From: a bacterium
GTDB taxonomy: Bacteria > UBP18 > UBA7526
Direction: 5' to 3'
NCBI GenBank assembly: GCA_030615855.1
Contig: JAUWYL010000012.1
Location: 1 to 36,827 of the forward strand
Length of the DNA stretch: 36,827 nt
The first letter of the stretch is position 1. Each line of letters opens with the position of its first letter. Below the pieces are notes generated by a model, which worked only from the letters and a program-made list of their open reading frames with translations, made no database searches and was not told the DNA's origin. The position numbers and the translations under genes are program-made. Positions 1 through 36,827 of this stretch are shown here, piece after piece.

Positions 1-156
1 AGATAAACCGGCTCTTAAAAGATTATTGCCTATGGAATATTTAAATTCTTTTGGTAGTTTTCTATACACCTCAAAGATTTTATCTATAAACTTTAGGGCA
101 AATTGGTAGACCTTTAGCCTTTCAAAATCAAACTGAAAATCCTCATCTTCTCCCAT
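1..156 (-). CDS. Four-helix bundle protein (S23/23S rRNA IVS-encoded type), 3' part cut by window edge
   Basis: The start is visible: ATG at 156 with GAGGTGA about 5 nt upstream. The reading frame stays open to base 1, giving 52 residues beginning MGEDEDFQFDFERLKVYQFA. The pattern FERLxVYQxAxxF(I/V)xxI followed by a YS(I)GNxLLRAGLS segment is typical of the small four-helix bundle family once called S23 ribosomal protein, whose members are about 115-130 residues and have no settled function. The C-terminal half lies outside the window. A plausible promoter lies upstream at 247-275, and heptamer repeats lie in the leader. Family call is from recognised pattern only. Confidence 0.75.
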   Translation of the reverse strand, partial: MGEDEDFQFDFERLKVYQFALKFIDKIFEVYRKLPKEFKYSIGNNLLRAGLS

Positions 157-200
157 AGTGTCACCTCAATTATCAACTGGCTCGTAAATTCTCCAACACT

Positions 201-228
201 GGTTACTGTTCGCTGGTTACTGGTTACT
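201..228. repeat. Short GGTTACT heptamer array
   Basis: GGTTACT occurs at 201-207, 215-221 and 222-228, all in the same 7-nt phase with one diverged unit between. It lies in the leader of the S23-like gene. The same word, read as AGTAACC, reappears at the 3' end of the Memo gene (4574-4580), and a close relative forms the array inside purH. Confidence 0.8.
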
Positions 229-246
229 TATTCATTGCTATTTGCT

Positions 247-275
247 ATAATATCACACTATTTCTAACGGGGCAA
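247..275 (-). promoter_or_regulatory. Putative sigma-70 promoter for the S23-like gene
   Basis: On the minus strand TTGCCC (275-270) and TATTAT (252-247) are separated by 17 nt, giving a leader of about 85 nt before the ATG at 156. The -10 overlaps a plus-strand TATAAT-like word. This is motif match only. Confidence 0.45.
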
Positions 276-283
276 GTTTTTTC

Positions 284-312
284 TTGCAAAAATTTTAGAG
301 AGGAGATATAAT
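284..312 (+). promoter_or_regulatory. Putative sigma-70 promoter of the PPIase gene
   Basis: TTGCAA (284-289) and TATAAT (307-312) are separated by exactly 17 nt. Transcription would start near 319, exactly where the heptamer array begins, so the whole roughly 140-nt leader is repeat sequence. Confidence 0.7.
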
Positions 313-318
313 ATTACT

Positions 319-440
319 GTGAACGGTGAACAGTGAACAGCGATCGGTGATCAGTAGACAGAAGTTAACAAGGATACAAGTTAACAAGAAAATACGAGAA
401 TAAGAGAATACGAAAATACGTATCAACTTATTAACTATCC
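319..440. repeat. Phased heptamer array followed by octamer-like array in the PPIase leader
   Basis: Consecutive 7-nt units from 319: GTGAACG, GTGAACA, GTGAACA, GCGATCG, GTGATCA, GTAGACA, GAAGTTA. The phase holds for seven units while bases 2-6 drift. It then passes into 8-nt units such as GAGAATAA, GAGAATAC and GAAAATAC (about 388-418). No ORF or RNA gene is apparent here; this accounts for most of the 157-462 gap. Confidence 0.8.
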
Positions 441-462
441 GAATGGAGTGGGGAGGCAAGTT

Positions 463-1860
463 ATGGTAATGCTCAAGATCATGCGCAGAAGGGCAAGAAG
501 GATTCTTTGGATTACCATCATTTTAATTATACCGGCCTTTATCTGGTGGGGCACAGGGGGATTGCGCGAAAGGGAGATAGGCCTGGTCGCTTCGGTAAAC
601 GGGAAGGGGATCACAAGAGAGGTTTATTACAAGGAAGTTGAGAGACTCTACCGGGGGATGCGAGAGAGGATGGGGGATGCATTCGATGAGAGAATGGCGA
701 AGATTCTGAACCTGGAGGAAGCGGCGGTAAACGACTTGGTTAAAAGAGAGCTCCTTCTTCAGGAAGCGAAAAGGGAAAAGATAAGAGTAAGCGATGAAGA
801 ATTACGAGAAAAGTTAAAAAGCTTCCCTGCCTTCCAAAGGGAAGGTAGATTTGACAAAGAGGTTTACTTTAATGTCCTAGAATATCTCAGGATTACTCCC
901 AAAGAATTGGAGGAAGGGATAAGAGAGGATCTCGCAATGGTAAAACTTGAAAATCGGATTCTAGCAGGAGTGAAGGTGAGTGAAGAGGAGATAAGGAATG
1001 AGTATCTGAAGGAAAATGAAGAGATAGAGATTGAATATCTTCTTATAAAACCCGAGAAAGATATAAGGCCTGAGGAAGAAGAGATAGAAGAATACTACCA
1101 GAAGCAGAAAGAGGATTACCGGATACCAGAGAAGATAAGGGTAAGACACATCTTGATTAAGGGAAAAGAGGCCCGCGAAAGAATAAAGGAAGTAAGCAAG
1201 AGATTAAAGAGGGGGGAAGGTTTCGAGAAGCTGGCTAAAGAACTCTCCCAGTGTCCCAGCAAAGAGAAGGGGGGAGATCTGGGCTTCTTTAAGAGGGGGG
1301 ATATGGTAGAAGAGTTTGAGAGAGTGGCTTTTGGATTAAAAGAAGATCAGATATCCCGCCCGGTAAGAAGTAGGTTTGGCTACCACATCATTAAGTTAGA
1401 AGAGAAAAGAGAATCTCATATCCCACCGTTAGAAGAAGTAAGAGAGAGAATAAAAAGAACTTTAAAAGAAGAAAAGAGATGGGAGACGGCCAGAGAAAAT
1501 GCTCAAGAAATAGCCAAGGGAATAGAAAGAGAAGATTTAGAGGTCTTGGCCAAAAGGTCCTCCTTGGAGGTTAGGGGGACTGGTCTTTTCAAGCGTGGGG
1601 GGAGCAATCTGCCCCGGGAGATTGAAGAAGAAGCCTTTGGCCGCAAAGTGGGTGAAGTGAAGGGTCCTCTAAGGGGAAGGGATGGCTATTACATCGTTAA
1701 ACTGGTTAAACGAAAAGAAATAGACGAAGAAAGATTCGGTCAAGAAAAAGAGGCCTTTAGCAGAGACTTCATTCAAAAGAAAAGAGCAATGGTCTATAAT
1801 CAGTGGTATCAGGATCTATATCAAAAAGCCAAAATTAAAATTTATCCTGCAGAAAGGTAA
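463..1860 (+). CDS. SurA/PpiD-like membrane-anchored peptidyl-prolyl cis-trans isomerase
   Basis: A 465-residue periplasmic folding factor. The start chosen is ATG 463, with GGGAGG at 451-456 and 6-nt spacing; an in-frame GTG at 448 lacks a comparable site. After a short basic stretch comes one hydrophobic segment (about residues 11-30), a signal anchor of the PpiD type. A SurA_N-like helical region spans about 35-185. A parvulin domain (about 215-315) carries the RVRHILIK, GGDLGFFKRGDM and FGYHIIKLEEK motifs. A second, degenerate parvulin-like segment near the C-terminus keeps GLFKRGG and GYYIVKLVKR. In SurA and PpiD such proteins chaperone outer-membrane proteins, which fits the barrel proteins elsewhere in the window. 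It is the only plus-strand gene and converges with apbE, with 4 nt between the stops. Confidence 0.9.
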   Translation: MVMLKIMRRRARRILWITIILIIPAFIWWGTGGLREREIGLVASVNGKGITREVYYKEVERLYRGMRERMGDAFDERMAKILNLEEAAVNDLVKRELLLQEAKREKIRVSDEELREKLKSFPAFQREGRFDKEVYFNVLEYLRITPKELEEGIREDLAMVKLENRILAGVKVSEEEIRNEYLKENEEIEIEYLLIKPEKDIRPEEEEIEEYYQKQKEDYRIPEKIRVRHILIKGKEARERIKEVSKRLKRGEGFEKLAKELSQCPSKEKGGDLGFFKRGDMVEEFERVAFGLKEDQISRPVRSRFGYHIIKLEEKRESHIPPLEEVRERIKRTLKEEKRWETARENAQEIAKGIEREDLEVLAKRSSLEVRGTGLFKRGGSNLPREIEEEAFGRKVGEVKGPLRGRDGYYIVKLVKRKEIDEERFGQEKEAFSRDFIQKKRAMVYNQWYQDLYQKAKIKIYPAER

Positions 1861-1864
1861 GGGG

Positions 1865-2842
1865 TTAAATATTAGAGTCAATTTGCAATCTTCCTTTTAG
1901 GTTGGAGGAGAGAAGGATCTTTCCTTGAGAATCGATGATTATCCCTTCCACACCTTCCAAGGACTCTATTAACTTCATCCCTTTCTCGGGACCTAAGATA
2001 AAGATCCCAGTGGCTAAAATATCTGCTTGAGTAGCCCGAGGGGCAAAGATGGTTACACTCATACATCTCTGGGCAGGATGACCAGTCTTGGGATTGATAA
2101 TGTGATGGTATCTTTTATTCTCTTTCACAAAGTATCTCTGGTAATCACCAGAGGTAGCGATTGCCTGATCTTTTAACTTGATTATTATTAAAACTTCGCC
2201 CTCTTTCCTGGGATGTTGCAGGCCGACCCTCCAATTCCTTTCTCCCATTACCCTGATATCTCCGCCGACATTGATCAAGGCCTCTTTAATTTCCCTTTCC
2301 TTTAAAACTCTTACGGCACAATCTAGGGCATAGCCTTTCGCTATCCCTCCTAAATCCAGAGCCATCCCTTCTCTCTTAAATTCAACTGTCTGATTTCTTT
2401 TATCCAAAACGATATTTTTGTAATTCACCAGTGACAATCTCTCCTCTATCTCTTTTACTTTAGGGATTTCCTTTAACTTTCCTTTTTCTCCCCATAAAAC
2501 ACTCAAGGGACGAATGCTTACGTCAAAGGCCCCGGAGGTAAGAACACTATATTCCACGGATACCTCTAAAATTTCAAAGATTTTTTTATCAATCTGAACT
2601 GCTTCCTTACCGGCCAATCTGTTAACTCGGGAGATTTCACTTTCTGGATCATGGACATTCATCAATTTCTCAATTCTTCTCATTTCATCAAAGGCTGCGG
2701 CAAAATCCTCCTCACTTCCTTGAGGTAGGATGACCTCCACCTCAGTATCCATTAAGAATTCTTTTTTAGTGGGAAATCTCTGGGTGCAGCCGTTGATCAA
2801 AAGAATAACTAGCAAAATAAAAAAGAGAAGTTTTCTAATCAT
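1865..2842 (-). CDS. apbE: FAD:protein FMN transferase, lipoprotein
   Basis: ApbE uses FAD and Mg to attach FMN covalently to a threonine of exported or membrane flavoproteins, classically RnfG and RnfD or NqrB/C. The 325-residue product begins with a lipoprotein signal ending in LINGC, so it should be anchored outside the inner membrane. Diagnostic motifs are visible in order: DTEVEV near the N-terminus, DLGGIAKGYALD, INVGGDIRVMG, TSGDYQRYF, HHIINPKTGHPA, and ATQADILATGIFILG with the metal-binding Asp. The ATG at 2842 overlaps the stop of the archaemetzincin gene as ATGA. As the last gene of the run that starts with rnfC, it very likely flavinylates the RnfG and RnfD encoded here, both of which carry acceptor threonines. 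Confidence 0.95.
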   Translation of the reverse strand: MIRKLLFFILLVILLINGCTQRFPTKKEFLMDTEVEVILPQGSEEDFAAAFDEMRRIEKLMNVHDPESEISRVNRLAGKEAVQIDKKIFEILEVSVEYSVLTSGAFDVSIRPLSVLWGEKGKLKEIPKVKEIEERLSLVNYKNIVLDKRNQTVEFKREGMALDLGGIAKGYALDCAVRVLKEREIKEALINVGGDIRVMGERNWRVGLQHPRKEGEVLIIIKLKDQAIATSGDYQRYFVKENKRYHHIINPKTGHPAQRCMSVTIFAPRATQADILATGIFILGPEKGMKLIESLEGVEGIIIDSQGKILLSSNLKGRLQIDSNI

Positions 2843-3375
2843 TGTCTAATCTTCTTCTCACATTCTGGACAGAACCAGGAGTCCTTTACATCTGTATCAA
2901 TTAAGGAGTTGGAGAAGTGCATGACGCATTTTGGATTGGAACAATGTTCCAGGCCAAAGGTATGGCCCAGTTCATGAACCGCCTCCTTTAAGGTTCTTTC
3001 TCTAAGTAGTCTCTCGTTTGGCCTTCTTCTCCAGAACTCTTCTCTCAATCGGACCAGAGAGATCAGGGCAGTCCTTCCTCCCATCTGGGCCTGACCGAAA
3101 ATAAAGTTGAGATTGGGAACATAGAGGTCTAATTCTGTCACCCCCAATACCCAATAGGCCCGCCTTCGCTCTTCGAGCTTCGGTGGGCGGGAAAGATTAT
3201 CTAAAATGGGTGAGGAATGGTACTGTCTCCGCCTTCGATTATAAGCATAATCTGGTTTAGGAAGTGACTCTCCAATCACGACCTCTAAATGGAACTTTTC
3301 TTTTAGGGAAGATTTCAATTCCTCCAATATCTTCCCATCCACTTCTCCAATGGGGATGAGATAGATCTTCTCCAT
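2839..3375 (-). CDS. Archaemetzincin-type zinc metalloprotease
   Basis: About 178 residues. The zinc-protease signature HELGHTFGLEHC, with three His ligands and catalytic Glu, is followed by the C-x4-C-x-M-x-FSNS and C-x2-C cluster that defines archaemetzincins; the Cys set binds a second, structural zinc. Family members start MxIxLIPIG, so ATG 3375 (MEKIYLIPIG) is preferred over in-frame ATG 3390 and TTG 3393, although no start has a strong Shine-Dalgarno. The physiological substrates of bacterial archaemetzincins are unknown. It overlaps apbE by 4 nt (ATGA) and follows the AmrS gene. A GC-rich palindrome at 3158-3191 lies inside the reading frame and encodes a basic loop (PPKLEERRR) just before the conserved VLGVTELDLY segment, probably an in-frame insertion. 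Confidence 0.9.
   Translation of the reverse strand: MEKIYLIPIGEVDGKILEELKSSLKEKFHLEVVIGESLPKPDYAYNRRRRQYHSSPILDNLSRPPKLEERRRAYWVLGVTELDLYVPNLNFIFGQAQMGGRTALISLVRLREEFWRRRPNERLLRERTLKEAVHELGHTFGLEHCSNPKCVMHFSNSLIDTDVKDSWFCPECEKKIRQ
3158..3191. repeat. REP-like palindrome inside the archaemetzincin gene
   Basis: CCCGCC (3159-3164) pairs with GGCGGG (3186-3191) around an inner CTTCGCT...AGCTTCG core. The same core words occur in the 25482-25507 palindrome. It is in frame and adds no stop. Confidence 0.6.
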
Positions 3376-3390
3376 TTGTTTCTGCCCCAT

Positions 3391-3420
3391 CAAAAATAAG
3401 AACCTGCCTTCGGCAGAACC
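3391..3420 (-). terminator. Weak terminator-like hairpin after the AmrS gene
   Basis: On the minus strand CTGCC-GAA-GGCAG is followed by the T-rich tract GTTCTTATTTTTG, just upstream of the archaemetzincin start. The stem is only 5 bp, so it may attenuate rather than stop transcription, or be another palindromic repeat. Confidence 0.35.
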
Positions 3421-3430
3421 TTGTTTTTTC

Positions 3431-3475
3431 TAACCATTCAACTCCCTAACTTACCTAACTCACCTAACCTCCTAA
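3431..3475. repeat. GTTAGG-type short repeat array at the end of the AmrS gene
   Basis: On the minus strand the units GTTAGGTGA, GTTAGGTAA and GTTAGGGA follow one another directly after the AmrS TAG stop (3474-3472). The same two 9-nt units occur side by side on the plus strand at 36115-36132, at the other end of the window. Confidence 0.75.
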
Positions 3476-4455
3476 TAGACAACATTAATCTCTTCCCCGC
3501 AATACTGGCACTTTTTCTCTTTTAAATGTATCTTGGAGATAGAGTATCCATCGCGGACGATTAAGGCCTTCTTGCACTTTGGGCAATAGGTGGTATTGGC
3601 GCTGGGGTCTAAGATATTCCCGATATAGACATGTTTTAATCTCTTCTGGGCTAGTTCCCTCGCTTTCTCTAAGGTAGTTACTGGGGGGGGTGGAATATTC
3701 AACTTATAGGCAGGAAAATATCTTGAGAAATGTAAAGGGGTATCATCCCCTAACTTATCCGCTATCCAATTAATCAATTTTTCAAAGTCCTCATCTGAAT
3801 CATTCAGGGTAGGGATGATAAGGTTGGTGATCTCCACATGGCAGGACTTCCTCGCTCTCTCTGCCGTCTTTAGAATAGGGGCCAAGGTGGCCTTACAATA
3901 TTCTTTATAGAAGGATTCCTTCATGGACTTGACATCGATATTCATGGCGTCAATAAATGGAAGAAGTTCCTCAAAGGGCTCGGGATTAATGTAGCCGTTA
4001 GTGACCAAAACATTGGCCAGTCCCTTTTCCTTAGCTAACTTCGCTGTTTCTAAGAGATACTCATACCAGATCAAGGGCTCGGTATAGGTATAGGCAATCC
4101 CCACAGAATCCTTCTTTAGGGCAAGTTCCACCATCTCTTTGGAAGTGATATGCTGGGTAGGGGTCTCCTCCTGGGATATGGTCCAGTTCTGGCAATAGAG
4201 GCAAGCAAAGTTGCAGCCATTAGGTGCGCAGGAAAGAATGAGAGAGCCAGGATGAAAGTGATATAAGGGCTTCTTCTCTATAGGGTCAACAGCAATTGAG
4301 ACACACTCCTCATAAGTCAGGGCGATTAATTTTCCATCTATGTTCTTCCGTCCCCGACAGAATCCCCTCTTTCCCGGAGCAATGACACACTCCTTGGGAC
4401 ATAAAAGACACTTTATCTTATCGTCTATTCTTTGGTAATATAATGCTTCCTTCAT
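3472..4455 (-). CDS. amrS: AmmeMemoRadiSam system radical SAM enzyme (PflA-like)
   Basis: A 327-residue radical SAM protein of the pyruvate-formate-lyase-activase-like class. The 4Fe-4S/SAM motif is CNFACLYC (C-x3-C-x2-C) after SCAPNG. An N-terminal Cys motif (CLLCPKECVIAPGKRGFC) and a C-terminal zinc-ribbon-like C-x2-C...C-x2-C pair (CPKC, CQYC) match the AmmeMemoRadiSam subgroup rather than true PflA. SAM-binding and TIM-barrel landmarks (YTYTEPLIWYEY, LVTNGYI, MNIDVKS, LIIPTLND) are present. It follows the Memo gene, its usual partner; the third partner, AMMECR1, is not in this window. ATG 4455 has GGAAG 5 nt upstream. The substrate of the family is not established. Confidence 0.93.
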   Translation of the reverse strand: MKEALYYQRIDDKIKCLLCPKECVIAPGKRGFCRGRKNIDGKLIALTYEECVSIAVDPIEKKPLYHFHPGSLILSCAPNGCNFACLYCQNWTISQEETPTQHITSKEMVELALKKDSVGIAYTYTEPLIWYEYLLETAKLAKEKGLANVLVTNGYINPEPFEELLPFIDAMNIDVKSMKESFYKEYCKATLAPILKTAERARKSCHVEITNLIIPTLNDSDEDFEKLINWIADKLGDDTPLHFSRYFPAYKLNIPPPPVTTLEKARELAQKRLKHVYIGNILDPSANTTYCPKCKKALIVRDGYSISKIHLKEKKCQYCGEEINVVY

Positions 4456-4481
4456 CTTGCTTCCCCGCTTAAAGAATAGAG

Positions 4482-4556
4482 GTTAACAGTTTACCCGCTC
4501 CCCCGATTCATCGGGGTCGCTGTTTACCGTTAGCCGTTAACCGTAAACCGTAAACC
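4482..4556. repeat. Heptamer array interrupted by a 26-nt hairpin segment
   Basis: Heptamers GTTAACA (4482-4488) and GTTTACC (4489-4495) are followed by 26 nt holding the palindrome CCCCGATTCATCGGGG (4501-4516). The array then resumes in unit phase with GTTTACC (4522-4528), GTTAGCC, GTTAACC, GTAAACC and GTAAACC to 4556. It fills the gap between the Memo and AmrS genes. Confidence 0.85.
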
Positions 4557-4575
4557 CTATCATTCTAGTTGCTGG

Positions 4576-5394
4576 TTACTTGATGAGTGCTCCGCCGTAG
4601 CCTACCACCTGGCGATAATCGCCGATGACATCTCCACTGGTCATATACTTCACTAACTCGCCCTTTGTGGCACCCAACTCTTTACTTGCCATAAGCATAA
4701 TGGTTGTAGGAATAACGCCACACATCGATATTCTGAGTTCCTCTACCTTGTTAATCAACTCCTCTGGATCCAATTTTATTACCGCATCCAAAGCAATTTT
4801 ATCCTTCCTATTCGCTTCCTCTTGTGGTTCATAATGGGTGAGATCGGAACTGGCCACAATGACTACCTTCTTCTTCCCTTCCTTTATTGCTTTGGCAATT
4901 GCTTTTCCAATATCCTGGCAGGCCTCTAAATCTAAATGGCTCAAACAGATGGGAACAAATCTAAACTTATTTGCGTTAATTCGCGTCTCCAGGTACTGCA
5001 AGAAAGGCAATTGAACCTCTATGGAATGCTCGTAGGAATGGGCCCTCTCATCCTCTTTCAGACCCTTAGAATTGGCCAATATCTTTCCCGCCAAGTCAGA
5101 ATCAATCTCTACCTCTCCTAAAGGGGTCTGCCACTTCCCTTTTGTTATAATAGCGGAGGGGTGTCCTGCTCCAGTATGATTGGGACCAATGATGACAAAG
5201 GTATCAGGAAAAATTATGCGGGAATAGACGGCTCCTGCCACTTCTCCAGAGAACATGAATCCCGCATGGGGAGCCAAAACCCCGATCACCTCTTCCTTCC
5301 TCACCTTCTCATCGATATACTTTCTTACTTGTTCCCTCAAACTCTCCGCTGTTCCATTATAGAACTGCCCAGCAACAACCGCTCTTCTTACCAT
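4576..5394 (-). CDS. amrB: Memo-family protein, AmmeMemoRadiSam system protein B
   Basis: A 272-residue Memo/class III extradiol dioxygenase-fold protein. Start ATG 5394 has AAAGGAGGG upstream; longer in-frame starts run back into a repeat. Conserved metal-site histidines sit in APHAGFMFSG (H43) and GPNHTGAG (H73). Further family motifs are YEHSIEVQLPFLQ, SSDLTHYEP and MCGVIPTT, whose Cys is the third key residue in human Memo. Family members bind iron or copper and are tied to redox chemistry, but no bacterial reaction is settled. The gene lies between the flavin reductase and AmrS genes. Its TAA stop (4578-4576) falls inside a GGTTACT repeat word, so the repeat defines the C-terminus (...GALIK). 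Confidence 0.93.
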   Translation of the reverse strand: MVRRAVVAGQFYNGTAESLREQVRKYIDEKVRKEEVIGVLAPHAGFMFSGEVAGAVYSRIIFPDTFVIIGPNHTGAGHPSAIITKGKWQTPLGEVEIDSDLAGKILANSKGLKEDERAHSYEHSIEVQLPFLQYLETRINANKFRFVPICLSHLDLEACQDIGKAIAKAIKEGKKKVVIVASSDLTHYEPQEEANRKDKIALDAVIKLDPEELINKVEELRISMCGVIPTTIMLMASKELGATKGELVKYMTSGDVIGDYRQVVGYGGALIK

Positions 5395-5424
5395 TCTCTT
5401 TCCCTCCTTTGCAACCGCAAAAAC

Positions 5425-5462
5425 GCCTGTCCGCCGCACATAGCGTGCTATGGAAGGCGGGC
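5425..5462. repeat. 38-nt palindromic repeat, copy 1
   Basis: It begins GCCTGTCCGCCG, ends CTATGGAAGGCGGGC and contains the inner hairpin CATAGC-GT-GCTATG. A second copy of the same length lies in inverse orientation at 36179-36216, with identical ends and a compensatory change in the inner stem. It sits just upstream of the Memo ribosome-binding site. Confidence 0.8.
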
Positions 5463-5477
5463 AGAATTCAACTTAAA

Positions 5478-5503
5478 GACACAAAATGAAAATTTTTTGT
5501 GTC
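5478..5503 (-). terminator. Terminator-like hairpin after the flavin reductase gene
   Basis: GACACAAAA (5478-5486) pairs with TTTTGTGTC (5495-5503) in a 9-bp stem downstream of the flavin reductase stop. Only a short T run follows on the minus strand, and the region also contains TTTGTG repeat words, so it may be a repeat. Confidence 0.35.
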
Positions 5504-5530
5504 TTTGTTTCTCCTTTTGTGCTTCTGTGG

Positions 5531-6082
5531 TCACCATTTCTTGATCTTTATTTTGCTGGGAAAGGTGAAGTATTCTCCACCGAGATGGTGGATAGTCTTG
5601 GCCTCCTCTTTTTCTACCAGCCACCTATCGGTGAAGGTTCCTTCCTCTGCCCAGGCATAGACGATATCCGCCAAGAAGAGATCAAAGTCTTTAGTTACTC
5701 TTGATTTAATGAGTTTGCATTCCAGGTGGCCAATGCATTCTTTTATGAGTGGCGCCTTTACCTTTTTTCCTGGGATGGAAGTTAGTTTAAATTTTTTAAA
5801 TTTATCTATCTTTCTCCCTGAAACGGTTCCACATTGGACGGTCTTCTCCAATAATTTTTTGGATGGGATATTTATTACAAATTCACCTGTCTTGGTAATA
5901 CACTCATAGGAGTAGTTATCGCTACCAATTACTAAAGCTACCTTGGGAGGAGCATAGTCCAAGGGCATATTCCAGGCAACGGTCTGGACATTTGCTCGGC
6001 CCTTATAAAAGGAGGTTATCAATACTGTCGGCCCATGGTTCAAAAGCCTACTGGCCTTATTCAAAGGAACTCTTACTTTCAT
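5531..6082 (-). CDS. Flavin reductase-like domain (flavoredoxin-type) FMN protein
   Basis: About 183 residues. The start ATG 6082 is set by GGAGG about 7 nt upstream; the frame stays open further up into repeat sequence, which is rejected. The sequence has the FMN-binding split-barrel pattern of the flavin reductase-like family: P-x3-LITS, V-x(2)-AWN-MP-x(4)PPKVAL, GEFVINIP, and the CGTVSGRKIDKF segment. Family members bind FMN and either reduce flavin with NAD(P)H or act as flavoredoxins. Between rnfB and the Memo gene, a role in supplying or using reduced flavin near Rnf is a reasonable inference but not shown. It is separated from rnfB by a heptamer array. Confidence 0.88.
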   Translation of the reverse strand: MKVRVPLNKASRLLNHGPTVLITSFYKGRANVQTVAWNMPLDYAPPKVALVIGSDNYSYECITKTGEFVINIPSKKLLEKTVQCGTVSGRKIDKFKKFKLTSIPGKKVKAPLIKECIGHLECKLIKSRVTKDFDLFLADIVYAWAEEGTFTDRWLVEKEEAKTIHHLGGEYFTFPSKIKIKKW

Positions 6083-6111
6083 GGAAATACCTCCCCATGT
6101 TTTAAGTGGTC

Positions 6112-6153
6112 GTTTACCGTTAACCGTACACCGTAAACCGTCAACCGTTAACC
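6112..6153. repeat. Six perfectly phased heptamers overlapping the rnfB 3' end
   Basis: Units from 6112 are GTTTACC, GTTAACC, GTACACC, GTAAACC, GTCAACC and GTTAACC. The first two bases and the final CC are fixed while the middle varies. The rnfB stop (6143-6141) and its last residues, VNG, are encoded by the final two units. Confidence 0.9.
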
Positions 6154-6947
6154 ATTTCAATGGCGTGAGTGGGGCATTTCTCGACACAGGCCCCACACTC
6201 TGTGCACTTCCCGTAATCGATATGGGCTAAGTTGTCCTTTAGGGTTATCGCTTTCTCTGGACAAACCTTGACACATATTCCACATCCTATACAGCCTTCC
6301 TTGCATATCTTCCTTACTATGGCTCCCTTATCCTTAGAGTTACAGAGAACGTGGACCCCCTTCTCTTCAGGAACTAAGGCAATCACTCCTTTAGGGCAGA
6401 TGGAGACGCACTTGCCACATCCAGTGCATCTCTCTTCGTTTATTTCAATTTTCCCTTTAATTAGAGTGATGGCCCCGAAGGGGCAGGCAAGAATACAGTC
6501 TCCCAATCCCAGACAGCTATAGAGACAGGCCTTATTCCCACCAAACAAGAGAGCCGCTGCCCGACAGCTTTCCAAGCCCCGATAGTCAAACTGAGTCTGG
6601 GAAGCTCCTCTATGATAACAAAGAATCTTGGCGATTCTCTTCTCTCTGACCTCTACCTCTACTCCCAGGATAGAAGCAACTTGATTGGCTACCCCTTCCC
6701 CACCAGGGATGCAGCCATTGGCCTGGGCCCTTTCCTCAATGAGTGCCTTGGCAAAGCCGCTACACCCCGCAAAACCACAGGCTCCGCAGTTTGCTCCAGG
6801 TAGAATCTCCAGTATGGCCTCTACCTTGGGATCTATCTTTGAGACAAGTTTCTTGGAGGCATAGGCCAGTCCACTCCCGGCTAATAGGCCCAAGCCACCC
6901 AACACAATTATAGAAAGAGTTATAGGATTAAGCACCAAATACTCCAT
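6141..6947 (-). CDS. rnfB: Rnf complex ferredoxin-type subunit RnfB
   Basis: RnfB is the iron-sulfur subunit that takes electrons from ferredoxin into the membrane Rnf pump. The 268-residue protein has an N-terminal membrane helix (about 10-32) and the RnfB cluster motif C-G-A-C-G-F-A-G-C followed by a fourth Cys. Ferredoxin-like repeats then follow, with Cys sets at CLGLGDCILAC, CTGCGKCVSIC, CIGCGICVKVC and CTECGACVEKC. That is more cluster sites than the 192-residue E. coli protein has, and like the long clostridial forms. No strong ribosome-binding site precedes ATG 6947; the upstream gap is a repeat. The C-terminus is set by a repeat-borne stop. Confidence 0.96.
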   Translation of the reverse strand: MEYLVLNPITLSIIVLGGLGLLAGSGLAYASKKLVSKIDPKVEAILEILPGANCGACGFAGCSGFAKALIEERAQANGCIPGGEGVANQVASILGVEVEVREKRIAKILCYHRGASQTQFDYRGLESCRAAALLFGGNKACLYSCLGLGDCILACPFGAITLIKGKIEINEERCTGCGKCVSICPKGVIALVPEEKGVHVLCNSKDKGAIVRKICKEGCIGCGICVKVCPEKAITLKDNLAHIDYGKCTECGACVEKCPTHAIEMVNG

Positions 6948-6956
6948 GAATAGGAA

Positions 6957-7055
6957 GGTTAATATCGGTTAAAAACTGTTAATAATGGTTAAAATCGGTT
7001 ACATTAAAAAGCAACTGATATTAACCGCTATTAACTACTGTTAACTGTTATTAAC
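6957..7055. repeat. GGTTAA-type array with 10-bp inverted ends between rnfA and rnfB
   Basis: Loose 9-11 nt units of GGTTAAnATC type (6957-7003) are followed by the reverse form (ATTAACC, TTAACT words, 7017-7055). GGTTAATATC at 6957-6966 is exactly inverted by GATATTAACC at 7017-7026, so the transcript could fold into a long hairpin within the operon. Confidence 0.75.
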
Positions 7056-7063
7056 TAATCTGT

Positions 7064-7645
7064 TTAAAGTTTTACTAAACCACTGAAGCCCATGAAGGCT
7101 AAGGAGAGAAGTCCAGCCGTGATAAGGGTGATGGCTGCTCCCTGTAGGGCTACTGGGACATCAGCTAATTCCAGCCTTTCTCTTATCCCAGCCATGATGA
7201 GGAGAGCTAGGGCAAAGCCAATCCCCGCTCCCAGGCCAAAGAAAATGGCCTGAATGGCATTATGTCCTTTGATGACATTCAATAGAGCGAGACCTAAGAT
7301 GGCACAATTGGTAGTAATCAACGGGAGGTAGATTCCTAAAGCGCGATATAGGGCAGGGCTAATCTTTTCTAAGACAATCTCGACCAGCTGGACCAAGGAG
7401 GCGATGACCAGAATGAAGGTGATGATATGTAAGAATAAGAGGTTCAAGGGAACTAAAACAAGATTATATATGAGGTTGGTCACTAAAGAAGCTAAGGTCA
7501 TGACGAAGATCACCGCCATGCCCATCCCCAGTGCGGTCTCTACCCTTCTGGAAACGCCTAAAAAAGGACAGATGCCCAAGAATCTTGTTAAGACAAAGTT
7601 ATTTACTAAGATGGCACTTAAGAAGATTACGAATAAATGAAGCAT
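7064..7645 (-). CDS. rnfA: Rnf complex membrane subunit RnfA
   Basis: A 193-residue integral membrane protein with about six predicted helices. Recognisable RnfA motifs are [20 protein letters not shown] near the N-terminus, [10 protein letters not shown] in the middle and IREKLE-like [12 protein letters not shown] near the C-terminus. The two half-motifs containing membrane Cys (GICPF and TNCAI) are the pair that coordinates an intramembrane iron-sulfur cluster with RnfE in characterised Rnf/Nqr structures. Its ATG 7645 shares one base with the rnfE stop (TAATG), so the two related subunits are translationally coupled. Confidence 0.96.
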
Positions 7646-8232
7646 TACACTCTCCGTAGTCTATTCATTAGTCCCAATAGAAGGCCTAAAACGATGAATG
7701 CTCCCGGAGGAAGGAGCATAACTATAAAGAGAGGATAGCCTTCTCCTAAGAGAGCAAATCCAAAGACGGTTCCACTTCCCAGTATTTCCCTTATACTACC
7801 CAGAACGATTAAAGAGATGGTGAAGCCCAGCCCCATTCCCAAACCATCAATGAGAGAACGAAGGAGGGGATTCTTTGAGGCGTAAGCCTCTGCCCTTCCC
7901 AAGATGATGCAGTTAACAACAATGAGCGGTATGAAGAGGCCGAGCACCTTATGCAGTTCGTAGAAGAAGCCGGCCATGAGCATATCGATGATGGTAACGA
8001 AGGAGGCAATGATGACGATGAAGGCCGGAATCCTCACCCGAGGAGGAATGAATCTCCGTAACAAAGAAATAGTACAATTTGAGCCAACTAAGACTACGGT
8101 AGTGGCCAGCCCCATAGCCACCCCATTTATAGCAGCAGTAGTCACAGCTAAGGTGGGACACATTCCGAGAAGTAGTCTGAATATTGGATTCTCGGTAACG
8201 AATCCCTTGGTAAACTCTTTCCTCAAACCCAC
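7645..8232 (-). CDS. rnfE: Rnf complex membrane subunit RnfE
   Basis: A 195-residue, multi-helix membrane subunit paralogous to RnfA. Motifs are [23 protein letters not shown] (membrane Cys), [22 protein letters not shown] and [13 protein letters not shown]. With RnfA it forms the symmetric membrane core of the pump. The start is GTG 8232, supported by GGAG about 8 nt upstream. Order rnfG-rnfE-rnfA-rnfB is the classic arrangement. The upstream gap to rnfG is repeat-filled. Confidence 0.95.
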
Positions 8233-8307
8233 TCTAATTCTCCATAAAGGTTACATCTGACGGTTACGGCAACGAGGCCCGTATCGGTAACATTGCAGGG
8301 TTACGTT

Positions 8308-8430
8308 GAAAAAATCAAATGTTAAAAATTAAATATTAAAATCACAGATTAAAATCCAAAATTTTACATTTTATATTGTCATTTTGATTTTTGCATTTTG
8401 ATTTTTGATATTGCGCTATATCATTTGATA
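8308..8430. repeat. A/T-rich short-word repeat with inverted halves between rnfG and rnfE
   Basis: Words such as AAAATCA, TTAAAAAT and AAATCCAAAATTTT on the left mirror CATTTTGATTTTTG words on the right (ATTTTGATTTTTGCATTTTGA around 8381-8405). It is low complexity with no coding signal and lies inside the rnf operon. I see nothing else in 8233-8474. Confidence 0.6.
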
Positions 8431-8474
8431 TGGGCATCATAATCCTAACCGAACGACGATAAACCAACTTTTGT

Positions 8475-9053
8475 TTACTGTCCAATCAGAATCTGTTCTT
8501 TGTATTTCAGGAAAACTTTTAGTCCCTTATCCACCGCCTCTACTATTCCCCGGGAAGAGATGGTGGCACCAGTCAAAGCATCGATGTCCCCCTTATCCTT
8601 CTTGACCGCTAATCTTCCATCAACCAATTTAGAATTGGCTAAGGACTTTTCTTTGAACTGGTTCTTAAATTCCTCCTTCTCAATATTTGCTCCCAGGCCG
8701 GGGGTTTCCATATGCTCCAAAATCTCTATGCCAGTAATAGAATCATCTTCTGGGTTCACTCCCATCATAATGGTGATGAAGCCACTATATCCTTCCCCTT
8801 TTGAGGAGAAGGCAACTCCAGTAATTTCTCCCTCCTTTTTCCCTAAATAAAAGGTTATTCCTTCAATCTCCTTTTTATCCTTTAAGGGATCGTTATCGAA
8901 GGGAGGGAGGACAGATTTGATGGCCTTCAAATGGGCTAATCTCTTCTGCTCTAAGCGAGGCTCCTTTGTGAGTCTATCCACTCCTGCCAGGGCCAAAGCA
9001 GCAATGAGGCAGACCAGAGTTAAAACAATAACCAACCTCAGTGACTCTCTCAT
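8475..9053 (-). CDS. rnfG: Rnf complex flavoprotein subunit RnfG
   Basis: About 192 residues. One N-terminal membrane helix is followed by an extracytoplasmic FMN-binding domain. The covalent flavinylation motif is DALTGATISS, with acceptor Thr at about residue 164 (T in GAT); ApbE links FMN there by a phosphoester bond. GGTGGGYSG-like GEGYSGFITIMMGV and EHMETPGLGANI, typical of RnfG/NqrC, are also present. Start ATG 9053 is preferred because GAGGT precedes it by 9 nt; an in-frame ATG at 9068 overlaps that site. The matching apbE gene closes the same gene run. Confidence 0.94.
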   Translation of the reverse strand: MRESLRLVIVLTLVCLIAALALAGVDRLTKEPRLEQKRLAHLKAIKSVLPPFDNDPLKDKKEIEGITFYLGKKEGEITGVAFSSKGEGYSGFITIMMGVNPEDDSITGIEILEHMETPGLGANIEKEEFKNQFKEKSLANSKLVDGRLAVKKDKGDIDALTGATISSRGIVEAVDKGLKVFLKYKEQILIGQ

Positions 9054-9115
9054 TCTTGTATACCTCATTCAGAAAAATAATCGCATAAGATACAATAACT
9101 AAACAACATACTTAA

Positions 9116-9290
9116 AATCCGAAATCCGAAACCAGAAATCCGAATAAATGTCCAAATGCCTCAATGATTAAATTTGACATTTGGAAATTTGAGCATTGAT
9201 TCGTCATTCGGGTTTCGTCATTCTAATTTGATTATTAGTGATTAGTTATTGTTTGATGTTTGTATCTTGTATCTTGGGTATTAAAGTGGC
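9116..9290. repeat. ATCCGAAA-type repeats with inverted words between rnfD and rnfG
   Basis: ATCCGAA words (9117-9144) are answered by TTCGTCATTCGGGTTTCGTCATTC on the other side, and TCCAAATG and CTCAATGA (9149-9168) by CATTTGGA and GAGCATTGA (9176-9199). Then come TGATTA and TTGTATCTTGTATCTTG direct repeats (about 9230-9276). No gene is visible in the gap. Confidence 0.6.
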
Positions 9291-9292
9291 AG

Positions 9293-10234
9293 TTATTTTA
9301 CCTTTGACTTGCGTGGTCTGATGAAGCGATCAATTAAGGGGGCGAAGGCATTCATCAGAAGAATAGAGAAGGAGACTCCTTCTGGTGGGCCTCCCTTTAA
9401 TCTAATTAAAGCAGTAATAGCACCACAGCCTATTCCAAATATCATCCTCCCTGAGCGAGAAGTAGGAGAAGTAACGGGATCAGTGGCCATAAATAAAGCG
9501 CCCAATAAGAGACCACCGGCTAAGATGTGGAAGAGCATTGGGCCTTTGAATAGCTCTTCTCCACCAAATAACCAACAAAGGATTCCAGTAGTAGCAATAA
9601 AGGTAAATGGTATGTGCCAGGTGATGTGTTTTCTAAGAAGAAGATAGAGCGCCCCAATAATTAGAGCCAAAGCAGAAGTCTCACCAATACAGCCTCCCAC
9701 ATTGCCTAAGAATAAGTCTTTCAAAGGGGTTAATACACTATTCTCTTTCAAAGCGGTTAAGGGCGTGGCATAGGTCAAGGCATCGAAGGAAATAAATCTT
9801 GGGAGAGACCAGGTAGTCATGACCACAGGAAAGGAGATTAATAAGATGGTTCTGGCGACGAGGGCAGGATTGAAGATATTATGTCCCAGTCCACCAAAGG
9901 CCTGCTTTCCAATGGAGATGGCGATGGCTCCTCCTGCCCCGGCCATCCATAATGGAATGCCAGGAGGGAGGTTGAAGGCCAAGAGGATTCCCGTGACTAC
10001 TGCACTTCCATCGAAGATAGTAACTGGTTTCTTGCAGGCTTTCTGAATGAGGGCCTCAGTAATTAATGCTGAGAACGTGGTTACCAGGATGATATAGATT
10101 GCCTTAGAGCCGAAGAAGTAGATGCTGGCAATGGTGGCGGGAATTAAGGCTATGATGACGTCCCACATCATTCTGGGAATATTCCCTCTTATCCTAATAT
10201 GAGGAGAGACAGAAACGACTAACTTCTGAGGCAT
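9293..10234 (-). CDS. rnfD: Rnf complex flavoprotein subunit RnfD
   Basis: A 313-residue membrane subunit with many hydrophobic helices and landmarks SPHIR, MWDVIIALIPA, LLAFNLPPGIPLWMA, KQAFGGLGHNIFNPALVAR and FMATDPVTSPTS-like LFMATDPVTSPTSR. The covalent FMN site is DALTYATPL with acceptor Thr157. The position before the Ala is Tyr rather than the usual Gly or Ser, but the Thr-Pro-Leu core is intact. Start ATG 10234 has AGAGGA 5-6 nt upstream. Expected to be flavinylated by the co-located ApbE. Confidence 0.95.
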   Translation of the reverse strand: MPQKLVVSVSPHIRIRGNIPRMMWDVIIALIPATIASIYFFGSKAIYIILVTTFSALITEALIQKACKKPVTIFDGSAVVTGILLAFNLPPGIPLWMAGAGGAIAISIGKQAFGGLGHNIFNPALVARTILLISFPVVMTTWSLPRFISFDALTYATPLTALKENSVLTPLKDLFLGNVGGCIGETSALALIIGALYLLLRKHITWHIPFTFIATTGILCWLFGGEELFKGPMLFHILAGGLLLGALFMATDPVTSPTSRSGRMIFGIGCGAITALIRLKGGPPEGVSFSILLMNAFAPLIDRFIRPRKSKVK

Positions 10235-10257
10235 AAAGTCCTCTCTTTGTTATTTCA

Positions 10258-10395
10258 ATGCAAAATGAAAAATTAGCAATGAACAATGCAAAATTATTTA
10301 TTCTCTTTTACAGTAACAAAACATAAAGGTCCTTGTTTTCCTTAATAATTAGTTCAGTTATAAATTGTTAATTTTGCACTGCTAATTTTGCACTT
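10258..10395. repeat. GCAAAATTA-type repeat with inverted copy between rnfC and rnfD
   Basis: Words GCAAAATGAAAAATTAGCAATG and TGCAAAATTA (10260-10296) are mirrored by TAATTTTGCAC, twice (10367-10393). The repeat begins directly after the rnfC stop. Confidence 0.6.
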
Positions 10396-11709
10396 TTAAC
10401 TGATTTTTGTAGGAAGTTGGGCTTTGGCATACTTTATGAGTTGGACTAATGGTATCTTTGCCGGGCAAACATAGGCACAGATCCCACACTCCATGCAGTC
10501 CAGCGCCCCATACTCTCTGGCCCAATCAAACCTATCCTTGCTGGCGTACTTTGCAATCAGGTTAGGTGAGATGTCCACGGGGCAGACATCGACGCATCTT
10601 GAACATCTGATGCAGGATTTCTCCCTTATCTCTTCCGTCTCCTCTTCAGGTAGAACGAGAATCCCAGTGGTTCCTTTAATTACTGGAATCGAAGTAGTAT
10701 ACTGGGCGAAGCCCATTAATGGTCCGCCCATGATCATCTTGCCCGGTCTCCCCCTGAATCCTCCACAATAGTCAATCACATCCTGGAAAAGGGTACCAAT
10801 TCTTACTCTTAAGTTGGCTGGATTCTTAATCCCTTTTCCCGTGACAGTGACCACCCTCTCGATTAAGGGGCTTCCCTTCTTCACTGCCTCACTTATTGCC
10901 AAAGCGGTCCCTACATTCTGGACTACTACCCCAACATCCAGGGGCAGTCCTCCAGAAGGAACCTCCCTATTCAAAATGGCCTTTATTAATTGTTTCTCTG
11001 AACCCTGGGGATACTTCGTTTTGAGGGCAACGACCTCCATATTCGCTTCATTGCGAATCTCTTCCCTCATTGCTCTTATAGCATCCCTCTTATTCCTCTC
11101 AATTCCGATATAGCAGGAGGTGACCTCCAGGGTCTTGGCGATGATCTTTAACCCCTGAATGATCTCGTATGTCTTTTCAATCATTAACCTGTGATCGCAG
11201 GTGAGGTAGGGTTCGCACTCACAGCCATTCAGGATAACGGTATCTATCCACTTATCCTCTGGAGGAGAAAGCTTGACATGAGTGGGAAAGGCCGCTCCAC
11301 CCAGACCAACGATGCCCGCCTCTCTAACGATCTCCCTTATCTCATTGGGATGGAGTCTGAAGTAGTCATTATTATGCTTGATGCTCGGGTGATGTTCATC
11401 CCTTCCATCAGATTCAATGGTAATTGCCAGACTGGGAGGACCTAAGGGGTGGGGATGATCTGAGATATCTACGACTTTTCCTGAGATAGAGGCGTGGATG
11501 TTAGAGGAGATGGGGCCTTGGGCCTCACCAATCTTCTGTCCCGTCTTTACCCTATCTCCTACCTTGACCGCTGGTTCGGCAGGAGCACCAGTATGCTGGG
11601 ATAGGGGAATGACCACCTTTTTGAGAAGGGGTAATTCTTGGATGGGTTTTTGGGAAGTGATCTTTTCTTCAGGAGGATGGACTCCCCCCCGAAAACTCCT
11701 TATTTTCAT
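10396..11709 (-). CDS. rnfC: Rnf complex NADH-binding peripheral subunit RnfC
   Basis: RnfC oxidises or reduces NAD on the cytoplasmic side of the pump. The product is 437 residues from ATG 11709 (MKIRSFRGGVHPPEEK, the normal RnfC start), with AAGGA about 9 nt upstream. Motifs include GLGGAAFPTHVKL (nucleotide/FMN region, like NuoF), NGCECEPYLTCDHRLM, PSGGLPLDVGVVVQNVGTA and GGPLMG. Two 4Fe-4S motifs follow, CIRCSRCVDVCP and CMECGICAYVCP. It is the first rnf gene in the order C-D-G-E-A-B. The gap upstream of it contains a composite repeat and no obvious promoter, so it may be read from the promoter at 13863-13891. Confidence 0.96.
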   Translation of the reverse strand: MKIRSFRGGVHPPEEKITSQKPIQELPLLKKVVIPLSQHTGAPAEPAVKVGDRVKTGQKIGEAQGPISSNIHASISGKVVDISDHPHPLGPPSLAITIESDGRDEHHPSIKHNNDYFRLHPNEIREIVREAGIVGLGGAAFPTHVKLSPPEDKWIDTVILNGCECEPYLTCDHRLMIEKTYEIIQGLKIIAKTLEVTSCYIGIERNKRDAIRAMREEIRNEANMEVVALKTKYPQGSEKQLIKAILNREVPSGGLPLDVGVVVQNVGTALAISEAVKKGSPLIERVVTVTGKGIKNPANLRVRIGTLFQDVIDYCGGFRGRPGKMIMGGPLMGFAQYTTSIPVIKGTTGILVLPEEETEEIREKSCIRCSRCVDVCPVDISPNLIAKYASKDRFDWAREYGALDCMECGICAYVCPAKIPLVQLIKYAKAQLPTKIS

Positions 11710-11758
11710 TGATCCGATTTCCTTTAATCCTTTCGACCCTTCACAAGACAAGATAGGT

Positions 11759-11862
11759 AACCACAGATTTTCACCAGATTCTCACAAGATTTTTGAAATT
11801 TCCTCTGTGTTAACCCCGCCCCTGCGTGCAGGAGCGGGGTTAATCTGTGCAATCTTGTGGTT
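11759..11862. repeat. AACCACAGATT-ended composite repeat with a nested hairpin
   Basis: It opens with AACCACAGATTTTC and closes with the inverted AATCTTGTGGTT. The first roughly 35 nt are identical to 21852-21886. A 26-nt GC palindrome (11814-11839, CCCCGC...GCGGGG) is inserted here between two TTAA words and is absent from the second copy. Confidence 0.8.
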
Positions 11863-11898
11863 TCATTAAAGTTCCGATGCTTTTAAATATTAGCGATG

Positions 11899-11948
11899 AT
11901 TTCCGCCAAACTAACGGCGGACAGGCGCGTTCCGATATTCGCGGAAAT
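11899..11948. repeat. Nested inverted repeat between rpiB and rnfC
   Basis: ATTTCCGC (11899-11906) is inverted by GCGGAAAT (11941-11948), and inside it TCCGCC (11902-11907) pairs with GGCGGA (11916-11921). The GGCGGACAGGC word is shared with the 38-nt repeats at 5425 and 36179. No U tract follows, so a repeat is more likely than a terminator. Confidence 0.55.
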
Positions 11949-11973
11949 TCGTGTCTTATTTATTTGTAATTAT

Positions 11974-12429
11974 TTACGTCTTCAAATATTTTTCTTCAAT
12001 CTCAATGAGTTTCTTCAGTCTCCTTCGGTGGCGGCCACCAGAAAACTTGGTTATTAAGAATAGCTTTACCAGCTCCTTTGCCAGTTCCTTCTCAACAACG
12101 TCTGCCCCTAAGGCTAATACATTGGCATCCAGGTGCTCCCGGGCCATCCTGGTGGTGAAGAGATCATGGCACTGAGCAGCCCTTATTCCCGGAATCTTGT
12201 TGGCAGTTATCGAGACTCCGATCCCGGTTCTACAGATCACAATTCCCCTATGGCACTTACCACTGGCCACCGCCTCTGCTACTTTGTAGCCAAAGTCTGG
12301 ATAGTCAACGGACTCTGCGCTCTCTGTCCCAAAATCGATGTAGGTATGGCCGTAGTCCTTGAGGTATTTCTTAATCTCTTCTTTCAGATAGAACCCTCCA
12401 TGATCGCTCCCTAAGGCAATCCTCATCAT
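11974..12429 (-). CDS. rpiB: Ribose-5-phosphate isomerase B
   Basis: A 151-residue RpiB/LacAB-family sugar-phosphate isomerase interconverting ribose-5-P and ribulose-5-P. The N-terminal ALGSDHGGFYLK carries the phosphate- and substrate-binding Asp-His. Catalytic Cys lies in GIVICRTGIGVSI, where the usual CGTGIG or CGSGIG has Arg after the Cys. The anion loop NKIPGIRAAQCHD and the TTRMAREHLDANVLALGADVV segment are conserved. Adjacent ATGs at 12429 and 12426 are both possible, with GGGGTG upstream. It is third in the tsaC - phosphatase - rpiB order, also seen in Bacillus (ywlC-ywlE-ywlF). Confidence 0.94.
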   Translation of the reverse strand: MMRIALGSDHGGFYLKEEIKKYLKDYGHTYIDFGTESAESVDYPDFGYKVAEAVASGKCHRGIVICRTGIGVSITANKIPGIRAAQCHDLFTTRMAREHLDANVLALGADVVEKELAKELVKLFLITKFSGGRHRRRLKKLIEIEEKYLKT

Positions 12430-12491
12430 TCACCCCTTAATTTAGGATAGACGCCAGGCAATCTGGCTAGATTCTTCGCACTGCTCAGAAT

Positions 12492-12552
12492 ACAGGAAAT
12501 CAGGTGATCAGGAACTTCCTGATCGCCTGATGACCCGATAACCCGATCACCC
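12492..12552. repeat. Octamer array with inverted halves
   Basis: 8-nt units CAGGAAAT, CAGGTGAT and CAGGAACT run left to right, then CTGATCGC, CTGATGAC, CCGATAAC and CCGATCAC in the inverse sense. It occupies the gap between the phosphatase gene and rpiB. Confidence 0.75.
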
Positions 12553-12556
12553 TCTA

Positions 12557-13030
12557 TTAGTCCCTGCTTAGATATTCCAAGATTCTGGGCAATGCTTTCT
12601 CCAGAGCCTCTTTTATCTCTTTTGCTATTCTTTGATAAACGCTATAAGGAAGGCCGAGAGGATCTTTGATATTCAGATTTTCTTGATAGCCAGCGAATTC
12701 CTTGAGTAAGAATACCCTTTCTTCTGCTTTAGGTTCTAGATTAAGGATAAACCTCCTGTGCTCCTCAGACATGACCAAGATGAGATTCGCCTCTTCAGTG
12801 GCCTCCTTTGAAAAGGGGGTAGTCTGATGGGCGGAAATATCCAGACCAAAGGCCCTCATGGCTTCTACCGCCTCTTTTGTGGGATTTTTGAAGGAACCAC
12901 GTTTTATTCCTGCAGAAAGAACCTTGATTCCTCTCCTCCCCCCTTCTTCAAGCATTTTTTTCAAAAGACCCTCTGCCATGGGACTACGGCAGGAGTTTCC
13001 AGTACAGACGAAGAGGATGGTCTTATTCAT
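12557..13030 (-). CDS. Low-molecular-weight protein phosphatase (YwlE-like)
   Basis: 157 residues, the normal size. The P-loop C-x5-R is VCTGNSCRSPMAEG, and the C-terminal general acid is the Asp of KDPLGLPYSVY. In YwlE-type protein-arginine phosphatases the P-loop residue before the second Cys is Thr, whereas tyrosine phosphatases carry a bulky Ile or Leu; here it is Ser, so arginine phosphatase is possible but not proved. The ATG 13030 overlaps the tsaC stop as ATGA, indicating coupled translation. Tyrosine phosphatase is the alternative. Confidence 0.9.
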   Translation of the reverse strand: MNKTILFVCTGNSCRSPMAEGLLKKMLEEGGRRGIKVLSAGIKRGSFKNPTKEAVEAMRAFGLDISAHQTTPFSKEATEEANLILVMSEEHRRFILNLEPKAEERVFLLKEFAGYQENLNIKDPLGLPYSVYQRIAKEIKEALEKALPRILEYLSRD

Positions 13031-13668
13031 AGAATTTTTCCAATTACTTCTTCTATCTCTTCTCTTTTAAATGCCCCTTCTCTCAGGATAGTGGGCGGAG
13101 AGGTGGTCAGGTCTAAGACTGTGGATTCTACTCCTACCTTTGTCTCTCCTCCATCGAGGATGAGGTCTATTCTCTCCCCCAGATCCTTTATCACTTCTTC
13201 TGCTTTAGTAGGGGAGGACCTTCCCGATAGGTTGGCGCTGGGACAGGCAAGGGGGACCCCAGAGGCTTTAACTATCTCCAGGGCTATCCTGCAATCCGGC
13301 ATGCGTATGCCGATGGTATTATTCTCACCCATCATGATATCAGGTATCAGTGGAGAGGCCCTGAAGATTAAGGTTAAGGGCCCTGGCCAGAATCTTTCTA
13401 TCAGCACTTGGGCGGATTTGGGAATTTCCTGGACACATTGCCTTAGCTCTTCTTTTCTGCCGATGATGATGCTTAGCGGCTTATCGAGGGGTCTTCCTTT
13501 TATTTCAAATATCCTCTTAACCGCCTCTTCGTTTAGAGCATCTGCCCCCAGGCCATAGACTGTCTCTGTAGGAAAGGCAATTAACTTCCCTTCTTTAATT
13601 AATTTGACCGCTTCCTCAATTATTTCCTTTTTGGGATGATCAGAATCTACTTTTAAAACTTTTGCCAT
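13027..13668 (-). CDS. tsaC: Threonylcarbamoyl-AMP synthase (Sua5/YrdC family)
   Basis: 213 residues, a single YrdC domain without the Sua5 C-terminal extension. The enzyme makes threonylcarbamoyl-AMP from Thr, bicarbonate and ATP for t6A37 of ANN-decoding tRNAs. Motifs are GKLIAFPTETVYGLGADA, KGRPLDKPLSIII, WPGPLTLIF, IGIRMPDCRIAL, PLACPSANLSGRSSPTKAEEV and STVLDLT. ATG 13668 is preceded by GGAGAAGAA. First gene of its operon; the promoter is at 13863-13891 and the leader is roughly 190 nt. Confidence 0.95.
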   Translation of the reverse strand: MAKVLKVDSDHPKKEIIEEAVKLIKEGKLIAFPTETVYGLGADALNEEAVKRIFEIKGRPLDKPLSIIIGRKEELRQCVQEIPKSAQVLIERFWPGPLTLIFRASPLIPDIMMGENNTIGIRMPDCRIALEIVKASGVPLACPSANLSGRSSPTKAEEVIKDLGERIDLILDGGETKVGVESTVLDLTTSPPTILREGAFKREEIEEVIGKIL

Positions 13669-13862
13669 TTCTTCTCCTGCCCAACCAAGATAACCCCTTC
13701 GGGGTTACTTCCATAGGGGCTTTGCCCCTCTGGCGGTCGGCAAAGGCATGCTTTGCCTCCCTGTCACCCCCTGGGGGCAAGCAGATTCTTTCCCCCCAGA
13801 CCCCCTAATCATCGGTATCGGAATTTATTGAAATTCCGATACCTCAAATCCATCTCACAACG
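13669..13862 (-). other. tsaC leader rich in small palindromes
   Basis: This non-coding part of the 426-nt gap holds several mini-hairpins: AACCCCTTCGGGGTT, GGGGCTTTGCCCC, GGCAAAG-GCATG-CTTTGCC and CCCCCTGGGGG (about 13692-13780), plus the 13-bp-stem hairpin at 13814-13843. No ORF with coding character is seen. It would be transcribed as the tsaC 5' leader. Confidence 0.6.
13814..13843. repeat. Perfect 13-bp-stem hairpin
   Basis: GGTATCGGAATTT pairs exactly with AAATTCCGATACC around a 4-nt loop. The word TTGAAATTCCGATAC recurs in degraded form at 14018-14037 and about 11866-11880. It has no T tract, so it does not look like a classical terminator. Confidence 0.8.
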
Positions 13863-13891
13863 AATATATCACAAACAGCATCAGAGGTCAA
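13863..13891 (-). promoter_or_regulatory. Sigma-70-like promoter for tsaC-phosphatase-rpiB (and perhaps rnf)
   Basis: On the minus strand TTGACC (13891-13886) and TATATT (13868-13863) are separated by 17 nt. Transcription would start near 13856. Confidence 0.7.
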
Positions 13892-13964
13892 ATAAAAAAT
13901 GCGGTTCGTTCTACTAAGAATAACTATTCAAAAATGACAGAGAACACTATGAAAAGAGATAGAA

Positions 13965-14052
13965 AAAGCCCACCTCAAAATGACGGCGCGCTTCGCTCTC
14001 CGCCGTCTTTTGCTTATTGAAGTTTCGATACTTCAAAATAGAGGTAGGCTTT
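13965..14052 (-). terminator. Terminator of the YdjM-like gene with palindromes in its loop
   Basis: On the minus strand AAAGCCTACCTC pairs with GAGGTGGGCTTT (one mismatch) and a T run follows. The loop is about 64 nt, not the usual 3-8, and contains the 26-nt palindrome at 13982-14007 (GACGGC...GCCGTC) plus the hairpin TTGAAGT...ACTTCAA (14018-14037). It looks like a normal terminator whose loop was enlarged by insertion of two palindromic repeats. Confidence 0.6.
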
Positions 14053-14094
14053 AAAAAAAGTACCAGATCTTGATTTCTGGTTTTAATACTTTAG

Positions 14095-15321
14095 TTATCC
14101 GGCGAACTCTTCTTCGCTCTCTGCCACTTCCTCATCTGCCCTCACCTGGCTGGCAACCTCTGCCTTCTCCTCCCTCATCATCATTCTAAGTATCTCAAGA
14201 AGCATCTTCCCTATCCTCTTTGGTGCCGTTCTCTCTTCCTTCGCCTCTCTTGACTTCTCCTGCCAACCTTCTCCCAAAATCAAAAGAAGTAAAATCCTAC
14301 CCAATGCTTCTAGTCTCTCCCTCTTGAAAATCTCTACTACACGTCCCTTCATCTCCAGGATTCTGGTGGTGGCCATTAATAAGAAGGCGGGAAGGAGGAA
14401 GAAGTAGCCGAAGTAGGGCCAGGCGTGGAGGTGGAAAGTTGGTTGGGGGGAGAATCTGTTGAGATTCCAGAGGGCCAGGATCCCAGAGAAAGCAATGACT
14501 AAGAAATTGGCTATGGGGTTGCTTGCCTTCAGGAACTGGCCGCCCGTTGTGCGCCGCTGTTTAATTGGCCAGAATAGGTTGGCTCCCATGAATCCTGTCA
14601 AATCGAAGAGGATGTGGGAGATGAAGCCCAGGCCGATGACCAGACCATATATCTTTCCCAGGAATATCCAGCCTAGAGCGCCAAATATTATCCCTAAAAT
14701 AGGACTGTGGCTCCACTGTCTGTGCCAGGGAAGAAAGATGACCTCCACCCCTTCCTCTCCCTTTTTCATATAACCAAAGGAGGGACCATTGAAGATGTCT
14801 ATCCTCGAGGATCGGTTCTGGGTCTGGAGAATATTGCACTTTGTCTTCGCTCTGGCCCTTTCCTTAAAGTCATAGGGTATCCCTAAGAATTCACCCGGCA
14901 CCTGAGACATGGTAACCACCGGGCCTATGGTGACTACTACCTCATTCTCTTTTGTATCATAGAAGACCTCATAGTGTCTCCAGAGATCTCCGGCCACCTG
15001 AACGGTATGTAGCTGTAATCTTATCTCCCTTCCCGTATCCCAGGCCTCATCTATTGCCTGGGCCACTTTGGCCGCCACCTTCTGGGGATCGATGCTATTC
15101 ATGTCCATGGGGTCTTTCAAGAACTCTTTGGTTGCCGGATCGATGATGTAATCATTCTCCTCAATGAACATGGCCAGCTTAAAGTCCAGGGTATCAGGAA
15201 GGAGGCCGAATATTCCCCCCAGGGCGAGGATGGCAGAGAAGTGGGTCAAGGAAAGATCTATCGCCTGGGGAAAACAGGTAGCAATCGCTGCCCCAACCGT
15301 GAAGTGGGTTAGTCCTTTCAT
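14095..15321 (-). CDS. YdjM/DUF457-like membrane-bound metal-dependent hydrolase
   Basis: 408 residues from ATG 15321 (AGGAG 7 nt upstream). The N-terminal MKGLTHFTVGAAIA and GGIFGLLPDTLDFK match the conserved His and Asp of the YdjM-like family of inner-membrane hydrolases. A second half carries HRQWSHSPILGIIFGALGW and SHILFDLTGFMG, the remaining His/Asp metal-site candidates, between membrane helices. An inserted soluble domain of about 130 residues (about 75-200) and a Glu-rich C-terminal tail are unusual for the family. No reaction is known. It is the last gene of a three-gene operon with a TctA-like permease and an OB-fold protein, 13 nt downstream of the former. Confidence 0.75.
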   Translation of the reverse strand: MKGLTHFTVGAAIATCFPQAIDLSLTHFSAILALGGIFGLLPDTLDFKLAMFIEENDYIIDPATKEFLKDPMDMNSIDPQKVAAKVAQAIDEAWDTGREIRLQLHTVQVAGDLWRHYEVFYDTKENEVVVTIGPVVTMSQVPGEFLGIPYDFKERARAKTKCNILQTQNRSSRIDIFNGPSFGYMKKGEEGVEVIFLPWHRQWSHSPILGIIFGALGWIFLGKIYGLVIGLGFISHILFDLTGFMGANLFWPIKQRRTTGGQFLKASNPIANFLVIAFSGILALWNLNRFSPQPTFHLHAWPYFGYFFLLPAFLLMATTRILEMKGRVVEIFKRERLEALGRILLLLILGEGWQEKSREAKEERTAPKRIGKMLLEILRMMMREEKAEVASQVRADEEVAESEEEFAG

Positions 15322-15334
15322 ATCAATTCTCCTC

Positions 15335-16660
15335 TTAGATAAGGTGGAAGAATTTGAGCACTGCGGTCTCAACTCCAAACATGCTCAAGGTCATATGGAC
15401 AAGGAGAATGGCCATACAGTTCATCCTTCGAGAATGAAAGAGAACTGGGATGAGTCCGATGCCCGTGGCAACAACGGTAATGAATATTCCTCTTAAACCA
15501 GTTATTGTGAGCACAATGGCAAAGAGTATGACTACCGTAAATAGTGAAATCAGACGGTAATCAAACTTGGTAATGACTTTTATCACGAAGCGAGAGAAGC
15601 GCAATAGTAAGAAGAAAGCAAAACCGGCACTCAGGGCGATGGTGGCTAAGATTATGAAGTAGTCTCCTATAGTCCGGGGAACATAGAAGGGGGAGAGCAT
15701 CCAGGCCATCCCTCCCCTCCTCAGATGGTACATCCCAAAATAGGGAACGAAGAAGAGTAGAAAGCCGCCTACATAATAGGTGGTCTTGGAAGCACCCTGG
15801 GAGATGATGAAGAGCCTATCATCCCTCTGGGCCGTGGCATGGCCAGCGATCAAGCCCCCTATTCCTCCAGTAATGATGGGTAGCAGGGCGGCAAAGGAGC
15901 CCCCCAAGACTCCAGCGAATGTTCCCCTTATGGCTAACTTATAATCCAAATCAATGGAGGTGCAAATATTCTGCTTAGGGATCTCTGTCTTGGATATGAT
16001 ATTGGTAATCACCCAGGGGACAGCATATAATCCAACAAAGGCGGGCATGATATTCTGAAAGGCCCTTTCAATAGGAATGAAGGGTTTATTCAGGATAAAG
16101 ATTCCCAATAACCCAGCAAGGATAAAAGTGAGGATCCCGGCAGCACTCGATTTCCAGCCATCGATAAATCTTCCCCACTTTGTCTTTGGCCTCAGGGTTG
16201 CTTTGGGCCACTCGCCCATTATGATATAGGCACAGATCAAGAGGAGGATCCAGCCCATATGGGGTATTAGAAGCCAGCGAATCTTGGGGAAGAGCTTTAA
16301 GATGACCGGGCTTCCTATACCCAGGACAATGATTGCTCCCAGTGCTCCCACTCCAGAGAGAACCGCGGCCTCATATCCCTTGCCCAGCATCATATACTTC
16401 TGTCCGGGCAGAACAATGAACATGGCGCTCTCATCCGGCGCCCCTAAAAAGAGGGCGGGGATGGTGTTGATTATCGACCAGGAGACGACCAGGGACATCA
16501 TGAAGGCCGGAAGGGCATTCCCGGGAAGAAGCTGGGGAAACTTAAAATAGAGGAGGATAAAACCTGCTAAGTTAAAGATATGCAGAGCAGGGATGAGGGA
16601 AACTAAACCGGCCATCAATGTTCCCAAAAGAATATAGGGAATGAGAATAAGAAAATCCAT
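15335..16660 (-). CDS. TctA-like (archaeal DUF112 type) membrane permease
   Basis: 441 residues with about 10-11 hydrophobic segments. The segment PALFLGAPDESAMFIVLPGQKYMMLGKGYEA corresponds to the signature loop of the TctA family (PG-x-x-M-x-x-x-GxG). A second GTFAGVLGGSFAALLPIITGGIGGLIAGHAT segment is the internal repeat typical of TctA. The closest pattern I know is the archaeal-type single-subunit relatives, not the tripartite citrate system; no TctB or TctC gene is nearby. The substrate is unknown. ATG 16660 follows the OB-fold gene stop by 1 nt (TAA-T-ATG), which implies coupling. Confidence 0.75.
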   Translation of the reverse strand: MDFLILIPYILLGTLMAGLVSLIPALHIFNLAGFILLYFKFPQLLPGNALPAFMMSLVVSWSIINTIPALFLGAPDESAMFIVLPGQKYMMLGKGYEAAVLSGVGALGAIIVLGIGSPVILKLFPKIRWLLIPHMGWILLLICAYIIMGEWPKATLRPKTKWGRFIDGWKSSAAGILTFILAGLLGIFILNKPFIPIERAFQNIMPAFVGLYAVPWVITNIISKTEIPKQNICTSIDLDYKLAIRGTFAGVLGGSFAALLPIITGGIGGLIAGHATAQRDDRLFIISQGASKTTYYVGGFLLFFVPYFGMYHLRRGGMAWMLSPFYVPRTIGDYFIILATIALSAGFAFFLLLRFSRFVIKVITKFDYRLISLFTVVILFAIVLTITGLRGIFITVVATGIGLIPVLFHSRRMNCMAILLVHMTLSMFGVETAVLKFFHLI

Positions 16661-16661
16661 A

Positions 16662-18245
16662 TTACCTTACAATCTGGACATCGCCCGGGTCCCTTGGTTT
16701 TATTTGCAATCTTCCCTTGTGGCTTGCGATCTCACCTGAGACCTGAATCTTTGTTCCTTGAATGAGAGAAGCTCTTTGTGGTATCTCGTCGTAGAGATCT
16801 CTCCAGATTAAGACATCTATGCTTCCCGTGCCATCACTAATCTTTATTGACCTACCTGTGGCCTCCTTAAAGACATAGACACTAGTTATGGTTCCCTTCA
16901 ATGTTGCCCTTTGACCAACTGAGGCCTGGGTGATGCTTCCAATGGAGGTGACACCGGCAACAGGAGCTGCAGTTGGAACAGTGGGTGCAGCAGGCACAGC
17001 GGGAACAGCACCTAAAATTTGAATATCTCCCGAGCTCCTTGGTTTAATCTGGGGCCTCCCCTTGTAACTTGCGATTTCTCCTGAGACCTGAATCTTTGTT
17101 CCTTGAACGAGAGAAGCTCTCTGTGGTATCTGGTCGTAGAGATTCTTCCAGATTACAACATCTATAGTTCCTGTGCCATCACTTATCTTTAAGGTACGAC
17201 CCTTGGCCTCCTTAAAGACCCTAACAGAGGTTATTGTTCCTTTTAATGTTGCCCACTGACCAACACTGGCCTGGGTGATACTACCAATGGAGGTCACACC
17301 AGCAGCTGGAGCAGTTGGTGCAGCCTCTGCAGGGGAAGGCCCGATGACTGGAGCTGCTGCTAAGTCGGAGGTAAATTTGACCCTCTCCGGCATCTGAACC
17401 GTCATGCTGGGCCGGCCCGCCATGACCTGAAGTTGGCCTGCTACCTCCACTCGATCTCCCATCTTGGGAAGTCTGTTCGTTCTCAATAGTTCCTCAACTG
17501 TTATACCAAGGGATTCTGCATACCCCCTTATCAATCCCTGGGCGGTCTTGCCCCAGGATCTAATCTGTATGTCACCAGTACCGTCACTTACCCGGAAATA
17601 GAGAGAATTAATCTTCTCGATGCCCAGAGCAAGAGGGGTTATCTGGGCAGGAGGGGGTTCAATCTCACTGACAGAGATTATTTTTATCTCAGTTGGCGAG
17701 CCAAGCCCTATTTGGAGTTGCCCTCTGTAAGTTTTAACCACTCCTTCCACAGAGATGGGGGTTCCCTCCCTCAACGATTGTCTATAAGGAATCATATTGT
17801 AAAGGCTATCCCACATCACAACATTGACGGTGCCCGTTCCATCGTCGATCTTCAGCGACCTCCCTCCCGGGAAGGTTCTAACATTTATAATCGTTCCCTT
17901 TGTCTTCACCTTCTGCTTAATAATCGCCTCACTTATCTGGCCGATGCGTGCTTCCTCTGCTCCTGCGATAAAATATGTTGCATCCCGGGTTAGAGTACCG
18001 CAGATCCGGATATAGGCCCAGTTCATGGTCTCGGTGATATCCTTGACCTTTATGGTTGGAATCTCTATAATCCTCACCGCAAAGTATAGGAGGATTAATC
18101 CGACAACAGCCACCACTACGGCGCCATACCTGAAGAACCTGACGGTCATTCTCTTCTTGACCGCTGCTCCACAGTAGGGACATTTCTCATGAATCCCAAC
18201 AAACCTTCCACAACTGGGACAGATTACCTCTTGGTCTTTTTCCAT
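16662..18245 (-). CDS. Zinc-ribbon, membrane-anchored multi-OB-fold protein
   Basis: 527 residues from ATG 18245 (AGGAGG 7 nt upstream). An N-terminal zinc ribbon (C9, C12, C22, C25) is followed by one membrane helix (about 35-58). Then come OB-fold modules of the tRNA_anti/nucleic-acid-binding type, recognisable by G-x-I-x-V-x(3)-GRxxKIxDGTGxxxVVxWxxLY and LxxGTxIxVxGxxxxYKGxxQI. At least three such modules plus one diverged module are present. The last two are near-identical tandem copies (about 330-420 and 435-527) joined by Ala/Pro/Thr-rich linkers. The topology puts the OB domains outside the cytoplasm if the ribbon is inside. The function is unknown; binding of nucleic acid, glycan or peptide is possible. 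It is the first gene of the permease/hydrolase operon. Confidence 0.7.
   Translation of the reverse strand: MEKDQEVICPSCGRFVGIHEKCPYCGAAVKKRMTVRFFRYGAVVVAVVGLILLYFAVRIIEIPTIKVKDITETMNWAYIRICGTLTRDATYFIAGAEEARIGQISEAIIKQKVKTKGTIINVRTFPGGRSLKIDDGTGTVNVVMWDSLYNMIPYRQSLREGTPISVEGVVKTYRGQLQIGLGSPTEIKIISVSEIEPPPAQITPLALGIEKINSLYFRVSDGTGDIQIRSWGKTAQGLIRGYAESLGITVEELLRTNRLPKMGDRVEVAGQLQVMAGRPSMTVQMPERVKFTSDLAAAPVIGPSPAEAAPTAPAAGVTSIGSITQASVGQWATLKGTITSVRVFKEAKGRTLKISDGTGTIDVVIWKNLYDQIPQRASLVQGTKIQVSGEIASYKGRPQIKPRSSGDIQILGAVPAVPAAPTVPTAAPVAGVTSIGSITQASVGQRATLKGTITSVYVFKEATGRSIKISDGTGSIDVLIWRDLYDEIPQRASLIQGTKIQVSGEIASHKGRLQIKPRDPGDVQIVR
16678..17340. repeat. Tandem duplication of an OB-fold module within the OB-fold gene
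   Basis: About 16678-16950 and 17030-17300 encode modules that differ at only about a dozen positions, and their DNA is also closely matched (for example GGCCTCCTTAAAGAC in both). This indicates recent duplication or ongoing homogenisation. Confidence 0.8.
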
Positions 18246-18284
18246 CTGATTCCTCCTTTGCAATACCTTAGCGTTTTTGCGTTA

Positions 18285-19868
18285 TTAGTGTCTGAAGTGT
18301 CTTATTCCAGTAAAGGCCATGGCTATATTATGCTCGTCACAGGCTTTAATTATTTCTTTATCTCTTATTGAACCCCCTGGTTGGATAATAGCAGAAACCC
18401 TTGCTTTCGCTGCCTCATCGATGGAATCCCTAAAAGGGAAGAAGCCATCAGAAGCCATCACTAAGGGGATGTGGGATGTGGGATGTGGGATGTGGGATTG
18501 CATTTTTGAAATGGCGATTTTGACTGCGTCAATACGAGAGGTCTGGCCAGCACCGATGCCCAAAGCCTCGGTCTTGTTGCCTATGACGATAGCATTGGAC
18601 TTAATATATCTTACCACTTTCCAATTGAAAAGTAAAGCCTTTATTTCTTCTTGAGTGGGCGATCTTCTGGTCATCACTTTCAGCTCTTTAATTTCGATAT
18701 CTTCAGTATCTCTATCCTGAACCAATAATCCCCAGTCTACTGTCCGCATATCTTTTTGGTGATCGGTGATCCGACCCGGCTTTGCCGGGTGCCCGCGGTG
18801 ATCGGTGATTTTTATTACTCGTAGATTCTTCTTCCTCTTCAAAACTCTCAAAGCCTGAGGAGTGAATTCAGGGGCGATCACTGCCTCAATGAAGGTGGAG
18901 GTTAGCTCTCCAGCTGTAGGAGTATCGACCTTTCTATTCAGGCCGACCACTCCTCCAAAGGCAGAAAGGGGATCGCAGGCTCTCGCCTTTCGATAGGCGC
19001 TAACTAAATTTCTATCTCTCGCTACTCCGCAGGGGTTGGTATGCTTAATAATAACCGCAGTCGGCTCCTTAAACTCTTTGACTATAGTTAAAGCAACATC
19101 CAGATCCAGAATGTTATTAAAGGATAACTTCTTCCCCCATAGTTGCTTCCAATTTTGCATTTTGCATTTTACATTTTGCATTTGATACAGGGCTGCCCTC
19201 TGATGGGGATTCTCCCCATACCTCAAATTCTGTACCTTCTCATATTCTAGGTATAATTCTCTCGGTAACTGGTAACTGGTAACTGGTAACTGGTAACTCT
19301 TTAAGTATCCATATACCATTCTATCATATTTCAGGAGATATCTAAGGGCTTTTTTTGCTAAATTCTCTTTAGTCTTTTGTGATAGATTGCCCTTTCTTTT
19401 CCTTAATTCATCTAGGGTTCTTTTATAATCTTCAGGATTGATGATTACTCCCACATTCTGGTAGTTTTTGATCGCTGCTCTAATCAGAGCTGCTCCTCCA
19501 ATATCCATACCCTCTAAATTTTTCCTGGGGGGGTAGAGGTTAACGGCGACAAGATTGATGGGTTTTATATCTTCTCTGGCCAGCTCTTTCAAATGCTTTC
19601 TGTTACGTAAGGCTAATATGCCCCCAAAAATCGCAGGATGCAGGGTCTTTACTCTCCCTCCTAAAATTTCCTTAAAGTCTGTAATCTCTGAGACGGTTTT
19701 GACTGGGATATCCTTCTTTTTAAGTGTTCTCGCTGTGCCCTTAGTAGCGATGATTTCAAAGCCCAATCTCACTAATCCCTTAGCAAAAGGAACAAGACCT
19801 TCTTTATCGGCAACACTAATTAAAGCTCTCTTTATTTTCTTTCCCGTCGAAAATTTTTCATTTTTCAT
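18285..19868 (-). CDS. purH: Bifunctional AICAR transformylase/IMP cyclohydrolase carrying four repeat insertions
   Basis: PurH catalyses the last two steps to IMP. IMP cyclohydrolase motifs are RALISVADKEGL, GGRVKTLHPAIFGG, NLYPP and DIGGAALIRAA. Transformylase motifs are LRYGENPHQRA, KHTNPCGVA, DPLSAFGGVVGLNR, GQTSRIDAV and MASDGFFPF. The 527-residue length is normal because loops are replaced by repeat-coded peptide: about residues 191-202 (SYQLPVT repeated), 230-240 (QMQNVKCKMQN), 354-371 (ITDH...ITDH) and 456-468 (HIPHPTSHIP). None breaks the frame. The ATG 19868 lies in an AAAATG-type repeat and overlaps the previous stop as ATGA; no Shine-Dalgarno is visible. Catalytic regions look intact, so it should be functional. 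Confidence 0.95.
   Translation of the reverse strand: MKNEKFSTGKKIKRALISVADKEGLVPFAKGLVRLGFEIIATKGTARTLKKKDIPVKTVSEITDFKEILGGRVKTLHPAIFGGILALRNRKHLKELAREDIKPINLVAVNLYPPRKNLEGMDIGGAALIRAAIKNYQNVGVIINPEDYKRTLDELRKRKGNLSQKTKENLAKKALRYLLKYDRMVYGYLKSYQLPVTSYQLPRELYLEYEKVQNLRYGENPHQRAALYQMQNVKCKMQNWKQLWGKKLSFNNILDLDVALTIVKEFKEPTAVIIKHTNPCGVARDRNLVSAYRKARACDPLSAFGGVVGLNRKVDTPTAGELTSTFIEAVIAPEFTPQALRVLKRKKNLRVIKITDHRGHPAKPGRITDHQKDMRTVDWGLLVQDRDTEDIEIKELKVMTRRSPTQEEIKALLFNWKVVRYIKSNAIVIGNKTEALGIGAGQTSRIDAVKIAISKMQSHIPHPTSHIPLVMASDGFFPFRDSIDEAAKARVSAIIQPGGSIRDKEIIKACDEHNIAMAFTGIRHFRH
18466..18493. repeat. (GGGATGT)x4 heptamer array inside purH
   Basis: Four exact 7-nt units occupy 18466-18493 and a partial GGGATT follows. 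It encodes the HIPHPTSHIP stretch on the minus strand. Confidence 0.95.
18758..18810. repeat. GGTGATC heptamers flanking a 25-nt hairpin inside purH
   Basis: Two GGTGATC units (18758-18771) are followed by a 25-nt segment with the stem CCCGGC-TTT-GCCGGG, then GGTGATC and GGTGATT (18797-18810). It has the same architecture as 4482-4556, but here within a coding region. Confidence 0.95.
19152..19179. repeat. ATTTTGC heptamer array inside purH
   Basis: Units are ATTTTGC, ATTTTGC, ATTTTAC and ATTTTGC, in exact 7-nt phase. It encodes the QMQNVKCKMQN stretch. Confidence 0.95.
19264..19298. repeat. (GGTAACT)x5 heptamer array inside purH
   Basis: Five exact units. Because 3 x 7 = 21, the encoded peptide repeats every seven residues (SYQLPVT). 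It lies between the cyclohydrolase and transformylase domains. Confidence 0.97.
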
Positions 19869-20530
19869 TTTACATTTTTACTTGATAATTGTCTGGTGAC
19901 TTCATCTGTTTTTAATACCAATCCGATATTCTCCTTAAAATATTTTAGGGCGGCCCTGTGTAGGTCTCTATGAGTAGCACTTACTACGTCAGAGACTACT
20001 ATTACCTCATAATCCCGGAAGTAGGCATCCCTTACCGTAGAAGAGACGCAGCAGCTGGTGGTCACCCCGCAGACGATGAGCCTTTTAACTTTTAATCTCT
20101 TCAAAAGCCTATCCAGGCCTGTCTTATAGAAAGCACTATACCTTCTCTTCCTAACAATATATTCTTTCTTTTGAGGATTAATCTCAGGAATGAGCCTTGC
20201 TCCAGGAGTATTCTCTATACAATAGGCACGGTTATACTTTTTATCCAGCAGAGCCCAGTCGCTTCTATCCTTTTTGTGAGAAGTAACAGCATAAACGATG
20301 GGAATTTTTTTCTTGCGGCAGGCAGTTAAGAGTTTAACTATCTTAGGAATAATCTTCTTGACAGGCGGAACGTAGACCGGTGAGTTCTTAAAATAGATGA
20401 AGTCGTTCTGCATATCAACGACTAAGAGCACGGTCCTCACCCCGCACCTTTTTATATTCCTCTTTTTCCGTGTTCCTGTCAAAGGTGTGGGGTTCAATTC
20501 CTTCTTCTTGCTTAAAGGTGCGGGGCTCAT
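19865..20530 (-). CDS. Isochorismatase-fold cysteine hydrolase
   Basis: The core (about residues 33-215 of 221) has the catalytic triad of the family: Asp in LLVVDMQNDF, Lys in YIVRKRRYSAF and Cys in GVTTSCCVSSTVRDAY. Nicotinamidase-like amide hydrolysis is possible, but the metal-binding pattern of true nicotinamidases is not evident. ATG 20530 overlaps the purB stop as ATGA, but the first 30 residues are encoded by the 20440-20525 repeat. An in-frame GTG at 20440 preceded by AAGGTG is an attractive alternative start that would remove them. The C-terminus (...SSKNVK) and the stop lie in the repeat at the purH start. Confidence 0.85.
   Translation of the reverse strand: MSPAPLSKKKELNPTPLTGTRKKRNIKRCGVRTVLLVVDMQNDFIYFKNSPVYVPPVKKIIPKIVKLLTACRKKKIPIVYAVTSHKKDRSDWALLDKKYNRAYCIENTPGARLIPEINPQKKEYIVRKRRYSAFYKTGLDRLLKRLKVKRLIVCGVTTSCCVSSTVRDAYFRDYEVIVVSDVVSATHRDLHRAALKYFKENIGLVLKTDEVTRQLSSKNVK
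20440..20525. repeat. Element with 12-bp terminal inverted repeats, copy A
   Basis: CCCCGCACCTTT (20440-20451) is exactly inverted by AAAGGTGCGGGG (20514-20525), and an internal AAAGGTGTGGGGTTC half-copy lies at about 20481-20495. Copy B is at 29916-30018. It overlaps the 5' part of the hydrolase gene. Confidence 0.85.
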
Positions 20531-21819
20531 ATACCCAATCTCTTGTATATCTTAGCCACATTGCGAAGATAATACTTGAGATTAAAGCAGCCTTCTATCT
20601 CTCGGGGCTTGAGATGTCTAGTGACTTTTTTATCCTTTAATAGAGAGTCTTTGAACTCTAAACCCTTTTCTTTTGCCCGGAAGGCATTCCTCTGGACAAG
20701 GGCATAGGCCTCTTTTCGAGAAAGGCCCTTCTTCATCAATTCCAATAATACCTTTTCAGAGAAGATCAGACCCTTTGTCTTCTCCAAGTTCTCTCGCATC
20801 TTTTCGGGATAGACCTTCAAGCCTTCTATTATTACTCTGAACTTATGGAACATATAATCAACTAAGATGCTCGAATCCGGGATAATGATCCTTTCCACAG
20901 AGGAATGGCTAATATCCCTCTCTTCCCATAAAGGAATATTCTCCAGACCTGCTAAAAGATTTCCCCTTACTATACGTGCCAGGCCACAGAGCCTCTCACA
21001 GATTACGGGATTCCTCTTATGGGGCATGGCGGAGGATCCCTTCTGTCTTTTAGCGAAGGGCTCCTCCACTTCCCCGATCTCTGTCCTCTGCAGGTTCCTC
21101 AAGACAAGGGCAAATTTCTCCAAAGAGGTAGCGATCAGGGCTAAAGTAGCCAGATATCGGGCCTGCCTATCCCTCTGAATGATCTGGGTGGAGATGGGAG
21201 CGGGCTTCAGATTCAATCTTTTCAAGACTATCTTCTCCACTCTGAGATCGATATTGGAATAGGTTCCTACTGGCCCAGAGATCTTACCATAGGAGACCGT
21301 TTCCTTTGTCTCCTTCATCCTCTCTAAATTTCTCCTGCACTCCTCTCTCCAGAGAAGGAGTTTGAGGCCAAAGGTGGTCGGCTCGGCATGGATGCCATGG
21401 GTCCTGCCTATCATTACCGTATCCTTATATTTCTTTGCTTTCCCAAGCAGGGCCTTCATTAAATCCTCCAAATCCTTAATAATTAAGTTAGAGGATTCTT
21501 TCAGTTGTAAAGCCAAGGCGGTATCTAGAATATCGGACGAAGTGAGACCGAGGTGGAGGAATCTTGCCTCCTTGCCCACCTTTTCGCTTATTGCTTCAAT
21601 AAGAGCGATGGTCTCGTGGTGGGTTATTCTCTCGATCTCTTTTACTCTTTTGACATCTATCTTTGATCTCTTGCGAATCTTCCTTGCTGCTTTTTGGGGA
21701 ATTTGACCGATCTCTGCCAGGGCCTCGCAGACCAGGACCTCGATCTCTACATACTTCTCAAACCTATTCTCTTCACGCCAAACTTCTCCCATCTCTGGTA
21801 GAGTATACCTCTTTAACAA
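20527..21819 (-). CDS. purB: Adenylosuccinate lyase
   Basis: PurB splits SAICAR and adenylosuccinate in purine synthesis. About 430 residues of the fumarase/aspartase superfamily. Motifs are RYTLPEMGEVW at the start, GRTHGIHAEPTTFG with catalytic His, SGPVGTYSN, the flexible signature loop KGSSAMPHKRNP, and ERDISHSSVER. No ATG is suitably placed; TTG 21819 directly after GGAGGAGGA gives the normal N-terminus, and upstream in-frame codons run into repeat sequence. The promoter at 21984-22011 is a good fit. The genes purB, hydrolase and purH overlap by 4 nt each. Confidence 0.95.
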   Translation of the reverse strand: MLKRYTLPEMGEVWREENRFEKYVEIEVLVCEALAEIGQIPQKAARKIRKRSKIDVKRVKEIERITHHETIALIEAISEKVGKEARFLHLGLTSSDILDTALALQLKESSNLIIKDLEDLMKALLGKAKKYKDTVMIGRTHGIHAEPTTFGLKLLLWREECRRNLERMKETKETVSYGKISGPVGTYSNIDLRVEKIVLKRLNLKPAPISTQIIQRDRQARYLATLALIATSLEKFALVLRNLQRTEIGEVEEPFAKRQKGSSAMPHKRNPVICERLCGLARIVRGNLLAGLENIPLWEERDISHSSVERIIIPDSSILVDYMFHKFRVIIEGLKVYPEKMRENLEKTKGLIFSEKVLLELMKKGLSRKEAYALVQRNAFRAKEKGLEFKDSLLKDKKVTRHLKPREIEGCFNLKYYLRNVAKIYKRLGI

Positions 21820-21851
21820 CTTCCTCCTCCTCCCTTCAAAATAATCACTGG

Positions 21852-21926
21852 AACCACAGATTTTCACCAGATTCTCACAAGATTTTAAAAACTTTCTCTG
21901 TGCTAATCTGTGTTAATCTCGTGGTT
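21852..21926. repeat. AACCACAGATT-ended composite repeat, second copy
   Basis: Its first roughly 35 nt are identical to 11759-11793, and it ends in GTGGTT as the inverted terminus. It lacks the 26-nt GC hairpin present in the first copy. It lies in the purB leader. Confidence 0.85.
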
Positions 21927-21983
21927 CTTATTTAAGTTACGATGTTGTAAACTAATCCCGTTATCCATCACCTCTACAGTAGT

Positions 21984-22011
21984 ACTATAATCAAGATTTC
22001 TGATTTGTCAA
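21984..22011 (-). promoter_or_regulatory. Promoter of the purB-hydrolase-purH operon
   Basis: On the minus strand TTGACA (22011-22006) and TATAGT (21989-21984) are separated by 16 nt. The TTG of the -35 is also the last base-pairing triplet of the hairpin at 22009-22045. Confidence 0.7.
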
Positions 22012-22045
22012 CCCCCCACCCCGGAACTTCCGTGGTGGGGGGTTG
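22009..22045. terminator. Strong 12-bp hairpin between the cold-shock gene and purB
   Basis: CAACCCCCCACC pairs exactly with GGTGGGGGGTTG, and the 13-nt loop itself contains CGGAA/TTCCG. No T tract follows on the minus strand, so termination after the cold-shock gene is likely but may be leaky. The structure runs into the purB -35 box. Confidence 0.65.
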
Positions 22046-22062
22046 TTTGTTAAACTAAGAAA

Positions 22063-22266
22063 TTACTTTTCTAATTTAACAACATTCTTTGCCTGAGGGC
22101 CACGGGAACTTTCTTCGATCTCAAACTCTACCTCATCACCTTCCGCTAAGGATTTGAACCCTTCGCTTGTGATGGCAGAGAAGTGAACGAAGACATCCTT
22201 ACCACCCTCTTGTTCAATGAAACCAAAACCTCTCTTTTCATTGAACCACTTCACTTTACCTCTCAT
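22063..22266 (-). CDS. csp: Cold-shock protein (CspA family)
   Basis: 67 residues forming a single cold-shock OB domain that binds single-stranded RNA/DNA. RNP1 (KRGFGFI) and RNP2 (DVFVHF) are intact and the protein starts [19 protein letters not shown]. The start at 22266 overlaps the end of the patatin gene by 11 nt, with AGGAG inside the patatin coding region. A strong hairpin follows the stop. Such proteins act as RNA chaperones; no unusual long cold-shock leader is present because the gene is embedded in an operon. Confidence 0.96.
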
Positions 22267-23086
22267 CTCTTCTCCTTTCTATTAGTTTCCTTTTGATCCT
22301 ATAGATGATTCCTTTCTTTCTCTTCATCTCCTTCTTAAGTTGGGGGATGACTTCCTGGGTTGCCCGGTAGCCAGCTTGCAAGAGTTCCCGGGCCCTCTTT
22401 AAATCTACTTTGGAGATATCCCCGACCTCGGGATAGATAACGAGATCAGCATCCTTCTTGGCTCTCTCTGCTCCCTGACGGGAGATCACATCCCAGGACT
22501 GAAGAATTACCTGGAAGACGTTCTTGGGCTCCGGGCTTATGGTCGCCCTGGTATTGACATCCACCCCAATGACAAAGTCTGCCCCCATCCTGTGTAGCAC
22601 ATCTGTAGGAAGGATATTGACCACTCCCCCATCGACCAGAAGCATACCCTCATATTTTACCGGGGTATAGACCCCAGGAATAGAACAGGAGGCCTGGACA
22701 ATTCTTGCCAATGGCCCTTCCTTAAAGATCACTTCTCTTTCGCTAATTAAATCTGTGGTAACGATAGCTAAAGGAATCTTTAGTTCTTTAAAATTCCGCA
22801 CCCCGGTATGCTCTGAGACAAACTCCTCTATTCCTTTTCCCGAGATGAGGCCCATCTTAGGTAAGGTGAAGTCAGCAAGCTCCCTCCATTTTAAGGCGAG
22901 AGCCTTCTCTTCGATTTTATCGATATCCAATCCTGACGCATAGAGAGCGCCGATGAGTGCTCCGCTTGAAGCTCCAGCGATTATATCTATGGGAATCCGG
23001 GCTTCGCTTAAGGCCTTCAGAGCCCCAATATGGGCAATCCCCCTTGCCGCTCCTCCACTCAGAGCAAGACCGACCTTCACTTTCAT
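22256..23086 (-). CDS. Patatin-like phospholipase (RssA/NTE type)
   Basis: 276 residues from ATG 23086 ([16 protein letters not shown]); a TTG at 23128 is possible but has no ribosome-binding site. The catalytic dyad is Ser in GASSG, after the GGAARG oxyanion motif, and Asp in [11 protein letters not shown] basic C-terminus ([17 protein letters not shown]) could bind membranes. Family members hydrolyse acyl esters of phospholipids or lysophospholipids; the bacterial role is usually unknown. It lies 4 nt downstream of the transporter gene and overlaps the cold-shock gene. Confidence 0.9.
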
Positions 23087-23090
23087 AAGA

Positions 23091-24374
23091 TTAAACAAGA
23101 TACCTAAAGTAGATATAAATTGAAGCAATGAGGAGGGAAACGAGGGTTAAGGGCATCCCTACTCTGAGGAAATTCTTAAAGGTGAGGGGGGTTCTGGTCT
23201 TCTCGCTTATTCCCACCACAGCGAGATTGGCCGCAGCGCCCATGATAGTTCCGTTTCCTCCCAGGCAGGCTCCTAAGGCCAGTGCCCACCAGAGGTGGTT
23301 CATCTCTAAAGGGGGAAGACCAAGCTGGGTGCCAATCTGCTCCACTATAGGAATTAAAGCGATGACGCTGGGGACAGCACTCAATAGTGAAGAGCCGAAA
23401 GCCGCCCCCCACAAGATAATGAGGGCGATGGCTGCTGGATTCTCAGTAACCTTCAGGATGAGTCCTGCCAGATGTCCCATGATACCCACCTTCTCCAGGG
23501 CTCCCACCAGGATGAAGAGGCCGAAGAAGAAGAATAGGACGGGCCACTCAATTTCCTTAAAGATCTCTTCTGGGTTAATTCTACTTACAAATAATAGAAG
23601 GGCTGCTCCTCCAAGAGCGATGGTGGAGGGCAGGAGGTTGAAGCGATGATGGAAAATAAAGGCAAGAAGGGTGAGCCCCAAAACGATGAGCGATTTCTTC
23701 ATCAATAGAGGATCCCTTATGGCCTCCCTTTCCTTGAAGGCCGCCACCTTCCTCTCCATCTCAGGTCGCACCCGGAAGTGACGATGGAAGAAGAGTAATA
23801 AAAGTAATACCGTTACTATAAAAATGACAATGGCGATGGGAGTGAGATTAATGATGAAGTCCATGAAGGAGAGATGGGCAGCGCTTCCCACCAGGATATT
23901 CGGGGGATCCCCGATGAGGGTGGCCATTCCCCCAATATTGGCAGATAGAATCCCGGCTATTAGAAAGGGGAGAGGGCTCTTTCCTAAGGTATCAGCGATT
24001 AAAATGGCCATGGGAATGGTCAATAAGACGGTAGTGACATTATCTAAGAAAGCAGAGAGAATGGCGGTAGATGCAGAGAGGGTGATGAGAACCAGCCAGG
24101 CCCTTCCCCGGGCTAATTTAGCGGCCTTTATGGCTACATACTGGAAGAGGCCAGTCCTCGCAGTAATAGCTACGATGATCATCATCCCGATTAATAAGAG
24201 GAGGGTATTGAAATCAATATACTCTACCCAGGCCTCTTTTAGGGGAAGGATGTTCAGTATTAATATAAGGCTAGCGCCTGCTAAGGCAGCCGTGGTACGA
24301 TGAACCCTTTCGGTGACAATAAAAAAATAGGCCGCTACGAAGATGACAGCGACCAGGATCATGGATTGATTCAC
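23091..24374 (-). CDS. ArsB/NhaD-type ion transporter
   Basis: 427 residues with about 11-12 membrane helices. The family motifs FLDNVTTVLLTIPMAI and ANIGGMATLIGDPPNILVGS are clear, and a second half-repeat has SAVPSVIALIP and GACLGGNGTIMGAAANLAVVG. Members of this ion-transporter superfamily move arsenite, dicarboxylates, or Na+ against H+; the sequence does not tell which. The best start is GTG 24374, 1 nt after the CBS gene stop, with ATG 24362 as alternative. Co-location with CBS and EIIA genes suggests regulated transport. Confidence 0.85.
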   Translation of the reverse strand: MNQSMILVAVIFVAAYFFIVTERVHRTTAALAGASLILILNILPLKEAWVEYIDFNTLLLLIGMMIIVAITARTGLFQYVAIKAAKLARGRAWLVLITLSASTAILSAFLDNVTTVLLTIPMAILIADTLGKSPLPFLIAGILSANIGGMATLIGDPPNILVGSAAHLSFMDFIINLTPIAIVIFIVTVLLLLLFFHRHFRVRPEMERKVAAFKEREAIRDPLLMKKSLIVLGLTLLAFIFHHRFNLLPSTIALGGAALLLFVSRINPEEIFKEIEWPVLFFFFGLFILVGALEKVGIMGHLAGLILKVTENPAAIALIILWGAAFGSSLLSAVPSVIALIPIVEQIGTQLGLPPLEMNHLWWALALGACLGGNGTIMGAAANLAVVGISEKTRTPLTFKNFLRVGMPLTLVSLLIASIYIYFRYLV

Positions 24375-24375
24375 T

Positions 24376-24834
24376 TTATTTCTTCTTTTCTATTCTATAA
24401 ACCGCTCTACAGATATCCATCTGGCTAATAATCCCTACTACCTTATCATCCCTTACCACCGGAAGGATATTTAAGCGATGATGGGCCATGACAGAGGCTG
24501 TGGCCAAGAGGGGCATATCCTCTGTGGCCGTGACTGGTTTGCGGATCATGATATCATCGATTACTAAGAGTTGGTTCAGTTCGGGAAGGGCCTCGGCCTT
24601 CAGGAGCCCAAAGTCCTCAATGTAGGATAGATCGCCCAAGAGGTCGAAGTAGTCGGGGATGAACATCATGAGAAGTTCCTTCTTGGTCACGATGCCCAAA
24701 ATCCTATTCTCCTCATCCACTACCGGCAATCCCCCATAGTGATGCTCGCTGAATATCTTCATGGCCTCCAGGATGGGTGTGGAGCGGGTAACGGTCACCA
24801 CCTCTCTGGTCATAAAGTCCTTTACCTTCTTCAT
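24376..24834 (-). CDS. Tandem CBS-domain protein
   Basis: 152 residues consisting of two CBS motifs and little else. CBS1 (about 7-60) contains VKDFMTREVVTVTRSTPILEAMKIF and GGLPVVDEENRILGIVTKKEL. CBS2 (about 93-150) contains IDDIMIRKPVTATEDMPLLATASVMAHHRLNILPVV and GIISQMDICRAV. Such pairs bind adenine nucleotides and act as energy sensors, often for transporters. It lies between the EIIA gene (4-nt gap) and the transporter gene (1-nt gap), so a regulatory role on that transporter is the natural inference. Confidence 0.92.
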   Translation of the reverse strand: MKKVKDFMTREVVTVTRSTPILEAMKIFSEHHYGGLPVVDEENRILGIVTKKELLMMFIPDYFDLLGDLSYIEDFGLLKAEALPELNQLLVIDDIMIRKPVTATEDMPLLATASVMAHHRLNILPVVRDDKVVGIISQMDICRAVYRIEKKK

Positions 24835-24838
24835 TTAG

Positions 24839-25306
24839 TTACTCCGCGGCCTCTTTCTCTTCTTTTCTTATTAAGTTTATTACTTGACGAGGGGACTGGG
24901 CAGCGCGCAATCCATTCCTTATTCTCTCCTCATGTAGGAGGCGGGATATCCGGGCAAGAACCCTCAGGTAGGTCTCGTGGGCCTCCTCTGGGGCAATGAT
25001 TAAGAAAACTAAATAGACCGGCTTCTTATCCAGAGAGTCAAAGTCTATTCCCTTATCTGACTTAGCAAAAGCAATGATAATCTTCTTTGCTAAGTCTGTC
25101 TTGGCATGGGGGATGGCTATCCCATTCCCCACTCCCGTGCTTCCCAGGCTCTCCCTCTCCAATAAGATCTTAACCAGTTTTTCTCTATCTGGGATTATCC
25201 TCTGTTTTGCCAAGAGATCAGCCAATTCTTCTAAGGTCTCTTTTTTGCCCTTTGCTTGAAGGCTTAGATCGATGAGCCTCTTGTTAATAAGGTCTGATAG
25301 TCTCAT
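24839..25306 (-). CDS. PTS EIIA (fructose/Ntr-type) domain protein
   Basis: 155 residues forming a single EIIA type-2 domain. Phosphorylatable His lies in GIAIPHAKTDL, after LLERESLGSTGVGNG. No EIIB or EIIC domain is fused or adjacent, as in PtsN, which is regulatory rather than sugar-transporting. ATG 25306 has AGGAGAGAG upstream. It begins 22 nt after tRNA-Thr and heads an operon with CBS, transporter, patatin and csp genes; it may be co-transcribed with the tRNAs. Confidence 0.9.
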   Translation of the reverse strand: MRLSDLINKRLIDLSLQAKGKKETLEELADLLAKQRIIPDREKLVKILLERESLGSTGVGNGIAIPHAKTDLAKKIIIAFAKSDKGIDFDSLDKKPVYLVFLIIAPEEAHETYLRVLARISRLLHEERIRNGLRAAQSPRQVINLIRKEEKEAAE

Positions 25307-25327
25307 TTTTTTACTCTCTCCTTAGAT

Positions 25328-25402
25328 TGGAGCCCGCAGAGGGATTTGAACCCCCGACCTGAGCTTTACGAAAGCCCTGCTCTACCCCTGAGCTATACGG
25401 GC
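25328..25402 (-). tRNA. tRNA-Thr (CGU)
   Basis: 75 nt including encoded CCA. The acceptor GCCCGTA/TGCGGGC, D-stem GCTC/GAGC, anticodon stem GGGCT/AGCTC with loop TTCGTAA (anticodon CGU) and T-arm GGGGG-TTCAAAT-CCCTC all fold. It lies 4 nt downstream of tRNA-Phe. Confidence 0.95.
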
Positions 25403-25406
25403 TTAC

Positions 25407-25481
<75 letters not shown>

Positions 25482-25482
<1 letters not shown>

Positions 25483-25507
25483 ACTACTTCGCTAAAGCTT
25501 CGTAGTG
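25482..25507. repeat. 26-nt palindromic element abutting tRNA-Phe
   Basis: The arms CACTAC/GTAGTG (6 bp) enclose a 14-nt core which read on the minus strand is GAAGCTTTAGCGAA. A sister element with different arms but a related core is at 25547-25572. Confidence 0.8.
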
Positions 25508-25546
25508 AAAAGCTACTTAATTACAAATAGTATACTAAACTGCTTG

Positions 25547-25572
25547 TCCTCCGTAGCTTCAGCAAAGGAGGA
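25547..25572. repeat. 26-nt palindromic element, sister copy
   Basis: The arms TCCTCC/GGAGGA enclose the core GTAGCTTCAGCAAA, which matches the core of the 25482-25507 element at 11 of 14 positions. A -10-like TATACT (25534-25529, minus) lies between the two elements, so they may flank the tRNA promoter. Confidence 0.8.
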
Positions 25573-25597
25573 AGCTATCCCGGCATTCCAAGATAGG

Positions 25598-25642
25598 AAC
25601 CACGGATTTCATAGATTTCCATGGTCCGTCTAATCCGTGGTT
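25598..25642. repeat. AACCACGGATT inverted-end repeat
   Basis: AACCACGGATT (25598-25608) is exactly inverted by AATCCGTGGTT (25632-25642). It is related to the composite repeats at 11759 and 21852 and lies at the 3' end of the envelope-protein gene. Confidence 0.8.
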
Positions 25643-25645
25643 GCA

Positions 25646-26137
25646 TTAAAAGTGCCTGGTCAAGCCAAACCTCAGGCCATAATCCCCAGTAAATCCCAGG
25701 GTCATTTCACTATCGAAAATGGCCAATCTATTTCTATGCTTCAAGCTTAATTTGGTACCCTGCTCCAAGTTTAGGGGAGAAAGACTGGTCGTCAAGTGTA
25801 GAGAACGGTCAATGGGAAAATTGAGAGTGAAGCCATCCCGACTAAGATATTCATTGAGACCGAAGAAATTGTCTTTTTCAATAGCGTTTCTCTTTTCCAT
25901 ATTAGAAAACAAGTCAAGTCTTTTCTCTTTTTTAATAGAGGAGAACAATTCGCGGCTCACAGAAGAGGTTCTATTGACCCTTGAGACAATTCTTTCCTGA
26001 CCCTTACCAAGCTTAACTATCTTCACTTCTTTTTGAAGCGGAATAACGGTCTCGTTGATATTTGAAATTATATGAGGATAGAGTAAAAGTGCAGTCAGAA
26101 TAGGAATCAAAACAAATAAAATTTTTCTGATATCCAT
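25646..26137 (-). CDS. Hypothetical envelope protein with barrel-like C-terminus
   Basis: 163 residues, not recognised. ATG 26137 has GGGAG about 8 nt upstream. One hydrophobic segment (about 5-25) could be a signal or anchor. The second half alternates in a beta-strand manner (FTLNFPIDRSLHLTTSLSPL, TLGFTGDYGLRFGLTRHF) and ends in Phe, as outer-membrane strands do. It lies 12 nt downstream of another barrel-like gene, so the pair may work together. No family is assigned. Confidence 0.6.
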   Translation of the reverse strand: MDIRKILFVLIPILTALLLYPHIISNINETVIPLQKEVKIVKLGKGQERIVSRVNRTSSVSRELFSSIKKEKRLDLFSNMEKRNAIEKDNFFGLNEYLSRDGFTLNFPIDRSLHLTTSLSPLNLEQGTKLSLKHRNRLAIFDSEMTLGFTGDYGLRFGLTRHF

Positions 26138-26149
26138 GCTTATTTCTCC

Positions 26150-26776
26150 CTAAAAGATAAAAGTAACTCCTCCTACTGCCTCATCGATATCTGTATAATG
26201 GACATGGTCGATGTGTCGCCACTTCATACCTAAATCCAAATGCTTATGTGCTCTCCAGAAGAAGCCTCCTTCAACCTCATTCCTCGTTCCCCGGTGGCTG
26301 TCAAGATCATAGATGTAGGTCTCTTCTGCCCGGAAACGGATGGGCCTTCTGGCAATCTTTAGAGGTGTGGGAATAGAGAAGATGATTCCATTCAGTAGTT
26401 CGAAATTGATCTTATCCTCTCCCGTATAGATATAGTCGTGGTGCTTATTAATTGTAGCATACTGAAAAGCAGAATGAAAGTTTAGGTATTTTACTATTTC
26501 GAGCTCTGCTTCCAAGCCAGTCTCTGTCTTACTCAACTCATCCGTCTCAAAATTATAGGTTATCTCAGTATAAGGAGCGATCCTTAAGTTGCGATTTATC
26601 CTCTCCAACTTAAAATTCCAGTTCAGGGAAAGCCTGTTGGCATACTGGACTTCATCCTCATGGGCAGAGGATACTCCATGAATATATTCACTGCGACTTC
26701 TCAACTCAAACGATTTGCAGAAAGCGAGGGATGGAAATAAGAACAATGTAATGAAAACGCAAAGGAATTTTTTCAA
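26150..26776 (-). CDS. Predicted outer-membrane beta-barrel protein
   Basis: About 208 residues from TTG 26776 (LKKFLCVFITLFLFPSLAFC, a signal peptide). The frame stays open into the tRNA-Asp gene, so an upstream start there is rejected; the chosen start is 9 nt after the tRNA. The mature part consists of amphipathic strands (RSRSEYIHG, RLSLNWNFKLER, APYTEITYNFET, DLGMKWRHIDHVHY) and ends GGVTFIF with terminal Phe, typical of small outer-membrane barrels of the DUF2490/KdgM-like kind. No ligand can be proposed. Confidence 0.7.
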   Translation of the reverse strand: MKKFLCVFITLFLFPSLAFCKSFELRSRSEYIHGVSSAHEDEVQYANRLSLNWNFKLERINRNLRIAPYTEITYNFETDELSKTETGLEAELEIVKYLNFHSAFQYATINKHHDYIYTGEDKINFELLNGIIFSIPTPLKIARRPIRFRAEETYIYDLDSHRGTRNEVEGGFFWRAHKHLDLGMKWRHIDHVHYTDIDEAVGGVTFIF

Positions 26777-26785
26777 TTTTAGCTC

Positions 26786-26864
26786 TGGCGGGGGCGAAGG
26801 GATTTGAACCCTCGCTCTTGGCCTTGACAGGGCCACGTGTTAAACCAGGCTACACCACGCCCCC
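26786..26864 (-). tRNA. tRNA-Asp (GUC)
   Basis: 79 nt including CCA. Acceptor GGGGGCG/CGCCCCC, anticodon stem TGGCC/GGCCA with loop CTGTCAA (anticodon GUC), T-arm GAGGG-TTCAAAT-CCCTT and discriminator G. Confidence 0.95.
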
Positions 26865-26876
26865 TTATAAATATTA

Positions 26877-26905
26877 ATTATAACAGAAAAAGTCTCTTTT
26901 GTCAA
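26877..26905 (-). promoter_or_regulatory. Consensus sigma-70 promoter of tRNA-Asp
   Basis: On the minus strand TTGACA (26905-26900) and TATAAT (26882-26877) are separated by exactly 17 nt, and the start would lie about 6 nt before the tRNA. It is the best promoter match in the window and shows that the organism uses ordinary sigma-70 boxes. Confidence 0.92.
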
Positions 26906-26930
26906 AGTTTTAGAAGAAGCCTCTAAAAAA

Positions 26931-27001
26931 ATCGCAGATTCAGACAGATAAATTATCAAAAAAGACTTCCGTCTGCATCCGTGATAATTTGTTTGCATCC
27001 G
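26931..27001. repeat. GCAGATT/CATCCG short-word inverted repeat
   Basis: AAATTATC (26950-26957) is inverted by GATAATTT (26983-26990). The words CAGATTCAGACAGAT and GTCTGCATCCG...TTGCATCCG are related to the array at 33188-33360. It lies between the fusion-protein gene and tRNA-Asp. Confidence 0.6.
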
Positions 27002-27015
27002 TTTTTCAATGTTCT

Positions 27016-29916
27016 CTAAAAAACTACCGCCATTCCCAGCCAGGGCCGAACATCCTCGTAGTCATCGAAGCCATGGGCTAAGGCAAGTTCCAGGTTCAGA
27101 GGAATATGATAGAAGATGAAGGATTTCAGGCGAATCCCAGCTCCGGCATCAGTATCGAAGTCACCGATGGATAGTTTCCCTTGGAACCAGGCAGTACCAC
27201 TATCCACAAAGAGCATGCCATATAGCCTGTCAAGATAGAAGAAGGAGAGCTTCTTTCCCATATCCTGTAGGATGGGAAAGCGATACTCTGCGCTCCAGAA
27301 GCCCATCTTATCTCCGCGAAAAGAGTTATATTCATAGCCTCTCAGGTTCTCCATCCCTCCTAAGAGGAAGGCGCCCTGGCTCAGGTTATGTCCCTTACAG
27401 AAGCCCCCCATGGCTCTCAGGGCCAGGGTATGACGCTTATAGAGGGGAATATATTCTCGCCAATCCAGGGTATATTCGTTGAAGTTGAAATCGCTCCCAT
27501 AGGATTCATCTGCTAAAGCATAAGAAAGGATGACCCGTCTCCCTTGCGGGTTGATATCCATGTCCAGAGTAGGTTTTATCCGATAATGCATGAGGCTCGC
27601 TCCCCAGGTAGCGATATGGCCATCATCTGGAAGATTGGGAGGATTAATGTCCCTGTCGGTATCTATGTCATCAACGAAGTAAGCCTCATAATCTAATAAT
27701 AGATACCCTATCGGTACCAAGGGAAAGCCAGCACCTACTATTCCTCCCCGCCTCCTCTCCCAGTAATCATCGGTCAGATTATCCTGATTGGGACCCTCAA
27801 TATAGTTGGTGTAACCAAGAGAGTAATCATAAGCACCAACTAGGATATTGGGAAAGAACTGACGATTGAGATAGTAGGCATAGCCCGATACCCCCCCATA
27901 CCCCCCATAGCCAATAGCGCTTTGGAAGATATGTTTCCCCATGACATCTTGGGCGTAGCCCATGACGCTCAAGCCCAGGGGCATCCATAGAATGGGCCTT
28001 ATTCTCGGTCGATACTTTCTTACCGGGTATTCCTCCCTCTCCTCTGCTTCAGGATTATTACTTGAAAATGAATCGGGGAATCGGTGTATTTCTGTATCGG
28101 TGTAACGGCGCGTCGGTGTATCGGTGTAATTCTCTTCTACTCCCTTACTCCGATACTCCGTTACTCCCTTACTTCCTTCTTCCTTCTCTAAGACCTTAAT
28201 GTCATAGCCATCTGCGCTATAAGCGGAGAAGACGACCCCCTCTCTCCCAGAAGAGTAGGAAGGCTCAAAGGCTCCCCCAATGACATTGGTCAGTTGTTTT
28301 ACCCTCTTTGTTTCTAAATCGAGTTCATAGATGTTGAAGATTCCCGTCCTATCTGAGGAGAAGATGATTCTCTTGCCATCCTTTGACCAGGAGGGATCCC
28401 GATCATCCGCTTTATCATTGGTAAGGGAGACTATTTCTGATCCATCGACATTCATTAGATATAGATCCCTCTGGCCGTCCTTGAATCTGGAGAAGACGAT
28501 CTTCTTTCCCTCTGGTGAGAACTTGGGAGTGAAGTACTGAGTGTAGTCCTCGGTCTTTGTAAGATAGATAACCTCTTCTGTTTCCAAACTAAAGAGGCAA
28601 ATATTCGTCTTCCCTCCTTCATTCTTGATAAAGACAATAGTTTTTCCATCTGGTGAGAGATGGGGCTCCTTGGCCCTCATCCCCCGGGTGAGGCGCCTCT
28701 TCTTATTTACCTGCGTCCAGTCAATGAGATAGAGATCACTATAATAGGAACCCCGCCAGTTATACCAATTCTTAGAGTAGACTAACTTCTCTCCATCATA
28801 GGAGAAGGAGGGATCGGGATTGACTTTCCCCGCCAAGCACCTATGTTTCTCACTATCCAGGTCCCAGAGATAGAGCCTTAATCTCTCATAGTCCTGACCC
28901 TTATTGGAGACAAAGGCTATCTCATTTTTAGTTGGCGAGAAGGTAGGATGCCTATCACACCATCCCCGGGAGACCAGGTCCTTGACATTCTCATCAGGGG
29001 TGATATGCTTAGTCTCTTCCCTATACTTCTTCTCCAGATCCTCCTTCCACTCCTTATAGAGCCACCTGGGAGTATCCTTCACTCGGTAATACATATTTCT
29101 CTTTAGGGACAGATAATTATGGCCTTTTCCCTCTAAGATGGAGGCGATACCTTCTTCCCCGTGCTTCTTCTTCATATATTTGGTGAGAGAATAGCCCTGA
29201 TTGTAGACCATCTCATTCCCTAAGCCGTTCTTCCCATAGACCCCCATCCGATTATAGGTGAGTAGCTTATCCTCTAATGTTGCACTCCTTAGGATCATAT
29301 CTCGATGGCTATCCCAGAATTCCCCTCCGCCTTCTTCGCTGGTATCCTGGGCCAATCCCTCAATGAACCAAGAGGGGACGAATTCACTGGGCCCGGGGAA
29401 TCCCGGACCGAATACCTTAACCAGCCTTCTGGGAAGACCGCTCATGATATCTAGATGGACGATGTGAGTAAACTCGTGAGGGATGACCGTCTCCAGCCAC
29501 TTATGGGTTCCCCTCAAGGAAATATCCATATGGGTGAGCCAGATGACAATCCTCTGATTTGCGGAATCGGCAAATCCATTGGCATAATCATCAGTATCTA
29601 AGATAATGATGTGGGTCTTGGCCTCTGGCTCATGGCCCAGTCTCTTGGTAATCGGTCCATAGCATCTCTCCGCAATCTGGGCTACATCCTTAGCAACGTC
29701 TGTATGTTTTCTCTTATCAAAGTAGACCAGAAAATGAGGGGTCTCCATGACATACCACTTTATCTCTGGATGGTTGAAGGGAGACCAGGGAACCTGCCCC
29801 AGGATAATTTCCTCTGGGGTCTTAGGAATTAAATTAGGGGATAGAAGATTCTGAGCAAGTATATTCTGGGAAAAGAAGAGGACTATTAAGACTAAAGTAA
29901 AAAATATTTTTTTCAT
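27016..29916 (-). CDS. Secreted fusion: peptidase-MA-like domain, TolB-type propeller and BamA-type barrel
   Basis: 966 residues from ATG 29916 (MKKIFFTLVLIVLFFSQNILAQ, signal peptide; AAGGTG upstream is supplied by a repeat). Domain 1 (about 50-290) has a gluzincin zinc site, HEFTH at 147-151 with Glu in WFIEGLAQ, as in peptidase MA. Domain 2 (about 315-590) has PD40/TolB propeller repeats (SPDGKTIVFIKNE, SPEGKKIVFSRFKDGQRDLYLMNVDG, SKDGKRIIFSSDRTG). Domain 3 (about 660-966) is an Omp85-like barrel with LLGGMENLRGYEYNSFRGDK, the RGY region of BamA/TpsB proteins, and a terminal Phe. It lacks visible POTRA domains. A repeat-coded linker (28073-28176) joins propeller and barrel. Likely in the outer membrane with protease and propeller in the periplasm. 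Confidence 0.85.
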   Translation of the reverse strand: MKKIFFTLVLIVLFFSQNILAQNLLSPNLIPKTPEEIILGQVPWSPFNHPEIKWYVMETPHFLVYFDKRKHTDVAKDVAQIAERCYGPITKRLGHEPEAKTHIIILDTDDYANGFADSANQRIVIWLTHMDISLRGTHKWLETVIPHEFTHIVHLDIMSGLPRRLVKVFGPGFPGPSEFVPSWFIEGLAQDTSEEGGGEFWDSHRDMILRSATLEDKLLTYNRMGVYGKNGLGNEMVYNQGYSLTKYMKKKHGEEGIASILEGKGHNYLSLKRNMYYRVKDTPRWLYKEWKEDLEKKYREETKHITPDENVKDLVSRGWCDRHPTFSPTKNEIAFVSNKGQDYERLRLYLWDLDSEKHRCLAGKVNPDPSFSYDGEKLVYSKNWYNWRGSYYSDLYLIDWTQVNKKRRLTRGMRAKEPHLSPDGKTIVFIKNEGGKTNICLFSLETEEVIYLTKTEDYTQYFTPKFSPEGKKIVFSRFKDGQRDLYLMNVDGSEIVSLTNDKADDRDPSWSKDGKRIIFSSDRTGIFNIYELDLETKRVKQLTNVIGGAFEPSYSSGREGVVFSAYSADGYDIKVLEKEEGSKGVTEYRSKGVEENYTDTPTRRYTDTEIHRFPDSFSSNNPEAEEREEYPVRKYRPRIRPILWMPLGLSVMGYAQDVMGKHIFQSAIGYGGYGGVSGYAYYLNRQFFPNILVGAYDYSLGYTNYIEGPNQDNLTDDYWERRRGGIVGAGFPLVPIGYLLLDYEAYFVDDIDTDRDINPPNLPDDGHIATWGASLMHYRIKPTLDMDINPQGRRVILSYALADESYGSDFNFNEYTLDWREYIPLYKRHTLALRAMGGFCKGHNLSQGAFLLGGMENLRGYEYNSFRGDKMGFWSAEYRFPILQDMGKKLSFFYLDRLYGMLFVDSGTAWFQGKLSIGDFDTDAGAGIRLKSFIFYHIPLNLELALAHGFDDYEDVRPWLGMAVVF
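28073..28176. repeat. Thirteen phased octamers inside the fusion gene
   Basis: 8-nt units run without slippage from 28073: TCGGGGAA, TCGGTGTA, TTTCTGTA, TCGGTGTA, ACGGCGCG, TCGGTGTA, TCGGTGTA, ATTCTCTT, CTACTCCC, TTACTCCG, ATACTCCG, TTACTCCC, TTACTTCC. Two unit families (TCGGTGTA and TTACTCCG) adjoin. It encodes a roughly 35-residue linker with no stop. Confidence 0.95.
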
Positions 29917-30018
29917 CCCGCACCTTTTTGTATTCATTTTCTACCTTTGCTTAAAAGTGAGGGATTTGAAGGGAGAAATATAACAAAATACGGGCTGAAT
30001 ATGGTAAAAGGTGCGGGA
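29916..30018. repeat. Element with 13-bp terminal inverted repeats, copy B
   Basis: TCCCGCACCTTTT (29916-29928) is exactly inverted by AAAAGGTGCGGGA (30006-30018). TTTGCTTAAAAGTGAGGGATT inside resembles the end of copy A (20440-20525). It fills the gap between the two genes and gives the downstream gene its AAGGTG and start region. Confidence 0.85.
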
Positions 30019-30025
30019 TTCACGC

Positions 30026-31246
30026 TCAAAATCTTCTCAAGATTAAAGAGGCATTGCTTCCTCCATCAGCAAATCCATTTATCAGGACCGCCCCTATCTT
30101 TTTCGCCCTTACCTCATTGGGAACATAGTCTAGGTCGCAGGAAGGATCCTTTTCTCCATAATTTATAGTGGGAGGAATGAAACCATTCTCTATTGCCAGA
30201 CAGGTGCTTATTGCCTTCAGGCCGCCAGAGGCATTGAAGTAGCCGATGAATGAAGAAAGGGAACTGACCGGAATACCTTTACCAAATACTTTCTTAATTG
30301 CCTCTGTCTCAGACCTATCTAGAATAGGGGTGGAATTCGCTGCAGCAGAGATATAACTAATCTTCTCCTTAGAAATTGAAGCATCCTCTAATGCCAACTC
30401 CATGGCCCTCGCCATTTCTTCGGGATCGCTATCATAATCACTTATTCCAGGATTGGAGGAACTCATCCCATAACCTATAACTTCAGCATATATCTTGGCT
30501 CCCCTTTTTTGGGCGTGTTCCAGGGTCTCCAAGACTAAAATCCCTCCCCCCTCCCCTAAAACCATGCCATTTCTTCTCTTATCAAATGGCCGTGAACCCT
30601 CAGGATAATCTTTATTCTTTAAGGGAGATAGTATCCCTAAATGGGAATAGGTATGGAAGAGTATCCAGGAGAGCTCATCTACCCCACCAGTCAGGATGAC
30701 CTTTGCCTTACCATGCCTCAAGAGACTGTAGGCATAACCTATGGCTCCTTCACCCGTTGTTCCCTTCTGAGTAATGGTGGAGTTGGGGCCGGTAATTCCC
30801 AGTTCTATCGAGATGTGGCCAGCAGGAGCATTGGGAACGGTATTGGGAAAGAGCATGGGATTTACTCCACTTGGGCCATGCTCAATGAGTCCTCTATGAA
30901 AAGCCTCTGTGGTCTCCAGGCCGGTAAATCCGCTTCCCAATATGACTCCACACTCAGGTGAATTTTCGGGAGTAATTTCTAAGTTAGCATCCTTCAGGGC
31001 TAAGACAGCAGCGGCAACCGCAATCTGAGAGTCCCGATCCATCCTTCTGATCTTCATAGGATTGATATAATCCTTAGGGTTGAAGTCAGTGACCTCTCCT
31101 CCCAGACGAGACTTATATTTTGAGGTATCGAACCGAATAATCTCTTTTATTCCCGATTTTCCCTCTTTAAGGTTCTTTAGAAAGGTCTCCTTTCCAATCC
31201 CAATGGGTGAGATTACCCCTAATCCAGTAACGACTACTCTATTCAT
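30026..31246 (-). CDS. Catalytically dead ketosynthase, chain-length-factor-like
   Basis: 406 residues aligning end to end with the neighbouring FabF-type enzyme (TGLGVISPIG, RPFDKRRNGMVLGEGGGILVLE, NGFADGGSNASLIL). All catalytic positions are changed. TACSSS becomes QKGTTG (Cys to Gly162), NAHGT becomes SAAAN (His to Ala, about 302), and VGH becomes IGY (second His to Tyr336, with the Lys before it also lost). Fold residues, such as the C-terminal GG-x-N loop, are kept, so it is a maintained partner rather than a pseudogene. In type II polyketide and aryl-polyene systems a dead KS (KS-beta/CLF) dimerises with the active KS and sets chain length. The ATG overlaps the stop of the active KS as ATGA. 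Confidence 0.85.
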   Translation of the reverse strand: MNRVVVTGLGVISPIGIGKETFLKNLKEGKSGIKEIIRFDTSKYKSRLGGEVTDFNPKDYINPMKIRRMDRDSQIAVAAAVLALKDANLEITPENSPECGVILGSGFTGLETTEAFHRGLIEHGPSGVNPMLFPNTVPNAPAGHISIELGITGPNSTITQKGTTGEGAIGYAYSLLRHGKAKVILTGGVDELSWILFHTYSHLGILSPLKNKDYPEGSRPFDKRRNGMVLGEGGGILVLETLEHAQKRGAKIYAEVIGYGMSSSNPGISDYDSDPEEMARAMELALEDASISKEKISYISAAANSTPILDRSETEAIKKVFGKGIPVSSLSSFIGYFNASGGLKAISTCLAIENGFIPPTINYGEKDPSCDLDYVPNEVRAKKIGAVLINGFADGGSNASLILRRF

Positions 31247-32463
31247 TCCTTATATTTCCCGAAGGCAAGAACCGTATTATTTCCACCAAAGGCAAAGGAG
31301 TTTGAGAGGGCAATATTTATTTCTTGCTTCCTTGCTTTGCCCGGAACATAGTTTAAGTCACATTGAGGGTCTTCAGTTTCATAATTTGCCGTGGGTGGTA
31401 CCATGCTATTTCTGATCGCTAAAGCAGTTGCTACCGCCTCTATTCCTCCCGCAGCTCCCAGACAGTGACCCACCATGGACTTGGTAGAACTCACCGGTAT
31501 CTTATATGCCCTTTCTCCAAAGACCTCCTTTATGGCTAAGGTCTCTGTCTCATCGTTGAAGGGGGTGGCGGTGCCATGGGCATTGATATAATCGACATCC
31601 TCTGGTTCTATTTTGGCATCCCTTAAGGCCTCTCTTATCGCCTGAATAGCTCCTCTTGCCTTTGGATGGGGAGCGGTCATATGATAGGCATCCCCACTTA
31701 GGCCATAGTTTAAAAACTCACAGTAGATTTTAGCGTCTCTATTTTTGGCATGCTCTAATTCCTCCAGGATAAGGATGCCCGCTGATTCCCCTAAAGAAAG
31801 GCCGGTTCTATTCTTATCAAATGGTCGGCACCTATCCTTATCCACCACCCTCATGGAGTTAAATCCAGAGTAGGTTAACTGACACAGGGCATCGCTTCCT
31901 CCAGTAATCATAACAAGTGCTTTTCCATCCTTAATTAGATCAGCAGCATACCCAATGGATGTTGCAGAAGAAGAACAGGCAGTTACAATTGTGGAACGAG
32001 GCCCTTTCAAAGAAAACTCTTTAGCAATATAATCCGTAGTAACGCAGGGGGGATGGGAGATAAGCAAGGAAGGCTTAGCTTTCTTTAAGTCTTTAGTGAG
32101 AAGGGCTCTATGGTATTCCTCAGCCTCAAACATCCCTCCTGCCCCGGCTCCCAAAAGGACACCGATTCTTTCTCTATTCTCTATCTCCAAATCGAGCCCT
32201 GAATCCCTTATCGCCTCTTGGGCCGCGATCACTCCCATTCTATCCGTCCGGGACATCCTTTTCAACTTCTTGGAAGGAATGTATTTCTCTGGATGGAAAT
32301 CCTTCACCTGAGCCCCGGTCTGGGTCCTATGCTCTTTAGTATCAAAGAGGTCTATTTTGCCAATCCCACACTTCCCCTGAATGAGATTATTCCAGTACTC
32401 CTCCTTATTCTTACCAATGGCACATACTGCCCCCAGACCAGTTATTACTACTCGTTTCGCCAT
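31243..32463 (-). CDS. fabF: Beta-ketoacyl-ACP synthase (FabF/KS-alpha type)
   Basis: 406 residues, thiolase-fold condensing enzyme. The complete Cys-His-His triad is visible: C163 in VTACSSSATS, H296 in NAHGTATP and H333 in MVGHCLGAAGG with K328. Also present are GAGAGGMFEAEE and CRPFDKNRTGLSLGESAGILILEELEHA. It performs decarboxylative Claisen condensation of malonyl-ACP with acyl-ACP. It sits between fabZ (1-nt gap) and the dead ketosynthase (4-nt overlap), so a KS heterodimer is expected. It could still be the housekeeping KASII; the partner gene argues for a KS-CLF role. Confidence 0.92.
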   Translation of the reverse strand: MAKRVVITGLGAVCAIGKNKEEYWNNLIQGKCGIGKIDLFDTKEHRTQTGAQVKDFHPEKYIPSKKLKRMSRTDRMGVIAAQEAIRDSGLDLEIENRERIGVLLGAGAGGMFEAEEYHRALLTKDLKKAKPSLLISHPPCVTTDYIAKEFSLKGPRSTIVTACSSSATSIGYAADLIKDGKALVMITGGSDALCQLTYSGFNSMRVVDKDRCRPFDKNRTGLSLGESAGILILEELEHAKNRDAKIYCEFLNYGLSGDAYHMTAPHPKARGAIQAIREALRDAKIEPEDVDYINAHGTATPFNDETETLAIKEVFGERAYKIPVSSTKSMVGHCLGAAGGIEAVATALAIRNSMVPPTANYETEDPQCDLNYVPGKARKQEINIALSNSFAFGGNNTVLAFGKYKE

Positions 32464-32464
32464 C

Positions 32465-32911
32465 TCACTTCCCTTTTGTGAAGACCAGTTCTCCTTGAGC
32501 GCAGATCTCTTTATCTACCCTTGCTTCTCCTCTGACCTTGAAGAGATTGGCTAATCTCTGGACAACCTCTACATTAATCTCCAATCGGTCTCCAGGCCTG
32601 ACCGGTCTCTTGAACTTGATCTCTTTTATTCCTGCTAAATATCCCATTCTCTCTTCTGGCTTTACTTCCTTTCTAATCGTCTTGCTTCCCACCACAATGG
32701 CTGCCACCTGAGCCATAGCCTCTATAATGAGAACCCCGGGCATGATGGGCTCTTCCGGAAAATGGCCTGAGAAAAACTCCTCATTGATGGTAACATTCTT
32801 TATTCCCGTTCCCTTCTTGCCCGGCTCAAGGTTAATGACCTTGTCCACTAATAGAAAAGGATAGCGATGAACGAGAATTTTTTGGATCTCGCCAATATCT
32901 AAAATTTTCAT
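32465..32911 (-). CDS. fabZ: 3-hydroxyacyl-ACP dehydratase (FabZ)
   Basis: 148 residues, hot-dog fold. Catalytic His lies in HRYPFLLVDKV and Glu in MPGVLIIEAMAQVAA, with the GHFPEEPIMPG loop between. It dehydrates 3-hydroxyacyl-ACP to trans-2-enoyl-ACP. ATG 32911 overlaps the ACP stop (ATGA). With the ketoreductase encoded two genes upstream it would give enoyl products; no enoyl reductase gene is found in this cluster. Confidence 0.95.
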   Translation of the reverse strand: MKILDIGEIQKILVHRYPFLLVDKVINLEPGKKGTGIKNVTINEEFFSGHFPEEPIMPGVLIIEAMAQVAAIVVGSKTIRKEVKPEERMGYLAGIKEIKFKRPVRPGDRLEINVEVVQRLANLFKVRGEARVDKEICAQGELVFTKGK

Positions 32912-33171
32912 TCACTTTCTCCTTTTTTCTTTTTAACGTATTCTGCTAAAGTATTAACTGAGGTAAAAATCTCTTTTCCCACCTCTTCGTCCTTTACTTT
33001 GATCCCGAACTCCTGCTCCAGACCAACCACCAGTTCCAAAGCATCTATAGAATCGAGCCCCAGGCCGGTTCCAAATAAGGGAGCGGCGCTATCGATCTCC
33101 TCGGGTTTTATCTCTAACTTCAATCTCTTAACAATGAGTTCCTTAATCTTGTCTTCTAATTCTTCAGCCAA
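32908..33171 (-). CDS. acpP: Acyl carrier protein
   Basis: 87 residues, acidic, four-helix ACP. The phosphopantetheine site is Ser41 in LGLDSIDALELV. The DSIDAL form, with Ile after the Ser instead of the Leu of housekeeping DSL ACPs, is frequent in carrier proteins of special type II systems but not exclusive to them. The C-terminus is charged (KKKKGESE). The gap upstream to fabG (33172-33356) is a repeat region. The start is ATG 33171 with GGGAGAAAT upstream. Confidence 0.93.
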   Translation of the reverse strand: MAEELEDKIKELIVKRLKLEIKPEEIDSAAPLFGTGLGLDSIDALELVVGLEQEFGIKVKDEEVGKEIFTSVNTLAEYVKKKKGESE

Positions 33172-33187
33172 TTTCTCCCTCCTTCAT

Positions 33188-33360
33188 CCACAGATACTCA
33201 CAGATTATCTACAGATTGGCACCTACCTACGCCAAGGCTTTTCGGCAGGCAGGCAGATCACAGATAGCATCTGCGGTCATCTGCGTCTTGATCTGCGGAC
33301 ATTGCTTGATATTCATGCTCTCTCGGATGCCAGCGAAGCGCATCCGGCATCTGCGTCTAC
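33188..33360. repeat. CACAGAT/ATCTGCG repeat with palindromes between fabG and acpP
   Basis: ACAGAT words recur every 10-11 nt (33189-33218), then ATCTGCG words in inverse sense (33269-33298 and 33349-33356). Embedded palindromes include CGGATGC...GCATCCG (33324-33346). It reaches the fabG stop. No gene is seen. Confidence 0.7.
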
Positions 33361-34103
33361 ATGGCGAGGCCACCATCTATTCTTATTACCTGACCGGTGA
33401 TATAGTCTGCCTCCTCACTAACCAAAAAGATTACTACCTTTGCTACTTCCTCTGGAGTGCCCACTCTCTTTAATGGCGTTATCTTCAAAATCCGGTCCAG
33501 CATCTCTTTAGGCATCTTCTTAACCATCTCGGTATCAATGAGTCCTGGAGCAAGGGCATTAACCCTTATGCCAAAAGGAGCCAGTTCTCTGGCTAAAGAT
33601 TTGGTGAAACTGATCATCCCTCCTTTAGCAGCGGAGTAGTTCGTTTGACCCGCAGTGCCAGAAATGGCAGAGACAGATGAGATATTGACAATGTTTCCGC
33701 TCCTCTGACCAATCATAACTCTCGAAACCGCCTTAGAGCAGTTGAATGTTCCTTTGAGATTGACATCTATTACCTTATCCCACTCTTCCTCATTCATAAT
33801 CATCAAATATTTATCAATGTTAAGCCCCGCATTATTAATCAGGATATCAATCCTTCCAAATCGCTTGTTAATTTCCTCCACCATCCTATTCACTTCTTCC
33901 AATTTAGAGACATCTGCCTTATGACTAATCGCTTCCCCGCCCTTTTCCTTTATTCTTTTTACCACTTCTTCTGCGGCATCCTGGCTATGGAGATAATTGA
34001 CACAGACCTTTGCCCCTTCCCTTGCCAGAGCAAGAGAGATTGCTCTTCCAATCCCCCTTCCTCCACCAGTCACCAGGGCAACCTTTTCCTTAAGAAGTCC
34101 CAT
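33357..34103 (-). CDS. fabG: 3-oxoacyl-ACP reductase (FabG)
   Basis: 248 residues, classical short-chain dehydrogenase. The Rossmann motif TGGGRGIG, NNAGL, catalytic Ser in NIVNISSVSA and Y-x3-K in NYSAAKGG are all present, with a C-terminal IRIDGGLAM as in FabG. It reduces 3-oxoacyl-ACP with NADPH. It is the first gene after the promoter at 34159-34188 and heads fabG-acpP-fabZ-fabF-KS-beta. The TAG stop lies at the edge of the CATCTGCG repeat. Confidence 0.95.
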   Translation of the reverse strand: MGLLKEKVALVTGGGRGIGRAISLALAREGAKVCVNYLHSQDAAEEVVKRIKEKGGEAISHKADVSKLEEVNRMVEEINKRFGRIDILINNAGLNIDKYLMIMNEEEWDKVIDVNLKGTFNCSKAVSRVMIGQRSGNIVNISSVSAISGTAGQTNYSAAKGGMISFTKSLARELAPFGIRVNALAPGLIDTEMVKKMPKEMLDRILKITPLKRVGTPEEVAKVVIFLVSEEADYITGQVIRIDGGLAM

Positions 34104-34158
34104 ATCTCATTACCACAAAATAAAATTTAGACCAAGCACTTCGCCTGTCTAACTTAAA

Positions 34159-34188
34159 ATTATAACACAGGTCTGAGACAAAAATCAA
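34159..34188 (-). promoter_or_regulatory. Promoter of the fabG operon
   Basis: On the minus strand TTGATT (34188-34183) and a perfect TATAAT (34164-34159) are separated by 18 nt, and the leader is about 50 nt. It shows that the reductase/ACP/KS genes are transcribed separately from fabD. Confidence 0.65.
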
Positions 34189-34293
34189 TTATTTATTAGA
34201 CCAAACAATATTTAGCCATCTTCCAATCTTCGAAGATGCGAAGATACTACTGATTGGTATTATGAGGGCGCCCATTCGCTTGCCCCCTCTACT

Positions 34294-34344
34294 AAGAAAG
34301 CCCGAATAACAAGGTTCTCCCCGATTTATCGGGGAGGCTTTCTT
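34294..34344 (-). terminator. Terminator after the fabD-like gene with a palindrome in its loop
   Basis: On the minus strand AAGAAAGCC (34344-34336) pairs with GGCTTTCTT (34302-34294). The loop contains the separate hairpin CTCCCCGAT-TT-ATCGGGGAG (34317-34336 region), whose CCCCGAT...ATCGGGG word also occurs at 4501-4516. Confidence 0.65.
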
Positions 34345-34345
34345 A

Positions 34346-35263
34346 TTATAACGTGCTTAATGTACGGATTGTCTTTTCTAATGATGACAAATTATCTACA
34401 TTCAGGATCTTGACTTCGCGAGTTATCCACTGGACGAGTTGGGAGAGGACCTGGCCCGGACCAACCTCGATGAAGGTATCCACTCCTTCAGAAAGCATTC
34501 GGCGTATGCTTTCTTCCCAGAGAACGGGCTTCGTTATCTGCTTTACTAATATTTCTCTTACCCTTTCTTTATTTCTTAGGTAGTCTGCATCGAAGTGGGT
34601 AATTAGAGGAGTCTTGGGTTTCTTTATTTCAATGGACTCTAAATAAGAGGCCAACTTTTTGGAAGCCTTCTCCATCAGTTTGGTATGTAGGGGACTGGAA
34701 ACGTTTAAGGGGACGGTTTCTAAGGCATCTTTCTTGGCCAAATCTATCGCTTTATCTAAGGCACTTTTCTCTCCAGATATGACGAACTGTTTGGGAGAGT
34801 TATGATTGGCAATTGCTGTTCCAGATAATCGACAAATCTCTTCTATTTCTCTCTTATTTAATCCGATGATGGCTACCATTCCTCCAGGAACTTCCTGGAT
34901 CAATTCTCCTGCTTTCTTTGTTAATTTAAGCCCAGCCTCAAAACTCAAGGCTCTACTAGCCACTAAAGCAGTATATATCCCCAGGCTATGCTCTCCAATA
35001 ACATCAGAAGCGATTCCTCTCCCTTTCAATATCTGGTAAGTAGCGATACTTACTGTAAAGACCCCTAATTGGGCATTGAGGTCTTTATTTAACTCTTCTT
35101 CTGGCCCTTCAAAAGAGACTCTCGCTAAATCGAAGCCAAGAATCTCATCTGCTCTCTGAAATATCTCTCTTGCTTCTTTAAAATCATCATAGAACTCCTT
35201 CCCCATCCCCACATACTGAGAACCCTGACCGGGAAAGAGAAAGGCAATCTTAGATTTTGGCAT
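34346..35263 (-). CDS. fabD: FabD-like acyl transferase with altered substrate pocket
   Basis: 305 residues with the malonyl-CoA:ACP transacylase fold. FPGQGSQYVGMG oxyanion loop, nucleophile Ser93, catalytic His in SSPLHTKLM, NSPKQFVISG and EVGPGQVLSQLV are present. Two departures are visible. The nucleophile elbow is EHSLGI instead of GHSLGE. The invariant Arg that clamps the malonyl carboxylate in E. coli FabD (R117 in MRGKFMQE) is Ala118 here (KKAGELIQE). Loss of that Arg in the family usually shifts use to non-carboxylated acyl groups or to hydrolysis. The gene start ATG 35263 lies 14 nt inside the methyltransferase gene. A housekeeping FabD may be encoded elsewhere. Confidence 0.85.
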   Translation of the reverse strand: MPKSKIAFLFPGQGSQYVGMGKEFYDDFKEAREIFQRADEILGFDLARVSFEGPEEELNKDLNAQLGVFTVSIATYQILKGRGIASDVIGEHSLGIYTALVASRALSFEAGLKLTKKAGELIQEVPGGMVAIIGLNKREIEEICRLSGTAIANHNSPKQFVISGEKSALDKAIDLAKKDALETVPLNVSSPLHTKLMEKASKKLASYLESIEIKKPKTPLITHFDADYLRNKERVREILVKQITKPVLWEESIRRMLSEGVDTFIEVGPGQVLSQLVQWITREVKILNVDNLSSLEKTIRTLSTL

Positions 35264-36104
35264 AAGTGGTCTTGCTCACTCCAGGAACAAGGACCTTCCT
35301 GGCTGTTAGAAAATAGATGCCCTGGGCCCAGAGATTGAAATAATTCGTCCAGAACCTGTCCATTCTTCTCTCTGGAGAGGTTGGCTTTCCGATGACTGTC
35401 TCTATTCTCTTGAAGCCTGCCTTCAGTAAGAACTCTCTCAATATCTCTGATGAGAAGTCATAGAGGTGCATGGGCGGATGGAAGAGGTTGCGCCTCACCC
35501 CAAAGAACCTCAAGAACCTCTCTGCCGATATACTCTGGGGGACCCTGATGGCTAAGAGACCATCCTCTTTTAAGATCCTTCTCGCCTCTTTTAAGACTTT
35601 TAAAGGATGAGGAAGATGCTCCAGGACATAGAACATAGTGACAACATCGAAGTAGTTATCGCTAAAATCTGTCTTCTCTAAAGAGCCTTGCCTAACATTC
35701 AATCCCTTACTCTGGGCATACCCAACCGCTTTCTTAGAGATATCTATACCAAAGAGTTCCCATTTTTGGGGGTCCCATAACTCCAAGAATAGTCCCAATC
35801 CACATCCCATATCTAATAATTTCCCAGAAGAATATTTTCTCTCAATGTTTCTTTTTGTTTCCTCATATACTCTTCCCATCAATCTCGACCATTGAGAAAC
35901 GCTCTCCTCATCAGTGGAAAAGAAGTCATCATAGAACTCTAAGAGGTCCTCTTCTCTTGGCCGGGGATTAAGATAGATGAGGCCGCATCTCTTACATTCA
36001 ACGATCTTAAAAGAATTCTCAACGGTTACTATCCTTGTATTATCTGCCCCACATAGACCACAACTGACATATTCTAAGGTTTTGTTATAATTCCATTTAG
36101 GCAT
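35250..36104 (-). CDS. Zinc-ribbon class I SAM-dependent methyltransferase
   Basis: 284 residues from ATG 36104 (MPKWNYNKTLEYVSC). The reading frame extends upstream by 68 codons, but that DNA is repeat sequence, so the extension is rejected. The N-terminal C-x2-C...C-x2-C zinc ribbon (CGLCG...VECKRCGLIYLNPRP) is typical of methyltransferases acting in secondary metabolism and cell-surface pathways. SAM motif I is LLDMGCGLGLFLEL and the post-motif is VVTMFYVLEHLPHPLKVLKEARRILKEDG. It overlaps the fabD-like gene by 14 nt, so the two are likely made together; the acceptor could be a fatty or polyketide product. Confidence 0.88.
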   Translation of the reverse strand: MPKWNYNKTLEYVSCGLCGADNTRIVTVENSFKIVECKRCGLIYLNPRPREEDLLEFYDDFFSTDEESVSQWSRLMGRVYEETKRNIERKYSSGKLLDMGCGLGLFLELWDPQKWELFGIDISKKAVGYAQSKGLNVRQGSLEKTDFSDNYFDVVTMFYVLEHLPHPLKVLKEARRILKEDGLLAIRVPQSISAERFLRFFGVRRNLFHPPMHLYDFSSEILREFLLKAGFKRIETVIGKPTSPERRMDRFWTNYFNLWAQGIYFLTARKVLVPGVSKTTYAKI

Positions 36105-36112
36105 GGCACCCC

Positions 36113-36360
36113 AGTTAGGTGAGTTAGGTAAGTTAACTTTTGTATTTTCCCGTCTTTCGGTATACGTTGAAGGGTTGCGCCCGCCTTCCATAGTAATACT
36201 ATTACGGCGGACAGGCTGCTCGTTACGTTTTACGTTAATCAGTTGCGTTTTGTTACGAATGACGATAGACGACGGCCGAAACGAGCTTCGCAACCGCAAT
36301 CCGACCACCTACGGTGGATGGATTGACGATGGACGGCGAATTTACAAAAGTCTAGTTCCG
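36113..36360. repeat. Dense repeat block: GTTAGG units, 38-nt palindrome copy 2, CGTTACG words
   Basis: GTTAGGTGA and GTTAGGTAA (36115-36132) are the same units as at 3431-3475. The 38-nt palindrome copy 2 is at 36179-36216, and GTTACGT, TTTACGT and ATGACGA-type 7-nt words cover about 36222-36260. Further short inverted words (CTACGGTGGATGGATTGACGATGG region; AAAGT...ACTTT at 36347-36366) follow. There is no coding signal beyond a repeat-coded open frame. Confidence 0.7.
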
Positions 36361-36364
36361 AACT

Positions 36365-36827
36365 TTATTTTACTGGCTTGAATATCTGTATTCTATGATT
36401 GTAGGTATCGCTTACATAGATGTTTCCTGTTCTATCTACGGCTACTCCATAGGGCTTGTTGAATTCACCGGATAGAGAGCCTGGCTTTCCGAACTCGGTT
36501 AAGAACTTTCCTTTAGAATCGAAGACCTGGATGCGATAGTTCCCGGTATCTGCAACATAGACCTGGCCTTTATAACCTAAGGCAATACCACTAGGAGCAT
36601 AAAATTCTCCCGGACCTTTCCCCTTTCTTCCCCAGGCAAAGAGAAACTTCCCTTTAGGGTCAAACTTCTGGATTCTATTGTTATAGGAGTCAACGACATA
36701 GATATTTCCCAATCTATTAACAGCAAGATCAGAAGGAACTCTAAACTCCCCTTCCTTCTTCCCCTCTTCCCCAAAGGAGAGAAGGAACTTCCCCTGGGAA
36801 TCAAACTTCTGGATTCTATTATTCTTA
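36365..36827 (-). CDS. NHL-repeat beta-propeller protein, 5' end outside the window
   Basis: 154 residues are visible and the frame is open through the window edge. Repeats of the form NNRIQKFD(S/P)(Q/K)GKFLxxFGxxGxxxGEFxxPxxxAVxxxGNIYVVDSY follow each other about every 47 residues; three to four are seen and the protein ends HRIQIFKPVK with TAA at 36367-36365. NHL propellers are mostly extracytoplasmic binding scaffolds in bacteria. The signal peptide, the total length and the link to the methyltransferase gene downstream cannot be judged. Confidence 0.9.
   Translation of the reverse strand, partial: KNNRIQKFDSQGKFLLSFGEEGKKEGEFRVPSDLAVNRLGNIYVVDSYNNRIQKFDPKGKFLFAWGRKGKGPGEFYAPSGIALGYKGQVYVADTGNYRIQVFDSKGKFLTEFGKPGSLSGEFNKPYGVAVDRTGNIYVSDTYNHRIQIFKPVK

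What the first reader, a model, noticed from the sequence alone, without database searches (positions are those of the whole stretch)
201..28176. Window-wide short repeat arrays locked in 7-nt or 8-nt phase
Arrays at 201-228, 319-367, 4482-4556, 6112-6153, 18466-18493, 18758-18810, 19152-19179 and 19264-19298 are exact heptamers; 12492-12552 and 28073-28176 are octamers. Unit length is strictly kept while unit sequence drifts and differs from array to array (GTTTACC, GGTGATC, GGTAACT, GGGATGT, ATTTTGC). Cyanobacterial STRRs are heptamers too, but are mostly intergenic and use few unit types. The constant length with variable sequence hints at a templating or slippage machinery rather than spread of one sequence.
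Basis: partly seen in the sequence, partly recalled or inferred. Interest (0 to 1): 0.75.

Follow-up and report, generated by a model that had tools for sequence, protein, structure and literature searches.

The report
Drifting 7- and 8-base repeat arrays
This little-known bacterial family is peppered with short tandem repeats whose unit is almost always 7 or 8 bases long, even inside core genes, and comparison of relatives shows that the unit's letters change together over time while its length stays fixed.

Summary
All ten stated arrays have the claimed period as best period, though only two are exact. In 266 kb of the same genome outside the window, 44 segments have period 7 and 33 period 8, against 1, 1 and 4 at 6, 9 and 10; 354 kb from ten unrelated genomes gave 0 and 1. 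About a third of the heptamer arrays lie inside genes, including purH, lnt, lpxK and kdtA. At ten coding sites, 26 of 30 orthologous intervals in relatives still hold a 7-nt array, and at 10 of 10 sites units differ between genomes. Register is kept and units diverge at roughly the four-fold-site rate, while copies within an array stay alike: concerted evolution of fixed period. No reverse transcriptase or Y1 transposase was found; MutS and MutL domains are missing in all six genomes, but MutS absence does not track repeat density elsewhere. Heptamer excess is known from many bacteria; its place inside core genes with unit turnover, and the strong 8-nt class, are new.

The parts
198..228 (.). 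7-nt array (CTGGTTA type); copy carried with a paralogous flank in L067 and L069
319..355 (.). 7-nt array (GTGAACA/GTGATCG), 73% complementary to 198-227 as an inverted partner
362..420 (.). 8-nt arrays (AAGTTAAC, AATACGAG); 362-389 has a 28/28 copy at another locus
4482..4556 (.). 7-nt array (GTTAACC/GTAAACC) interrupted by a hairpin at 4497-4520; similar composites at other loci in this genome and relatives
6111..6153. 7-nt array CGTNNAC upstream of or at the start of a flavin-reductase-like gene; called coding but the start codon is uncertain, probably non-coding
6957..7056 (.). 10-nt repeats (GGTTAATAAC / TATTAACTGT) as inverted arms
8310..8409 (.). 7/13/14-nt A+T-rich arrays as inverted arms; dispersed family
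12492..12552 (.). 8-nt array (CCTGATNN / GATAACCC) with inverted arms 12499-12531
18466..18498 (-). 7-nt array GGGATGT x4.7 in frame in purH; GAGATGT in G002, GGGTCAA-like in G003, same length
18758..18810 (-). 7-nt array GGTGATC in purH with hairpin 18772-18796; uninterrupted in G002 and G003; ACATTGG array with another hairpin in G004
19152..19183 (-). 7-nt array ATTTTGC in purH; +63 nt hairpin inside it in G002; GGTAATC array in G004; no array in G003
19264..19298 (-). 7-nt array GGTAACT x5 in purH; other, partly related units at the same place and length in G002, G003, G004
19853..19879 (-). 7-nt array ATTTTTC at the purH start; other array types there in G003 and G004
28072..28178 (-). 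8-nt arrays ATCGGTGT and TACTCCCT in frame in an Omp85/PD40-repeat protein gene; 105-nt copy at 89.5% in an unrelated pseudopilin-like gene
18285..19868 (-). purH (AICAR transformylase / IMP cyclohydrolase) carrying five arrays, four in poorly conserved gap-rich loops and one at the N-terminus

Best explanation
A family-wide population of short tandem arrays, made and maintained by a slippage / short-range template-switch process that steps by 7 or 8 nt, tolerated in intergenic DNA and in weakly constrained protein loops. Once present at a site an array persists: point mutations enter at about the ordinary neutral rate and are spread to the neighbouring copies, so the unit drifts as a block while period and register are inherited. 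In genes only frame-keeping outcomes survive, so the copy-to-copy correction must mostly be length-neutral (a transient misalignment by one unit followed by realignment) or be balanced. On top of this, whole arrays with hairpins inside them are now and then copied to other loci, probably through recombination between similar arrays. The lineage lacks MutS and MutL, which removes one check but does not explain the step size. Shown: period, genome-wide extent, coding location, site persistence, unit change with register kept, unit-step indels in two non-coding arrays, copies of composites, no detected MutS/MutL/RVT/Y1 domains. Inferred: slippage and realignment as the process, recombination as the route of copying, neutrality. 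No host function is proposed.
For: Spectrum. Ten coding sites: 26 of 30 other-genome intervals (one of them a second G002 contig) keep a period-7 array (score >=7; 1.7% of random 40-nt and 3.4% of random 70-nt stretches do), and at 10 of 10 sites two arrays differ by >=2 of 7. Register: over 17 equal-length pairs in-register unit identity 4.82/7 against 1.60/7 in the six other registers; for the 9 pairs under 6/7, 3.22 against 1.78 (permutation 5.5e-5; pairs share arrays, so they are not independent). In-register identity 0.69 lies within the four-fold-site identity of 0.58-0.74 (one value of 0.91 from the mixed G002 lpxK contigs left out). Homogenisation: within-array identity of the genome not used to find the site 0.88, between genomes 0.67, within > between in 11 of 13 pairs. 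Unit-step indels -7 and -8 in non-coding arrays. Octamer site 28072-28187 keeps period 8 with other units in 4 of 4 genomes scored. MutS_V and DNA_mis_repair: 0 of 6 genomes; control 11 of 14. Internal array-coded PurH segments lie where 28 outgroups agree poorly: top-residue frequency 0.17-0.32 against 0.67 elsewhere.
Against: In coding sites length differences are often 0 or multiples of 3 that are not multiples of 21 (+3, +6, -9, -15), so one-unit slippage alone does not account for them. Some unit changes are as large as between unrelated units (lnt site 7944: 3/7 in register, 0.35 identity between G000 and G002, where four-fold sites are 0.69). MutS absence does not predict arrays: MutS-minus genomes have 15 period-7/8 segments in 368 kb, MutS-plus 17 in 717 kb over 20 other genomes; WOR-3 (MutS-plus) is rich, an Actinomycetota and a CG22 bin (MutS-minus) have none. 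Nothing here explains why 6 and 9, which genes would tolerate better, are missing. All family genomes are bins of 53-94% completeness; G002 holds two versions of the lpxK region.
Confidence: 0.6

Rival explanations
1. Spread of mobile elements: the arrays are arms or bodies of non-autonomous palindromic elements (MITE/REP-like), copied to many sites and then decaying; unit length is constant because all descend from a few founders.
For: Dispersed composites: G004 purH site and L113, 68 nt at 98.5%; G002 purH site and G004 L122, 87 nt at 94%; window 28069-28173 and L067, 105 nt at 89.5%; several window arrays have further copies in the own sample; units cluster; 25 of 102 arrays have a complementary partner within 150 nt beyond chance at p<=0.02.
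Against: No Y1 transposase or reverse transcriptase in 6 of 6 genomes; no target duplication or constant boundary was seen; 28 of 38 heptamer units occur once; orthologous sites keep the register but not the unit, which fresh insertion would not give; most arrays have no complementary partner.
Confidence: 0.2
2. A dedicated step-synthesis activity (a polymerase or template-switching enzyme with a 7-8 nt step) writes and rewrites arrays.
For: Sharp 7/8 peak with 6 and 9 almost absent, even in genes; arrays of unrelated unit at the same site and length; the same 7/8 preference in other phyla: 20 and 12 segments against 7 at periods 5, 6, 9 and 10 together in 1.08 Mb of 20 genomes.
Against: No candidate gene; reverse transcriptase absent; gradual in-register drift at about the neutral rate suffices for many sites.
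Confidence: 0.12
3. Selection on function: arrays are binding sites, terminators or useful peptide linkers.
For: Some intergenic arrays form inverted arms; octamers sit in the leader region of pseudopilin-like genes.
Against: Units differ between relatives at every compared coding site; a 7-nt DNA period inside genes cannot arise from selection on the peptide, which reads the unit in three frames; arrays fall in non-conserved loops.
Confidence: 0.05
4. Assembly or binning artefact.
For: The family genomes are draft bins; G002 has two lpxK regions.
Against: Arrays of about 25-60 nt are shorter than usual reads, keep open frames in core genes, and occur at the same sites in several bins.
Confidence: 0.02

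Closest known systems
Long simple sequence repeats with heptanucleotide excess (Mrazek et al. 2007, as described in PMC4679880 section 3 and in PMC4692102 passages; the 2007 paper itself was not seen)
   Same: Seven is the favoured unit length; polymerase slippage over a 7-nt contact was proposed
   Different: Here 8 is nearly as common, periods 6 and 9 are almost absent, about a third of heptamer arrays are in genes including core enzymes, and orthologous arrays show unit turnover in register
TAACTGA repeats of Beggiatoaceae, Cyanobacteria and some Bacteroidetes (PMC4679880)
   Same: Heptamer direct repeats, many sets per genome, a few in ORFs
   Different: There one favoured heptamer with near variants rare and mostly just upstream of start codons; here dozens of units
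Cyanobacterial STRRs (recalled) and GGGAATC / GGGGA(C/T)T repeats of Xanthomonas and Nostoc (PMC4692102, passages)
   Same: Heptamers, also with sequence and length variation at the same intergenic place between relatives
   Different: Few unit types and strong non-coding bias there
Tandem repeats of archaeal Borg elements (PMC9879509, passages)
   Same: Locus-specific units, in genes and between them, evolving fast, lineage-specific
   Different: Borg units in ORFs are all divisible by three and near-perfect; here 7 and 8 and often degenerate
Rickettsia palindromic elements (PMC10969869, passages)
   Same: In-frame insertion of repeat DNA, including palindromes, in unrelated metabolic genes
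   Different: RPEs are ~150-bp families with a conserved peptide; here short arrays of drifting unit with smaller hairpins inside

Membership tests
Heptanucleotide long simple sequence repeats | Genome-wide excess of unit length 7 over neighbouring lengths | tested here: met
   44 at 7 against 1 at 6 and 1 at 9; but 33 at 8
Heptanucleotide long simple sequence repeats | Length change by whole units | tested here: inconclusive
   -7 and -8 in two non-coding arrays; coding arrays mostly 0 or multiples of 3
Cyanobacterial STRR | Few heptamer types, mostly intergenic (definition recalled and from the finding) | tested here: not met
   38 units in 60 arrays; 21 of 60 wholly in genes, 27 intergenic, 12 overlapping gene ends
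TAACTGA repeats | One favoured unit TAACTGA | tested here: not met
   TAACTGA is not among the 38 canonical units; one-base neighbours such as GGTAACT are
Borg-type ORF tandem repeats | Units in ORFs divisible by three | tested here: not met
REP/RAYT or other Y1-mobilised palindromes | Y1 transposase in the genome | tested here: not met
   0 of 6 genomes, control 5 of 14
Diversity-generating retroelement or retron-like templating | Reverse transcriptase | tested here: not met
   0 of 6 genomes, control 3 of 14
Rickettsia palindromic elements | In-frame insertion into unrelated genes | tested here: met
   arrays and hairpins in frame in purH, lnt, lpxK, kdtA
Rickettsia palindromic elements | Conserved ~100-150 bp element with conserved peptide | tested here: inconclusive
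   shorter hairpins and composites recur; no conserved peptide was looked for
Phase-variable contingency loci | Repeat number switches a gene on or off in a population | not testable with these tools
   no reads or strain series on hand

The most novel reading that the evidence does not exclude
A replication or repair activity of this family, and of some other candidate phyla, works in a 7-8 nt step and keeps rewriting tandem arrays in place, also inside essential genes and without changing their length, so that each array is a running record of length-neutral, unit-by-unit template switching in cells without MutS/MutL repair.
Probability: 0.2. Interest if true: 0.85.

Novelty: new variant of a known kind. 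Interest (0 to 1): 0.6.

Why it matters
Why bacterial tandem repeats favour seven bases has been an open remark since 2007. Here the signal is very clean (7 and 8, not 6 or 9), it recurs in several candidate phyla, and it enters core genes, where a 7-nt unit cannot be a product of selection on protein. Orthologous sites with different units in one register give a natural record from which the step size, direction and rate of the underlying copying error could be read. It also shows how core enzymes such as PurH, LpxK, KdtA and Lnt can carry loops made of repeat DNA.

Tried and rejected
MutS loss as the cause: MutS_V was sought in 23 genomes and the spectrum taken in 20 of the 22 non-own ones (Bacillus L008 and Clostridia L015 not sampled). 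MutS-minus genomes had 15 period-7/8 segments in 368 kb, MutS-plus 17 in 717 kb; not a clean link, so kept only as a possible contributing factor.

Reverse transcriptase and Y1 transposase: none. Inverted-partner arrays as the rule: only 25 of 102 arrays beyond chance, so the hairpin-element reading is partial. Arrays as regulators: no support.

Gene calls are my own simple ORF scoring; the array at 6111-6153 counted there as coding is probably upstream of the true start. The interval lengths are extrapolated from BLAST ends and can be off by a few bases (for example -5 at lpxK in G001). My note says hairpins at 6 sites; the list there and one search give 5 of 10. The kdtA pair of length 67 contains hairpins and is poorly aligned; it was kept in the count. 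G003 at kdtA (masked bases) was left out. The sites come only from the regions I compared (the window and parts of L067, L072 and L074 with their orthologues), not from the whole genomes.
Full report
What was checked. The window has 9 period-7 segments against 0.15 expected from shuffles, and lesser peaks at 8 and 10. So a 7/8 peak is a property of the genome.

Where they are. With simple gene calls (coding 87%), 21 of 60 heptamer arrays lie wholly inside a gene, 27 are intergenic and 12 overlap a gene end; for octamers 8, 24 and 10 of 42. Genes have fewer than their share but are far from free of them. The hosts include PurH, apolipoprotein N-acyltransferase, LpxK, KDO transferase, an amidohydrolase (HutI-like) and pseudopilin-like proteins. 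Unit lengths of 6 or 9, which would be harmless in genes, are nearly absent, so the length is set by the mutational process or by descent and not by selection for frame. In PurH the four internal arrays fall in segments where 28 outgroup sequences agree poorly (top residue 0.17-0.32 against 0.67 elsewhere; gap fraction 0.20-0.55 against 0.01).

How they evolve. The family has five more genomes on hand. I located orthologues by DNA and fetched them. At ten coding sites the array stays in place in 26 of 30 other-genome intervals, and at each of the ten sites at least two arrays have clearly different units. The lpxK site is the clearest: AATTGGG in G000 and one G002 contig, TTAACCC in the other G002 contig, AATTTTG in G004, ACTTTGG in G001, GACCTGC in G003 and G005. 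At purH 18466 all copies changed together, GGGATGT to GAGATGT, with no change in length. In G003 at purH 18758 the two middle copies share a base that the outer ones lack, which looks like a change caught while spreading.

Drift or replacement. If arrays were replaced by unrelated arrays, register would be random. In 17 equal-length pairs the in-register unit identity is 4.82 of 7 against 1.60 in other registers, and for the 9 pairs below 6 of 7 it is 3.22 against 1.78. The mean in-register identity, 0.69, is within the range of four-fold degenerate sites in the same genes, 0.58-0.74, leaving out the G002 lpxK value of 0.91, which mixes two contigs. Copies within an array are more alike (0.88) than orthologous arrays are (0.67), in 11 of 13 pairs, measured in the genome that was not used to find the site. 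This is concerted evolution at about the neutral rate. A few sites (lnt 7944, lnt 8046) look too different for that alone.

Spread. Composites of array, hairpin and array also travel. The G004 purH composite recurs at 98.5% over 68 nt at an unrelated place in the same genome, where it continues another heptamer array; the ATTTTGC-hairpin composite of G002 purH recurs at 94% over 87 nt at another locus of G004. In the own genome the octamer composite of the Omp85/PD40 gene recurs at 89.5% over 105 nt in a pseudopilin-like gene. Hairpins sit inside the array in at least one genome at 5 of 10 coding sites.

Machinery. Reverse transcriptase and Y1 transposase domains are absent in 6 of 6 family genomes. 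MutS_V and the MutL domain are also absent in 6 of 6, with controls positive in 11 of 14; bins are 53-94% complete, but the joint absence makes lineage loss likely. Across 20 other genomes periods 7 and 8 together give 32 segments against 7 for 5, 6, 9 and 10 together, but density does not follow MutS. An Aerophobetes bin has seven octamer segments and no heptamer; a WOR-3 bin has both.

Known work. The excess of heptamers in bacterial long simple repeats and the idea that 7 nt reflects the polymerase contact are described in PMC4679880 (abstract and sections 3, 8 and 15 read) and PMC4692102 (passages) as findings of Mrazek et al. 2007, which I did not see. PMC9879509 (passages) and PMC10969869 (passages) give the Borg and Rickettsia comparators. 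PMC4060949 was searched for heptamer terms and gave none. I ran eight literature searches; none listed a paper on period-7/8 arrays with unit turnover inside core genes, but the library holds only open-licence papers.

Verdict. Real, genome-wide and family-wide; best read as slippage-type concerted evolution of fixed period plus copying of composites; the step size of 7-8 nt remains unexplained.

Noticed in passing
G000-G005 (whole genomes): MutS_V (PF00488) and DNA_mis_repair/MutL (PF01119) domains are absent in 6 of 6 genomes of this family; six Omnitrophota bins, one Aerophobetes and one Actinomycetota bin also lack MutS_V.
   Followed up: partly
window 13686-13848; 33269-33359; about 34258-34349: Other dispersed repeats of about 165, 90 and 90 nt with many copies in family genomes, not seen as 7/8-nt arrays.
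   Followed up: no
L067:5346-9224: A run of genes, two of them with a prepilin methylation motif in Pfam, whose leader region is made of octamer arrays.
   Followed up: partly
G002 contigs C80 and C49 (L119, L120): Two versions of the lpxK region in one bin, one 99% and one 87% identical to G000 at the flanks: strain mixture or contamination.
   Followed up: no
G054 (L148, L168, L188, L036): An Aerophobetes bin with seven octamer segments and no heptamer one in 57 kb: octamers alone.
   Followed up: no
window 1-229: A 229-nt stretch including the first array has paralogous copies at about 90% elsewhere in the own sample (array copies in L067 and L069), so this array seems to have been duplicated together with its flank.
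   Followed up: no
window 7064-11751: Gene order resembles an rnf operon; recalled from the sequence, only the neighbouring ferredoxin-type gene 6141-6947 was scanned.
   Followed up: no

Follow-up and report, generated by a model that had tools for sequence, protein, structure and literature searches.

The seven-gene operon near the right end of the window (the whole stretch of DNA analysed here, 36,827 nucleotides of a UBP18 genome) is the chain-assembly end of a single cluster of approximately 40 kb, of which positions 36104 to 30026 on the minus strand of the window cover only part. The cluster is best read as a variant of a known, functionally unsolved ladderane-type kind, and as neither an aromatic polyketide synthase nor an aryl-polyene system proper. 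With moderate confidence, it is assigned to the biosynthesis of a specialised, envelope-delivered lipid, in which a ladderane-type core is combined with an aryl-polyene-like delivery module. The product is probably a polyene lipid that is modified and destined for the outer membrane.

Family assignments were made using NCBIfam and Pfam profile models, and the features are listed in the table. All seven open reading frames (MT, FabD-like AT, FabG, ACP, FabZ, KSa, and KSb) were intact, and the gene families proposed in the original prediction held. The AT, FabG, FabZ, and KSa proteins each scored over the cut-off of the corresponding NCBIfam FabD, FabG, FabZ, or FabF model, whereas KSb fell below the fabF equivalog cut-off (418 vs 494 bits). 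The ACP carries a DSIDAL phosphopantetheine site, is of the PRK09184/aryl-polyene ACP type, and matched an E. coli aryl-polyene ACP at an E-value of 5e-19. The N-terminus of the MT contains a CxxC..CxxC zinc-ribbon-like stretch, and its start codon is backed by the orthologue in the related genome G002. A search of solved structures (PDB) gave no close relative of the MT and no recognisable AmxMT1 among its hits, and the identification of the MT as AmxMT1 was therefore dropped.

Features of the operon and its neighbours in the window.
Feature	Position	Strand	Evidence
HExxH-type protease region + TolB-like propeller + Omp85 barrel	27016..29937	-	PF07676, PF01103
KSb, catalytically dead full-length ketosynthase, kuste3606/9S5H chain C type	30026..31246	-	residues lost; clade with 9s5h_C
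KSa, active ketosynthase, kuste3605/9S5H chain B type	31243..32463	-	Cys/His/Lys/His intact; clade with 9s5h_B
FabZ-type dehydratase	32465..32911	-	TIGR01750, 178 bits, over cut-off
Acyl carrier protein (ACP)	32908..33171	-	NF006617, 74.4 bits, over cut-off
FabG-type ketoreductase	33357..34103	-	TIGR01830, 316.7 bits vs cut-off 297.8
FabD-like acyltransferase (AT)	34346..35263	-	TIGR00128, 286 bits, over cut-off
SAM-dependent methyltransferase (MT)	35250..36104	-	PF13489/PF08241
NHL-repeat protein, C-terminal part, spanning the join to contig C18	36365..36827	-	141-bp end overlap

The gene contacts had been described as ATGA overlaps or 1-nt gaps; this applies to KSb/KSa and FabZ/ACP (4-nt ATGA overlaps) and to KSa/FabZ (1-nt gap), whereas MT and AT overlap by 14 nt. 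The repeat-filled gaps noted on either side of fabG measure 185 and 242 nt, and their short repeats also occur elsewhere in the genome; because the matching gaps in G002 are just 11 and 46 nt, the repeats are lineage-specific. The gene order was preserved in contigs of relatives, which, together with the purifying selection on KSb described below, indicates that the operon reflects neither chance nor decay. The protease-barrel gene is the downstream neighbour of the operon and holds the same position in two UBP18 relatives (L045 and L047); its role within the cluster is putative.

The right end of the window and contig C18 share an exact overlap of 141 bp that is unique in the genome. In G002 the MT gene is split between two contigs, with C74 reaching into it from the NHL gene and C43 continuing it, and the gene order on the NHL side is the same as here. 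The unique overlap and the join inside the MT gene of this relative place the operon at one end of the ~40-kb cluster. The C18 side (L130, L134) carries two CrtI-like (phytoene-desaturase-like) oxidoreductases, a third flavoprotein, and five B12-radical-SAM enzymes, as well as a 4HBT thioesterase, an LpxL-type acyltransferase, LolA, an MMPL exporter, and flavodoxin/ferredoxin partners. The CrtI-like and B12-radical-SAM genes that mark ladderane-type FASII are thus linked on one contiguous sequence, and the cluster block is conserved in UBP18 relatives. This extent could not be seen by the earlier reader. No phytoene synthase was found, and a role of the CrtI-like genes as desaturases of C40 carotenoids is therefore unlikely.

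The loss of Cys, both His, and Lys from one ketosynthase was confirmed for KSb (Cys to Gly, His to Ala, Lys to Ser, and His to Tyr); KSa retains all four. The KSb sequences formed a monophyletic clade of 82 members from UBP18, Nitrospirota, Omnitrophota, and Planctomycetota (support 1.0), which contains 9s5h_C and lies apart from FabF, rather than among the ordinary FabF paralogues, the outcome that would have counted against the original prediction. Cys and both His are missing in 82/82 of these proteins; Lys is kept in 77/82 and is Ser in UBP18. The KSa core clade (66 sequences, support 0.983) contains 9s5h_B. The best solved-structure sequence match for KSa and KSb alike was 9s5h; its chains share 94-95% identity with Ca. 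Brocadia loci, and its residues V/N/Y/G/K/E agree with those of Kuste3606 as given in PMC2649909. KSa and KSb are accordingly placed in the same clades as the ‘ladderane-locus’ pair of anammox bacteria (kuste3605/3606 type). These clade statements refer to a tree without aryl-polyene (APE) sequences, which was preferred because addition of the short E. coli ApeC and other APE ketosynthases drew ApeC into KSb on a branch of length 3.5 and lowered the support of the KSa core to 0.34.

The KSa and KSb trees were correlated over 65 loci (Mantel r 0.93), a value that partly reflects species phylogeny. Both genes are under purifying selection (dN/dS of 0.17 for KSb and 0.11 for KSa), which rules out KSb as a decaying gene. 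The AF2 model of KSb (406 aa, pTM 0.90) has a full-length KASII fold. A Foldseek search with this model was not discriminating, since the top matches were just generic KASII folds; 9S5H was absent among the matches listed. No paper describing PDB 9S5H was found in a literature search, and the view of its B and C chains as a heterodimer is thus taken from the deposition. From orthology to this co-deposited pair and from their shared ancestry, KSa and KSb are likewise inferred to form a heterodimer.

When the AT was aligned with FabD of E. coli and of this genome, Ser92, His201, Gln11, and Gln250 proved to be kept and GHSLGE to be changed to EHSLGI. The Ser-His dyad of FabD is present, but the malonyl-clamp Arg117 is replaced by Ala, both here and in the G002 AT, whereas the malonyl-binding Arg is retained in FabD of this genome, Brocadia, and Omnitrophota. 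The probable role of the AT is to load a starter that is non-carboxylated, or else to edit the ACP, and an unusual starter is predicted.

In the proposed pathway, malonyl-ACP would be provided by the housekeeping FabD and malonyl units would be condensed by KSa on the dedicated ACP, with KSb contributing part of the cavity and determining chain length, while FabG would reduce and FabZ would dehydrate at every round. Because no enoyl reductase was identified in the cluster, the chain would remain a polyene, in keeping with the unsaturated product and the polyketide/polyene type of KS pair originally predicted. This absence is less telling than usual, since neither FabI nor FabK was found anywhere in the genome by these searches, and double bonds could be reduced by a flavoprotein, CrtI-like or other. 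The two CrtI-like enzymes, the third flavoprotein, and the five B12-radical-SAM enzymes, with their flavodoxin/ferredoxin partners, may act on the chain by desaturation, isomerisation, methylation, or cyclisation. Its transfer onto an envelope lipid would then fall to the 4HBT thioesterase and LpxL-type acyltransferase, and MMPL and Lol-like proteins would carry it to the outer membrane; the presence of these four families elsewhere in the cluster supports the envelope destination suggested earlier. The more specific proposal that UBP18, an uncultured candidate-phylum lineage distinct from Planctomycetota, uses this single ladderane-like and aryl-polyene-like cluster to make a polyene lipid that is cyclised or otherwise tailored by radical chemistry and belongs to an undescribed structural class is advanced tentatively, as a rather doubtful possibility.

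Several other readings were weighed. The earlier suggestion that this might be the organism's only fatty-acid operon fails, because plsX-fabH-fabD-fabG-acpP-fabF-rnc, the second set including fabH that the original prediction had proposed to look for, sits on another contig (C27), and the window operon is therefore not the housekeeping FAS. A second FASII operon of the ordinary kind, in which a FabF paralogue has degenerated, would agree with the generic FabG, FabZ, and ACP, with ketosynthases nearest FabF by fold, and with the missing FabI and FabK, but is extremely improbable in view of the separate initiation/elongation set, the monophyly of KSb across phyla with its uniformly lost residues, its dN/dS, and the CrtI-like and radical-SAM genes to which it is conservedly linked. 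An aromatic type II system is contradicted by the Streptomyces KS and CLF, which lie outside both clades, and the scan of the cluster proteins gave no cyclase. A pigment cluster of the aryl-polyene type, if unusually tailored, would explain the thioesterase, LolA, MMPL/RND transporter, and acyltransferase module detected by Pfam and pairwise comparison, along with the ACP, KR, DH, MT, and KS/dead-KS logic. The envelope genes are related to ApeL/J/K/M (pairwise E-values of 4e-19 for the thioesterase, 8e-14 for the LpxL domain, 9e-13 for MMPL, and 1e-7 for LolA), but the similarity is moderate, and the families of LolA and MMPL are large. This reading is nevertheless distinctly unlikely: the ketosynthases sit in ladderane-type clades, the APE ketosynthases are not part of the KSa core clade (ApeC being placed only by its very long branch), KSb is full length where ApeC is half size, and the MT does not match ApeB. 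Neither a half-size ApeC-type CLF nor an ApeO/ApeR KS occurs in the cluster, no AMP-binding acyl/aryl-ACP ligase was found among the cluster proteins scanned, and no aromatic ammonia lyase (PF00221) was found in the genome.

The favoured envelope-lipid reading must also be set against two readings that retain the ladderane-type core. An anaerobic route supplying ordinary membrane lipids with polyunsaturated fatty acids or hydrocarbons, as put forward in 2009 for Desulfotalea and Kuenenia, would employ the same KS/dead-KS, CrtI, and radical-SAM logic; D. psychrophila was found to contain polyunsaturated hydrocarbons (PMC2649909), and a thioesterase is present here. It is considered unlikely, since the dedicated MMPL/LolA/LpxL-type module and the five B12-radical-SAM enzymes suggest a more modified, envelope-targeted product. 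Production of true ladderane lipids (linearly fused cyclobutanes), with one locus here corresponding to the several dispersed ones of anammox bacteria, is suggested by the KSa/KSb, CrtI-like, and B12-radical-SAM families common to kuste3603-3608 and 2802-2805, and by the four radical-SAM and two phytoene-desaturase-like genes that the Kuenenia FASII loci also hold. It is very unlikely, as Nitrospirota, Omnitrophota, and deltaproteobacteria possess these enzyme families too, D. psychrophila lacked ladderanes (PMC2649909), and no ladderanes are known for the non-anammox ‘ladderane’ clusters (PMC9902471). Expression of anammox genes in E. coli yielded neither ladderanes nor intermediates (PMC4790861). 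None of the present evidence points to ladderanes in UBP18. Outside anammox bacteria, ladderanes are not known to occur.

Ladderane biosynthesis is a long-standing open question, and work on it has centred on scattered anammox genes. The UBP18 cluster and its Nitrospirota sister bring the KS/dead-KS, CrtI-like, and B12-radical-SAM core together at a single site in non-anammox genomes, which helps to tell the shared part from features that have to be specific to anammox and provides a small gene set for reconstitution. The aryl-polyene-like delivery module predicts an envelope lipid, the location of which is testable.

Among known systems, the aromatic type II polyketide synthases of Streptomyces likewise pair an active KS with a dead full-length KS, but form a separate lineage, and the UBP18 cluster has KR and DH and no cyclases. 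The aryl-polyene genes apeA-R of E. coli CFT073 (PMC8253772) share a related thioesterase, LolA, MMPL, LpxL domain, ACP, and KR/DH/KS logic, and differ in their KS lineage, half-size CLF, and acyl-ACP synthetase, and in being without CrtI or radical-SAM genes. The clusters that antiSMASH labels ‘ladderane’ in non-anammox MAGs, among them Omnitrophota and Desulfobacterota, belong to the same general class, with no envelope module described in the available portion of the source (PMC9902471), and a literature search found no report of such a cluster for UBP18. In the related Omnitrophota loci, the order is KSb-FabG-ACP-FabZ-KSa-CrtI. The Nitrospirota loci L052/L053 (genome G060) hold sister KSa and KSb in the order KSa-KSb-CrtI-4HBT-rSAM5-rSAM2-rSAM3-rSAM1-CrtI, with a thioesterase and three of the four radical-SAM enzymes 43-56% identical to those of UBP18 and without AT or MT; a second Nitrospirota locus (L177), with another KS pair, has relatives of LpxL, CrtN-like, FMN reductase, U32, and PadR. 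Because no envelope module was found within 10 kb of any related locus outside UBP18, its link to the KS pair is seen in UBP18 only, save for the LpxL at L177. The Kuenenia/Brocadia loci kuste3603-3608 and kuste2802-2805 (PMC2649909, PMC4790861) share orthologous KSa/KSb, CrtI-like, and B12-radical-SAM enzymes with UBP18, and their order, ACP-FabZ-KSa-KSb-CrtI-radical SAM, includes the same ACP-FabZ-KSa-KSb run. The Brocadia genes are spread over several loci, whereas those of UBP18, whose host is not an anammox bacterium, form one cluster that is set apart by its five radical-SAM enzymes, Arg-less AT, MT, thioesterase, LpxL-type acyltransferase, LolA, and MMPL.

Family models and intact reading frames confirmed all seven genes of the operon as originally predicted: a SAM-dependent methyltransferase (MT), a FabD-like acyltransferase (AT), FabG, ACP, FabZ, an active ketosynthase (KSa), and a ketosynthase without catalytic residues (KSb). 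NCBIfam equivalog cut-offs were passed by FabG, FabZ, KSa, and AT, and KSb fell below the fabF cut-off. Of the predicted gene contacts, the repeat-filled gaps beside fabG were recovered, but MT and AT share 14 nt instead of meeting in an ATGA. The gaps flanking fabG are much shorter in a relative (genome G002), where long gaps lie instead at FabZ-KSa and KSa-KSb.

Coordinates and gene order of the operon and associated features (C18, contig joined to the right end of the window; L177, second Nitrospirota locus)
Feature	Location	Strand	Content
Operon	window 36104-30026	minus	MT, AT, FabG, ACP, FabZ, KSa, KSb, in order of transcription
Gap upstream of MT	window 36105-36364		short dispersed repeats
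Gap beside fabG	window 34104-34345		short dispersed repeats
Gap beside fabG	window 33172-33356		short dispersed repeats
Region downstream of KSb	window 27016-29937		fused HExxH protease region, TolB-like propeller, Omp85 barrel; conserved in UBP18
C18, up to CrtI 2			LolA-like, LpxL-type acyltransferase, LolA, flavodoxin-ferredoxin, radical SAM 1, 4HBT thioesterase, CrtI 1, CrtI 2
C18, after CrtI 2			AAT-type acyltransferase, radical SAM 2, radical SAM 3, FMN-binding protein, radical SAM 4, PadR
C18, after PadR			radical SAM 5, FMN reductase, third amine-oxidase-type flavoprotein, flavodoxin, U32 protein, MMPL exporter
C18/window join, after MMPL exporter			NHL, then window operon
L177	G060:C2:196000-215999		LpxL, CrtI/CrtN-like, FMN reductase, U32, PadR, different KS pair

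The operon is a second set and not the housekeeping fatty acid synthase. The source genome is 1.375 Mb and 93.6% complete, with the window forming the whole of contig C7, and the proposal that this was the organism's only fatty-acid set is contradicted by contig C27, where a search for another fabD/fabF/acpP set found plsX, fabH, fabD, fabG, acpP, fabF, and rnc in classical order. Across the whole genome, the FabD family gave exactly two matches and the KS family exactly three. Neither FabI nor FabK was found in this 93.6% complete genome, which makes the argument that a missing enoyl reductase means a polyene weaker than it appears. E. coli FabI as query matched only the two FabGs; a housekeeping enoyl reductase could sit in the missing 6%.

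The predicted pairing of an active with a dead KS held residue by residue against FabF, the Cys, His, Lys, and His being intact in KSa and replaced by Gly, Ala, Ser, and Tyr in KSb. In a tree of 180 KSs, KSb fell in a clade of its own (n=82, support 1.0; UBP18, Nitrospirota, Omnitrophota, Planctomycetota/anammox, and a few others), separate from the KSa core clade (n=66, support 0.983), and Nitrospirota were sister to each window KS. Cys and both His are absent from all 82 KSb proteins; Lys is kept in 77 and lost in UBP18. The KSa and KSb trees agree (Mantel r 0.93, 65 loci; 0 of 2000 permutations as high), to which common species history contributes. KSb matches at 86-92% in the closest named genomes, among them bacterium UBP18_UBA7526, which suggests that the lineage belongs to candidate phylum UBP18. 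KSb is under purifying selection and has a predicted full-length KASII fold, with low confidence at about residues 107-137. The top solved-structure sequence match for both was the anammox-type KS pair PDB 9S5H (KSa to chain B, KSb to chain C), whose chains share 94-95% identity with Ca. Brocadia loci and whose chain C carries the V/N/Y/G/K/E pattern published for the Kuenenia counterpart Kuste3606. At six loci (L084, L088, L089, L105, L119, and L123), extra KS genes beside KSa/KSb group with Streptomyces KS/CLF, not with the KSa clade.

AT (ACYLTRANSFERASE) retains the Ser-His dyad and both Gln, and carries Ala in place of the malonyl-binding Arg117 and EHSLGI in place of GHSLGE. Arg117 is retained in the genome's own FabD and in those of Brocadia and Omnitrophota. 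Its loss presumably speaks against malonyl loading, judging from what is established for the FabD and PKS AT families, and we infer from these residues that AT may load a non-carboxylated starter or have an editing role instead.

The cluster extends onto C18, as indicated by an exact 141-bp overlap between the window's right end and the end of C18, found nowhere else in the genome and joining them within an NHL-repeat gene, and by the arrangement in G002, where contig C74 leaves the corresponding NHL gene and shortly afterwards stops inside the MT gene, which contig C43 picks up a few bases further on. The listed C18 genes share one orientation, all five radical-SAM enzymes have a B12-binding domain, and the order is retained in UBP18 relatives wherever contigs permit reading. 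The CrtI-like genes are unlikely to serve carotenoid desaturation, because the genome has no phytoene synthase. Gene content, contiguity, orthology, residue losses, and selection are observed directly. In the proposed mechanism, a KSa/KSb heterodimer would elongate a chain on the dedicated ACP, FabG and FabZ would leave one double bond per round, and the CrtI-like and B12-radical-SAM enzymes could tailor the chain; the thioesterase and LpxL-type acyltransferase may then put it onto an envelope lipid, for delivery by MMPL and Lol-like proteins.

Clusters of this kind, with a non-canonical FabF and phytoene-desaturase-like and radical-SAM genes, are already known from the work of Rattray et al. 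2009 (PMC2649909), who reported one in Kuenenia and similar ones in Desulfotalea, Geobacter, and Pelobacter. In many MAGs from outside the anammox bacteria, antiSMASH assigns clusters of this type to its 'ladderane' class, with function unknown (PMC9902471), and expression of anammox genes in E. coli yielded no ladderanes (PMC4790861); nothing here supports ladderane production by the present cluster. Anammox loci have the order ACP-FabZ-KSa-KSb-CrtI-like-B12-radical-SAM, and in Omnitrophota and Thermodesulfovibrionia KSb lies with FabG, ACP, FabZ, and KSa, frequently joined by a CrtI-like gene. The suite of Nitrospirota loci L052 and L053 (KSa-KSb-CrtI-4HBT-rSAM5-rSAM2-rSAM3-rSAM1-CrtI) nearly matches that of UBP18, and in the L053 genome a different KS pair lies at a second locus (L177), alongside relatives of LpxL, CrtN-like, FMN reductase, U32, and PadR. 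The UBP18 cluster seems to unite genes of both Nitrospirota loci. No LpxL, LolA, or MMPL relatives were detected at E 1e-3 within 10 kb of related non-UBP18 loci, many of which lie on short contigs. Within the searchable literature, the new elements are the presence of the cluster in UBP18, the Arg-less AT, the sister relation to Nitrospirota, and the joining, at one locus, to a delivery module like that of aryl-polyene clusters, whose ApeK, ApeJ, ApeM, and ApeL are relatives of the UBP18 thioesterase, LpxL-type enzyme, MMPL, and LolA, respectively.
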